DNA of 64,000 nt, taken from the NCBI GenBank assembly GCA_032358255.1, contig JAULBX010027385.1, forward strand, positions 62,001 through 126,000, read 5' to 3'. This document shows, piece by piece, positions 1 through 64,000 of the stretch. Within the stretch, counting starts at the first letter, position 1. Each line of letters begins with the position of its first letter. The stretch comes from Heterotrichella gracilis (taxonomy: Eukaryota > Sar > Xanthophyceae > Tribonematales > Xanthonemataceae). The position numbers and the translations under genes were made by a program. The notes beneath the pieces were generated by a model. That model was not told the DNA's origin and made no database searches. It worked only from the letters and a program-made list of their open reading frames with translations.

Positions 1-916
1 ATTCACATGACATCATGCTCAGCTCGTGCATGCAGCCTCTGTAGCTTGCAGGCACTGGAGACTGAGTAAGCTGACCACATTATTTACAAAGTCCTGGTTG
101 GGCCTGTGATGTATGCGTTACTATACATTTCCCGGGCAGCTCCCAGCGCACAATGATCATCATTGGAATTTTGGAAACGGGTTGCATGATGGGCGCAGTC
201 ACATTATACGCAAAGCAATCACTCCACCCCAAACCTCCCAACCCGCATCTGATAGTCACTATAGTATGCACCTAACTCGGCCCTAACAGTGTTCAACATA
301 CTATGTAAAATGGCACAATCGGACATACCTCATTGACAATGCCAACTGCGCAAGCAAAAATGGACGGCAAACAACAAATATTGCTTTCATTGCTCAAATG
401 CAACCTGCAGCCTTGGCAAATGAGCCAAGTACCCCCGCTGGTCAAAATGCAGGGAGGTTGCAGTGCTGCTCAGCTGGCAAGCACTGCTACAATGCTCACT
501 GTTTGCTGGTGCAGACAGTCCAGGCAAGAGCTATAGCTAGCTGCAACAGACGACACCAGTGGTTACCTTCTGGGTAGCATGTCCACGACTAACAGGCTGA
601 GCATCAGGATTGTAACAAGCAATACATCTGTTATCCGTTTTGACTACATATACTACATCACATATGGATATCTTATACAGCTCTTATAAGACCTGTGGCT
701 TGGAAGGATAACACATACGGACGGGGACATTGGTAACATGCATACAGTACTGGTGCAAATTTGCAATCTGATGTTGTATGTACTACACTCCCGCACGCGC
801 CGAATCCAGGCCCTGGCTTCCCCATTGCCCCAAGCTGCGCCGTTACTCAAGGGGTGGCAATCTTGTCACATGTTTTCCATGACACTGGTGACTGCCGACC
901 CTGGGTGAGCAGCTTA
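1..916. other. 3' flank of the phosphate transporter gene
   Basis: No coding exon could be supported here. The stretch lies downstream of the minus-strand phosphate transporter stop codon and probably holds its 3' UTR. The reverse complement carries a TGTAA motif near 84-88, the usual green-algal polyadenylation signal, but it is about 830 nt from the stop, so its use is only a guess. Confidence 0.4.
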
Positions 917-3381
917 CTAAAGGCTGGAAGCACCGCTGTATTGGTCAAACACTGATACCTCCAGGTTGGTGGCTCCCACAGTGTCAGCTTGCCCCAGGCT
1001 CTGGATGCTGCTGTATGTGGAGTTGTAGCCCTGGATTGCCGATGCCGACAGCGCATTTGCAGCTCCAAGGGCCTGCGAGTACACAAAACCCCTTATTAAG
1101 TGCAGTTATACTTTGTGCAACATCGGCATTGTTGCCCCTGTCAAAAGTGGAACGTGTCTTGAGCACCACTTTGCACATAGATAACAGATCTGCAAGTCAA
1201 ATTTAGGTTTATTTTCACAAACCTATAAATCACCTTCAATTATGTCAATGCTCAATCACCGCAGCCATCAAATGGCACATGAGACACAGATAGCATGTAA
1301 ATCATCAATTTTACCTACAATTCGTGGTCATGCGCACGCGCAACCCTCTACCCACCATATCATTCAAATCCCCCTGATAGGACAAGTTAAAGGAGGCAAA
1401 TGCATGCGTTGTTGCCGTTTACCTGGAGCATGCCCTGCGTCTGATTCTGGAGTGTGTTTGTGACATACACATCATCCTGGCTTCCCGGGCGGTTGGGTGA
1501 GAAGATTGTGAAGGCATTGATCCCAGCACACAACAGGGCCGCAACCACCACCGTCAACACCCATCCAAAGAAGGTCTGCATCAGGGAGCAATGTTCAATC
1601 AATTGAAGAGACAGATTTACAGTAGCACTAAATTTGCTCCAAGGGCCATACTGTCAGACAGACATCCCAATTCTCCATTTCCATTGTCAGCAATGTCATC
1701 ATCATATTCTTTGCAAGACGCAGTGGACCAATAGGCCTGAAATTCAGCTTTTGCTACCATACCAGCGTTGAAAATGTTGCGGCACACATATGGAATATAG
1801 CACACGCTGTTTTACTTCGTCATGTCCCACCTTGATGAGCATCCTCCAGTTGACTCCCTTCCTTCCCTCAAAGAGGCCAACAGCAAAGATGGCACCAGTG
1901 ATGACCTGGGCAGCAATGTGTGTACACATGATTCAAGAGCGTGGGGAGGTTCCCTATTGCATTCTGTCAGACAGGCTTTTATTTGGGTCTTCATACCCCG
2001 ATGACCGCAGCGATTTGGCTCAAAAGTGTGCACCAAATATATGGCAAATCCCCATATGATAATCCCCGAGACGAAAACATAAAAATCCCAAAAAAGCAGT
2101 TATGGAAGACCCGCATGAATGTTTTTGGTGTTTGGGCAAGACACTGGGCAAGTCAACCACATGCGCTGTGGTTCTGTAAACAATTTTAGTACCTGGGTGG
2201 TGGAGATTGGCAGGCCATAGCGGGAGGCAACCACGACCACGGTTGCTGTGGACAGCTCTGCCACAAAGCCGCGCGCGTTGGTCAGCTTGACGATCTTGAC
2301 ACCAAGCACCCGGGTGATCTTGTGACCATAGGTTGCAAGGCCAACTGCAATACCCGCACCACCTGCAAGGAGGATACCAGTGTTGAATTACATAGCAAAA
2401 GGGAGCACTGAATGCACTAGGATTATGCATGACATCATGGTGACAGTAATTGACAAAGCACTTTGTCATAATGCCTAATATTCCTAGGAAGCCTCGGCCT
2501 AGATTTTCAAAATAATAAATACCCATCCTTGCTAAGCACAGAGCAAAAACCCTCGTTTTGGTAAATCAAATGTTGTTTCTTCTCGTAGACCCAACTTGGC
2601 AACTGACATGACAACTTGACAGGCCCTGTGACGGTGACGGCCCTGTCACGGTGACTAAGTCTCACCAAATGCCAATATCCACTCAGGCACAGTAGAATTC
2701 TTCCCAGGTGTTTTTCCAGTGTTCCAGATCTGGTAGACAACTGAGAAGGGACCCATTGCATTGGCCACGTCGTTGGACCCATGGGCAAAGGACATGACCA
2801 TGGCGGAAAACACCTGAAGCAAGTTTCAGCCAAGATGTCTTGAAACACAGGTTCACTTGCGACAAAAGTGGAAATTTGCATGGCACGGCAAATGGGCGTT
2901 CCATTGGCATTATCATGATGATCACCATAGCCCAGCTGCAAAATCGTCATTAAATATCATGACATGCATGTGCCACTAACAAGGTATTTCAGATTGACAT
3001 CCGCTCCAGCAGGAACTCCTTATGGCAGCCAGCACAGCATGTAGCTCACCTGAAGGTACCTGAAGAGCCTCTCTGTCCTGAAATCAAACACCTCTGCATT
3101 CGCCCAGACATTTTGGACATGTGTATTGGTCTTGACAACGTCATGCACGTCTGCAAACAAGCCCTGCACACATCGGCACAGTGGAGGTGAAATTCATGAT
3201 ACAGTAATGACTATGAAAAAACTTGACTCAGAAGTACTGGCCAGCAGGCATTAGAGTGCGTGCACAAAGTGTGGATCCATTCTGCCTAATTGTCAATCCA
3301 CTTGCATTAACCAATTCCCAGCTTCCCAATCAAACACCGCAAGAGATCTAATCATCCTCAACAGATGCCCTCAAATTATGC

Positions 3382-3412
<31 letters not shown>

Positions 3413-6400
3413 AACAATGTTGCATTATCGATCATTTTATCACACCACTCTGCGGCATCCTGGATCAAGTGCTATTGTACTTGTAACATGCATATAGATC
3501 GTGCTTAAACCTACCGTTGTCAGAGTCCTCATAACAATGTTCTGCAGCAAAATCTTGCCAGCACGGCTGTTGTAGAAGCCCATCCACTTGGTGTGCATTC
3601 GGTCGCCAAAACCTCCTGTGTGCTCTTTCCAAACCAAAAAACAGGATCAGACCCAATGCCAGGCAGCCTTGACAAAGTAATTAATGCCTCCAAGTAGGGT
3701 CAAGTAGGGTCAGCAATAAATATGACAACAAGTTTGTGTGTGCGCAACACAATGCTGTCAGGCCACGTGCTGTGTGATGGTACTTGCTGTCACTCTACAT
3801 TGCCCTCCGGCATTCGAAATACTTAAACAGGTGCATAGATCCATGAACCATGCTACACCCTAGGTGCTCATGTACCCAAGGGCTCTACTTTGGCTCTGTG
3901 CATGTGTTGCTCCGTGTGGCAGTAAAATGGTAGCATGGCACCTCATGTGATGCTCATGCCACTACGGTAGATTACGTAAAATGCCTCATGCTGCTTTGTA
4001 AAAGAAGCGAGAGCTTTAACCACTGTGTGACACAGCCATGCGCCGTTTAAATATGCAGTGCATGCGACAATATTGTAACTGGATACAATCAGTAAGCCCA
4101 CTTGTCATTACCCCATAAGCAACGCACCACTTGTCATCATAATCACCTCACCTGCTTTGGCTGCAGCCTCAACATCTGCCATGGCCTTCTCATATGCATC
4201 TCCAGCTGCCATCTTCTGCGCTTTCACGTCTCCATCCATCTCAGCTGCCTCCGCACCAGCTGCAGCAGCGGCTGAAGTTGCTGCCGCGGTTCTGTACACA
4301 CAGCATTGCAATCACGCACAACAGGACCACAAGGCTCAAAATGACTCGCCAACAAGGTGCAGAACGCATAAATGGGTTGAAACAGTGTCCCTGCAACACA
4401 TTGGTTGTAGGCAATTGCGTATGCACACCCAGACAATATGCAATGGTGAAATGGTGCTGCCAGCACGGCACAACGGATAATCAGATCCATCTTTAATTAT
4501 CCATCAGGGACAGGCTCAAACCCAGTAAAAAAAAGTGTCATGTGCCATATGGATGCACACTAAGAAATTTAAATGATTGATAGTTGTGAATGTTGCAGGC
4601 CAGGCTACCACGTCATTAAAAAGTCCCCTTACGCTTTGTCGTGTCTGTCCCCAGCTGCCATTGCTTTCTTTCTGAGGGCAGGCATGACAAAGATGGCTGA
4701 TAGGGCGCCCATGCCCACGCCGACAGTCACTGTGATCCACGCAATCTTGGCATCCTTGACAGGCGGTGTCCAGGTCTTGTTGCTGTTGCCAACTTGGATA
4801 ATGAAGCAAGTGATGATGGCTGCAGTGGCAGCAACAAACAGAGGCAACGCCTGCACAATGACAGCATATATGTTCAGGCACAGGCTGTGCAACACTGTTG
4901 ATGATCAGAAACGTACAGCTTTTTTAAATGCAGAAACTGCTTTTGGAGTGCTTCAGTTGTGGCTCCCAATTTGCAACACATCCAGCATTGCACAACACAT
5001 CTGTGCAGCTTGCAAGTACAAGCCCACTGAATGCCACAGGCATTCGAGTATAAGCCTTACGCTGGGGGTGGCACCATTATAACAATGCTATTGGAAGACA
5101 AAGATACTCACAAACAACGCTCGCTGGAAGGAGTTCTTGGAGCGCAGCACCAGTGCCCTCAAGAGGAAGTAGAGGATTGCGACCAAGATCCCCGATGCGA
5201 TGGGGCTGATGATCCAGCTCAGTACAATCACTACGAAGCCCTGCATTGCATCATGATGTGTCAATTCATTGCTCTGTTTGATACATTGCACAGACTGTAG
5301 GTAGACCACATTACGTGTACCACAGGAAAGCTAAGGGGTTCGTTCCACTATGTTCCCTGCTAAGCCACAGCCCAGATAGTCCACTCCCTCACGCTAATAG
5401 CTGTATCATAGTATCACAGATCCTCATGCTGCGTACGAGCTGGTAGGAGCCCCATGGGGGTGTAGGCTGTATAGGCTACTGTTGGACAACTCACCAAGAA
5501 CTACAGTAATAAGCTACCCTGTATTTACCCTGGGTTATCTACCACTAACCGTTGTGCATGTGCCACGAGAACCATTTTTTCCAATGCCTTTAATGCCACA
5601 GCGCTTTCAAGGAACAATTGTGGGCCTTTGTAAAGGGTGTTCTATTCTAGCAGCAGTTTTGGAAAGACCTTGCAGGTTGTGGGCGTCTGCCGGTTTAAGC
5701 TTATATAACCTTCAAGTTCTAAACGGTCTAGATGTGGTGCTCTTGCACGGTCATCAGCTTGGCAATCTAGTAGGTGGAGGGTACGCGGGAGTGTGCATCG
5801 TACAAGGGGCATCTCAGCGTCTTGCCCTCATAGCCAGCATGCAGCCTTATTTTCAGACGGTGCACTACTATATGACAGCAGGTGCATGCCCCGTGTGCTA
5901 GTAGCCTTGGAGTGCTTACTTTGTGCGCTGCTGTGGATCAGCTAGTGAACGTACACTGCTAATAGGGCACGTACACTGCTAATATCCTTTTCATGAGCTG
6001 TGTGCAAGAACCCACATGATGACTAGATCATCTCGTCATTACCCCAGTGTAGGGTATTGCTGTCTAGGGTTCAGGTATAACCCTAGCATTTTCTTCCAGC
6101 CTTCTAAGTCTGGTTGTTGACTAGAAGAGCCAGTTGCAGCGATTGGTGCTGAGCACTGACCCAGCAATAACCTCAGGCACACACACAGGGTACGAGAGAG
6201 CCTCCCAGGATGGCTCGCTCTCACCCTGTCACTCAACCAGCTCCCTCCTACTTGATCATAATCACTTAAATTTCTGTATGATATTATTTGCTCACCTGGA
6301 TGTATGGGAAACCATGCTTGCTCTGGCACCAGATCACGTTGCTAGCCCCCTTGCTAACCATGGTCATCCCAATGATTGCGCCCACGGTGGTGTGTGTGGT

Positions 6401-7420
6401 GGACACTGGCAGCTCCAGATGGCATGCGAGATTGTCCCATATCGCCGCGGTGATCATCACGTTGAACATGCCCCACATCAGCAGGTCTGGAAATGTACAA
6501 ACATTGTTTTAAAGAGATGAGTTTGAAAGTGACAATAACGTCAAAAGCTACACATCTGCATAGATATCGAGTACATATTATACTGGTGCAGCAATAAACC
6601 ATCCGTCACATGATATGCCTAAGTCAGTGATCAACCCAAGTCATCATGATACATGTTGACAGTGGACGCATTAATTTTTTCGCTTGTTCTTCCTGTTCAA
6701 TTAGCAAATAAGATATTTGAACCAGCACCAGTAACCAATACGGTAGATCAGTGATGCTTATCAGAACCACTGGTGCCTGTGACTCGGTGACCACAGTACA
6801 GCCCCTTGATGTTGTGTGATGTGTCACATGAGCCACAGGCAGCGCTTGATGTCATTCGAGTACCCTTCATCCCCGGTCTCACAATCCAGCCAAATCTCTG
6901 CACTCACCTGGTGTTGTGGTAAACGCATTCACGTTGGCTATGCCCGACTTAATGGTGGAGGTGACACTGGCCCCCAGCAGCACCGCTCCGCCCACTTCGC
7001 AGAACACCGCGATCAAGGCAGCCTGCCACATCTTCAGGGCCTTGGTACCCACCGAAGATCCAAAGGAGTTGGCCTGCAAAAGGGCGCAGTGTAGCAAAAA
7101 ACTGGAAACCAGCATTAGCAGTGCTAGGGCTGTGTTACGTCCGCTGCCAATCAGCCAAGTGCACCAATTGCAGGGACCTTTGAAAGATTGCAGATAATAG
7201 AGGAGCGACTTGAGAGGCGAGACAAAATTGCAACGCATTGGCGGACAGAAATAATTTATATAATAGAAGCTTCAGTAACATCAAGTGCACCAACAAGCAC
7301 AGGAATGATATGAAACTGCATTGAGGCGCTCACCAGGTCATTGGCTCCAATGCCAAAGGCGCTTGCAAAACCCACAATCACTGACAGGGCAAACACCCAG
7401 GTGTACTGTGAGTACTCCAT
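917..7420 (-). CDS. Sodium/phosphate symporter, PHO89/PiT (PHO4 family, algal PTB-like)
   Basis: Thirteen exons join in phase to a 615-residue protein: 7334-7420, 6908-7073, 6296-6486, 5112-5240, 4633-4850, 4152-4291, 3515-3615, 3050-3163, 2666-2813, 2193-2362, 1831-1905, 1423-1575 and 917-1072. The family moves inorganic phosphate with Na+ across a membrane and has an inverted repeat of two signature halves. Both halves are visible: GANDLANSFGSSVGT at about residues 25-39 with LPVSTTH at 110-116, and HGSNDVANAMGPF at about 393-405 with LPISTTQ at 482-488. Hydrophobic segments flank both halves, and an Ala-rich hydrophilic loop at about 265-315 separates them, as is usual for PHO89. The ATG at 7420 is chosen because it opens directly onto the first membrane helix just before the GAND motif. 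The ~1.05-kb third intron (5241-6295) is the largest. Plasma-membrane location is inferred from the family. Phases agree at all twelve junctions. Confidence 0.93.
3387..3412. repeat. (TA)n microsatellite in a transporter intron
   Basis: An uninterrupted alternating TA run lies inside intron 7 of the phosphate transporter gene. Confidence 0.9.
5941..5983. repeat. Short tandem repeat in transporter intron 3
   Basis: Two adjacent copies of an ~20-bp unit (ACGTACACTGCTAATA core) lie inside the largest transporter intron. The 139-codon open frame at 5482-5901 in the same intron has no recognisable protein features. Confidence 0.7.
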
Positions 7421-8873
7421 AGTGCCCACTGTTGATGGGGCTGGTGAAGGGCTGATCTCTGGTCTTTACCACTTTAATTGAAAATTTCCTGTGACAATAG
7501 CACGCTCGGCGGTTTGACACCGTATCAGAACAGGTAATATGGGGGGATGCCATGCGCATGGCGACCCATATGATGCATTTTCTTCACCTCGACACTCACT
7601 GACGCACACAACATGCTGTAGATACAATCCTACAGTTTACAGCGTTTGTAGAATAAAATAATATGACAGCCATGCTGGCCATACATGCAGCAGTTATTTT
7701 GCAACAATTAACTAGAAATAACAAGCTTGGCAAAGTTCCCGCCACCCCGATATCTGCCTAAAACATTGGTTAACAATGCAGTTCGGTCGAGCGTGCAGAC
7801 CGCAATCAAAGTTCCCGTTTTGCAACTGGGATAAAACGGCGTTTGTAGCACTACGACAATACGCGTTTGCAAGGCAATGGTACCTTTGTCTTTCAGTGCG
7901 CGCTCACAATTGGTGAACAAGGGCTAGTAGTCAAGGCTATTATTGGTCGCCACTTGCGTTATCTTCTGGCAATCACTGCACGGCATTATTATTGTCAAAC
8001 AAAGAATATTCACAAGTATTCAAGCAGTGTCGATACAAACGGCGGCGCGCCAGTGTGAACTAAGTGTGACCCTCGAAATAAACACTCTCCATTAACATGT
8101 GGCCACCGCTGGAGCCCAAGTGGTGCCGTTCAACAAGGGGCTGGCGAAATCTTCCAGGGAGAAGAAGAGATCCGTTTGTTTACCTGTGTGTATGTTACCT
8201 GCTGCAGAGTTGTACACCTCAAGGATGTAGCTGGCACGCGCGCTTGGCATGGCATCTATAGAGCTTATGACTTTCAACTTCCAACTCCAGATGAGCATGT
8301 ACAAGACTGCCTTCACGTGTAGCGTGCAAAGCTTGAAGCACGAACATCAACGCACGATATGCTGTACACATATGGCTATGTGTTGTCCACCTCCTCGCCC
8401 TGGGTGTTGTGGGTTGTGTGCACGCTTCTGGGTAATGGCTATTTTGTCAGGGTCTGCTTCGAATGTCTAAATTCACGGGGCCATTTTTTATTCACACAAA
8501 CTTTTTGTCACAAACAGATCTAATGACCCTAAAATCTGGCAATGAGTGTCAATTTTACAGGCTCCCAGACAGCTGCACAGCAGCTGCAAGCAAAAGCATA
8601 AACGAAGCCTTATTCTGCCCGTGAAAATTGGAGGCGCTAGGTGTGTCACTCTCCTGAAGCACAGCTGCATTGCTCATGAATACTGCCAGAGTCCTCATCC
8701 CTCCGCATGCATAATGGGCAGCATCACTTAGTAACAAAAAAAGACTCGCCCTGATTTTAGCCTTCATTATTTTATCGTCAAGAATTGCATGCACTTGGAA
8801 AAAGCTGACCCAGGCAGCAAGAGGCCACCTGGCAGGAAAATACATGGGGCCACAATTGTCACTGCCCGCCAGA
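7421..8873. other. Intergenic region upstream of the phosphate transporter
   Basis: No convincing exon was seen. The part next to 7420 should contain the transporter promoter and 5' UTR. The region around 8551 contains a TGTAA motif on the minus strand that could end the transcript of the weakly supported gene at 8874-10128. Confidence 0.4.
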
Positions 8874-10128
8874 TCACACTGAGCCAACAGCAACAGTCAG
8901 GAGGCCCACCCCCAAGCCCTTGGTAAAGATGTGCACTTTTTCATGTTCAAATCTGTCATGTTGCAGCCGCAGGCTCCGTAAATGCAGGTCTACATAGTAT
9001 AGCTGTTAGCAGTACTGTACTAGTGACGCCCGGCACAGTCAACGCTTGAGTGATATGCTGAAAGGATTGCATATTGGCCTCATTGCAAATCCTTACACTG
9101 CCAGCTACCCCCCCACAACCCACCACACGGCGGCGCTGCCAACATCATTCCAGTTCCATTGCTCTGAAGCTGGGTGTAGTCTTACCAGGCGAGCAGTGCG
9201 TGCGCGCTGCTCCACCTTGCTGCTTTGTCTGGTCCACAGCACCCTGCATAAGTACATACCTTAGCCCTGCACAGCATATGCACATGGCTATGCGGGCATC
9301 CCACACCCCACCCCACACGCCAGCCCTGCGGGTACGCAACTGCGTTGCACCATCCGCCACCCTGAGTGAAGCATGACACATAGCCTCCTGCTCCTGTACC
9401 AGCCTCCCACCACCTCCCCCTCCACGTTTCACTCTCGGAAACACGCCCCCACGCCACACACCCTCCCCATCCTCTTCCCCTACTGCTCCATGGGTGTAAG
9501 ACTTGCGGGTGGGCAGTCCACTCAACACTATTCCCACAGCTCCAATTGGGAGTGGGGCACACCCCAAGGTGCACCCGGGCCCCCCACCCAACCCTAGCAA
9601 CCCATCCCCCACCTGTGAACACCGCCCTCAGCTGTTGGCTGTGAGGGCTGGCGGCGGCAATAGCGGCCTGCAGCACGTGGGTGGAGGCGCTTTTGGGACG
9701 AACCAAAATTTTAAAGGGTTACATTTCTGCGAACATCAACTCTTCTGCAGCATGGGTGCGGGCGCTGAGAACCCCAGGCAGTCCCCCAGCCCTGCACATG
9801 ATGCGGGTCTTTAATACCGTTTCCTGTGGACAGCCTTCAAGCTTCAGAAGCCCATAACCAGTTGCCGCGCCTCACAGTCTGCCTGCTCTGTGTGCTCTGA
9901 GTGCTCTGGGACTATTGTATTGGATGCAAGGGAGTGTACAGTATGGCATGCAGCTTTGTCTCTTGGCTGCCCAGGCTGGGGAAATGGCATGACTTCAAGT
10001 TGCAATGTTCAGGGTTTAGGGCGACTACATTTTTATATATAACAATGGTTGTGAGACAAGGATATTCGCCGAGTAAGCTTGTTACCACCTGCTAGGTTAC
10101 GTAACCGCGCAACCGAAGTTCCGGCCAT
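8874..10128 (-). CDS. Possible unrecognised multi-exon gene (fragments only)
   Basis: I do not recognise this gene. Two exons fit each other well. Exon 9186-9243 gives VLWTRQSSKVEQRARTARL and ends in GTAAGA. Exon 8874-9002 gives a 42-residue tail ending in a stop, with a hydrophobic end (VHIFTKGLGVGLLTVAVGSV). A third likely exon ends at 9613 (reading HVLQAAIAAASPHSQQL) before a GTGGGG donor. A first exon at 10089-10128 (MAGTSVARLRNLAG) would look like a mitochondrial presequence. The phases between the upstream pieces do not all agree, so I offer no complete model. The exon-like codon use, the splice sites and the terminal hydrophobic segment suggest a small membrane or mitochondrial protein. 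A chance arrangement is possible. Confidence 0.32.
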
Positions 10129-10580
10129 CAGCTGAGCTTTTGTCAACTTTGGCAGTTGCCGCAAGATCCATCCATCGAAGAAAACGTTGTCACAAGTGTC
10201 TGCAGCTAAAACATTAGTTTTTGCATGCATGCATCTACCACATGCATGCATGCCTTATGCATGTGTGGGCAGCCTATGCTTACCCAAGTCACAATCAGGG
10301 CAGGTTGGCCGCTCTAGAAGCTTTATCGGAACGAGAGTACAAGATCCTGCTGGGTGTGCTTTCAAGGCAGTGGGGTTTCGAAAGTGGGTTTAAAAAGCCG
10401 TCACTATTATTTTATGGGTCGCGACGCACGATACACACGGCCTTCCATAGCACTCCTCTGTGGCTAGAGGTTGAACCAATGACTGTTCATAAACAGTCAC
10501 AAAAAGATCTACACCTGTTGCTTATTGCGTGGCTTTTAAAATCACTCTCACTTAACTCATTTCCTGTCGGTTCAAAACAG
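10129..10580. other. Region upstream of the ubiquitin-like gene
   Basis: The first coding exon of the ubiquitin-like gene must lie in or before this stretch, because the frame at 10581 opens without an ATG. No short exon could be chosen with confidence. Confidence 0.3.
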
Positions 10581-11608
10581 CATCCCCTCTCAACGACACC
10601 ACGGGTGTAAAGAGGAAAGCTACGCAACAGGAAGACCTGTTCAGCCTCACCATCAAAGTAGATGGCTTGGAGGTTCCTTTGCAGGCCGAACTAGGGCCCA
10701 CAGTTGCCCTCAAGCATGGCACCCAGTATTCAATATGCCTGACCAACAGGTCTGAGCTGAGGGCCAATGCAACCCTGAGTGTGGATGGCAAGGGTATTGG
10801 CATATTCCGATTGGATCCTGGGGACTGCTTCGACATCGAGCGTCCCTCTGGTGAAGCCAAGAAGCTGGTTTCCTACAAGCTAGACAGCCCTGAAGGCGCC
10901 ACCTGTGACCTGGCAGCTGCAGGGTTTGAGCTGGGCTCAGTGCAAGCCACTGTCGTGCCGGAGAGGACGACCTCGCCCTGCTACATGCAGCTGCCACCTC
11001 CTTACATCACTGTGAAGACTCTGACCGGCAAGTCAATCTCGACGATCAGCGTTGCAGATGGGGAGGACGGCCGCATGACAATTGAGGGCATTAAGCTGCA
11101 GCTAGAGGGCAAGGAGGGTGTTCCAATAGACCAGCAGAGGCTGATCTTCGATGGCCGCCAGCTGGCAAACGATTGGACTGTCCAGGAGTATGGCATATAG
11201 CAGAGGGCTGTACCGTGCACTTGGTGCTGCGCCTGCGCGGGGGCGGTGAGGACCCACTGTGGGCGCACCTGGCAGAGCGCTGTGCACCAGGCTGCACCAA
11301 GCCGGTCCCAGGGACCACCACAAAGGTGCCAGTGACAGCAGCCGGGACCAAGGCAGCCCCCGGGGGGGCAGCAGGCGCAGGGCCTCCCTACAGACCTGGG
11401 AGGCACGGGGCTTGGTGAAGCTTCGAGCCAGGGCTTTGAGCTCGCTGAACCCATGTGGTTGGACATTGAGCGTGCGGTGGCGCTCAGGGTGAGGATGATA
11501 TGCATGGAGGAAGGGGGGGCCGAGGGGCGCAAGGTGCCGCCGCCAAGTGGAGTGCTGCAGGGGGAGGCGGTGGGTGTGGGTGTGGAGCCAGGGGAGTTTG
11601 CTGCGTGA
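10581..11608 (+). CDS. Ubiquitin-like domain fusion protein, frame broken by a 2-nt TA duplication (5' end missing)
   Basis: After an AG acceptor at 10580 the frame encodes a beta-rich N-terminal domain of about 130 residues (YSICLTNRSELRANATLSVD near its start). A ubiquitin fold follows, from ITVKTLTGK to DQQRLIFDGRQL to VHLVLRLRGGG. These are the diagnostic ubiquitin strands and tail. At about 11195-11199 an extra TA dinucleotide puts a stop after VQEYGI; two bases fewer would continue into the tail in the family's order. A GTGAGG donor at 11246 and an acceptor at 11393 then restore the original frame into a tail (FELAEPMWLDIERAVALR) ending at 11608. A sequencing or assembly indel, an inactivated allele and a pseudogene are all possible. 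The role is presumably ubiquitin-related, but the N-terminal domain is not one I can name. Confidence 0.7.
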
Positions 11609-12330
11609 GGAAGGGGCTCGCAGCAGGAAGTACTGTCAAGGCATGATGCCTGGCAAAGGCAATGACAGTGACATTACGTTCTCAGACTGACGTGTTGCAT
11701 CGACAGCAATAAAAATAGTGTGTCACAAGGTGTACATCCATAGTCCACTTGTATATTACAATTTTGGGAATACAATTTTGGGAAAGTACCTACTAGTTCA
11801 ACTTCAAAGTTTGCCGATCGGATGTTTTCGCTACCGATCGGATGTTTTCGCACCATGCAAACAGATATGGACAGCAATGGCGGAGTCAGTCCGTAGTGTG
11901 TTGAAGCACAAGTGCATTTGTTGGCTAGCAGCAACCTCAATATTGGCTCAACTACTTTGTGCCATGGGGTGAGCATATCCGCACCTCCCAGGTCTGTGAG
12001 TAATAAACGCATTATGATAGTCTTAAAAACCTTATGTAAGGTTTGAAAGGGGACAGGCAACATCAAGCGCGACACGCCGTGCATCTATGCCTATAGGCAC
12101 TCCCCTCCCACCCTGATGCTGCACCCCGCTCACTCCCTGCTGCATCCAGGTCTCCAGGCAGGGGCACCACACCACATGCAGCTCTGGCCACAGGTGCATC
12201 CGCATCTCCCAATTCACATGTGGCGTATGGGTTCTAGCTCCTGAATGTTGGGATTGGCAAGGAGGCTGCCTGTGTCCCCAGAAAACACCCCATATGCCAA
12301 CCCCTGAACCCCAGGCTCCTCCCCGTCTGG
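11609..12330. other. Intergenic region between convergent genes
   Basis: No coding exon is supported. The region contains two short tandem duplications (listed separately) and a palindrome at 12028-12045 (AAACCTTA TG TAAGGTTT) whose centre holds a TGTAA motif. Confidence 0.5.
11757..11851. repeat. Two short tandem duplications
   Basis: TACAATTTTGGGAA occurs twice in a row near 11757-11785. CCGATCGGATGTTTTCGC occurs twice in a row near 11814-11851. Confidence 0.8.
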
Positions 12331-15300
12331 CTACTTCTTGAAGAACATGTTGATCTTGGGCTGGTTGCTGGCGGCCTTGCCCTGCAGAGGTCATGTGGTT
12401 GCGGGTCACATGGGGTGCACTGCCTCACCAAGGGATGAAGCTTGTATGGGCACATGAGCGATAAAATGGCGATAAAATGGCATGGGCACAGGACCAAGGG
12501 GGAAAGGAGGGGTGTTTGCTGAGGCGCAATGCCGCGCGGTTAGGCATACAGTGGCAACAGTGGCCGTTAGCTTTCATTCACCATGATTGTGCATGACCAG
12601 TGCAGCCATCCCCCATGCTGCATGCGAATGCCCAGACAGCTGAAACCCTCGCGAGCTGCCACAACCCAGCTAGGGTTCAGACCTTCCCTCTCCCTCACCT
12701 TGCCACTGCCCTTCTTTGATGCTGCAGCCGCCGGCGCCGCCTTGACTGCAGGTCTGCTGCTAGCCGCTGGGCGTGCTGCCGCGGGAGCCTTTTCGGGTGG
12801 GGGACCCTCATTCTCCTTCCCATTCCCATTTGCATTTGCGTCTCCCCCTTGCTCGCCAGGTGGCGGCGCCCCAGCCTCCCCATCCCCCTCCACCTCCTCC
12901 TCCACCACCTCCGTCACCTCCTCCCCCTTCTCGTTGTAGTAGGTGTTCAAAACCTTGCGGGTGGCCTTGCCTGCAGGCGGGGGACAGTTCAGCCGGCGGT
13001 GGGCGGTATGGGGCAGTGGGGTGGGTGCTGCCCTATTGCGCATCATCGGATTCTTGCACCACCCAACCAGTCTGTTTCCAAGGCAGCATGTTTGCACCAT
13101 AGAGAATGCTGCCGGCGGATGTGCTAAGAGTACATATGATGTCAGGCATGAGGTGGGGTACATGGTGGCCAACAGGCACTGTGCACATGACGCCTGGCAC
13201 GCCCAGTTAACAGCTGAGTGCTTGCAGTGGGTGCCGGGCGGCAGTGCCAACTACATTCCCATTCCATTGCAGTCAAGCTGGCTGGAGCGTATCAGGGCAA
13301 GCAGAGCGTGCATGTTGCCCCACCTTGCTTGCATGCGCCTCCCTTGCCTCACGCGCATTGCCCCACCTTGCTTGCACGCTGTTTAGGGTGTAGAGTCCAG
13401 GTTAGGGTTTAGGGTGCACTACCCACCTTTCTGTGCAGCAGGGCCATCCTTGAACTTCAAAAGCTGCTTGGGAGCCGGCGCAGGCTCCTCCACCACCTCC
13501 TCCCCTCCCTCCTCCTCATCTGATACCACCCGCTGCGCCTTGGCCGCTGCAGCCTTAGGCTTGCGTCCCCGTTTCGCCGGCTTGAGCTTGCCCCCCTGCT
13601 TGTCCCCCTGGCTGGGCTCCTCCCCTGCTCCATCGCTATCATCCATCCTTGCCAGCTGGCGCTTGGCCCGCGCCTTGGCCTTGACAGCTGGCATGGGTGA
13701 GTCGAAATCCTCGTCATCGTCATCACCCGCTGCCACCTTGGCCCGCTTGGTGCGCCCTGGGGCCACAAGTTGGAAGCATCTGTTAGTGAATGATGCAATG
13801 TAATACACGCGTTCCGGCAATACACCCAAGATTCGCAGTCACCCTTGTACCTTAAAGTCGTCACAATATACTACTACTAATAAGAATAGATAATAACCTG
13901 CAGCTCGCCTTCCCTCTCATGGCTACTCTCTTCCATGCCCTCCCTCAATACTCTCCTTCCCCACATCCTGAAACCCTAACCCAAACCCCACACTGCCCAT
14001 ACAGTTGGCCTGCAGCTCCCCTTCACTCTCGTCGCTACTCTCCGCCATGGCCTCCCTCGATACCCTCCTTTCCCAAATCCTCAAACCCTAACCCAAACCC
14101 ACACTGCCCGTACCGTTGGCCTGCAGCTCCCCTTCACTCTCGTCGCTACTCTCCTCCATGGCAGCGGCAGCAGCAGCCCTCAAAGCCCCCTCAGCATCCC
14201 CTGCAGGGGCCACCTCCACCTCTACCGGCGCAGGGGCAGCCACAGGCTCCACCTTTTTCTTGGCAGGAGGGGCCTTGCTCCACATGCTGGCAAGGCTGCC
14301 CTTCCCCTTCTCCTTCCCCTTCCCCTGGCCCTGCTTGAATACTGTTCCCCCCTTGGCGCCCTTGCTGCCGCCAGCCACAGTGCTGGCCTCAGGCGCTTGA
14401 GATGGCTCCGCCTTTTGGCTGGGGCTGTCGCTACCCTTGAGGGTTTCAGGGGCTGTGGGTGCGCCTGCTGCGGGGTCGACAGCTGGCGGCGCCTGGTTGG
14501 CTGCGGGGGCGCCAGCTGGCAGTGCTTTGCTGGTTGTGGGGGCGGCCTTGGCGGTGGGTGCGGGGGGCTGTGCGGTGGGTGGGGGCCGTCGGGAGGAGGC
14601 GGGGTCGCGCACCGCCGCTTCGCACCTGGGGTGTGCGGTAGGGTGTTGTCAGGGGGTGGTGGTGGTGGTGACGAGGTGGTGGTAGTGGTGGTGGTGCAAG
14701 CCAGGCGAGGGTCCTTCGAACGGTTGAGTGAATGGAATCCAACCACTTCATTTAATTTCATCAAGAGATAGATAACATTCTGTACTAAGCACCTCTGTGC
14801 ACATTATTGTAAATTATTCATGCATATAAAGTTAAATTCTGGCAACATTGAGTTGCTATTTGTTAGAAAAACCCACGAAAAGGTAGGGAATGACTCATGA
14901 GCCAACAGAGCTATCCCCACCAATGATTGCCTGCCTGGCAGAAGCGACGCGTAGGCATCCCTGGGATTGGCGTTGCACCTGGCAACCCCCACAAATGTTC
15001 CCCCGCCCTGTGGATCAACTCCCAAATCCCCCCCCCACCCACCTGATGCTGCCCAGCGCTTGGTCCGTCATGGGATTTGCCCCATTCCCGTCAGGCGACT
15101 GCAGCAGCTGCGCAAAGAGGCGTTCCGTCTGCAGCAGCTCAGTGGCTGCCAGCTCAGCAGGGTCCTGCACAAGGGTGTAGGGTTTAGTCAGGGGAGGCAC
15201 GAGAGGATGCAACCAAGAGGAGGAAGCAGATCTGGGCTGTGGCTGCCAGCTCAGCAGGGTCCTCAGGAGTATTTAGGGTTTTTGTATAGGATTTAGGGCT

Positions 15301-16658
15301 TAGGTCAGGGAAGGTGTGAGAGCATGGGACCATATGGGGGGAGGCAGCGCAAGCAGGAGGGAAGCGCTGTGTGTGTGTGTGTGGCAGTGCACAAGCATCA
15401 CACCCCCTAGCCTATCTCCACCCACCCACCTTGGGCTGTGCGGGCTGCACGCTGTACACATGCACGCAGGTCTTCTCCCTCAGCTTGGCGGTGGCCTGCG
15501 CCAGCTTCTCCCCAGGTACCAGCGCCACCACGTGCTTGGAACCCTCCCCTAGGGTCCAGCCCGACACCAGGTAGGTCGCCTTGACTGTGTGCGCGTGCTG
15601 CTCGTGGAACTGGAACAGCACCAGCTTGGCGGTGTCGTAGGGCAGGGACAGCTCACGTGCCAGCCACTTGTAGCTCACCACCTGGGGTTAGTAATAGGAT
15701 GTACTTAGTTGCTGTATAATGATATAACCTATTGCTATGTTATGGTATATTTAAGTGGCGGTGTCATAGGGCAGGCACAGCTCACGTGCCAGCCATTTGT
15801 AGCTCACCACCTGGGGTAAATGATAATGATACATTTAATTGCTGTTGTATGATGTACTAACTTGCTATATTATACTTTACTTGACTGGCCAGGCAGTGGT
15901 TTAGGGGAGGGACAGCTCGCGTGCCAGCCATTTGTAGCTCACCACCTGGGGTAAATGATAATGATATAATTAAATTGCTATATTGTGAAGTATTTGACTG
16001 CGAGTGTCGTAGGGCAGGGACAGCTTGCGTGCCAGCCATTTGTAGCTCACCACCTGGGGTAAACAAAGAGCATTTTAATTGCTATATTCTGGCTATATCA
16101 TCAAATTTTCAGTTGCTATCTTATGGCAGTGAGGGACACCTTGCGCGCAAGCCGCTCGTAGCTCACAACCTGGGGTTAATCTGATATCTTTAATTGCGGG
16201 GGTGTAGGGGTGTGTGGGGTTGTGTGTGGTGAGGTATGAGGTTGTGGGGGGGTGGGGATGATTGGTGGGGTGTGTGTTGGGGTATTGAGGTTGTGCGGGG
16301 AAAGGATTTGGTTGTGCGGGGGCGGTGAGGCACTGATGTTGTGCAGGGGAAGGGTTCGGGTGTGCGGAGGTGCTGAGCACAGCAGGTCTGGCCTGGCTCG
16401 CAGTGGTGATGTAGAGAGCAGACCGAGAGAAAAGTGCAGCACGGCTGCAACTCTGTTCGCAGCAGGCACGGATGCGGGGCCTGGAAACTGTATTGTAATG
16501 GAAAGTGTACTCCTGCTGTGCTATTAGAAAGCCTGGAAACAGCATAGTTTTGCAAACAAGTGTGGAACCCTAGCCAAGGGCGCACCACCCACCTGTAGCT
16601 CTTCCCCCACCCAAGTTGCCACCTGTTCAAGGGCTGAGGCCAGCGCGTCTGACGCCAT
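12331..16658 (-). CDS. POLD3: DNA polymerase delta subunit 3 (POLD3/Cdc27/p66)
   Basis: Seven exons join in phase to 534 residues: 16593-16658, 15430-15681, 15043-15164, 14114-14625, 13427-13756, 12699-12970 and 12331-12381. POLD3 is the accessory subunit that couples the replicative polymerase delta to PCNA in the nucleus. The N-terminal winged-helix region opens with VVSYKWLARELSL at about residue 23 and contains VKATYLVSG and VHVYSVQPAQPK, matching the family. A long low-complexity Ala/Pro/Lys/acidic middle follows. The last 16 residues hold a textbook PIP box, QPKINMFF (residues 525-532), directly before the stop. The ATG at 16658 gives a 22-residue lead, normal for the family. Introns 1, 2 and 4 carry repeated copies of neighbouring exon edges. 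The gene diverges from the gene starting at 17406. Confidence 0.94.
13897..14113 (-). repeat. Two echoes of the POLD3 exon 4 end plus donor (111-bp period)
   Basis: The true exon 4 end and the start of intron 4 (about 14113-14155 into lower coordinates) are repeated twice more downstream on the minus strand, starting near 14009 and 13897. This gives three head-to-tail copies at 111-112-bp spacing. Each copy includes the exon sequence coding for the SSDESEGELQAN region, the donor area and telomere-like filler (CCCTAACCC). Copies diverge by several substitutions, and the distal copy is the most diverged. Confidence 0.88.
14655..14697. repeat. GTG/CAC triplet repeat in POLD3 intron 3
   Basis: An imperfect run of GTG triplets lies in the intron just upstream of POLD3 exon 4. 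Confidence 0.85.
15238..15335 (-). repeat. Echo of the POLD3 exon 3 start in intron 2
   Basis: The exon 3 acceptor edge (GGCTGCCAGCTCAGCAGGGT, true copy from 15144) recurs at 15241, 97 bp away. The flanking intron with TTTAGGG-type motifs is also duplicated (true copy 15171-15230, echo about 15270-15335). Confidence 0.85.
15756..16180 (-). repeat. Four echoes of the POLD3 exon 2 start in intron 1
   Basis: The acceptor and first ~55 nt of exon 2 (true copy about 15626-15690) recur in intron 1 near 15756-15820, 15901-15955, 15999-16065 and 16121-16180, at spacings of roughly 110-135 bp. Three of the four copies keep the acceptor context and the start of the frame reading VVSYKWLA; the most distal is visibly more diverged. 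AT-rich filler rather than CCCTAAA separates these copies. Confidence 0.9.
16195..16375. repeat. G/T-rich low-complexity tract in POLD3 intron 1
   Basis: The plus strand is a run of GGGTGTG/GGTTGTG-type sequence (C/A-rich on the coding strand) with several G-runs. Confidence 0.75.
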
Positions 16659-17405
16659 TACTGCAGAGTCCAGACGGCAATGGTGGATGAAGTCAACGTT
16701 GGTGCGGGTTCAGAGGTCCTATTACACGCTCACGAAGCGCTGGGAGCAGACGACAGCTGCCCGGGTTGTATATATGCATGCATGTGAAGCAAGCTGTGCC
16801 TAGCTCTTTCCCGCTCCTTGTACTGCTAGGTACACCATTAACGAAGCAGGAGGGTCAATATGCTGTGTCTGAGGTACTGGAAGTAAACAAGTCGCAAAGG
16901 ATCAAGTGCTGTCAAACTTTGCCAGTACCAATCTACGACAAAAGCTTGCACCACAGATTGCTTGTTTCTCGATGAACAACCGCTCCATAGTATAGTGTCA
17001 CAAAGTTGACAAGCACTAACGCAGCAACACGATATATGTTACAAGATTTTCGAATGATTTTCAAACTTGACGAGGCCGCGCACAGCGGTGGCTATGCGGA
17101 CGGTGGCCTATGCATGCATTTCATAACCGTGCGTCAAATGCATTGGTTTGTGCAACCTTATCTGCTCGCCGAGTACACTTGCCGCACCTGTTCCATAGCA
17201 GCGCCGCTGCGACTGTTATTCTGGCGTCCTTGCCCACTCACCAACACCGAGTCGACCACCTAGAACGCCATCGACCGCTGTCTCAGACCGCGTCTCCAGC
17301 TGTATTGATAACCCCACAGTCCTGTGTCGGAACCAGCTTTGAGGTTACTTGGAAGTGGCGCGCCTGCAGCCTTCTTGAACTCGCACCCTCTGGTACTGCC
17401 CACCC
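16659..17405. promoter_or_regulatory. Divergent promoter region, POLD3 / 17406 gene
   Basis: This 0.75-kb stretch separates two divergently oriented start codons and contains no supported exon. By position it should hold both promoters. No specific element is claimed. Confidence 0.45.
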
Positions 17406-20359
17406 ATGGCCCCCATGGCAAAGTCATACACCCCTCTGCGCCTGCAGGGGCAGACCAGGCCAGTGCTGGGAGCAGGTAAGCAACCGAGTGTCTAAGGATG
17501 TCAGACAGATGTCAGGACATGGGCTTATGCCTGCCAGAAGTAAGGGTTACTGCCACCATGCCCAGGCTGCATGACCCCGCTTGGTCAATATGCTTGTGCC
17601 ACAGTTCAGTGCGGGGTGCTGCCTTGCAATATCGATACTCTGCACAGTGTGAAACCGACAGTCGCTCTTCAGTGCGTGGCCCTCTTGCCATCCCCACTGC
17701 GTCCAATGCCGGTGCAAGCTTTTGGGGTGACCACTTTAGGCTTTAGGGTTTTGCCGCACCCACCGCGCCCCACCTCACAGGCCTGCTGCGGGTGCCTGGT
17801 GGCCCCTCAACCCCCGCCAGTGCAGCGGTCCCAGGGACCAGTGGTGCAGCCGCCGCACCTTCAACATCCACACCTGTTCCCTCAAAGATGCAGGTGCGCG
17901 CTGAGGGTGCTAAACCCTAAAACCCTAAACCTCGCTCCTTCATCAGTCAGCGCCAGCCTAGCTTTTCAGCATATGGGTATGGGCAATGGTGGCCCTACAC
18001 CACCAATATAGGTGGTGTGAGGCGGCATACCTACATTAGGGTTTAGGTTTTTGGTCTACAAAGGTCAGAGCCCCTTCACTTTGGGATCATGCACTGCTTG
18101 TGGGCGGCAAGGGACCGGCAACCATGGCGCAAGCTTTGCTCGCCATCGCAAAAGAGGTACCTGACTGTTACCCTGCATGCAGAGCCAGGGTGTGAGCCCA
18201 TCACCCGGCGCTGCCACCCCTTCGACGTGGCATGTCACGCCATCGCAGCCCGCAGCGGACCGTACTGGAAACGGTGGGTGTTGGGTGGGCTGCTAGTTCC
18301 CTGCAATTTTGCCTACCTTGTGAATGCATAAAAGAGGAAATTAGAAATCATCCTCAAAATTGCGAGCTGAGTGTGTTCTCCCTGCAATGCTTTGCCTTGC
18401 TCAAAATTGTCTTCTATGCAACTGCTGCCAGCACAGGGGTTACATTTGCAAATGACATCTTCGATTTAGTACCCCACACCAGGAAGCACGGCATCAGCTG
18501 GAAATATGGCATATCAGCTCTGAAAACCTTTCATGTGATTGTATTTACAGCAAATGCGTATCCATGTGGGTGAATGCTGTCGGCATTGGCAACAATCCGA
18601 GCGTAACCATGCCTTACGCACAGCGCCTTACACACAGCGCCTTACGCACAGCGCCGCCCCCCTTGTTGCATGCACCCCAAACCCTAAAACCCTAAACCCT
18701 AAATCATTCTCGCAGGTGCCGAGTCCAGCCACGAGGAGATCCTGCACCCTAAACCCTGAACCCTAAACCTAGACCTTGAAACCCTACACCACCCCCGCAG
18801 GCGCCGAGTCCAGCCACGAGGAGATCCTGCACCCTGCACCCTGCACCCTAAAATCCTAAACCCTAAACAACCCCTGCAGGTGCCGATTCCAGCCACGAGG
18901 AGATCCTGCGCCCTAAACCCTGAACCCTAAACCCTAGACCTTAAAACCCTAAACCACCCCCGCAGGCGCCGAGTCCAGCCACGATGAGATCCTGCGCCTG
19001 AAGAGGGAGCTGGGCATGATGATGCCTGGCATCATCTCGCCGCCACCTGTCGGCCCACCAGCGGGCCTGGACCTGCCTGCACGCCCCAAGGCAGGCGCCC
19101 TGTCCCGGGCCGATGTTGGGGAGCGCTTGAAGGAGCTGGAGCGGCTGCAAGGGGATGCTGCGCAGCTGGTGGAGCGGCAGGCAAGTTACAATAAGAATCA
19201 CTTGAAAGGCTTGAAAGTGTTATGTTGACTTGAGCCAAACCATTAGGCAGTTGCATACATGGTCATCATACGTACATTACATACAGTCCAGGGGTGCAGC
19301 CAGAATGTCAGGCAGCGTAGCAAATGTGTGCCAAGCAGCAAATGTGCAAATCCCGCCATTGCATGGCCAATGTGGGGGTGATAACTTGCAGGCACCTTGG
19401 CCATGCAATGGCGGGATTTGCATGGCACGCATTTGCGAGGATGCATCGGCGGCGCGTGAAGTGCTTGTATGCTGTAGGCCTTGCTGTCACAGATATTTCG
19501 TGTACACTTCAAGGCATGTCGCATGTGGTGACGAGGATCGGGGTGGCTGCTATCGCTCAGCCACTGATCGGTGACGATTGAAGTAATAATTCAATTGATG
19601 CGCCTGCAGGGCTCCCCGGCTGCATCACGAGGGAGCCAAGCGCGGGAACCCCCGGGTGAGTCTTCTAGTACAGAGTGCTGAGAGCAGCTGTTTCCTGCTC
19701 CAGTGGAAAAGATCGATGCCTCATCGCCCCATGCGATGTGATGTGGCTTCCTGTCTTGCTCACACGCCTGCCTCCTCACACATGCACAGCACATGGTCAG
19801 ATATGCACACAGCTGCCACCCCCATTGCAATGAGGGGGCCGGTGAGTGGCCGGACTGGGGGCGGTCCGCATGGGCTGCTGCATGCTGGAGGTTGCACAAG
19901 GTGCATGCAGGACTGCTGCGCGCATTTGTCTTGATTGCAACAATGGTGCATGCCCAAGGTTACACAAGGTGCACTCAGGACAGCTGCGTGCACTTGCCTT
20001 ATCGGAGCATGGGTGCGTGCTGAAGGTTGCACAAGGTGCATTCAGGCTGTTGCATACGTTTGTCTTTGATCGGCGCATGGATGCTTGGCGCAGGCGCTGG
20101 TATCAAGGACAGCGACCAAGCCGCATCGGCAACGCCACCCATGGCCAACAAGCACCACCCCAGCAGCAGCACCAAGGGGGTTATGGTAGTGACAAGTGGC
20201 GCAACGGGGAGGTCAGCGGGGAGGCCCGGCCAGGGTGCTGACAAAAGCGCTGGCCAAGGGAGGCGTACCAGTGTGGCGCACCAACAGAACCTGCAGCGCT
20301 TTGCACAGCTGGCAGCGCTGCAGCAGCAAGGGGCGTGGCTGGCTGCGGGGCGGGCGTGA
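17406..20359 (+). CDS. Unrecognised low-complexity protein, about 8 exons
   Basis: I do not recognise this protein. Exons 17406-17475, 17781-17893, 18064-18156, 18183-18273, 18966-19180, 19610-19655 and 19801-19841 join in phase. A terminal exon at 20094-20359 ends in a stop but needs phase 1, whereas 19841 ends in phase 0. A 34-nt exon at 19979-20012 inside a tandem repeat would reconcile them; this is unproven. The start ATG at 17406 opens MAPMAKSYTPLRL. The product, about 300 residues, is rich in Ser, Pro, Ala and Gly and mostly looks disordered. It has one helical charged segment (VGERLKELERLQGDAAQLVE) and a Gln-rich helical C-terminus (HQQNLQRFAQLAALQQQ). Intron 5 has a GC donor (GCAAGT at 19181) and contains a large hairpin. 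Intron 4 carries echoes of the exon 5 edge. Confidence 0.65.
18706..18912 (+). repeat. Three echoes of an exon start with CCCTAAA filler
   Basis: The true exon 5 edge at 18959-18997 (CGCAG acceptor, then GCGCCGAGTCCAGCCACGA) is preceded by three near-copies whose CAG ends fall at 18715, 18800 and 18879, giving 79-86-bp spacing. CCCTAAA/CCCTGAA repeats lie between them. All three keep the AG acceptor and the first ~30 nt of the exon. Confidence 0.93.
19319..19436. other. Long hairpin in an intron
   Basis: A perfect 25-bp inverted repeat (19345-19369 with 19398-19422) surrounds a 28-nt loop. A second arm pair (19319-19332 with 19423-19436, one mismatch) extends the stem beyond a one-sided bulge. 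It lies in the GC-AG intron 5 of the 17406 gene. A small-RNA precursor or a miniature inverted-repeat insertion are both possible. Confidence 0.8.
19890..20092 (+). repeat. Three tandem ~67-bp units before the last exon
   Basis: Units start near 19890, 19958 and 20025, each opening with GGTTGCACAAGGTGCA or a close variant. The middle unit is open in the frame needed to join its neighbours and carries usable AG and GT sites. Confidence 0.85.
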
Positions 20360-20704
20360 CAGGCTGCATTGGTGGGGCGTCAGGGTTACTGCGCCACGGG
20401 GTAACATACTTGACAACAGCTGAGCAGACATATTATTGTGTTGGTGTGGTGTTGTGTGTGTGGTGCGAGAGGGCCCTGGCTATCTTCCTGTTGGGCTGGA
20501 GTGGCCCAGCTCAGGGTTTAGGGTTAGGGGTAGGGTTTAGGGTGAGTGGCACTGCCCAGGCTGGAGCTGTGCTGTCAGGTTGTCATGCAGAGGTGGTGTG
20601 TGTGCAGAGCATCGATGTTTGATGGTTTAAACCCTCCCTTTTTTGTCATTTCACTCCTGTAACCAGAGCTCTTCATGCATGGGTCCCTGGGTGCAGCCTG
20701 CAGC
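20360..20704. other. 3' flank of the 17406 gene
   Basis: No gene was seen. The stretch contains a TTTAGGGTTAGGGGTAGGG telomere-like run near 20516-20541. Confidence 0.5.
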
Positions 20705-23423
20705 CTCGGGATAGAACTGCCGTGGCTCCGTCTCGTTTCACGTCGTAACTTACTCCCCCCGTACACGTGGCGGACTCTGGGAAAACACGGGAATGTCGTC
20801 GTATTTTTGCGTTGAATAAACCACTAAAACACCGCCGTTCCGCCGTTGACTTGCAGTTATCACCAACTGCTTTATCAGGAACACCTGTTCCTTTGCAAAC
20901 TAGTTAGCATCGAGCATCGCGCAGCGATGGGCGTTTGACGACAGACTGGCATGCGGTCTAAAACCGACGGTAAGCTGCACTGCACACCAGGGTCGTGCAC
21001 ACACACGCAGGAAGGTACGTTCCAACCGCCAGTTACAACTGCCCGTTAACTCTAAGTATACACAGTGCTCAAAGCGGAGCTTGAGGATGGCCTGTGTGAC
21101 CTTCTGAGCTAAAGGTCTCTCTGTTGTCCACACTTGTGCCCACCTGCTCTGCTGCTGCTGGGACATGAGCCTGTTTGACCCTTAGTCAACGTCAACAGGA
21201 TAAAACGGTTAAAGTGCCACTCTCATTTGAAGGCACGTAGAGGGTGCATCTGTCAAGTAGATGTAGTGCAAGTGGTCTCCCTTGGGTAGCGAACGTTCTG
21301 ATAGTGTGGAAATGTGAAGTCCACTTATCAACACCCTCCACACCGCCTCCCTCTCTCCTTCCCACCCTAAACCCTACATACGCCAACTGACACCTTGCGG
21401 ACTCAAGCTAACATAAATAGTTCTAACCTAAAGGTACATGCATCGCAACAATACAGCCTGACAAATTTAGTAAACAGTCTTGTATATGGGGCGCCCTGAC
21501 TTCTTTGTACCACCAACCCATCCTAGCCTAAGGAGTCCTGCTTGGGGAGGTCAGTCCCTTGCTTTTCTTACCCCTTTGCCCACGCTTTCAAGGCATAGGG
21601 TAAACGGGCTGTGTGGTCCAGGCCCTGTGGATGCATGCTTTTAGGGTTGGTTTAGGGTTTAAAGGTTGCATCAGCAGCGGGTTATTCAGTAGTACTTCGG
21701 GTTTTTAGAGTGATATCAAGCACGGTATGCACAGCGTAGAAGCAGGGTTTGTGGGGTATGCCTTGGCAGGTTACCCTGGAGGGTATGTTGGGTGACCCAC
21801 AGTGGGGTGCATCCGGGTAAAGGTCCGCATCCAGCAGGTGTTATGCACGCTTTCAAGGGGTTTGCAGCGGGCGAGAGCGGGATCTGCAGCGTGTGTAGGC
21901 GCATGCACCTGCAATACAGGCATATACCACCCTACATCCCACCCACCCAACTTACCCTAAGCACCTGCCTCGCAGTGTTGTTTGCCCAGCAAATCACTAT
22001 TAAGCTGGTGTGCAGCGGAATCTCCAGTCTAGGAGATTACATATAGGTGCAAGTAGTCAATGGGCAGGATAGCTATACAACCTTGGCTACTCACAGGGAT
22101 GTAAATGGTTACCGTAAATCCCGGAGGTTTATCACAAGCGGTATACCAGCAGCTTGTTAGGGTATCTGCCACAATACCCATAACTTTTTACCTTTGTTCC
22201 TGGAAAAATACAGTTTGTGTTGTTATGCACACTGTTACAACAAGGTGTAACAAGGTATGGTGCATGATGAGTGAAGTACAACTTACACCTTGAACATTGG
22301 GTTTTGCAAGTGCAAAGGTGAAGTTGCTGTTACATTGGGGTGCTTCATGTAAACGTTAGGGTGCAGAGTGATAGCAAGAGTAGAGGTTGACTGCTGTGCA
22401 CCAGCAAAGCGCCTCTGAGACACCAAGTCCCTGTCACATGCCATGGTATCACATTGGCAAACAAATGGCTAGATTTCCAATTTACAGAATGAGGGGCGAG
22501 GATTTATCGCTTGTCGCATAACCCAACTTGATCCATACCATACAAACCTTTATGAACAGGCAACGCTACACTCAAGCAGGCAAGGCAACCCATACAGCCA
22601 GTCTCATATCCCATCCATTGTGCTAACTACACACCAAGCAACAAGAATCGTCTACCTCGCCAACCTTTTGAGTTATAGGACTGCACAACTGACAGCTGAT
22701 CTTGCTGCAATGTTGGAAAGCATCCAAGTAGCCTCTGTGAGAATAGAGGTGGAGCAGAGCGCTGCACTGACAGTGTAGCCTCTGTGAGAATAGAGGTGGA
22801 GCAGAGTGCTGCACTGACAGTGTAGCACGTTGGCCACTAGGTATCAGTGACTCACAACAACCCATCTCACCCTCAACTTCGCTTCCTTGTAACTCGTGAA
22901 AGACTTGGGAGTTCATAGTACCATTATATGCCCCAAACCGTTATTTGTTTGACGTTGACCAAGGGTCAAACAGGCTCATGTCCCTGGCTCTGTGTTGGCA
23001 CAAGTGTGGACAACAGAGAGCCCGCAGCTCAGCAGGTTACAAGGGTTGCACCCACTAACCCGTTTAAGCACTGTGCATACATGCGTTAGCGGTTGGAACA
23101 TACCTTCCTGCGTATGTGGGCGCGTGTGTGTGCACGACCCTGGTGTGCAGTGCAGCTTACCGTCGGTTTTAGACCGCATGCCAGTCTGTCGTCAAACGCC
23201 CATCGCTGCGCGATGCTCGATGCTAACTAGTTTGCAAAGGAACAGGTGTTCCTGATAAAGCAGTTGGTGATAACTGCAAGTCAACGGCGGAACGGCGGTG
23301 TTTTAGTGGTTTATTCAACGCAAAAATACGAAGACATTCCCGTGTTGTCCCAGAGTCCGCCACGTGTATGGGGAGTAAGTTACGACGTGAAACGAGACGG
23401 AGCCACGGCAGTTCTATCCCGAG
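20705..23423. mobile_element. Non-autonomous foldback-type DNA element with ~0.48-kb terminal inverted repeats
   Basis: The segment 20705-21196 is repeated in reverse complement at 22949-23423. The outer ~310 bp are nearly identical, while the inner part matches only in blocks. The outer ends read CTCGGGATAGAACTGCC inward from each side. The 3-bp AGC on both flanks could be a target-site duplication, but it is too short to be sure. The ~1.75-kb interior has no long reading frame and no recognisable transposase, so movement would need a helper. High arm identity suggests recent insertion or gene conversion between the arms. Long arms with a non-coding core resemble foldback or Mutator-like non-autonomous elements. 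The family is not assigned. Confidence 0.85.
22728..22825. repeat. 47-bp tandem duplication inside the foldback element
   Basis: Two nearly identical 47-bp units (GTAGCCTCTGTGAGAATAGA at the start) lie in the interior just before the right arm. Confidence 0.9.
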
Positions 23424-24051
23424 AGCAGGCCCGAGGCGCGAGGCGAGGCCAGCCTGCAGCGTGGAGCGTGCGTGCAGGTGGGGGGCGATTGATAGTATCA
23501 CACCCCACCTGTGACTCCAAAAGGTACCTCTTGGCTCAGAGCTCAGGGGCGTTACTTTAATTACGTGTAAACAGCATGACGTCTGCACTTGCTTACGTGG
23601 CGTGCCCTCGTTGGTCCACGACGCGCCGCCAGGTTGCACATATCCAGTACGTAATTGGCGTTACCCTGCAATCGGGTAAATACCGCTACTACAGAATGCA
23701 CCCAAAGTGATACTTATGCTCTCGCCACCCACCTTCTCTCCATCGTGCTGCACAGCAACCGCATCATCACAAGGCATCAAGGGACCTGTCGCAAGCTTCT
23801 TGCCGTATCGGCCTTGCTCATTGGCTTGCAAGCGAGAGGGTCTCGACATCGCAAGATGCCTTGCACCATGGTCGGGCAGAGGCCGTGCGCCTTGGCCAAG
23901 CCAGGTATCGAACCCTTACCCACGCCCTTATCTTGAGCCCTCTTCACCTGATTGACGTTAGCACCACCTGATGTTACTTGTACCCGTTGATCGACGGTGT
24001 TACAATCTGGAGCTATGCTGATGGGTTGGTTTTTGCCTTGCAGGTGCACGC
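23424..24051. promoter_or_regulatory. Upstream region of the agmatine deiminase gene
   Basis: No coding exon is supported. The TTGCAG ending at 24043, just before the start codon, could be the acceptor of a 5' UTR intron. Confidence 0.4.
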
Positions 24052-27000
24052 ATGCCTAGCAAGAGCACAAGGCGCGCCGTCGCCACTCGCGCAGGTAACG
24101 CACGCGATACGCGCTCGTGTCTCCTTATCTATGGCGTAACGTTTCTCGCTGCCAGTGGGATCGCACGTGTAACCTGTGATCGGTGCCCCGTGGGAGCCAT
24201 GTGGGAGCCCGTAAGCACTGATATCAATGCTAGTTTCGCCAACAGAGCTGTGGATCAGTAGCGCATGCCTTGTTACGTATGCGGATTGTGTTGTTTTCCA
24301 CCTATGCAACGGGAAACGGGTGCCTCGATGGGCATATGCATGAGGTGCATCACCATGACTCACGTGCTCGCCTTGTTCGATCTTGATGCCCAGTTACCAA
24401 CACCAGACCTGCCTTCCTCACCTCTGCCCCTACTGATCCCTTGGTCTGTTTTGCAGTTGTGGACCGCACCACGATGAAGGAGGTTGCCACCCCCAAGCAG
24501 CTGGGATACACCATGCCTGGTGCGTACCCTGGTGCTGTGTGTCCCTCTATGTGGCTTTGCTTGTGACTTCTTTTGTGCCTTCCAATCAGCGTTCTGATGG
24601 AAGGTCAGCAGAGCTAGGAGGCTAGCAGCAGTGGGTGTTGCTAGTTTGTGATCTGTACCTTCAGAGCCACGCTGGCGGATAACCCTAGGGTCTAGCCCCA
24701 AACCTAATGCCTTCCTAGACCCAAAACCCAATGCCTGGCTGGGATTGTCGTTGCAGTACACTTAACCCAACCCTCCCCGATGCCAACTCCTTCAACTCCC
24801 AACCTCCTCCCTTCCCGCTCATGGGTCCGCCCTCCCCCCCTCTCGCCTTGCCACCCCCCTCCCTCCCACTCAACCCCCCCCCACCCCCTCCCCCCCGCAG
24901 GCGAGTTCGAGCCCCACGCGGGCTGCTGGATGGGCTTCCCCTACGACGGCAACATCTGGCGCGAGGGCGCCAAGCCCGCGCAGGCCCAGTACGCCGGCGT
25001 GGCCCGCGCCATCTCCGAGTTTGAGCCGGTCACCATGTGGACCGACCCCGAGGCCATGGCGGTGGCCACCGAGATGTTCAAGTCCGACGACAACGTGTTT
25101 GTGAAGGAGCTGGAGATCAACGACGGGTGGACGCGCGACTGGGGCCCAACCGTGCGTGTCCTGCCCAACCCTAAACCCTAAATTGCAAAAGTATGAACCC
25201 TAGGCAGAATCCTACGTGCTGATGGATGTTGATGCGCCTCTGGGTATGGTTGCTGTGGATTCCATCATGCCCGTGAGATGTGCTGTGCTGCCTGATGGAT
25301 CATTTGCTGGGTCGGTAGCTATGGCATGCTCTCATACCTCGTCCCCACTGACAAGGGCTGGCTGGCTTAATTAAAATGCTTCCCTGATAACAGGAATTTC
25401 TCTGAATGAATCACTACCTCCCCCGGCCCACCTCACACCCCCCGCTTCCACCCTCTGCAGTGCGTCGCCAAGACTGAGAACGGGAAGCGGATCGTGGCGG
25501 GCGTGCACTGGGACTATGACTGCTATGGCGGCTTTCTAAAGAAGGAGCTTGGCATGCCCACCATGGTGCCCGACTGGACCAAGGACTACAACGCGGGGCG
25601 CAAGATCCTGGAGCTGGAGGGCCTGCCCGTGTTTGAGTCCCCGCTGCACCTGGAGGGCGGGTCCATCCACTCTGATGGCGAGGGGTGCGTGGGGCGGCGG
25701 TGGGGGGTTATGTGGGGGGTGCTTGTTTGCGCAGTGGGGTGGATGTCACATGGAGGGGTGAGGGTGGTGGTGCAATCCATGTGTGCTGATGCAGATGCCG
25801 GGAGGCACCATGTGGGCCTGTACATGGTGGCACACATGGATTGTTTGGATTAATCGATGCATGCAGTCTCTTTCCCTGTGCAGTGCCCCATGTCTTCCAT
25901 GTCGGCGCACCTCCACTTGGTATCTTGGGGGCAGGGTTTCCTATTACGGTACCCTTTACCTCCCCTTTCTACAACTTCCCCTCCCCTTGCGCATCACCCC
26001 AGCTGGTGACCGAGCAGTGCCTGCCACAGTTCCTCACTTGTGCCGTGGGGCTAAGCTTTGCAATTACCCAATTACCCTAAACCATACCTCTCTGGAGACC
26101 TCCCGCTCCTCTTGTGCAGCACCCTTATGGTGATCAAGCGGTGCCTGCCGCACATCCACACCTGGAACTAGGGTTTCTAATTACCCTAAATCTCCCCTCT
26201 CTGACCCCCTCCCTCCCCCTTGCGCAGCACCCTTGTGGTGACCGAGCAGTGCCTGCTGCACGAGTCGCGGAACCCTAGCCTAGGGCGCGAGGGCATCGAG
26301 AACATGCTGAAGGAGTACCTGGGCCTGGAGAAGGTCATCTGGCTGTGGAGGGGCATCGCGGGGGATGATGCCATCACCAACGGCCACGTGGACAACTTCT
26401 GCTGCTTCGTGCACCCGGGCAAGGTGCTGCTGGCGTGGTCGGACGACGAGTTTGATGTGCAGGTGCGATATGGGTGTAGGGCGGGTGTAATGAGGATAAT
26501 TGAAATTTGCTGAGCAGCAGGTGGGGATGTGCAGCAGAGTTTGATGTGCAGGTGCGACAGGGGTGTGGGCTTCAGCCGGTGTGGTGGGGGTGTGACGGGT
26601 GGGTGGGGGTTCGGGCGTAGGCAGGCCGTGCCAACTGGTGATGTTTAATGCACCCATACGGGGTTCCTGGCCTGCTTGGGCGGGGATTGTACTGGGCAAG
26701 TGCAAGGGTTTGGGGTTTGCCGGGTGGGGAATTTTGGAAGTTGCGTGAGAGGGAAGCACGGAGGGAGTTTTGCTCATGTAGGGTGTGGCAGGTACTGCCG
26801 TGCAGCTAAGCTATAGGACGTTGAGCTGGGTGGGAGGCCCGTCGGCTGCTGCAGCACGTATTCAACTCCACGTCGCCTTTGTCAGTATTGGTAGATTTCG
26901 GCACTGCAATGGATGGCGTCAGCAGGCAGCCTTACACAAAGCGCGCTGGCTTCAACACATGCGTAAACAACTGGCCTACACTCCCACCATATCACAGCAT

Positions 27001-27874
27001 TGCGTGCAATTGGTATCAACGTATTGTTGCCTACACCAGTACTTGCTGGTGGCCGCCCTTTCCAGCCCCTCACCCACGGTTTGGATCTCCCCCCCAAATG
27101 CAGTACGAGCATTCTGCACGAAAAACCCTTATCCCTGAACCCTACCCCCCTTCCTGCAGTACGAGCACTCTGCGCGCGCCTACGAGATCCTGTCCAACAC
27201 CACCGATGCCAAGGGGAGGAAGCTCGAGATCGTGAAGATCCCCACACCGCCACCACTGTTCCGCACCCACAAGGAGTCGGGTGGCCTGGCCCCAGGCTAC
27301 ATCGAGAAGGGGTACATCCCCAGGGTGCCAGGGGAGCGCCTGCCAGCCACCTACATCAACCACTACCAGGTGGGTAAACCCCATGGGCTGTAGGGGCTGA
27401 GTGGTTTGAGAGGCGCCTGCGAGTACCTGGCTTGTCCCCTGTGGGCGTCCCCTTTCTTCCCATGCACTTTTACCCCATGCGCTGTGGGGCCTGAGTGGTT
27501 TCAGAGGCGCAGCAGCTGGGGTGCTCCACCTGTGTGGCAACCCTAGTGCCGATGGCATAGTAGAGGGTGCTGTGTGCTGATCCTTTTTGGGAGGACCCCT
27601 TGCAATCAATACCCTAAACCCTACCCAACCACCCTGCAATCAATACTCTAAACCCTACCCACCCACCCCGCAGGCCAACGGCCCCGGCGGCAAGGGCGTG
27701 GTCATGTCCCGCTTCGGCGGCGCAGCCGTGCGCACCGACGAGCTTGCCTTTGAGGCCCTGTCCAAGGCCTATGGCCCGGAGTGGAAGGTTGTGCAGGTGG
27801 ACAACTCGCGCGATGTGCTGCTCAACGCAGGCAACGTGCACTGCATCACGCAGCAACACGTGGCCGCATACTAG
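24052..27874 (+). CDS. AIH: Agmatine deiminase (agmatine iminohydrolase), plant type
   Basis: Seven exons join in phase to 408 residues: 24052-24094, 24457-24519, 24901-25151, 25461-25684, 26228-26462, 27160-27369 and 27674-27874. The enzyme converts agmatine to N-carbamoylputrescine and ammonia, the second step of the arginine decarboxylase route to putrescine. Family hallmarks are MPGEFEPHAGCWMGFPYDG near residue 36, the RDWGP block (RDTGP in most relatives) at about 114-118, LHLEGGSIHSDGEG, the NGHVDNF block with His247 and Asp249, and the catalytic-cysteine block AGNVHCITQQ near the C-terminus (Cys399). The usual GGGN before the cysteine reads NAGN here, a mild departure. The ATG at 24052 gives a short basic lead (MPSKSTRRAVATRAV) that could be an organelle-targeting extension; this is weak. 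Introns 4, 5 and 6 bear exon-edge echoes. Confidence 0.95.
25986..26155 (+). repeat. Two echoes of the agmatine deiminase exon 5 start
   Basis: The true edge at 26221-26262 (GCGCAG then CACCCTTGTGGTGACCGAGC) is preceded by degenerate copies near 25986-26031 and 26110-26155, about 110 bp apart. TTACCCTAA filler separates them. Both retain an AG acceptor and the stretch coding for VTEQCLP/LL. Confidence 0.9.
26534..26566 (+). repeat. Echo of the agmatine deiminase exon 5 end plus donor
   Basis: GAGTTTGATGTGCAG followed by GTGCGA, the true exon 5 end and donor at 26448-26468, recurs about 90 bp downstream in intron 5. The following GGGTGTGGG-type sequence also recurs. Confidence 0.9.
27098..27120 (+). 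repeat. Echo of the agmatine deiminase exon 6 start
   Basis: CAGTACGAGCATTCTGCACG at 27101 copies the true acceptor and exon start CAGTACGAGCACTCTGCGCG at 27157, 56 bp downstream. CCCTTATCCCTGAACCCTA lies between them. Confidence 0.92.
27601..27665 (+). repeat. ~31-bp tandem duplication with CCCTAAA motif before exon 7
   Basis: TGCAATCAATACCCTAAACC and its near-copy TGCAATCAATACTCTAAACC follow each other immediately upstream of the exon 7 acceptor of agmatine deiminase. Confidence 0.9.
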
Positions 27875-29140
27875 GCGCGGGCTGGAATGGGCGGGGGAGG
27901 AGGAGGGGGCCAGTCGGGGGGCGTGGTGTGCGGGACTGTGAGGGGAGTGGTTGAGTGTTGAGTGTTGAGTGAGTTTTGGTGAGTGCCTAGCGCTGTAGTA
28001 TCGATGCCCAGGGGAAGATTGTGCTGACGCAAGCCACTGTGTGGCCTGTTTGGTCTTTTCCAGGTGGACCCTTCATGCAGTGTGAGATTGAGGGTGCAAA
28101 AAGGTGCAGCTTGACCAGTGTTCCGGTTAAGGTGATGTAGTGGTTAGTAATCCATCGTTATCAGTTCATACAGGAGGCGGGTTGCAAGCAGCTTACCAGT
28201 ATTGACAGTAGCGGTGCTCCCTACTCTGTAGTACAGTGAGGTTAGGCGAATGCTGGCAGCGGTGCTGTCAAAGCTGTTGGTAATCTTCTTACCATGCAGT
28301 TGCAGACTCCTGGGGCTGCCCTTGTGGCCATCAAGAAAGAGTACCGTAAAACTGACCCAATAAGTGAACAAATCTGGCCTGTCTGAGAGTCTGACGGGTG
28401 ATGGTTCGCAAGTTTTCAAAGTATGGCTCCCCCCCCAGGGCCTAAAACATGGTAAAGCTTTTAGGTCACCACCCAAGGTCATGGCCGAGCCAATCCAGGG
28501 GGGCACAGGGGCATGGCATGGGTAAGTCCTTTTTCACCATGCCCCACAGGCTTCGGATAATACTCGCAACCGATGGCTCTATCACGATGATATTGGGATA
28601 TGCAGTCAAGGGTCGCCCAACGTGTGCGCCAACCGCAAACATTGCCATCATGGCCCAGAGGCCTAGGGTCTGACCAGGGTCATCGTTGCCCGAGTGCCAT
28701 TTTGCGCCAGACTGCCAGACCCAACACCGGTGCTTTGTATATTCGTCGCGGTCTTATGAAGCAAACGCCACACTGCCGCTGCGTACTGTTGTGATCACCT
28801 CCTTTCTTCAACCAGGGTTGCTGAAACAACAACCATCTTGTTCTATACGGCCCAGTTGCATGCATGCATTCGCACATTTGAAGTACCCAACTTCCTACCA
28901 AAATCTTGGTGGTAGCTGAAGTGCAACCCGGAACTTAATTATTTCGTAAACCACGGCATCTTCACCGCACACTCGTACCCACGCCCTGTGTGTGTGCCAC
29001 ATTGGGTGATTGGCCTGCATATGCATGCATTGTGGCTTATTCAAACTAGCCAGTCACTGCTGGCCCAGCAGTTTCTATCACACGCGTAAATCGCATTTCA
29101 AGTCCACGGGCAACAAGTAGTTGAACACGCAGCAAACAAC
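27875..29140. other. Intergenic region between agmatine deiminase and HOP2
   Basis: No coding exon is supported. Several open frames of 60-120 codons exist on both strands, but none shows family motifs or splice partners. The end next to 29141 should contain the HOP2 promoter. Confidence 0.45.
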
Positions 29141-30931
29141 ATGGTGAGTTTCGCTGGTGGGTTGGCTCCATGACCACCCAATGCTACAATCAAGCCCAGC
29201 ATTCATATAAGTCCAAACTGTTTGGTGCTTTGAACTTGTTTGCTTGCTCGCCCTGCAGAATGAAGAAAAGGTCCTGCACTTCTTGCGACAAAACAATAAA
29301 CCATACAGCGTTCAAGGAGCAACGGATATGCTCGCAACGCAAGGCGCAAAGAAGCCTCAGACTCAAAAGCTTCTGACAGCGCTAGCAGAAAAGAAACTGA
29401 TCAACTGCAAGGTAACCAGGCAGAGATGAGCCAAGTTGTTCAGCAAAGTATCCCGCGCTCAACCTGACTTTCTGTTTGCAGGAATTTGGCAAAACCCAGG
29501 TGTACTTTGCCCTTCAAGACGACCTTCCTGTGCTATCCAAGGAGGCAAGTCAACCCCTAGTGGGGGCATCGCTTGTGCAGGCTAGCTAGTGTGCTGACTG
29601 CAACTGCTGACACCTGTTTCTGGCACACAGGACAAAGATGCAAAAACTGCACTCATCAAAGAGCTGTCCATTGAATCGCAACAACTGGGTCAGGAGGTGT
29701 CTGCCTTGACAAAAGGTGCGTGTTCAGGGCAAGGAGCGCTCCGTCAGCTCAACGTGAATACCATGCAAATCACTGCACTGTTGCTCAAGGAGCCGGTATG
29801 AGGAATGGCAGATAATCCATTTCCACCCCTTCGTGCAGAGCTGCAGGGGCTGAGTTCCACGTTGACGTTAGCCGAGATACAGGACCAGATCGACAAATAT
29901 GGCACACAGGTACTGCTCTCACACGCTGTGCTGCAAGCTGTTTGAGCAACTGCATGGACAAAGTATCAATATGCTCCATTGCCTGGCAGATCAAAGAAGC
30001 AGAAGCCAAACTGTCAAGTTTCCGGAACACCTCCACGCTGATTCCCCCAGAAGAGAAGAAACAAGTGGAACAGGTGAAATGCCCATGGAGCATGGTATTG
30101 TGCAATGCACCTGCTCCTCGAACCTGACATACCTAGCTAGATGAATTTTCCATGTAGATTTACATTCCAATTCGTGCTGATATATGTAAGCTTTGATTGA
30201 TGATCTGCAGCTTCTGCTCAGCCTCGAGCTTTCACTAAATTCGACAAATGCAATCAATTTTTTGGGTTAATTGATGAAAAGAATGGTGTATTATTTAAAT
30301 AGCACTGTCCTTAATGCATCCCTGGCGAGATGTGCGAGGGATCACCTGATCTTGATATCATGCATGCCTGCAGGTGTTCATTCGAAACATGGAGCAATGG
30401 TCGAAGCGCAAGCGTATGTTCAAGAATATCTGGTAAGAAGCGCAATTTGCAACGCCAATTCTCTGTTGAGAGGGAAAGCGCCATGCCTTAAATGACAGAC
30501 GTACAGCGTGAAACATGCAGCACCAGTATAGAAGAAGAAAAGAAATGAAACTGAGCGCAGTTTGCGCAGAAAGCGGCAATAGTAATAGCACGAAAGCATA
30601 GCCACTGTGGACAATAGCCATGGAAACCCGCAGCGTTACACCACTTCTGAACATGCCAGTTGATGCACATGATACTTTGGAGCATCCTAGGTGGGCCAGG
30701 TGCATGTACTAGGTGGGCCAGGCACAGTACCACAGGGAATGCATTGGCTGCGCTCATTTGGTGCTCATTTGGTGATGGCTTGCCCCGCATCCCAGGGACA
30801 CGGTGACTGGGGACATGGAGGCCAAGAAGGAAACCGTCTACGAGGAGATTGGCATCGAGACCGATGAGGAGTATGACCTCAACTTCCAGGACATCAGCCA
30901 GCTGCTGCCAAAGAGAAACAGGCGCATGTGA
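29141..30931 (+). CDS. HOP2: Homologous-pairing protein 2 (HOP2 / PSMC3IP / TBPIP)
   Basis: Eight exons join in phase to 217 residues: 29141-29143, 29259-29411, 29482-29544, 29631-29715, 29839-29909, 29990-30073, 30374-30432 and 30796-30931. HOP2 pairs with MND1 and helps DMC1/RAD51 capture homologous duplex during meiotic recombination. The N-terminal winged helix reads EEKVLHFLRQNNKPYSVQGA and ends near KEFGKTQVYFALQDDL. A leucine- and glutamine-rich coiled-coil region follows (about residues 80-150). The conserved C-terminal block contains MEQWSKRKRMFKNIWD and ETDEEYDLNF. The length matches the family (about 217-226). The initiator ATG is the only coding codon of exon 1, followed directly by GTGAGT; the next exon has no in-frame ATG, which supports this start. 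Intron 3 uses a GC donor (GCAAGT at 29545). Confidence 0.95.
30687..30722. repeat. 22-bp-spaced direct repeat in HOP2 intron 7
   Basis: CTAGGTGGGCCAGG occurs at 30687 and again at 30709. Confidence 0.8.
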
Positions 30932-31399
30932 TGGCCTCAATCGAGCAAAACTTGTGCAAAATGATTCTCACCAGACGAGGGACTGACGGCCGTGGCAGCG
31001 TGAATAATCAAGCATGTCAATCCGCAGGAATCCTGATAAGACTGGTATACCGGCATCATGTTTCTCGTTGCACTTTTTCCACTGCATGGCAAGTCCTGGC
31101 AGCACTGCGCATGCGCAACACCTAGTTAAGAAGAGTTCAGCTGTCCATGTCCAGGCTGGGTCATTATGATAGCTGTACACGTCAAGTCATGTTTTCCCAG
31201 GTTTTATATGGGCCAGATTCCATAACCCGTCAGGGGACAAGAGCTACCAGTGTTTTTTACTCCAAACTAACTGATCGGTGATTCATTCAATAAAAGACTA
31301 ATTGCAGAATCTGCAGCTGCAGGCAATACTATTAGGCAACAATCTTGCATATTCTTAAACAGTGCCTTCTTGTCCCCCCAAAATTGCTTGATGGCGTAT
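30932..31399. other. Convergent intergenic region, HOP2 / NDUFAF7-like
   Basis: This is the 3' flank of both genes. No coding sequence is supported. Confidence 0.5.
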
Positions 31400-34300
31400 C
31401 TACAATTTGAGCTGCAGTGCAGTGCCCAGGAAAATGGATGTGTTGGTGTAATCTTGCAGCAGCGGGTTGTACCCTGACACAGTCCTGGTGGCCGCCACGT
31501 CAACGTACTGCCGCATGAACTCCTGCGCCTTCATGTGCACCGCACGCACAACACCTCCGCTGCCTGATCCCTGCAACTGGCCCCGGGCTGCTTCCTCGCC
31601 AATTACTTCCCCAGGGAGGGGCGAGTCGCTCCTCTTGGTGCCCGCTTGGCAGCGTGCATATGCCTCCTTGTACATTGCACTGAGCAGGGTGAAGTCTGTG
31701 GGGAAGAAGATGTCTGCGTGGCCCTTGCGCACCAGGTAGCTGGAGTGGTCAAGCACGCTGCCGTCCACCTGCGCCGGGAATGGGGGTTCAATACAGCAGG
31801 TTTAAGGTTTAGGGTTATGTCTGTATTCAGGCAATTTTGGAATTGGGGCTTTAGCAAAGACTTGGGTTTAGAGTCAAAGACGGCGACTCGCAAAGCAATG
31901 GCGACTTGTTGCGTCAAAGCCATGGATGTCTACAATTGCCTGCTGCTGGACGCCATGATGCAATTCAGGGCAGATCTTGGCGCACAGTTGCGCAAGATCA
32001 ATAGATGGCATAAAAAGGTCACAGGACTGCTTGGCGCTGCATGTGCAAGGCTGACTGCTTATCTGGCGGTGTATTCAACACATCTGGAATGCATATAAGG
32101 CAGGGATAAGAGCGTCTCGGGTTGCTTAAGCACACTATACGGTATCATACCTTAAACAGGCAGGCATGAATGCTGCCTATACCATGCCTAAGTCCTGGAC
32201 CAGGACTCCTGGAGCATATGCCAACCGCACCCACTCCCAATAGGACTAGGCGCACCCTCACCCCGCCACTGCCGGTTTGGCACCCACCGTTTCCGCCACC
32301 AGCGGCGCATTCACCCCCGCCACCTGCGTGAATGCCTGCAGGTCGTCAAAGTCCTGGGCGATGAGCATGTGGTTGGGCCGCGCGGCGTGCAGCACATCCA
32401 TCAGGCGCAGGGCGGCGGTGGGGAGGAACAGGTGGGGCGATGACCCTGCAGGCCATTTTAGGGTTTAGGATCTAAGGTTCAGGGATTAGCCGCATGCATG
32501 TTTGTGTAAAATAGGCCCACATATTGTAACTTCAGCACGGAGGATACCAGGATGAAACTGCTGGTGCTTGGCTTGTTTGGTATACGTGCCTTGAGAGGCC
32601 TTGGGTCCACCACATGTCAAGTGCGGTTAACGTGCCCTAAGGTACTTGTGTACCAACTGGTACTTCTGTACCAACTGGTACTTGTGGTCAGTATCCACCT
32701 GGTACACAAGTACCTTAGGGCACACAAGCACATTTCCTGAAGAATTCCTGAGGAATGCCAACCATGGATGCTCACAACAGGGCTCTGAGGCCCAGCACTT
32801 GCCCAGGAGTGATGCTGGATGGGGCTGGTCACATGGCGCGCTTGGTACTGTGACCTGGCCACTGCATGCCCACCTGTCAATATGGGCAGGATGTTTGACC
32901 TGGCCCACCCCCACAGCGATCCCTCCTGCACCCCGCACCACGCCTCCAGGCAGCGCGCAACCAGCGGGTCCTGCAGCGGCCACATCACCTCAAGGGCGCC
33001 CCTGGCAGGGCTGCTGCCTTCCATGCATGTGCCAGGGTCTTCCTCCACCCACGTCTCCAGCCAGGGCTGTTTGAGGCTGTGCGGCTGGTGCTGCACCCTG
33101 GCATTGCAGCAAAGCAACATGATTGGGGATGTACTCACATTTTTTGAGGGTGTCCATGCTACAGTTTTGGATGCACTCACAACAACACAGCACGAAGAGG
33201 TGTGGTGTAATCCTAATGTGAGGTGTGTGGTGTCTCCGTAGTGCGCGTGGACTTTTGAATACCCCTCGTGAATACTTGTGCACGCCCCTCACCCCACCTG
33301 TCATGTGGCATGTTGTCCAGCACCTCCATCATCACCACAAAGCAGGGCTGGGGGCTGGTGCCCCATCCCTGGGGATCCAGTGCATCCCGACACTCCACCT
33401 TGAAGTTTTCGTGGCCAGCCTCCCCCACCTTGGTCCGCTGGAGGTGCGCCAGCCGGGGGCTGATTTCTATGGAGGTGTAGTGCGTTTGGCGGTAGGTGTC
33501 ATGGGCAGACAGGCGTATGCGGTCCTGGGACAGGGGCCAGATGGCGTTAATTTGTGGACAACACCCAATTGCAGTCAATGGAGGCAAAACCAACGGTTGC
33601 TGAAGGGAGGGATGGGTGCTGGCTCTTCCGAGTACCGCGAGCAGGGAAGTGGCCAGTGTGGCGTCACGCAGAGATTGTTTGTACGCTATGACCTCGCACA
33701 CATTCCTGGTGCTACCCTCTCACCCTGGGTACATTCATGTCCCACCACCCCTCCTATAGACTCCGTCACACCCGGTACGCCATACACAAACCCTTAGTGA
33801 CATGGAATCTAGCAGTACATCCACGCGAGCAAATGCGCCTGGAAAGTTTGCAATGCCCAGCTCTTCTTACCCTCTTTTCTAGACTGGAACACCTTATTAT
33901 ACCATTTCCTAATGAGGGCAGCTCACTTAAACCTGCCACCCCTCAATCCCAGTCTACCAGGCCACCCCATCCCTGCCAACCCCCAAATCCAGTCTCCCAT
34001 ACCAACACATCCCTGGCCAGCGTCCCTGTGCCCCCACCAATCTCCCAGATCTGCAAGGTCTGCCCTGGCGGTGCCACCTGGCGATGCGCTTGAAGGATAC
34101 AATTGGCTATTGCCGCACCATAGTGCGGGGTGAAAATCTCTACGGGAGTCAGCCAGGATACCTGCAAATGGGCGCGTGCGAGTAAAAATTTGCGGAAAGG
34201 GAGCCTGCAGCGAAATAAAAACATTACATGGCAACAGTCTTCTAAAATTCACTCCTGGCTGGTTGCTGCTATTTTTGCGGCAAGAATGAAAGTACATATT

Positions 34301-35067
34301 GATTTGTACGTTTTTACGTTTAAGAGCTTTTGCTGCATTTAAGCCCCAGATTAACCAGGCAATCGTGCCCGGGTGTGCAACGAGTCTCAGCATTTTTTGT
34401 GTACATACAGCGGCAAGGCACCTGGAGCTGCTTGTATGCTGTGTGCACTGCCTCAAGATACTGCTGCTGTCCCACTAGGCCTGTGAAGAGGATGGGTCCA
34501 GGCAGCGACCCCACAGGTGGCGCGTGAGCAGTGAAGTACCCAAAGTCCTGCGATGGATGTTGAGATACATATAAAAACCTTTGAGTGAACCACCGCACGT
34601 ATACGAGGCATCCGCTTATTGTGCGGAAAATAGCCATGGGTGTGACTAGAGTGGACGCAGGGGGTGACTAGCCGCTGTGCGGCCAGTGTTATATAGCTTC
34701 ATAGGAACAGAAACGGTGCACGCAAGCTTACCGGGTGGTAGAGAGCCTCTCCTATATACTCTCTGAGCTGCAAGCATAGAAGGGAGATTGGGCTTTGGGG
34801 TTGGCACACACACGCATGCAACACACTGTACATGTATGGCACAAGCACATTGCCTGGACGAGAGCCAGCTGTGCCTAAGATAGCAAACTGTTGAGTGGTT
34901 TGTATTCAGCCTTTGCAAGGCGCAGCACAACGAGGACTGGGCACACGCCCTACCACTAGGGCATGTGTGGCATGGCGCACCAGCTTGCTTGACGCATTCC
35001 GCGGTGAGGTCGAAAAGTTCAGCCCTCGTCTCACCAACCCTCTAAAAAGCTGATGGTGAAACCGCAT
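31400..35067 (-). CDS. NDUFAF7: NDUFAF7/MidA-type (DUF185) SAM-dependent methyltransferase, mitochondrial
   Basis: Eight exons join in phase to 470 residues: 34954-35067, 34732-34767, 34422-34547, 34003-34161, 33298-33524, 32874-33097, 32288-32445 and 31400-31768. In animals and Dictyostelium the family methylates an arginine of the complex I subunit NDUFS2 during complex I assembly. The first exon encodes an Arg/Ser-rich presequence (MRFHHQLFRGLVRRGLNFS), which fits mitochondrial import. LREYIGEALYHPDFGYF, the SAM-binding block IWEIGGGTGTLARDVL (about 130-145), YTSIEISPRL, FVVMMEVLDNMPHDR (about 207-221) and DADIFFPTDFTLL match the plant DUF185 clade in order. The GYNPLLQDYTNT block lies near the C-terminus. 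The start ATG at 35067 is the one that gives the presequence. Intron 6 contains a perfect hairpin. Confidence 0.93.
32632..32723. other. Perfect 24-bp inverted repeat in NDUFAF7-like intron 6
   Basis: Arms at 32632-32655 and 32700-32723 are exact reverse complements (GTGCCCTAAGGTACTTGTGT begins the left arm). The left arm and loop also contain a direct repeat, GGTACTTSTGTACCAACT, in successive copies. It may be a miniature inverted-repeat insertion or a hairpin-forming RNA segment. Confidence 0.88.
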
Positions 35068-36376
35068 AGAGATTTCCGCTTCAAACCAGCGTCAAGCACA
35101 ACTGGTAAACGATCTTGGGGCAGCGGATGGCCCCCCAATAAGCATGCATCAATGCATGCATCAATTTTGGACGTCTCCAGCTGCATGCAACGAAGCGCTG
35201 TCGGTGCTCATGTGTAAGTCACTGTCAAAGATTGCAGCCTGGCAGGTCATCTGTTCTCTGCCCCCGAGGAGGCTACCTATTGTAGTCCTTGGGGACACTT
35301 TGCCATGCGATGGCTGCAGTTTTGCTTTGCTGGGATCACTGGGGTCCCGGTCACTTGGATCGCCACGATCACGACCGCGCGCGAGCATATCTTGCCAAAA
35401 TCTTTGCTGCAAGGGGCTCGTGCAGGCTTGCCACGCCAGTGCGGTACGATGCATGTGCTCTGCTTTTTGGCACTGCAGATTCTATCCACTTTTTCGGGAG
35501 CTGGGAATGACGTCATCGCTTCCTCGACAAGGGGTCCAGCAGCTGTCCAGCTCGCCAGGTCGTCGCGCCAGATATCGTCCAGAGGAGGTGAAAAGCTTGC
35601 CCCCAACTTCTGAAAGCGTGGGTAGAAGGGAAGTTAACGGATCTGAGTGTTTGAGTTTCGTAGGTCAGAGTGCTGTTCTCTTCCCCAAAGCCTTTGGCAA
35701 AGGAGCACCAAGTAGAGTTTGGAACAAGTACGCAAAGGCAGGCGTTCACTGGCACTGGGTTGGGTGGTGCAAGTGCATGGATACACTCCACCTCTCTTTC
35801 AGATGCTTGCCGCATATCCTGATTGTCACGGCTTGAAGGGTGGCTTTCGAGGTTGTTGCTGCTGCCAGGATGCGAGTTTTTGTTGGATCAGCAGCGACAC
35901 ACCCTGAACCGTTCTTTCGTTTCACCATTCAGCTGTCGACAAGCACGAAACAACCCACAACTGCAAACCCAAGTGCTAACCGGCCCTGGACTTCCTGATC
36001 TCGCTATGGCTGACGATCAGCGTTTATACATAACGTGAAGTGGGTCTCAGCAGGTAAGGGCCTGTTGTACCGATGTTTCCATCACGACTCCTGCATGAAG
36101 AGTACAGGAACATGCTAGCAGTTGCAAACAACTACTCACCTATCGCGCTCTGATTCGTCTGCTGTTCACTTGCACAGTCCATGCTGCCGTGCAATTGTGC
36201 CCACTTCGCGTTCTGTATGAGGTGTGCACGCACCGTCTGGTATCCGCCTCTTAACTGCAACGGACACTTGTTGCTGTTGGGTTGCTCCGTGCACCGGTAT
36301 CCACCCCCCGTCCGCTGTGTGTTGCAGCCTCAGTCTCGCCAGAGGGGTTTCCTGTTGGAACCCTCAGGCTGCCATC
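35068..36376. promoter_or_regulatory. Divergent promoter region, NDUFAF7-like / RWP-RK1
   Basis: This 1.3-kb stretch lies between two divergent start codons. A 230-codon open frame at 35144-35836 has very high Cys content and no domain, so I do not call it a gene. The RWP-RK1 5' UTR probably occupies part of the right half. Confidence 0.4.
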
Positions 36377-39300
36377 ATGCATCCTGGCAACGCACCAGCT
36401 GGTGCGCATGTGGATGAGCTACCAAGCTGCCAGCGGCCCCTTCGCGAGGTAAGCCGAAACAGTGCAACCGGCTTTCCACTGCAACCGGCTTTCTAAAGGG
36501 TTGCTTCCACCAAGAGTCTTTTTCTAAAAACACATCCTGTTTTGCGCAGGACCTACCGGACGAGGCTGACCAGTATATGCATGAGGACCATCAGGCTGGT
36601 GAGGACAACTACCGCGCGTACAACGAGCTCCTGGCAAAAACACAGAACACATTTCTTCTGTGGGCAAAGTCAGCGCAAAGGCAAAGTAGCTCACGTTGGC
36701 ACACCAGCATGAACAGAGTCCACGCAACAGAACCCCGCCTACCACCTTCAGCACAGCCTGATTACCCTGGGCCACCCCCCCCACACCAGCTTCACCACAC
36801 CACGCAGTTCGCCCCAGTGCACGCAGCCTTCCAGCCCTACGCCAGGCCAGAGCAGCACCTTGCAGCTGAGGAGCTTGGGCTCGTGCATGGGCCACCCTAT
36901 GGCCCTGGGATACCCCTTCTCGAGCCCACCCCCGAGCAGATTGGAGCTGTCATTGACCACCTCTTGGTCCCATGGCGTGGGTCCCTCCCACAGTCAGCAG
37001 CTGCTGCATCGTACCCATCACTGGAGGGCCTCAAACACCCTGGAGCAGCAGCTGAGCCTCCCACAGACGAGCCAGCCCCCTCCACCGCGGCCCCATCCTC
37101 ATCCACAGCACTGCCCACGCCATGGCACCTCACGTCCTTCCCTAGCATTGGCCTCTTTGAGGGCAACTCGTCCAGCTGGCAGCGCAATGGGGGTGGTCCA
37201 GACACCGAGGCAGACACCTGCCAGTCCATTGGCCGGCAGGCGTTTGAGTTCATGGTTGGCAACATGCTGACAGAGCGCCTGGCGGCGCTGTCCAAACGGG
37301 AGGAGCTGGCGGCAGCAGCGGGCCATGCTGGGCCTGGGGACAGTGCGTGGCAGCACCACCTGTCGGGGGCAGGCTCAGCTGTCTTCCCTCGGGAGGAGGT
37401 GACCAGCGCCAACCATGCCCATGACCAGAAGCGCATGCCCATCCACAGCTCCATCGAGAACTTCATCCACGACCTGCAGCGGGCGCGGGGGGAGCGGCGC
37501 TCTCGTGAAGGGGGGGAGGAGCGGGGGCCAGGCAGCGGGGAGGAGGAGGGGCCTCCAACCGGCACCCACAGGGACTACGACGGGTTCCTGCGCTCCTTCT
37601 TCTCGTCGCTGAGCTCGGAGCCTGGGGTGGGTGCGCAGAACAGCTGCGGGGAGGCAGGCGAGGTGCGGCCGGGGTTCCCCATCCCCGCGCCATCGGCGGA
37701 TGAGGGCACCTGGAATGGGTCACTGGCGCAGTCCCGCAAGTCCATTGACAGCCGGAACACAGGGGACAGCCTTGCAGCCCCGCAGGCATCTACCATCGAC
37801 GCCGCTGACCTGTCAGACTTCTACACAAACGCGGTAAGCGGTATGCTGGCCAAGAACAAGCGGTGCGGGAGCCACCGGACCCACTCCACCAGTTCAGAGC
37901 CAGCGGAGGACCGCAAGCCAGCCAAGCGCCCTAGGACGCACTTCCATGCTATCCACATCGGCGCCATGCCCACGCAGGGCCCTTCCATCCACCCAGGCCA
38001 CCCCCACATGCCCCGTGAGCCAGTCATGGCGTGCTCGGTGTCTTCGCTGCATGGGGGGCGGCCGGGGTTCACGCCGCTTGCCGCACCCCCACTTGCGGGT
38101 GCAGCGGCATACCCAGCTGGGCTGGCGGGCAGCAGGAACACCCTCCCCAAGGGTGTGGATGCGCCACCCAGCACATTTCAGGAGCAGCGGGTGGCCAGCA
38201 TGCTTGGGTCACCAGTGCGTCCCCGCACAGGCTCAGGCCGCAGCACCACCACCCCCAAGCCGTCCAGCAGCGGGAGGGCGGCCAGCGCCCCACCGCCCCC
38301 CGCGCCATCGCCGGTGCGCTCTGCCGCCCCCGGCGTCCCCACGCCGCCCGCCCCGCCCGCGCTGCCCCAGACCAGGATGGCCGAGCCCACCACCACCTGC
38401 ACCACGGGTGGTGTGGGTCCCCCGGAGCCGCCGCGCACCACCAAGCCGCGGTCGGGGTCCCGCAGGCCCCGCCAGATGCCCATGCCCAACCACCTTGCCA
38501 GCCCTGAGGCCGACATGCCGCTGGAGGTGGAGCGCTTGCCCAAGCCCGCTGCTAGGCAGCCCAGGACTGCGTCCCTGGCAGAGATTGTGGAGGGGGCTGC
38601 ACCTGTGCCGGCGGTGCAGCCTTCTAGGGGCGCTGGCGCTGCGGCGGCAGGGCCCCCAGCGGCGGCGGCGGGGCCTCCGGCGGCGGTGGTGGGCCCAGCG
38701 GGGGTCCAAGGCCAAGCCGCGAATGCTGCTGTGAACGCGGTTTTCAACATGACGGTGCAGGACTTTGAGCAGGGCGGGTACTTTGACAGGCAGATTGCGG
38801 TACGTGGCTTGGGCATCTCTGTGCACATGCCCTGTATGTTGTAGGGTTGAGGGTCTGCATATCTGTGTACACATGCCCTCGTATGCTCTAGGGTTTAGGG
38901 TTTGCATGTCTGTGTGTGCATATGGCCTGTATGCAAGCAACGCCCAGTGCATGTGTGCTCATGCGCCCTGCAGCCTGCCCACAAATTTGCTGCTGCAGGC
39001 AAGTTGGGACACAACAATCACATGATGCACACCCATACCTGGCTGCTAAGCTGCTCCCAACCTAGCACACAGCTGGCTCCCCAGCTGGCCGGCGTTAGGC
39101 ACCCGATGCACCCACATTTGCCTCAACCCACCAAGCCCGCCTAACCCCTCCCCCCCAACCCCATGCAGGACGCCGCCACCCTGCTGGGGGTCGGCCAAAC
39201 CACGCTGAAGAAGCGGTGTCGCCAGCTGGCGGTGTGTCGCTGGCCCTTCCGCAAGCTGTGCTCCATCCGCGCGCTCAAGGGGCTGTGCCAAAAGCTGGTT

Positions 39301-40273
39301 GAGTTTGTGGAGGAGACAGAGGACCCCCCCGACCTCACGCTGGGCATCCGCACATACAGCCAGGAGGTGTACGAGCAGCTGGCAACGTATGAGCTGGACA
39401 GGCCATTGGTGAGTACAGTGCAGTGACTTAGTCCGGTACATGTGATGTGGCAGATGAGCACCACGTTACATGTGCATTAGAGGTCTCTTAATGGGGTTGA
39501 TGCCCGCTGCAGTTCCAAAGAACCCTGTTGGCAACATATATGTGCGCACTGGGAGGTAGCCATTAGTGGTAATACTAAGCCATCACCCCTGCCAGGTGCC
39601 ACCTGATTGCCACCTTTGTACTCTGTAATGATTTATATGTAGTGCTGCCACTAGAGTGCCACCTGAATCTGCAAGGAAGTACTTATATTCAAATGAATCA
39701 TCATTCAAATGAATCATCAATAATGATGCGTGTAAATTTCATATTTCTAATTGCAGGTGTACGCTGAGCAGCAGCTCCCCGACTATGCACTGCGCTTCCG
39801 CCAGAAGATGTTTGGCACACGCTGCAGGCTGCGCAAGCGGAAGGGAGGTGAGCATCCTTCTGCACCCGACCAGCTTTGTGCGCATTACAATGTTTGCCTG
39901 GCTGTCAAGCGCTGTGCCACCTGGCTGCTGTGTGGTGCCATGGCATCGGCATACCTTTGCTCTGTGCCGTGCATGAGGTGCTTGCGTGCTGCAGTTGCAG
40001 CTGCTGTTGGTTGCAATACTTGCTTGGCCTGGGCCTGGTTTGACCCTCCCAAAACTCGACTATAACTGCAACAAGAGCCAAGCACCAGCTTGTGCCAACT
40101 GTCAATGGTTTTGAGGGCTGCAACATTATAGCAAAACAGTGAATTTGTTCCTGGTGAGTGACCTCCTGGTACCGTGTCCAGGTGAGAGTAGCGCCTCCAG
40201 CTACGGCGACGCAGCAACCACAAAGAAGCTGGTAGACATTTTGGAGACCATGACAGAGATGATGGATGACTAG
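36377..40273 (+). CDS. RWP-RK domain transcription factor, copy 1
   Basis: Five exons join in phase to 914 residues: 36377-36448, 36550-38799, 39169-39408, 39757-39847 and 40182-40273. RWP-RK proteins are plant and algal DNA-binding regulators of nitrogen response and of egg or gamete identity. The domain spans the exon 2/3 junction: VQDFEQGGYFDRQIADAATL, then LGVGQTTLKKRCRQL, then RWPFRK (about 798-803) in place of the usual RWPYRK. A long disordered, Pro/Ala/Gly-rich N-terminal region contains no PB1 or GAF domain that I can see, so it is not an NLP. Downstream lies a basic block, RFRQKMFGTRCRLRKRK, and an acidic tail (LVDILETMTEMMDD), both shared with the neighbouring copy. The exon 1 ATG at 36377 is chosen because exon 2 continues its frame across a GTAAGC donor. 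Nuclear location is inferred. Confidence 0.93.
38813..38936 (+). repeat. ~50-bp tandem units in RWP-RK1 intron 2
   Basis: Three diverged units built on a CATGTCTGTGTGCACATGCCCTGTATG-like sequence are separated by TAGGGTTTAGGG motifs. They start within 15 nt of the exon 2 donor. Confidence 0.75.
39687..39718. repeat. 16-bp tandem repeat in RWP-RK1 intron 3
   Basis: ATTCAAATGAATCATC occurs twice head to tail. Confidence 0.9.
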
Positions 40274-42627
40274 CAGGGTTAACCCACATGGCCCGCCAAC
40301 TGGCAGACAGATGGGCAGCGACGGCGCCAGTTGGCTGCGCTGTGCTGGGTGGTTTATGCAGCTGCTGTGACTTGCTGCGAGGGGTGGGAGGGGGAAGGAC
40401 GCGTGGTACTACCACTTGAGACACTGACTTGAGGTTGAGGAACGGTTGGTTTCCATGGTGGAGTAGTTGTTTCGTTGTATATTATGCAAAAATAGTTGTA
40501 TTCAAAGAAAAAATACCCAACTATCGCCTGGGGTTTTGCTTCTCTTACTTCTTTAGTTGTATGCCTTTTCTTTCACTATGTTTGCACCTGCTGGCAACCG
40601 TTTTGAACGGGTTTCTCTCCTGTCAAACCAGCAGAGATCAATACCCTGCATACCCGGTGTTTACATAACCATAATTTATTCAATTCTCTGGTCTGCAGAG
40701 CCCTTATTGTGATGAATAAACGTCCTAGCCAAGTATTGAACTTGTGCACAAACAGATGCGTGCTTGTGGTTATGAGCAACTAGTCTAGCTGCAGGATGGT
40801 GTCGCAGTTGTAATCCCGGGTAGTTGACTTGTCTAGACGTTGTATGCTCAAGCCCACAGTGCTTTGTAAGGTCAGCCCTTCCTGTCCTACTGCGGTGTCT
40901 TTTCGTATGTCGGTATATTAGTGTGATGCAGTGGGAGTGATGGTTGGGAGGACAAGGTCAGCTTTGTTTGGGAGGACAAGGTCAGCTTGTAGCAATAGGT
41001 CTTGGAGGAAACAGCGAGTGTTTCAACAGCCACTGTGACAACCATATGGAGCCCCTGTAGGGTAGGGAACTAGTGCCAGGACGCCCCTTAGTGCAGGTCA
41101 GCTTTGCTGCTAGTTGACAGACATGAAGGTTTGGAAGTCAGTGACGAGAGGCGGTGATGGTTGTTGGAACCAGGTTGAGAGGAGGTATATATCAGTGCCC
41201 CCTGTACTGTAGAATCACTGTTGGTGAGCTGTTAAAAGTTGATGACTATTAGTTGATGACTGGCCGTTGCGACTATTGTGCACTAGGCACTTTGGGTGCA
41301 CTGGGGCATCATGATGCATCACGCAATATGGCTTGTGCAACTGGGGGCAAAATCTGTCCTGTGACATAACTATCAACCATCAGAAAACTTCTTACTGTTG
41401 GGTAGGATGTACAGCGGCAGATGGAAACAGTGGCAACCCTCTGCGGCGTCCCTTTATGCACCCTGGACTGGTGAGGACACCCCGCCCCACTGGAAGTTAT
41501 GTCCAAGGCACAGCTGGTGCAGCGCTTGTATTGACACTGTCCCTGAGGGTGGTGTACACCATGAAAGCCAAGAAGACGCGTTCTGCAGGTGCAGTGCAGT
41601 GCAGGTGCAGGTGTTTCAAGAGAGTGCTTCCAAAGCTAGCAGGGCCAGGGCCTTCCAATAGGTTCTGAGACCCCATGACCCCACTAGAGACCTGTGCACA
41701 GGATACAGGAACTAGTTCAGAAGTGTGGGGGTGGCACTTACTTCCAGCCAGAGCACCCGTTAGCCAAACAGAAGCCTATCACTACAAGCCAGCACCAATA
41801 ACAGTGCTGCAGTTGACTAGGCCACACAGCTGTACCACTCATCAGGTGCCAGCACTGTTGTCAGCCCCATCCAAACCCAGCACCCAGGACAGCGTGGGCA
41901 GACGTTCCACTGACAACCAGATCCATCTGAGGTCCAGCACTGGCAGTGACCTACAGCTTTACAACTGAATTGGACCTAGAACTAGCCCATTAGTAACTGG
42001 GATAGCCAACATAAAAGTCAGGAGTCTCAGGAGTCACCCTAGAGCCAGCTAGCGAGGATTACCTTATCACCCGGTGCCTGTACCTCAGAAGTTGACGTGA
42101 TGTAACACTGTACACCAGGCTGGCACAGCTTGTTTGTCCAGAATTCGGCAGTACGTTACAAAATTCAGTACTGATACACCGAATCGTCATTTACTACAAG
42201 TGCGCCTGTGTGACGCGTGCAAAGTCGCTCGGACGCCCTTCCTCTTGTAAGCCGTCTGGGTGGCCTCGACTTCTCACTGTTGCAGACGCAGCCACGCACC
42301 TATTGAGCCTGCATCTAAACGGTTCGATTGGGCAAAGCTGTGAGCATAGTTTCCTGCACGAAACTATCCCCCTCGTATCCCGTATTCTGCGCAACCACAC
42401 CGCTTCCTCGACTTAGTACAGTTGTTTTTGGCAAAACCTTGGGTACCTACCTCAAGGCAAAAAGCAAGCGGGCGGACCTTAAATTACGCTCCTCTTGAAT
42501 AGATCTCTTCTCGTGTAGGCGTACGGTTCGGTTGGTGCCTGGTCCATGCCCATGAACGGCCTTCGTCTGCCAGCCCAGCTGCACCACCATTCTGCCAACA
42601 GGCAGTAGCCAGGGCGACGGGATCTAA
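40274..42627. other. Intergenic region between the two RWP-RK genes
   Basis: No coding exon is supported over 2.35 kb. It includes a 24-bp-period direct repeat (GGGAGGACAAGGTCAGCTT at 40946 and 40970). The right part should hold the promoter of RWP-RK copy 2. No transposon ends were recognised. Confidence 0.5.
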
Positions 42628-45600
42628 ATGTGGGGAGGTTTTGCTCCAGAGGCTGTCCACATGGGTCCTCCACCAGAAGGGCACGGTGGTAGTGGCAGCA
42701 GGGCGGGCGTCGAGAGGGAGTTGGTTGCACGGTTCACGGCGTCGTATGGGCAGCAGCATCCCTTGGGGCTCCCTGTCCCTTACTCAGCCGGCGTGGGTAC
42801 GAGCCAGGAGCGAAGCCATCTCGGAAACAGCTTCGGCGGCCGATCGGCAAGAAACGATCGCGAGGAATACCAGCGGCCGTCGTCTCTCCAGGACACCACG
42901 AAGAGCCTGGTGCGTGCCCTTGTTTTGGTTGACGCCTCGTATCCGTACCTCCAAAAGCGCCCACACACCTCTTCGCCTTGTGCCTGCCTTGTCACACTCG
43001 AGATGGTGCCCTGCAATGGCCAGCCCCTGCTTCACAGACCAGTTTGCTGCACAGCACACGCCGTGCATGGCGTGCACCGTGTGTTTGCTCCTCAGTTTTG
43101 ACAGCTTGCTGCGTTGCTTCACAATGGCTGACCGAATCATCGACCTTTGAGCCAGCGACGTCACGCTATGTCGAATCAGCAATTCACCGGTTCATGCACA
43201 CTAGTGGCCAACGGGTCTCCTGTACCTGATTCTCCACCTGACGCCCCTCCCACCCTACGCAGCTGGAGCTGTTCGCCAAGCAGAACCGGCTGCTGATGGA
43301 TATGATGGGGTCCACGACAAGCCAGGAGCCAGCCACGTTACAAAGCATGCTCAGCCACCAAGAAGCTCTCTGCAAGGCAGCCAAGTCCCTCATGACCCTG
43401 ACCTCGCAAGGGGAAGCCCCGCACCCGGCACCCACCCCCAGCGAGCCCCCGCCGCCCTACCGCAGGCAGATGCCGTCCAGCGGGGGCCAGATGCCGCCCG
43501 GGCCTCCCGAATTCCACACCCACCCAGGCCGTGTAGCTGAACAGGCAAACCACTATGGGGCGCTGCAGCACCACCTGCAAATCCCACAAGACGCCCGCCA
43601 CTCCCCCTACCACACCCTTGACCCCACCAGCGACCAATCCTCCGTCCAGGCAGCCCTGCACGCCTTCAGCAGCGCAATGCAGCGCCCCAGGGGCGCCACC
43701 CCAGGCGGCCCCCCAGACCACAACCACTTTCAGCAGGGCTCCCACAGCAGCAGCCAGACGGCGCACCGCTCCCCCTCCCCCACCCCCTCCCACCCCTCCC
43801 ACCCAAGCGGCCTCTCGGAGCGCTTCCAGCAGGACCTAGCAGCCCTGCGTGACCTGAGGGCAGCCAGCAGTTTTGTGCCCCGCTCAGCCTTCACCCAAAC
43901 AGGCGCGGCAGAGGCCACCCGGGCGCGCCAATCCATCGAAGCCATCCTGCGGGAGTCCCTCCAGCAGGGCTCCATGGACAGGCTGGGGGCGCAGGAGGCC
44001 GCTGGGCGGGCAGCCACAAATGCCACCCTGGCGGAGCTCCACCGGCGGGCCGGGCCCACCGACGTCTCCCAGCAGAGCGTGTCGGGGGGTTTCATTGTTG
44101 ATAAAGCCACAGGGGGCGTGGTGGACAGCGGCGCCAACATGCTGTACTCGGTGCGGGAGGCTCCACTCAAGCAGGACAGCCTGACCGCGCCCAAGATGTG
44201 CCAGCTGTTCAGCGGCAGCGACATCGAGAGCTCCTACAGCCACGCCCTGCAGCAGTTCTCGCTCAAGCTGCGCAGGAGCGGGTCCAAGGAGGAGCTGGAG
44301 AAGGAGGGAGGAGGGGAGGGCGCGCACCGTCAGGCGCCCGCCAGCTCCCCCACCCACGCCTCCAAGCGCGTGGAGCAGTACAACGCCATCAAGCGCAGCG
44401 CATCGCTCAGCAACCCCGCGGGCCCATCCCACCCCGCCGACTGGCGCAGCGCCTCGCCGCGGGGCGACGCCTCGGCCTTCCAGCGCAGCCTCTCCATGCT
44501 GGTGGACGAGCGCGGCTCCCTCCACATCGAGCGCAATTGCAATGCTCCCGCCGGGCGCTCGCCGGAGGCGGCGCCAGCCGGCGCCCGCGATCAGGACCAG
44601 GAGGCGGCAGCGGCATGCAGGGCGGGCTACCCCGCCCTGCAGGCGCAGTGCACGCCGCGCGGCGCGGATAGGGAGCGCTTGGGGGGAAGCGCCCGCGCCG
44701 GCATTTTGGCGCAGCCTTCGCGCTATTCTCCGCAGCACCACCCTCGCCACGCGCACCACCACCCCTACCCGCTGCACCACCCGCGCAGCGCCGCCTACTC
44801 TGCACTGCCGCCTGAGCGCGAGCCGCCACAGGGCATGGACGCGCTTTCTCGCCTGGCTGCATTGGCGGAGGAGGCGGAGCGCAGCATGTCTGAGCAGCTG
44901 GCGCAGGTGGACCGGGGCACGGGGCGCGAGTGGGATTCACGCCTTGCGAAGGAGCCGGTGAGTGCACCACTTGTGCGGTATAATGCTTGAATATATATAC
45001 ATGACCAGGGTTAGTCATAGTGTTATGTTATAAGGTAACGATGATGCGCAACTGACATTGTTCTCCAGTAAAATATCCTGTGTTGGGGGAAATTTTTGTT
45101 GTCATTATATCTTCCAAATACACATGCAAAAGGTTTTACTATCAGAAGACCACCAGTCAATCTCAGTCAGCTACCAGATGCCCCCACTTGCGCCCCCGCC
45201 ACGCGCATCTGCATGTTGCACCATAACTGCCTACCTGCACCATCCCGCCGCTTCACCCCCCACCCCCCCACCCGCAGAAGGCACCCTCTCCAGACAGCGG
45301 CACGCAGCCCCTGTACAGGCTCATCGAGGGGCTGCGGTCAGTGGGGCCAAGCAGCGCATCCCCTCCAACCGCCATCCCGCCGCCCGTTGATTACCGCTCC
45401 AACCCCCTTAAGCGTGGCGCCGAGGCGATGGATGCGGCGCCCCCCTCCTCCTCCTCGCCCCCTGGCAGCGGCGCCCCGCTGCGCGCCTCTGAGCTGACGG
45501 TGGAGTACCTGGAGCAGGGGGGGTTCTTCGACATGCCCATCACGGTACGTGCCCGGTCGACCCAAAACCCTACAGCTCAAACCCTAAACCCTAAATTGCT

Positions 45601-46867
45601 CTGGGGGGGGTTTGACGTGCCCATCACCGGTCCTCCCTAAACCCTAAGCAAGGGTATTTAGATAATAGTAACGCATCATAATAGTAATGCTTCCAGTGAA
45701 CATCCAGACAGCCTGCCCCCCCTCCTCTGCGCGCACCCTCCACCCCCTGCCAGCACCCCCTTACCCCCCTCCTCACCCCCCACCCCACTCCCCGCAGGAG
45801 GCCGCCCTGAAGCTGCAGATCGCCCAGACCACTGTCAAGAAGGTGTGCCGCAAGCTGCGCGTGGCGCGCTGGCCCTTCCGCAAGCGCAAGTCCATCGAGA
45901 CCCTCCACCTGCTGTGCGACCGGATCATGGAGTACGTGGATGCGCTGCCTGAACGGGACCGCACCGAGTTCATGATTGCGCTGCACAAGGACTGCGCCAC
46001 CATGGTGTTGCTGCTGCTGGAGTACTGCAAGGACAAGGAGAAGGTGGGGGCAGGAGGGTAGGGTTTAGGGTTTTTGTACGACTGTTTAGGGGGGTCTGCA
46101 AGCAAGGTGCAAGGATGGGGAGAAGGCGGATGTCTTTTGGTGTTGAGGGTTTTGTTGTGCATCAACATTGTGCTGCTGGGGCCATTGTGTAGGTGGGCAA
46201 CCTGCAGCTGTTTAGGGTTTAGGGTTTAGGGTTTTGAGCTAGGGTTTGCCATTGTGTAGGTGGGCAACCTGCAGCCGCAGCTGATTGCGCTCCCTTTAGG
46301 GCATGTCACTTGGCTCGCATTCCCTGCACCCTCCCCCCTCCCCCTCCCGTGCCCCTAACCCCCCCTCCCCTCCCCCCTCCAGCTGTACGGCGACCCCTCC
46401 ATGCCTGACGAGGTGCTCAAGTTCAGGCAGCGCATGTTTGGCACCAGGTGCAGGCTGCGCAAGCGGCGCAAGAACGTGACAGGTGGGTGGGGTGGTTGTA
46501 GGGTTTTGGGCTAGGGTTTGGCACGCTGTGCAGGCGGCGCGAGGACATGGCATGTGTGTGGGTGAGGCGGGAATTGCACCCTGTATCACCCTGTGATATA
46601 GGGTTTGCGCTGCACCCCACACAGCAAGGGCAGTGCGCACTCTGATTGTGTGCCAAACCCTAGCCTAGGCTTTGGCTGATGTACCATGGTACTCTGCGTT
46701 GTCTTAGACCCTTGAGGGCAGGTGAAGGGCACGGTGGGGATCCCTGTTGCCATGCGTGCTCATGTGAGGTTGGTGCCTGTGCAGGCGAGGTGTCGGCGGC
46801 CGAGTCGAGTGCCAATTCCGGGCTCCTGGTCATCCTGGAGAGCATGTGCGAGCTCATGGAGGAGTAA
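42628..46867 (+). CDS. RWP-RK domain transcription factor, copy 2 (tandem paralog)
   Basis: Six exons join in phase to 890 residues: 42628-42909, 43263-44957, 45278-45544, 45798-46043, 46383-46482 and 46785-46867. The RWP-RK domain again spans an exon junction: VEYLEQGGFFDMPITEAALK, then QIAQTTVKKVCRKL, then RWPFRK (about 772-777). The same C-terminal architecture follows as in copy 1: a basic RFRQRMFGTRCRLRKRR block split from an acidic LLVILESMCELMEE tail by a phase-1 intron. The N-terminal ~740 residues are disordered, Pro/Ser/His-rich and not alignable by eye to copy 1, so only the C-terminal part is conserved. The matching intron positions (domain split, last two junctions) point to an old tandem duplication. 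Introns 3, 4 and 5 contain exon-edge echoes or duplicated TTTAGGG-containing segments. Confidence 0.93.
45600..45640 (+). repeat. Echo of the RWP-RK2 exon 3 end
   Basis: GTTTGACGTGCCCATCACCG near 45609 copies the true exon end GTTCTTCGACATGCCCATCACG at 45523-45544, about 80 bp downstream. Two CCCTAAACCCTAAA-type runs lie between. Confidence 0.82.
46185..46278 (+). repeat. Duplicated segment with TTTAGGG run in RWP-RK2 intron 4
   Basis: TTGTGTAGGTGGGCAACCTG is present near 46185 and again near 46253. The gap contains TTTAGGGTTTAGGGTTTAGGG. Confidence 0.9.
46516..46556 (+). repeat. Echo of the RWP-RK2 exon 5 end
   Basis: A degenerate copy of the exon 5 3' part (true 46438-46492, coding FGTRCRLRKRR) lies about 78 bp downstream in intron 5, after a TAGGGTTTTGGGCTAGGG segment. 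Confidence 0.75.
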
Positions 46868-48848
46868 GGGCCCTAAACCCTACGCAATGGGGCCATAAAC
46901 ACGAAGCAGTGGGGGCCATAAACCCTCAGCAATGCAGCATCTCATGGTTTAGGGAGGGCCTTAAACCCTGAACTGTGCGAGCCTTTTCGCCCATTCTCCT
47001 ACGCATATTTTCCTCTTGTTCTCCCGCTGCATGCTGTCTGCAACCATTTGAGATAGCTGTGATTATTGGCATTTGGCTGGTTGGGTGCGGGTGTTGCCGT
47101 CAATATACACACCATCAATATGCACACAATGATTTATACCCTAGGGTGTCTAGCGTGACCCAAGGCAGGATTTCAAGGATTCTTAGGAATCCAAACTGTT
47201 ATCAAGTTGTCTGTTTTATCATTCGCTTGTGATGCATACCAGTGCACCCACATATTGGGCTGTGTTTTCATTAGCAATGACATGCCGCCTTTCGTTGGTA
47301 TTACAATTTATCATGCTTTATAAATCTAGCAGCCGCAGTCCGTACAAAGTGGGCGTTGTCCACGTTCCATGTGTGCGCCACGACAATACACATACACAGT
47401 TGCCAGTATGGAGGAGTATGCAAACACCGGTACCCCACACTCTCATACCATCACTGGGACTGTCTTAGGGTTCAACGTCGACGTGTCTGTCTCGATGTTT
47501 TTGTTTCTGTGCGTTTATTTAGCTGGCCAATGCGGCCCACCTACGATTGCAATCTAGGTATGTGCACACCTGTGGTGGGTACATCATTATGCTGTGTTAT
47601 CATTGCGCTCAAGTGGGGCGCACATCGCCTGCTTTCCCCGGCCCCACATGTCATGCAATCTCTCTTATGGATTATGGCGCCAGGTTCAAACTTTGTGCTG
47701 TAGCCTACTGGAGGTGCAGCCCTGCCCTGCTGGCCAAATGCCGCACGTCAAATAGCGGGTACCTGTGTGCTCATGATGGACAAACATGCTGGCAATTATT
47801 TGCATTGTAAGCACATTATTGGTGCTTAGTTAATGGCCACCGGTGGCAACAGGTTTTGTCTGATGCCATCGGAATACAGTTTTGTAACTTGGAAGGAATG
47901 TAACCTCGTTGTCCTTGCAAACTGTGAGGGACTTTTGTGGTTAACCAATTAATATTTATTGCACCAACATGTAATGCAACGCTGATGTGGTATACCGCTG
48001 GAAATCCCTGGCAGGCAGTGCCAGGAGGGGCGCGGAAGCGGCACGATGATCCAATCATGACACAGTGCCACTGTACGTGTGTGTGATAGTATCAACTTGC
48101 GGCGCAGGTATTACACCTTTGCATACACATTTGGGTGCACAACATGTTATGTACCATGTGCCATGACGTACATGCGCCATGACGTGAACCTAATCTAGCT
48201 GGTAATTCCGCTGCACATTGCTGTGCCAGGATCCAACAATTCTGATTGTGGCCAGCTGAGGTAAATCACATTAAAAAACCTGCAGCAACATTGGATTCCC
48301 CAGGGCCCGTCCACATCCTTTCAACACAGCAACTGTCGATGCTCCATCTTATGAATCCATTATCAATGCCACAACTACATGCAGGCGCCATGCTGGGTGA
48401 TGCCAAGAAAGGAACGCTCAGAGCTGGAGTTGTAGGGCCCATGGCTTGCACCAGGGGCACCCAAACAAGTTGGTCGCCAGTCCAGTGCGGGTGTACCCAC
48501 CCAATTAAGCCACGTGTGCTGTCCCCCTGGGCTGTGCTGTGAAGCCTCTGCTGTCAATCCCCACCACCCCCACACAACTTCACAGCAGGGGATCCCATAG
48601 CACGCCAATGGCAGCGCCGCGGGCTGGCGCCTTGACGCCAGTCACACACATGCCCATTGCCGGTTTAAGCACCTGCCCAACGCAGGTTGACCACATGTTC
48701 ATCACAGGCGCGCTGTGAGGATCTTCATTGCTGATCATAGTCTGATCATAGGCTGATCACAGGCGCGCTGTGAAGATTTTCACCGCAGTCTGATCTTAGT
48801 CTGATCATAGCCTGATCATAGCCTGGTCTTCGCCTGATCTTAGCCTGA
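46868..48848. other. Intergenic region between RWP-RK2 and the PPIL1-type gene
   Basis: No coding exon was seen over about 2 kb. A duplicated GCCATGACGT (48160 and 48176) is the only small motif noted. The right end, from about 48700, carries echoes of the cyclophilin stop region. Confidence 0.5.
48700..48845 (-). repeat. Echoes of the cyclophilin stop-codon region in its 3' flank
   Basis: The end of the last coding exon with its stop (true about 48845-48885, GATCACAGGCGTGCTGTGAG on the plus strand) recurs near 48705-48740 and 48757-48790. Repeats of CTGATCATAG/CTGATCTTAG fill the space up to the true stop. Confidence 0.88.
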
Positions 48849-50563
48849 TCACAGGCGTGCTGTGAGGATCTTCACGGCTGTCGTGGGCCTGTCGTTTGCG
48901 TCCGTCTGCACGTTCCCCATGCGCTTGACCACCTCCATGCCGCCGCACACGCGCCCAAAGATGGTGTGCTTGCCGTCCAACCAGGGGGTGGGACCTAGCG
49001 TGATGAAAAACTGCAAGAGGGGAGGGACAGGTGGGGTGGTGCATGCTCGACCATGGTCTGGCCTTCGCAAGAGTGCCGCATACTGCGGGTGTCATCCCGA
49101 TTACTTAAGTCTGGGTGACATCTTGAACAGCAACGTCCTTCATGCAACACAAGGCCACTTGTCATGGACTGGAAACTTGTTTGGAACTCTGCTTCAAGCG
49201 GCTTGTGTCACCCCAGCCTGCAGTGCTTGTGTCAGCGTCAGCCACCTTGTCCCCTACCCACGTGCCCCACTGTTCACGTGCCTCAATGCCCATTGAACTG
49301 TGCCCACCGCACCACCCCCACTGCCTATTCAGTTACCACGACCAGTGCTTTCTCATAACCCGCACTCCGCTCACCTGGCTACCATTCTGCTTCAAGCCAG
49401 TTGTTTTACCCTAAACCCTAAAGCATAGAACCTAAACCCTGAACCCTAAACAGCTCACCTGGCTGCCGTTTGTGTTTGGTCCAGAGTTGGCCGATTGTGT
49501 CACCCTAAACCCTGAACCCTAAACCCTGAACCCTAAACAGCTCACCTGGCTGCCATTTGTGTTTGGTCCAGAGTTGGCCAAGTGTATCACCCTAAACCCT
49601 GAACCCTAAACCCTAAACCCTAAACAGCTCACCTGGCTTCCATTTGTGTTTGGTCCAGAGTTGGCCGAGTGTGTCACCCTAAATCCTGAACCCTAAACCC
49701 TAAACTCTAAACAGCTCACCTGGCTGCCATTTGTGTTTGGTCCAGAGTTGGCCGAGCTCAGGATGCCTGCCCCGGTGTGTTTGAGCTCCTTGGTGATCTC
49801 ATCCTCGAACTTGCTCCCGTAGATGGACTCCCCTCCCCTGCCCGTGCCTGTGGGGTCGCCCCCTTGGATCATGAAGTCCCGGATGATTCGGTGGAACTGC
49901 GGTGAACAGGAGGGGTCACAGCGTGAGGCAAGGCTTAGGGTTCAGGAGTTAAGGTTTAGAGTTTAGGTTTTGGAACTGCGGTGAAGCAGGAGGCGTCACA
50001 GCGTGAGGAGGGGTCATGGGTCGCTGGTGGCGGCATTGAATGGTCCCACAACCCCCAAGGGGTTGAAAAAGCCAACGTCAAGTGTCTGCAGGAACTAATT
50101 TCTTGGCCACACAGTCTAACTTAAGAGCACGTGCTTATTGTCTGCAACCAAGCCTGATGCACATTAACCCATGCCTGGACAAACAGCCCCTTGTTGCAAC
50201 CTTTGCGGCATGGGCTCCCTGGCTTGTAGATGTTTCTGACAAGCTCAGTGATGTACACTATAATTTCGTCTGGTATGGGCATAACAAAATTGTCCAGGGG
50301 AGATTAGGAAGATACCGCGCAAGTTTTGGCAGGCGATTGGTAGGTCTACACGTCACAATGCATGCATATAGGATGGGACTTGCATGCAATTGGGTTTGCG
50401 ACTAAAACCATGCGCTTAATCATCTCACCACGACGTTATCGTAGTATCCCCGTTTTGCAAGCTCCATGAAGTTTTTGCAGGTCTTGGGCGCGTGCCGCGT
50501 GTACAGCTCCACCGTGATGGTGCCCATAGACGTTTTCAGCTGCACCTGAGGAGCCCCCTGCAT
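48849..50563 (-). CDS. PPIL1: Peptidyl-prolyl cis-trans isomerase, PPIL1 / CYP18-2 type
   Basis: Three exons join in phase to 157 residues: 50429-50563, 49720-49896 and 48849-49010. PPIL1 is a small single-domain cyclophilin of the activated spliceosome. The order and spacing match: [20 protein letters not shown], then [14 protein letters not shown], then [20 protein letters not shown] (catalytic Arg in FHR), then [20 protein letters not shown], then [20 protein letters not shown], then [16 protein letters not shown]. The ATG at 50563 gives a short lead (MQGAPQVQ) close to that of other PPIL1 proteins. Exon-like sequence just upstream (about 50640-50921) may be 5' UTR exons or a longer N-terminus. 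Intron 2 holds the clearest exon-edge array in the window. The gene diverges from NAF1. Confidence 0.95.
49367..49712 (-). repeat. ~87-bp satellite made of exon 2-end echoes plus telomere-like filler
   Basis: The true exon 2 end and donor (49713-49755 on the plus strand) is followed in intron 2 by four copies starting near 49625, 49538, 49451 and 49367, at 84-88-bp spacing. Each unit is ~45 bp of exon end plus donor (CTCACCTGGCTGCCATTTGT) and ~40 bp of CCCTAAACCCTGAACCCTAAA-type sequence. The three nearest copies are over 90% alike by eye. The outermost is strongly diverged. Confidence 0.95.
49921..50010 (-). repeat. Echo of the cyclophilin exon 2 start in intron 1
   Basis: GGAACTGCGGTGAACAGGAG at the true exon edge (49893 on) recurs near 49973, 81 bp away, together with GTCACAGCGTGAGG. 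TTAGGGTTCAGGAGTTAAGG-type filler lies between. Confidence 0.9.
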
Positions 50564-51561
50564 GGCTGCTTGCCTGATGCTCTCCGACTTACAAGAGAAG
50601 AAACAATCTACCGCAGGACTAGGAGACACGGCTGCACGTATTGCACACTAACCGAGGCATCTTTGGGCTGCCGTTTGGAGCGATGTTGCGCTTGGTTTTC
50701 AGACACGGGCTGGACTGCAGTCACAATACGGGACAAGACAACAGCATCACCGAGTAGATGAGACTTTGGCCTTGCGGGTTACGTTGCAAAAGAGGGTTTC
50801 TCCTGCCTCTTGCCAAGATTAAGTTGCTGGAGTGTCTTCTGCAGGCAGCGGAGTTGGCGCGAGAACGGGCTAGCCATGCCGGTACCCGTACTTTGAAAGC
50901 GCTAGTTGTCGTTCGAGTCACTTAACAGAGCACCGGAATCATGTATCAGAGCACATACTTACCACTGCAGGACGAAGGCGAGCTGATCGGCCGTAACTGA
51001 CCCACATATATGCATGCACTATTTTACTGCACCGAAGCTGTCAATACGCCTGCAAGTAGACGTGGTGATGGACACTGACACAAGCATAGAGAGCCTCCTA
51101 TACACACCTGTCTGTTCTGAGACGGTTTGCTGGGTTTTTGCTGCCGCAAACATACGCAATAGTCAGCCCTGGCGGCTCCCTAGACAACCCTTACCCGTGA
51201 CGGCCACCGAGCCCCCCTGTACGCGCGGCATTGGCAGTCGATAGCTTTGGAGACACACGTGCAGCATACAGGGTAAGTATACAGCCTCGACCTCGCCTCT
51301 GTCGCAGTGTTGGTAGCGGTCCTGATATGCATGCATGCATATATATGACTCTCCCACGGTGCCCAACAGCTGGTATCCCAGGACAGCTTTAAGAGGACAC
51401 TCTCGCTTTGTGATATGCTTCACTGAACATACCACCGAGGAACCTCAGGCTCCATTATGTGAACTTCAGAGAGTCTTGCACAGTGAAACCCCTGCAGCAA
51501 TTGAGGTGTTCTCGCCACAGCCCACCACGAGGTTTTGCCTCGCGCAGGCACTCTCGCCACC
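50564..51561. promoter_or_regulatory. Divergent promoter region, PPIL1-type / NAF1
   Basis: About 1 kb lies between divergent start codons. On the minus strand, 50654-50716 and 50782-50921 look like exons joined through GTTAGT and GTAACC donors, so the cyclophilin transcript may start near 50930. No firm promoter motif is claimed. Confidence 0.4.
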
Positions 51562-54500
51562 ATGGCGGGGCATGACATGTCCACAGCACTTGCAGCGGCC
51601 ATGGGGATAGACCAGGTGGTGCCTCCACAGCGGCCACCGCCTCGCCACTACCAAGCGCCACAAGGTAGGCAAAACCCTACCCTAGGGATTGAGTTACTCA
51701 GCTGCTCTCTCTCAGTTGCACTGTGGGGTCAAATGATCATTCAAATGCAGCTGCAACTTTTGGAAAAGCAAACGACTGTTGCAACACCTGCACTATGCGG
51801 TTGTCAGGGCCAATGGTCGAGGGCATGGGAACCCTATCCTAGGCTTTTTTATCTGCTGCAGGGCCACAGGAGCGCTACGATGACCTCCCCTCAGTCGATG
51901 ATTTGGAGGTGGCCTACCTGGCAGCAGCGGCTGGCATGGATGCAGACATCCCAGAGTTTGCTGCCTTCATCCCAGAGGCCAATCGCAAGGCCAAAGTTGA
52001 TAGCAGTGACGAGGTGGGTACTGTTTGGGGTTTAGGGTTTAGGGTCAGCCACCTGTATGTGCATTGCAGTGTGCGCGCTGTTGCTGCTGGTCAGCTGCAT
52101 GCATTGCTTGGCAACTAGCCATCCTGTATTTGTGCCACTTGTTTGCCGTGCAGCATCCTGATGTATGCTGCATGGGGGAACGCACATACATGCATATGTG
52201 GAGGTTGTGTTAAGGATAAAATGCAGTGGATGCCAACCTTCCATAACGATGGTGTCGCTCAAAGTTGCTGCTTGCCAATGCCGTCCCAAGACAATGGAAC
52301 ATGCTGCGCCAGGATGCCAGGCCATGTGTTGCAATTGTTACACAGTTCTACACAAACCTTGATTGGGTCCATGGTGTCATCTGTTGAAAACCACCAACTC
52401 TTTTGTTTGTGTGGGCGGGTGTTCCAGGAGTCGAGTGATGATGATTCCAGCGATGATTCCAGTGAAGAAGAGGAATCTAGTGATGAGGAGGAGGAGGAGG
52501 ATGACGTCATGTCGCATGACGGTGGCAGCGCAGCCGATGGTGATGAGTCAGCGTCCCATGTGGCTGTCGACCTCCAGGTGGCAGGTGCGCGGCAGGGGAT
52601 AAAGCCCTAGGGGAGGGTTTTGTGGCCAGGTGGCAGGCATGTGTTGTTAGCAGCAGCCGTGCACTAGCAACTGCTGTGCCAAAGCGCACGAAATTTGCCA
52701 ATAGGCTAATGCTATACTCTCCTATACTATGTGCAAAGTCCTTGTCCCCCTTGCTGATCAACAGCCCCGTATGTTTGCATGGCTGTCATGATGTAAATAG
52801 GCTATCATGCCAGGCTGTTGTGCCTATTAAGGGCCTGCCGTGCCAAGCAATACATGATGGCAAAGTTACTATTCAGTATTTCCATTGTTCTTGGTCAAAT
52901 TACATACATGTGATTCGCTTGCACAAATTGGGGTGATATCTACGTGTGCTAAATTTGTTTCCCTTGATTTTTGTCAAATCGCATCTTTTATATGATGGTT
53001 TATTGGCGCAGGGGAGCGCGTCACGGTCACCTTGGTACCTGGGCCTGAGCCAATGGCAGAGTCATCATCAGAGGAGTCCTCGTCTGATGAGAGCAGTGAT
53101 GAGGAGATGGCCGAGACGCTGGAGCAGATGCGCAAGGTGTGTAGGGGTTAGGGTTTGGGAGGCCTTGCATGCTTGAGCCAAAGGGTTTGTTCGAGGCTTT
53201 TAAAAGTATGACATACTGTATATCGGTATGCCTCTGAGCAGTATATCGAGCATTTTTTGAAATGTATGCCGCATGTTATATCTGTTTGAAGATGCTCTGG
53301 CACAGCATACTTCGGAGGGGCAACCGTACATGTGGACCGCAAGGGGCTCTTACCCTTGTGCAGGGTTGTCCCGACCCCCAGTGCTGCCACTAGGTGGATT
53401 TTTGTCGCAGCAGTTGAAACCCCTATGGACCCAATTCACCATTTTGACTTCCTCCCCCTGCTGCAGAACGTGGATGCTATGTATGCAAGCGACGACGGCG
53501 GCAAGGAGGCGAACGTATCCACCGAAACCGAGCTGCTGGGCCAGGCGAACCAGCCCCTAGACGTGGAGATCCTGCCGGATGATGTCATCACGCCAGCTGG
53601 CACCATTTCCGCCGTCATGGAGGGCATCATTGTGGTGCAAGTTGGGCCCTCGCACCAAACCCTAAACGAGGGTTCCATTGTGTGCCTGGAGGACCGGACC
53701 CTGGTGGGCGCAATCGAGGAGATTTTTGGGCCCATTTCCAACCCGCTGTATGCGTTGCGGTATGGCGGCCAGGGCCAAATGCCGGAGGGGATCAAGGGGG
53801 GCGCAAATGTGTGCTCGGTGGGGCGCCTGTCCACCTTTGTGCTTCCAGATGCCATGCAAGACAAGGTATGTGGGAGGGGCGGTACTTGTTTAGGGTTGAG
53901 GGCATGCGCATCAACAGCATCCTCAACGGATGGTCCCTGAACCCTAATCCTTAAACCCATTGTGGCATCAACAGCACAGCATCGGCCTGTGAGTGGTATG
54001 TCTATCTCACAAGGATCATGCCACTGGTGAAATGTTAGGGGACCAATCATTGGTTGCATGCAGTAATAATGATACTGCACGTTGTCTACATCCTGTGTAC
54101 CCTACACGAGTATGTTCCCCCCTTGAAGTGCACCTTATCCCCTGGATAAGGTCCTGGCCAGTGTGTAAAAGTGCTGACCCACGCACCCCTGGGTGTGCAG
54201 GGCTATGATGTTGTGAAGGAGGAAGAGGGTTCAGACCCCGAGGCATTTGAGTTCTCCGACGATGAGAAAGAGGCTGCCTTCCTGCGCCAGTACACCACCA
54301 AGCGCAAGCCCGGGGCAGAGGAGGGGAGCGCCAGCAGGGGGGGCGGCGCCAAATCACGCAGGGGAGCCGGCAGGGGTGCAGGGGGGAGGAAAGGGAACCA
54401 AAATCAGCCAGCACCGGGGAGATCACAGCTGGAAGCCTATGCCACTGCTGGCCAGATGACGTCACTGCAGCTAGCATCGAACACCGCTGGGCCCTCATCA

Positions 54501-54854
54501 GCATACAGGCCCCTGCAGTACCGACCACAGCAGCCCCCACGGCCCGTGCAGCATCCATACCCCCCTCCTGGGGGCTACGCACCCCCACCCCACCCCTACT
54601 CGTCCCAGCCACACATGCAGTATGGGGGGTACCAGCACCCTGCCGCACACTACCAGTACCCTCAGCAGTACCCTCAGCAAAACCCTAACGTGGCCAGGCC
54701 GCCCGGCGGGGGCGGGGTGATGCATGCCGCGTACCAGCGCCCCCCACCGGGCGGCCCGCGAGGGCCCATGCCCCCCGGCGGCCCGCCACCACAGTATGGT
54801 TCTGGTCCTGGCCAGCAACAAGCTCCTCGTGGCAGGGGTGGGTATTATGGTTGA
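51562..54854 (+). CDS. NAF1: H/ACA snoRNP assembly factor NAF1
   Basis: Six exons join in phase to 529 residues: 51562-51664, 51862-52013, 52428-52584, 53012-53136, 53467-53865 and 54201-54854. NAF1 binds dyskerin/Cbf5 during H/ACA RNP biogenesis and is later replaced by GAR1. The Gar1/Naf1 beta-barrel lies at about residues 210-312: ITPAGTISAVMEGIIVVQVG, then LNEGSIVCLEDRTLVGAIEE, then IFGPISNPLYALRY, then VFVLPD-like VGRLSTFVLPDAM. Before it are two acidic Ser/Glu/Asp tracts (DDDSSDDSSEEEESSDEEEE). After it is the EFSDDEKEAA motif typical of NAF1, followed by a Gly/Pro/Gln/Tyr-rich tail ending RGRGGYYG. The start ATG at 51562 fits the in-phase first exon. The CCCTAAAC motif at about 53659 is inside coding sequence (reading QTLNEG). 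Exon 3 is extended to the GTGCGC donor at 52585 because only that phase fits exon 4. Confidence 0.95.
52620..52645 (+). repeat. Echo of the NAF1 exon 3 end
   Basis: GGCCAGGTGGCAGGCATG near 52624 resembles the true exon end CTCCAGGTGGCAGGTGCG (52571-52588), about 52 bp downstream. Confidence 0.6.
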
Positions 54855-55507
54855 TTGGTGTGGGGAGGTGAGACCTTGGCGTGCAGGCGTCAATGGTGCT
54901 GGTAGCAACTGGAATGGTGGGTGACACTGTACCCAGGCATGTGTGTGTTGTGCCAGCAGCTATCGGAGAGTGTTACTGAGTGATCTGTGGTGTCATTAAG
55001 GCACTATCATAGTGCTTACAGTGTGTTTTCAAAGAGTTGGAATAGCCACATAGTGGTCTAGCAATGCGCATTCAGCGAGAAAGAACTGCACATAGACTGA
55101 TAATTACGTGATTAGCCTCTACTGTCAGATACTTATATAAGTAATGAATTTCTCACTGACAGTTTGGTTGACGAATCCTAATTCAATTTAAAATCTCCGA
55201 GCCCGTATTACTGATTATAATGACCGCATGTTACCATGGAGCATCTGCGGCAGAATCCAACATCCTGCTGGGCCGTATGCATGGCCTCCAGGTGTGCAGT
55301 CGAACCCACTGAAAAGCTGCTAAGAAAAAGAAAAGGTGGGCAAGCGCCGCCCACCCCCACGTTGCATCCAAGACATACACATGCTGCAGCCATGAGCGCC
55401 TTGAAGTGATCATGTACCCATCATAATGCCAGTACCATGGCCTGGATGTTCACGTGCGGAGCCGGCATGAGTGCCTGTTGCTGCCATACTATGGGCCTTG
55501 CCCAGGC
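54855..55507. other. Convergent intergenic region after NAF1
   Basis: No exon is supported. The stretch holds the 3' flanks of NAF1 and of the minus-strand gene ending at 55508. Confidence 0.5.
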
Positions 55508-56777
55508 TCAGCGGCCACCCACCCCCAGCCCCAGTCCCTTCATCGCGGTGCTCAGCAGGCCCCCCACGTCCCACTCCCCTGGCACATCGCCACCACATGG
55601 GCGCACATCCAGAAGCACAGCAGGGGATGTGGCCACATCATCCTGCCCAGTGCCCACCCCTGAAGGCGTCAAATTTGCGTCCCCTTCACCCTCCTCTGAC
55701 GCAGTGGCTGTGCCTGAAACTGTCTCCTGGGGGGCATCCCCTTGCCCCAGGCTGAATGGGGTGGCAAGGGGCAGGTCCCATGCGCGGCCAGTCAAACTGG
55801 GCGAGGGTGAAACGCCTGGGGAGGGCATAAAGCCCAATCCCCACCCCAGCCTGGTAATCCTCTCCCCATTTTTCCCCCCTGACAGCGCTGTAGGGTTGCC
55901 TTGCTGGGGAGTGAACTGCAGTGCGCGGGTGACCGTCTCGGGGCAGTCCAGCAGATCTCGGTTGTCAGCATCCCATAGCGCTGAGCTGGCGCCCAAGCCC
56001 AGCTGACAGGTGTACAGCTGCTCTGGCGGTGTGTCCTCGTCAGCCTCCCTGTGTACCTCTGGGGTAGGTGCTGCCTCTGCATCAGCCGCTACTGCTCCAG
56101 AGTTGGACGACGGGTGTGGCACACCAGAAGTAGGGTCCAGGTTGACCAGTGCTGACTTCAGCTGGGTGGACATGCCAGCAAAGAAGTCCATGTCAGCATC
56201 CAGGTGGCAGGGGCTGAAGCCTATGCTCTGGGAGACTGACATGGGGCACGATGAGCTGGGCGGCTTGCGCCAGGTGGCACCCACAGTGCCACAGCTCATG
56301 GGCGTGAGGTTGGTTTGGTCTGTCAGCGGCGTGCAGGCCATGGGGCTCTCTGATGGTGAAGGGGATGATTCGGCGGTGGTGGGCTTGGCGGTTGGGGAAG
56401 GCTTGGGGATGCAGACTTGCTGACAGTGGGTACAGGTGAGGGCATCGGTGATGGGGTGCTGAGTCCACGTGTGCCTGCCATCGGAGGCAAGGCTGCAGAC
56501 AAAGCTGAGCCGGCCGTTCATGCCCTGCAAGTGGTTGAAGTTTAGCACATTTACTGCTGCTGTGGAAGCCCAATAGTTTCACTGTTGCAGTAAAAATAAC
56601 AGCTGGTTATGTGCGCACTGTTTCCACGCAATTTGAGCTACATGACTTGATTGGAACAAAGAGCGAACAAGTGGGGTCACCACTACTCACCCGTACAGCT
56701 TCAGAGGATGCGTGGGGAGCATTCAAGTGCAGAGTGCTGGAGTAACTGATGGGGCCTGCCCTCTTGGCCTTCACCAT
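55508..56777 (-). CDS. Unrecognised Ser/Pro-rich protein (367 residues)
   Basis: I do not recognise this protein. Two exons join in phase: 56691-56777 (MVKAKRAGPISYSSTLHLNA, ending at a GTGAGT donor) and 55508-56524 (starting GMNGRLSFVCSLASDGRHTW). The long second exon stays open for 339 codons including the stop. Visible features are a basic start, a small Cys cluster (TCTHCQQVC), then a long Ser/Thr/Pro-rich acidic stretch that looks disordered. No membrane segment is evident. The two-exon model is supported by phase, donor and acceptor, but coding status rests on frame length and codon character only. A lineage-specific regulatory or scaffold protein is one possibility. Confidence 0.65.
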
Positions 56778-58899
56778 CTTGATCTATGAACCAGTGGCCA
56801 GCACCGGTACAAAAGGCAGCTGTGAAGCTACTACCAGCGGAGGTACCTGATGGTGCCTGTTGCAAAGTGCACTATCTGTGCAAGAGGAAAGAAGTGGTGA
56901 GACTAGGGAACAGTCTTGCAAAGCCAAACCGAGGGAAGAGTTACTAGGCACCTATGATATGTGTGGCACCTAATGATATGTGCTGTTACTGTCTGAACCT
57001 CCATGGCCCAAGCTGAAGGCAAGTATGCAATAAAACAAATATATATCGGTTCTCATCAACGTAGAGCCATCAGCGACAAAGATAAGCCAAGTAAACAGCT
57101 GTGGTGAACCAGTTGGTTGAACGGTTAAACCACGTCAAGGGTAACGGTTTGCAGGAGGGAATGCAGCAAGAGCTCGGGCTACGGTTACGAGATCGAACTG
57201 AAGGAAGTTGGGACGCTCGGTGTGCGGCCTGCAAAAAGGGCAGGGCAGGGCCATTTTGCGCAACAGTTATGACTCACCTCACAATGGCTTATGGCATTCG
57301 CATGACGTTGTCCACCCTTCTGATACTCGCTTGACAGCCTGGTGTTTTGCACGGCTAGGGAAAGGTAGAAGTGTTTGTGCAAAGAAGGCAAAGAAGGCAA
57401 AGAAGTTAGGCCTAACTGCTTTTGTGGCAGTACTCTGACAAATCCGCTGATGCTCACGACACCCCTGCGAAAACCCTAATCTGGGAACCCTTGATGTGCA
57501 CACTGTGGCCACCTTGCTGTTAGCCCTTGATTGCCAATCAAGGGCCTTGATGTTAACAGATTGTAATACTCAGTTCAAGGCCGGTATAAAGAGTATTGCT
57601 TTGATCAGTTGCTGCTTTCCGAATGGCGTTGTGAGTTTTTCCTGGTTTGCTGCTTTCCAATGTGACACCACACACACCGTGCAGATGGTTTGCAGGCCAG
57701 CAAGTTACAGGGCCTTGTTCTCTTCGTACCTTCACCAACAGTGATCTCACTAGGTGAAGCACAAGTTGATGGGGCAATGAATGCTACCTGTGAGTGACCC
57801 AGGGTCTACTTTCATGACAAATTTGGCACAACAATAAATCCAGTTGTGTGCACAGCCAAGCAGTTGGCAAAGCTTCCATTATGTTCACCCTATAACAGGG
57901 TACAGACTTGAATATCCTTGTGGCAGACAACCACACCACAGCCTTAGGCACATCAGACAAATGCTGTAGACCTTATCAAAAGCATTGACCTAATTGTAAA
58001 GTCCCCAAGTGGGCATCCAACAAAGTAGTAAATTGGTTGTAGCAAAACACCACAAGCCCCTTCAAAGGCGGTGCACTGGCAGGGCGACGTCGTCCCCGCA
58101 AGCGATAAAACACTGATACTGGTGCCTACCACTGCTCGATGAGGGCATGGCACCTACTGTGGCAGCTGCATGTTCCACACAATGACTGTGAAAAGATAAA
58201 AGCCAAACTGTTTCCATGCCACTTTTGAGCCCAGTACTGCATGACTGGGTAATACGTAGACTGTGCAGCAACACCGTGTAAAGCGCCACAAGGCCCTTTG
58301 CCATGAAGGCCAGGCTAATGGTACAAAAGCAAAATAGTTCACGGTACGCACTGGCCGGCCCTGCGCGCAGTACAACAAGTATGGTACAAGACATTCCCTT
58401 CCCGTAATGCATCCGCATCAGTAACCCCCCACCCTATACAAGGGCAGCATGGGGATGATCTCAAAAGGTGGGTTGGGTTTCTTCCCACTACAGCCTACGT
58501 ATTGTACAACTTTGCACAGCCAGTCCTGCTCATCAGGCGACTGGAAGAAAAAATATGAGAGTGGGTTGCAGTGTATCTGGAAGCAAGCATGCCACTGCAC
58601 GCCAGCAAACCCCCAGTCGGCACCACACCCTGTGTATGCATGGTGTGGCTAAATCTGACCCTGCACACATCACCCGTACGCCACATGCACTGGATAAGGG
58701 ACAGACACATACCCCTTGCCAGCAACCCCTCCCGTACCACTGAACCCAGAAGGCTTTTCATCAACTCCGTTGACCAAGGACACCATGTAACCATCCACTG
58801 CGCTCCAAGTGCGGAGCCCAGGGCATGGCGTCCAGAGAAGCTCGTTTAGGGTTTAGGGTCCGTGAAACCCTGAACCATTCAGGATCCAGAGTCCACCCC
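56778..58899. other. Intergenic region
   Basis: No coding exon is supported over about 2.1 kb. It includes a short AAAGAAGGC-type triplication near 57378-57404 and a telomere-like TTTAGGGTTTAGGG near 58846-58859. Confidence 0.5.
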
Positions 58900-61800
58900 T
58901 CAGCGGCACAGGAGCGTAGCAAGTAGCGAGTCGAGCTCCAGGTCATCGTGCGTGAAGTTCCCCCCTTGCCCCTCCCCGGTGATGGCCACTGCTGCCAGCA
59001 GCGCAGCCTCGGGCGGTCCCTGGGACTGGCGCATGTGGTCCTCCTGGTACCACACCTCGGGGATGCCCATGTGGTGGCTGCCGCCAGCGCTGGGCATCAG
59101 ACCCTGCAGTGGGGTAGTCATAAGCGATTGGAACATAATCGGTTGAGGGCTTTAAGGAAACCTGGGCAAACTCAGACCACACAGAGCGCGGGCAGCGCCG
59201 CATCCCACACGCACATGCCTTTGTTTCTGCACACCATAAATCTGCACACGTACCTCGCAAACAACCCAGGAGTACAAACATGGTGGTGGTTGCACAGGAG
59301 TGGTCCTACACGCAAACCCGATGAGGGCCTGTACTTACCCCCCCACCTGCAGCGACTCCTCCCAACACCCTAAACCCTAACCCGGAAACCGCACCCACCG
59401 GTAGCGACTGCGCCTCCTGCTTGCCGCCCCACCCATGCTGCGACTGGTTCACCATCCCCGCGCCGCCATGCTGGCCATACTCCCCTGGCCGGAACCCCCC
59501 GCCGCCCCCACCACCCCCCTGCTGCTGGTGGTGCATGCCGTGCATGGCCGCGGCAAATAGGGAGGGCCCGGAGGTGGGCGAGGGGAAGCCGAATGAGGCC
59601 GCCACTGGCGTGCTCCCCTGGCTGCTCCAGGTGGGGTTCCAGGAGTTGATTGCTGCGCTAATGGCTGCCGCGCTGTCGCCGGAGCTGGACCAGGAGCCAG
59701 CCCCGTCAAAGGGGTGCGCAAAGTCGTGGGAGTCTCTGCAAGATAATTATATTAAAAAAAAACTTTCAGGTTTTTTATGTTACATCCCTGGGGGAGGGGC
59801 GCAGGGGTGTGAGGGTGTGACAAGGGTGGCTGCCATGCGGTGTGGTGAGGGGGGGTAGGTATAGTGTGGCATAAAGACAGTGTTTGCTTGCCTACAAACT
59901 GCACACCAAATTCCACTACATCAATTGGCCAACCCATTGGGGCTGGTTCCCTTGCTATGGCGCTTCCACGACCAAAGTGATCAGCCTATCATTTGCAATG
60001 CTCTGTGCGCACCTGCCATGACCCCCCTGCCCCATGCCGGGGGCCAGCATATGGTGGTACGCCTCCTGGAGGTGGGGGTGGTGCTGGTGGTGCTGGTGCT
60101 GGTGGGGGGGCGGGTGGGGGGGCATATCCAGTGGGGAGCAGTGGGCCAGGTGTGGGTGGGGACTGGCCAGGCTGCAGGCAGGGGATGATGCAAGTAAAAA
60201 CAAAAGGGGGGGGGATCAAGAAAACAGGGGTCATGTTGGGTGCCGCGTTGACCCTAGTATAGATCATGGTGTGGATCAGTGCAGCACAAGGGCTTATGTG
60301 TGTAGGCGTAGGGCATGCCACCAGCCATGCATCATTGGTTTTGTAGGGTTCACATCACGCCACCACCCTATTTCTTGATCGCTTTCTTTAGGTGTCCAAG
60401 AAACCCTGGTGGGGATGCCGGGAGGGATCCCATGTAGCACACAGACACTCTGTGTAGGGATTAGGGTGCAGCACCAACCACTCATCGTGCGTTTTAAAGG
60501 TTTAAATCGCGGCACCATCCACGCCACATACCTGCCAGCTGGCGTGCTGCCCATGGGCGAGAAGGGCACCGCCCCCTGCTCCTCCACCCACCCCACCTTC
60601 ACCTGCGGCAGCAGCGCGCCGGGATGCTGCGCCATCCCCGCGTCGCTGCTGAAAAAGCTGCTGTTGTTGTCGGCGGCGTGTGTCTGCTGCTGCTGCTGGG
60701 GCACGGCCCGCGGGTCGGGTGAGGGCATGCACTGGTCCATGATAAGGGTGGTGGCTGCCTCGACATCCCCCTGGCAGTCAATCACCACGCGCTCCACACA
60801 GCCTGGACCAGGGAGACATGTTTAGGGTTTTAGGGGGGTGAGCGCACCCTAGGCAAGGGTTCCCCCAGGATGGTGCACTTGCAGGGCAGAAGGAACACAG
60901 CAACCAATCATCCACATGCACACAGACCCACTCGCACATGCATAAACATCCACCATCCACCGGCAATGCACAGCACACAACGCATCATGCCATGCCCCAT
61001 AACCCTCAACTCAAACCCTAAACCCTTACTCGTACCCGGCGGCAGGCCCAGCATGGCCTGCACCTCCTGCACAACGTATCACACCGCCCCCAAAGCCCTA
61101 AATTAAAACCCTAAACCCGTACCTGGCGGCAGGCCCAGCGTGGCCTGCACCTCCTGCATGCGCACCACCTCAGCACCCACGTCGAATGCGGAGGGGGCTG
61201 GGGAGGGGAGGAGGGGGGCGCCACCACCGCCCTGCCTCTCAAGCTCCAGCAGCCACTCCACAGCCGCCTCAAGGTTGGCGCCATGGCGGTGGACTGAAGG
61301 GGGGGCAGGGGGAAGGGTGACACGTTAGCATCGACAGGGGAGGGGCAGATGGGAAATCCGATGTATCACAAACCCAATAGGGAAAGAGTTGTTGATACAG
61401 ACATTCGAGCAGGTATTGACAGATATGTCACAACGAAACGGGTCATGTTTGGGGCTCAGCAGAGTACCCACCCCACCCCACTTGCAATATGCCACAGTGA
61501 CCCTGCTGTGGGCCCAGCTGGAACCCCAGCTGCTGGTTCCATTTCAATTTGCTGCAATCCCCTCAGCACCCCCTATCCTACACCACCACCCCCACCCCCA
61601 TCCCCCCACCTGCCGCCCCACAGCGCCACTCCTGGAAGCCCAGCCCCTGCAGCTGCTCCACCATTGCCTGCGCCTTGTGCGCCACCATCAGCTGCAGGCA
61701 CAGGCTGAAGGCATCCTGGTCGGGGGAGGAGGAGGGGGAGGAGGCGGGCGGGGGGGCGGAGTGGGGGGCCTCAAAACTGAGCACCTCTGCAGGAGAGGGC

Positions 61801-64000
61801 GGGAGGGGGCGTTTAAGGGAGGGGATGAGCAGGACATGGGATGAGCGGGTGCAAGGGAACTTACGTGAAAGCAAGGTATGGATCCACGCTGTGGAAGTGG
61901 CATGCCAGCACGGCGCAATTAATGCACGCCGCACTGCCAGCGCAGTGGTTGCACAACACCTGCCAAAGCAATGTGCAGGAAGGCCCAGCCCCAGCACTGC
62001 CTAGGGTTGTTAGGGTCAGCGCGCACCACTGTGCACAGCCGCAGGCGCAGCCACCGACTGCTTTGGTGCATCCGCCACATGCCCGGGCTGCTGATGCTGC
62101 TGCCCCGTCTGCGGCGCCGCGGGGGGGTCCTCCTTGCGCCTGTCGGCCGCGAGCGCCGCCTTGCGCTGCGCGCGCGTCAGGCGCGGCTCCGCCGACAAAC
62201 CCTTAGGGTTTTGCTCCACTGAAAACCCTTCGGGGTTGAGCTCCGAGGCGCTGTCCAGCACCTGGGTGGTGTGCGAGGCGCGCTGGGCGCCCTTCGAGGC
62301 GGCGGGGTCCTTCCCCCGTGGGGCCTGTTTGGAGGGCGAGCAGGCGACTGGGATGGGGATGGCGCGCACCGTGGGCTTAGCTGCACCCGCCGCCACCACA
62401 GCGCCGCTCTTCTGGGCCCAGGCGCCTTGTACAGGTTTTTCTGATACGCCTCCCTTGAGGGGGCTCCCGGCGGGCTTGGCGGGCTGCGGCGGCGGGAAGT
62501 CGGCCGCCGACGAGATGCGCGGCGGGGGCGGCTTGGGCGTCGCGGCGGGGCGGGCGCCCCACGCGTTGCTCCCCCCCTCCTTCCCCACTCCGTTACCCCC
62601 CTTGCCCGCCTTTGCGGCTTCATGCTCGGCGAGGGTGCGGGGTTCCTTGCCCTGCTTGGATGCAGCTGGCGCTGCTGCCTTTTTAGGCGCGGGGGCTGCG
62701 GGGGCCTCTAGCCCTAGCTCCCTTCGCGCTGCAGCTGCGGCTGCTGCCAGCTGGGTGTGTGTGGCGCGTGGCGAGGCTGCCTTGGCTGCTGCGCTGGCGG
62801 CCGGCTTGGCGGGGGAGCGGGTGGTGGTGTCAGACCTGCAAGGGGGGTGCGGCACAAGAACGTTGAAAACAGGGGAGGAACAGTTGATGTTAAGCGCCCA
62901 GCGTGCACCACAGCGCCACAATTTTTTGCAAGTGTAAACCCCACCCCACAGTCTAAGCAGTCCAGCAACCCCTGGGCAAGCCTAGCTGGGCCTCACCTGA
63001 GGTTGGCGCGGGAGTTGTCTTTCTCCTTGTCAGCCTTCCTCCCCTCTTCCTTCTTGTCTTTACTCTTCCTGGGCGCCTCCTCCTTGGCCTTGGGGGAGGT
63101 GCACTTGCGCGAGGCGGCAGGCAGCGTGGAGGGCTGCGGCAGCGGGATGGCCTGCGCAAAACAACAGATCAGATCAGTACCCCCTCACCAGTGCAACATG
63201 TGCAACATCCTCGCTCGTGCACTCTGCTAGCAGCTGTGCTCAGCCGCTGGCATGTCAGCATGTCAAGTGAGTTGGGCGATCTTGACCGCAAAGCGGCGTG
63301 AGTACGTATTAAGCAAGCGCAAGTACGGCGGGCACAGCTTGTACAATAGCACACGAACCCTCCAAGAGGGTAAATACCCCCGCCACCCACCTGCCGCTTG
63401 GCCTTGCTCTCCTCGTTGCGCACGTGGATGGGGTGGGACTTGTCCACCTGTATGACACAGATATGGCCGCTTACCACTCCAGCCACTGTGTGCTTCTTGC
63501 AGCAGGATGTGTGCACTGGTGTTCTGATAGGGCAGCGCATGTGGACTGTGTGAGTGGGTGGGTGTGATGGGTGGGTGGCTTGCGGGTAGGGGTGTGGGTG
63601 GGTGGGTGAACTGTGGGTGACTGTGCGTATTTGGATGGGTTGCGTAGGTGGGTTGTGGGTAAGGGGGTGGATGGATGTGGGTGGGAGAATTGTGGATGGG
63701 TGGGTGGATTGAGGGTGTGGCACCGTGTAGGTGGGTGTACAACCTACCCTTCCAGGGCACGCCTCTTGGAAGCGGGTGCCCTTGCCACACCCTCTAGGGC
63801 ACTTGAACCCTGTCTTGCGGTTCCTGCATACCACACAGGCAATCAACACAGCTGCACCTACTTTGTGTGCTCGTATTGAGTTGAGCAGCACAACCACTGG
63901 GGCACAGGGGCTTGCATTCTAAGCTGGAACCCCCTGGTGGGGTGTGTGGGTTGCTAGGGTGAGGGGTGTTGTCGTACTTTTCTAGCCTGATGCTCTTCAG
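58900..64000 (-). CDS. UBA-domain protein with an N-terminal Cys motif (5' end outside the window)
   Basis: Eleven exons join in phase: 63978-64000 (partial), 63748-63823, 63391-63447, 62997-63151, 62027-62835, 61610-61786, 61123-61293, 60532-60802, 60013-60171, 59399-59735 and 58900-59103. The visible N-terminus reads NRKTGFKCPRGCGKGTRFQE followed by ACPGRVDKSHPIHVRNEES, a compact three-Cys plus His motif I cannot name. A long Ala/Lys/Pro-rich stretch follows. A UBA-like domain, MVEQLQGLGFQEWRCGAAVH followed by RHGANLEAAVEWLLEL, is split by an intron. A second UBA/CUE-like helix set follows (CVERVVIDCQGDVEAATTLI). The C-terminal third is Gln/His/Gly-rich and ends LDSLLATLLCR. Ubiquitin binding is inferred from the UBA fold. 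A further in-phase exon around 61865-61937 could be optional. The gene name is unknown. Confidence 0.82.
61026..61072 (-). repeat. Echo of the UBA-gene exon 7 end plus donor
   Basis: GGCGGCAGGCCCAGCATGGC near 61038 copies the true exon end at 61125-61165 (GGCGGCAGGCCCAGCGTGGC), 91 bp away. It includes the donor (CGTACC) and the adjacent CCCTAAACCC filler on both copies. Confidence 0.92.
63540..63725. repeat. GGGTGGGTG minisatellite-like tract in a UBA-gene intron
   Basis: The plus strand holds many GGGTGGGTG and GTGGGTG variants over ~180 bp. The coding strand is C-rich. The G-runs could form four-stranded structures. Confidence 0.8.

Follow-up and report, generated by a model that had tools for sequence, protein, structure and literature searches.

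Short tandem duplications arise in mouse cells when CST-Pol alpha-primase fills in 43–49-nt 3' overhangs and the ends are then joined, yielding near full-length copies (as outlined in PMC8355091). These products and the exon-edge copies analyzed here, which we call echoes, are both head-to-tail direct copies of tens of nucleotides; the overhangs used in that work measured 43–49 bp. CST, moreover, acts at telomeres, and the duplication events in our sequences have telomere-like motifs nearby. The mouse breaks, however, were made by a nickase, whereas echoes are natural, old and often carry filler. In the potato RdRp gene (the case described in PMC4974935), a duplication crosses an intron–exon boundary, covering a 3' splice site together with some of the exon sequence, as echoes can; there, a single event created an intron, whereas our small sample contains tens of events, at donors and acceptors alike, that only lengthen introns. 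The direct repeats that PMC11782384 describes at intron borders also lie near intron edges, but are placed one near each intron end, measure 4–30 bp and are read as insertion traces, unlike echoes, which pair an exon edge with an intronic copy and do not run end to end. Interstitial telomeric sequences, in the account of PMC6410037, and our motifs are both short telomere-type repeats inside chromosomes; those found here are short and degenerate, reach their highest density in introns close to coding edges, and belong to only some of the duplicated units. Within the CC-licensed PMC literature we found only such single cases and related repeats, and no description of the pattern itself.

The window, i.e. 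the whole 64,000-nt stretch of DNA, had been reported in a first-pass annotation to carry copies of at least twelve exon edges in six genes. All 12 were recovered as claimed, and 11/12 pass the cut-off of our local repeat scan (score of at least 17; Table 1). The location of echoes at both donors and acceptors and on both strands was likewise confirmed, with recurrence outside the window, and the proposed spacing of ~55–135 nt holds for adjacent copies within it. The weakest echo, at D45544 of RWP-RK2, has a local score of 15, which was reached by 0/1000 shuffles of the target.

Table 1. Coding edges of the window and their echoes. D, donor; A, acceptor; the number is that of the exon base adjoining the intron.
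Gene	Edge	Exon	Span	Strand	Copies
POLD3	D14114	14114–14625	13897..14162	–	112-nt unit, 2.4 copies
POLD3	A15164	15043–15164	15142..15281	–	one intronic echo, 97 nt away
POLD3	A15681	15430–15681	15627..16180	–	four extra copies, ~110–135 nt spacing
17406 gene	A18966	18966–19180	18671..18998	+	three echoes upstream, telomere-like filler
Agmatine deiminase	A26228	26228–26462	25950..26261	+	two echoes upstream
Agmatine deiminase	D26462		26448..26569	+	one echo 89 nt downstream; exon part identical, 15 nt
Agmatine deiminase	A27160	27160–27369	27089..27176	+	one echo 56 nt upstream
RWP-RK2	D45544	end 45544	45519..45627	+	weak echo ~84 nt downstream
RWP-RK2	D46482	exon end	46436..46543	+	one echo 80 nt downstream
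PPIL1	stop codon		48688..48882	–	CDS end and 3' flank copied
PPIL1	D49720		49356..49756	–	four 87-nt units including true edge
PPIL1	A49896		49892..50008	–	one intronic echo 79 nt upstream
UBA gene	D61123	61123–61293	60976..61158	–	one echo 94 nt away

Spliced agmatine deiminase matches PAD_porph (Pfam; residues 52–422, 4.8e-98) and spliced PPIL1, a cyclophilin, matches Pro_isomerase (Pfam; residues 7–155, 1.2e-56), in both cases across the echo junctions, which lends support to the gene models. The POLD3 piece matched the CDC27 domain and the RWP-RK2 piece the RWP-RK domain (both Pfam); a homology search with one RWP-RK2 exon gave no match. In POLD3, the last copy of the D14114 array holds the true exon end (exon identity 0.96), and the exon part of the A15164 echo is identical at 23/23 positions. 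The repeat unit at PPIL1 D49720 includes telomere-like repeats, and an additional, older and degenerate copy lies at 49356–49386. The echo at the PPIL1 stop codon concerns a coding edge that has no splice site.

The window and 250 kb from two further contigs form a sample of 314 kb, with 477 predicted introns (954 splice edges) in gene models that are self-trained predictions made without transcripts. At a score of at least 17, the scan returned 166 real pairs versus 1 pair in total in three dinucleotide shuffles (264 kb). Duplications of an edge into its own intron form 53 families in 48/477 predicted introns over the 314 kb; about one tenth of predicted introns therefore carry decaying local copies of the neighbouring exon edge. 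All 53 families fall in 23 of the 63 multi-exon genes and, being clustered by gene, are not fully independent of each other. Within an echo pair, one copy lies a median of 117 nt from the other (264-kb sample). Automatic classification from gene models and rules recovers 8/12 window edges as echoes. D46482 is missed because the aligned source stops 19 nt inside the exon, A49896 because the alignment takes in only 5 exon nt, and D45544 because its score is under the threshold. A26228 is missed because the gene finder called both of its upstream echoes exons, and echo copies are thus liable to be predicted as exons in annotation.

Local pairs are overwhelmingly direct (192 versus 8 inverted, i.e. 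5 separate and 3 hairpins; 314 kb). Among young echo families (exon identity of at least 0.92, n = 17), 9 are contiguous or nearly so and 8 contain an unalignable spacer of at least 14 nt. Echoes are probably scars of local DNA-repair duplication, kept where harmless; we take this as the best explanation of the observed copies, orientation, neutrality and edge excess, with a repair route that we infer. A segment of ~30–100 nt would be copied once or several times beside itself, nearly always head to tail, the copies being joined directly or through unrelated filler, sometimes with telomere-like heptamers. A duplication confined to an exon would usually break the gene and be lost, unless the reading frame were kept; where the segment crosses a coding edge, the outermost copy would remain the working edge, and the others would end up in the intron or flank, absent from the protein, and decay neutrally. 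The route would begin with a staggered break with overhangs, both sides of which would be filled in (e.g. by CST-Pol alpha-primase) before end-joining, giving the order exon edge – filler – exon edge. Breaks or their repair may be more frequent within a few tens of nucleotides of coding edges, perhaps in the linker DNA that flanks exon nucleosomes.

Pairs internal to exons mostly keep the frame, with a distance divisible by 3 in 17/24 (chance 8; ten exons, pairs of the same exon being non-independent). In 20 families, versus 26 expected by random shift, source and copy both lie in predicted CDS, so that purging is not conspicuous there, although miscalled echo exons inflate this class. Intergenic duplications are few, with 4 families in ~67 kb versus 22 intron-only families in ~144 kb, and 18 expected by random shift.

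The most serious alternative, which we nonetheless consider rather unlikely, is purely passive: duplication would occur at a uniform rate, and edge copies would be over-seen through their conserved exon partner and the purging of exon interiors. Indeed, intron-only pairs are harder to detect, since both copies drift; echo splice sites bear no sign of selection, CDS termini resemble splice edges, and a simple random-shift null alone gives 52% echo pairs (68% seen; 49/72, p 0.003). However, edge-spanning families account for 53/75 intron-linked families (71%), versus 31–49% in three forward simulations of random duplication that include purging and detection bias and for which the segment lengths, the divergence and the rates of indels had to be assumed (p 1.9e-8 versus 0.386; p 8.9e-5 versus 0.486). 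The age-matched edge share is also higher, at 0.54–0.61 versus 0.28–0.29 (divergence cut-offs 0.05–0.2; strictest p 0.04). A similar concentration near junctions is seen for telomere-like clusters, for which no conserved partner exists: in duplication-free introns, they occur at 1.15/kb up to 60 nt from the junction and at 0.44/kb beyond (p 2e-5). The excess is stable under exon-score filters (39/52 at LOD of at least 10), and 10/22 intron-only duplications end at most 12 nt from a junction, versus 11–14% simulated. Taken together, these values hint at a roughly 1.5- to 2.3-fold excess of duplications at coding edges, above chance. The random-shift null was dropped as it permitted exon-interior sources that are impossible for contiguous duplication, and was replaced by a uniform-segment expectation and the forward simulation.

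In the 314 kb, duplications across exon edges exceed random placement with detection bias included, in line with the first-pass annotation, but the specificity for splice junctions that it implied is not borne out. CDS termini echo as often as splice edges (6/128 versus 53/954, p = 0.84; one of the six, the PPIL1 stop codon, is homology-backed and five rest on the gene finder), and the effect is therefore tied to coding edges rather than to splicing. The edge excess could also be generated if GC-rich coding DNA (GC content 0.63 versus 0.51) were duplicated more often and selection removed interior events. An extended form of the repair reading, speculative and on balance doubtful, would make coding edges, splice and non-splice, the break-repair hot spots of this lineage, at which telomere-type machinery (CST fill-in, with occasional telomere-like additions) copies a characteristic ~29–42 nt of exon along with the edge, and introns are steadily lengthened by neutral copies. 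If true, this would be a nameable mutational process setting intron length. An exon part of 29–42 nt is found in 47% of the 53 families versus 16–31% simulated, a weak signal for a bin picked post hoc.

The echo copies look to be decaying neutrally. Mismatch rates at codon positions 1, 2 and 3 are 0.114, 0.103 and 0.178 (53 families), while true exons change mostly at position 3; since positions 1 and 2 mismatch at similar rates, echoes are not evolving as coding sequence. This bears on the proposal that copies are retained for splicing regulation, as functional decoys or alternative exon edges. GT or AG is still present in 40/49 echoes, as such a role would suggest, but this number is near the 36.4 ± 2.9 predicted from overall identity and, together with the non-coding mode of evolution, makes the proposal highly improbable. 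Approximately 10% of predicted introns offer datable, apparently neutral copies whose source is known and which lie beside a constrained original. Echoes allow the rate, size and position of duplications to be counted genome-wide, and such counts can test whether breaks or repair favour coding edges.

The succession of exon edge, filler and exon edge also looks like an insert flanked by direct repeats, and would suit a mobile element or introner with long target-site duplications; introners are described in PMC9860276 as frequent in aquatic lineages and as favouring linker DNA. We give this reading very little credence, as the filler varies from case to case, arrays of up to five copies misfit one insertion, and the POLD3 A15681 array has only local matches in the whole 68.5-Mb assembly (a narrow test, of one array).

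Echoes could alternatively be traces of intron birth, in which exon sequence is duplicated in tandem and a new intron results (Rogers model), as documented in single cases such as that of potato RdRp (reported in PMC4974935). This is scarcely tenable here: the end-to-end homology expected of such births, at intron-length distance, was found in 0/477 introns, which contradicts it for detectable ages. Intron ends do match slightly above shifted controls (12.1 versus 10.0 of 40 columns), presumably because of the common AG|G splice consensus; at least 26 matches were reached in 1/460 introns versus 0/2760 shifted controls. The duplications lengthen existing introns rather than create them, and the earlier description of duplications "building introns" finds no support. 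Echo introns have a median length of 378 nt versus 260 nt, a difference that is partly by construction. The pattern bears on the origin of intron sequence and on the cause of intron growth. Although tandem copies can be misassembled, an artefact is barely credible for 53 families on three contigs, with copies that differ by 0–30% in their exon parts and have distinct fillers.

The telomere-like heptamer CCCT[AG]AA/TT[CT]AGGG is present in 16/53 echo spans versus 13% of control windows, counted as presence anywhere within the span. Heptamers are thus enriched, but the suggestion that copies "usually" alternate with CCCTAAA filler is too strong, and the filler of the POLD3 A15681 array is AT-rich. 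On the acceptor side, the association between echoes and heptamers was not significant (4/21, p 0.08). Among clusters no more than 60 nt from an acceptor, the C-rich strand predominates, with 24 versus 6; the simplest reading is that TTTAGGG would place an AG upstream of the acceptor, and as this accounts for the strand bias, we claim no telomerase polarity. Near donors, both orientations of the motif are present.

Intronic echoes, that is, degenerate copies of an adjacent splice junction together with some exon sequence, had been reported at twelve exon edges in six genes (POLD3, the gene at 17406, agmatine deiminase, RWP-RK2, PPIL1 and the UBA gene), and all twelve were present. The window, C487:62001-126000, was analyzed together with 200 kb of contig C2 (264 kb) and 50 kb of contig C46 of the same assembly (68.5 Mb, 903 contigs), giving 314 kb from three contigs, or 0.46% of the assembly. 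Genes were predicted from sequence with a simple two-strand exon-intron model, self-trained on the window and C2, C46 being joined after training; this yielded 79 genes and 567 exons, the 477 introns counted here coming from predicted genes with a score of 15 or more. Each of nine spliced proteins or pieces submitted to Pfam had a match, and the gene content includes domains of the RWP-RK, water-dikinase, Sec23/24 and diaminopimelate-decarboxylase type. In five of these proteins or pieces, the submitted parts contained 18 echo junctions, 7 of which lay within a best Pfam domain stretch, one of the seven at its edge. Echoes are sometimes modelled as exons, as in agmatine deiminase, and the echo count is therefore too low.

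A scan for direct local pairs (score at least 17, distance 25-400 nt) returned 166 pairs in 264 kb, as compared to one in total across three dinucleotide shuffles, and 192 in 314 kb. Eight inverted pairs, including three hairpins, were found in the 314 kb, and one in a single shuffle. Grouping produced 103 families in 264 kb and 118 in 314 kb; the latter comprised 53 echo families whose source contains a splice edge, 22 confined to introns (intron-only), 23 in which predicted CDS holds both copies, 7 with one coding copy not classed as an edge and an intronic partner, 4 linking CDS to intergenic DNA, 4 lying in intergenic DNA alone, 2 of mixed noncoding type and 3 ambiguous ones. Echo families involved 32 donors and 21 acceptors, in 48 of the 477 introns and 23 of 63 multi-exon genes. 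The numbers of echo and intron-only families were 8 and 6 in the window, 39 and 15 in C2, and 6 and 1 in C46, so that the pattern extends beyond the window. The exon part of the echo alignment had a median of 37 nt (quartiles 31-55) and the intron part 18 nt at donors and 21 nt at acceptors. Exon identity was 0.92 or higher in 17 echoes: nine of these were contiguous or nearly so, and the other eight carried a non-aligning spacer of 14-115 nt; spacers may be diverged units in old echoes, which is unlikely in young ones.

A random duplication touching an intron often straddles its edge, and edge copies stay detectable longer since one partner is conserved. We simulated random duplications on 269 duplication-free introns under three length/age settings of our choosing (900 events each). 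The simulation purged events inside exons, allowed for filler, indels and neutral drift, and kept exons under constraint; detection was identical. Echoes made up 39%, 31% and 49% of detected simulated events, versus 53/75 (71%) observed (p = 1.9e-8 against 39%, 8.9e-5 against 49%), and 39/52 where flanking exons had a coding LOD of at least 10. In post hoc tests, 10 of 22 intron-only families ended within 12 nt of a junction, versus 11-14% simulated; the exon part of 29-42 nt was also tested after the data had been seen. The proposal of the first-pass annotation that sequence is repeatedly duplicated across splice junctions holds, with an excess over the simulated 31-49%, but the effect is not splice-specific: CDS termini were echoed at a similar rate (6/128 versus 53/954 splice edges, p = 0.84), the PPIL1 stop codon being homology-supported and the other five gene-finder-based. 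Duplications inside exons mostly kept the reading frame: 17 of 24 pairs, spread over ten exons, did so where chance would give 8, although these pairs are not independent. The pattern is not about splicing; duplication across coding edges describes it best.

Telomere-like clusters have no conserved partner and offer an independent view of the junction effect. Within introns, one peak lay 15-30 nt after donors, with 24 clusters of both orientations where block shuffles gave 3.7; another lay 30-60 nt upstream of acceptors and was made up of C-rich clusters (18 versus 5.0 expected; G-rich, 3 versus 1.2). In introns where no duplication was detected, their density was 1.15/kb up to 60 nt from a junction versus 0.44/kb farther away; near CDS termini the trend was the same, and not significant (5 in 8.4 kb versus 15 in 57 kb, p = 0.17). 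The suggested alternation of echoes with telomere-like filler is reduced to a modest link, a CCCT[AG]AA/TT[CT]AGGG heptamer occurring in 16/53 echo spans versus 13% of controls. By side, the association had odds of 3.5 (p = 0.008) at donors and 2.9 (p = 0.08) at acceptors. Across the 314 kb, CCCTAAA/TTTAGGG heptamers were about three times denser in introns than in intergenic DNA (1.02 versus 0.33/kb), and coding sequence had almost none; three exact telomere-type units occurred at 834 places in the whole assembly. TTTAGGG, motifs of which type are present in the sampled DNA, is described as the ancestral green-algal telomere repeat (PMC8226300).

The idea that introns are built by such duplication was not borne out, with a birth signature in 0/477 introns; the slight end-to-end matching (12.1/40 columns versus 10.0/40 in shifted controls) is what the shared splice consensus would produce. 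Mismatches between echo and true exon were alike at codon positions 1 (85/744) and 2 (77/744), the pattern of a neutral copy, and the surplus at position 3 (133/746) reflects synonymous change in the true exon, which rules out alternative exons. The splice dinucleotide was kept in 40/49 echoes (expected 36.4 +/- 2.9), so that echoes are not visibly selected decoys either.

The copies are direct and local, some of them separated by filler; on the non-coding side they evolve neutrally, and coding edges show an excess. Staggered breaks followed by fill-in and end-joining probably generated them. In mouse cells, breaks with 43-49-bp 3' overhangs are described as giving tandem duplications via the telomere factor CST and Pol alpha-primase (PMC8355091), a route consistent with how long the segments are, with their orientation and with the modest telomere-like link seen here. 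The edge excess could stem from a concentration of breaks in the linker DNA next to exon-sized nucleosomes; another candidate is that GC-rich coding DNA (GC 0.63 versus 0.51) duplicates more, only edge-crossing and in-frame events surviving.

Additional repeats and duplications in the window and in contig C2
Location	Feature	Details
C2:127769-128453	Diverged tandem repeat array in a single predicted exon	6/8 distances not divisible by 3
C2:136325-136711	Diverged tandem repeat array in a single predicted exon	6/6 distances divisible by 3
Window 20705-23423	Inverted repeat; looks like a transposon-type element	Arms 20705-21008 and 23122-23423 (~300 nt, 99-100% complementary), ~2.1 kb between them plus shorter inner matches; no copies of 20741-21080 beyond the two arms found in a search of the assembly
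Window 19345-19422	Near-perfect hairpin	30-nt arms, 18-nt loop; in the predicted intron after exon 18966-19180
Window 35507-46867	Two adjoining predicted genes; apparently an old tandem gene duplication	Similar build, RWP-RK-like C-termini in both (Pfam test on the second gene)
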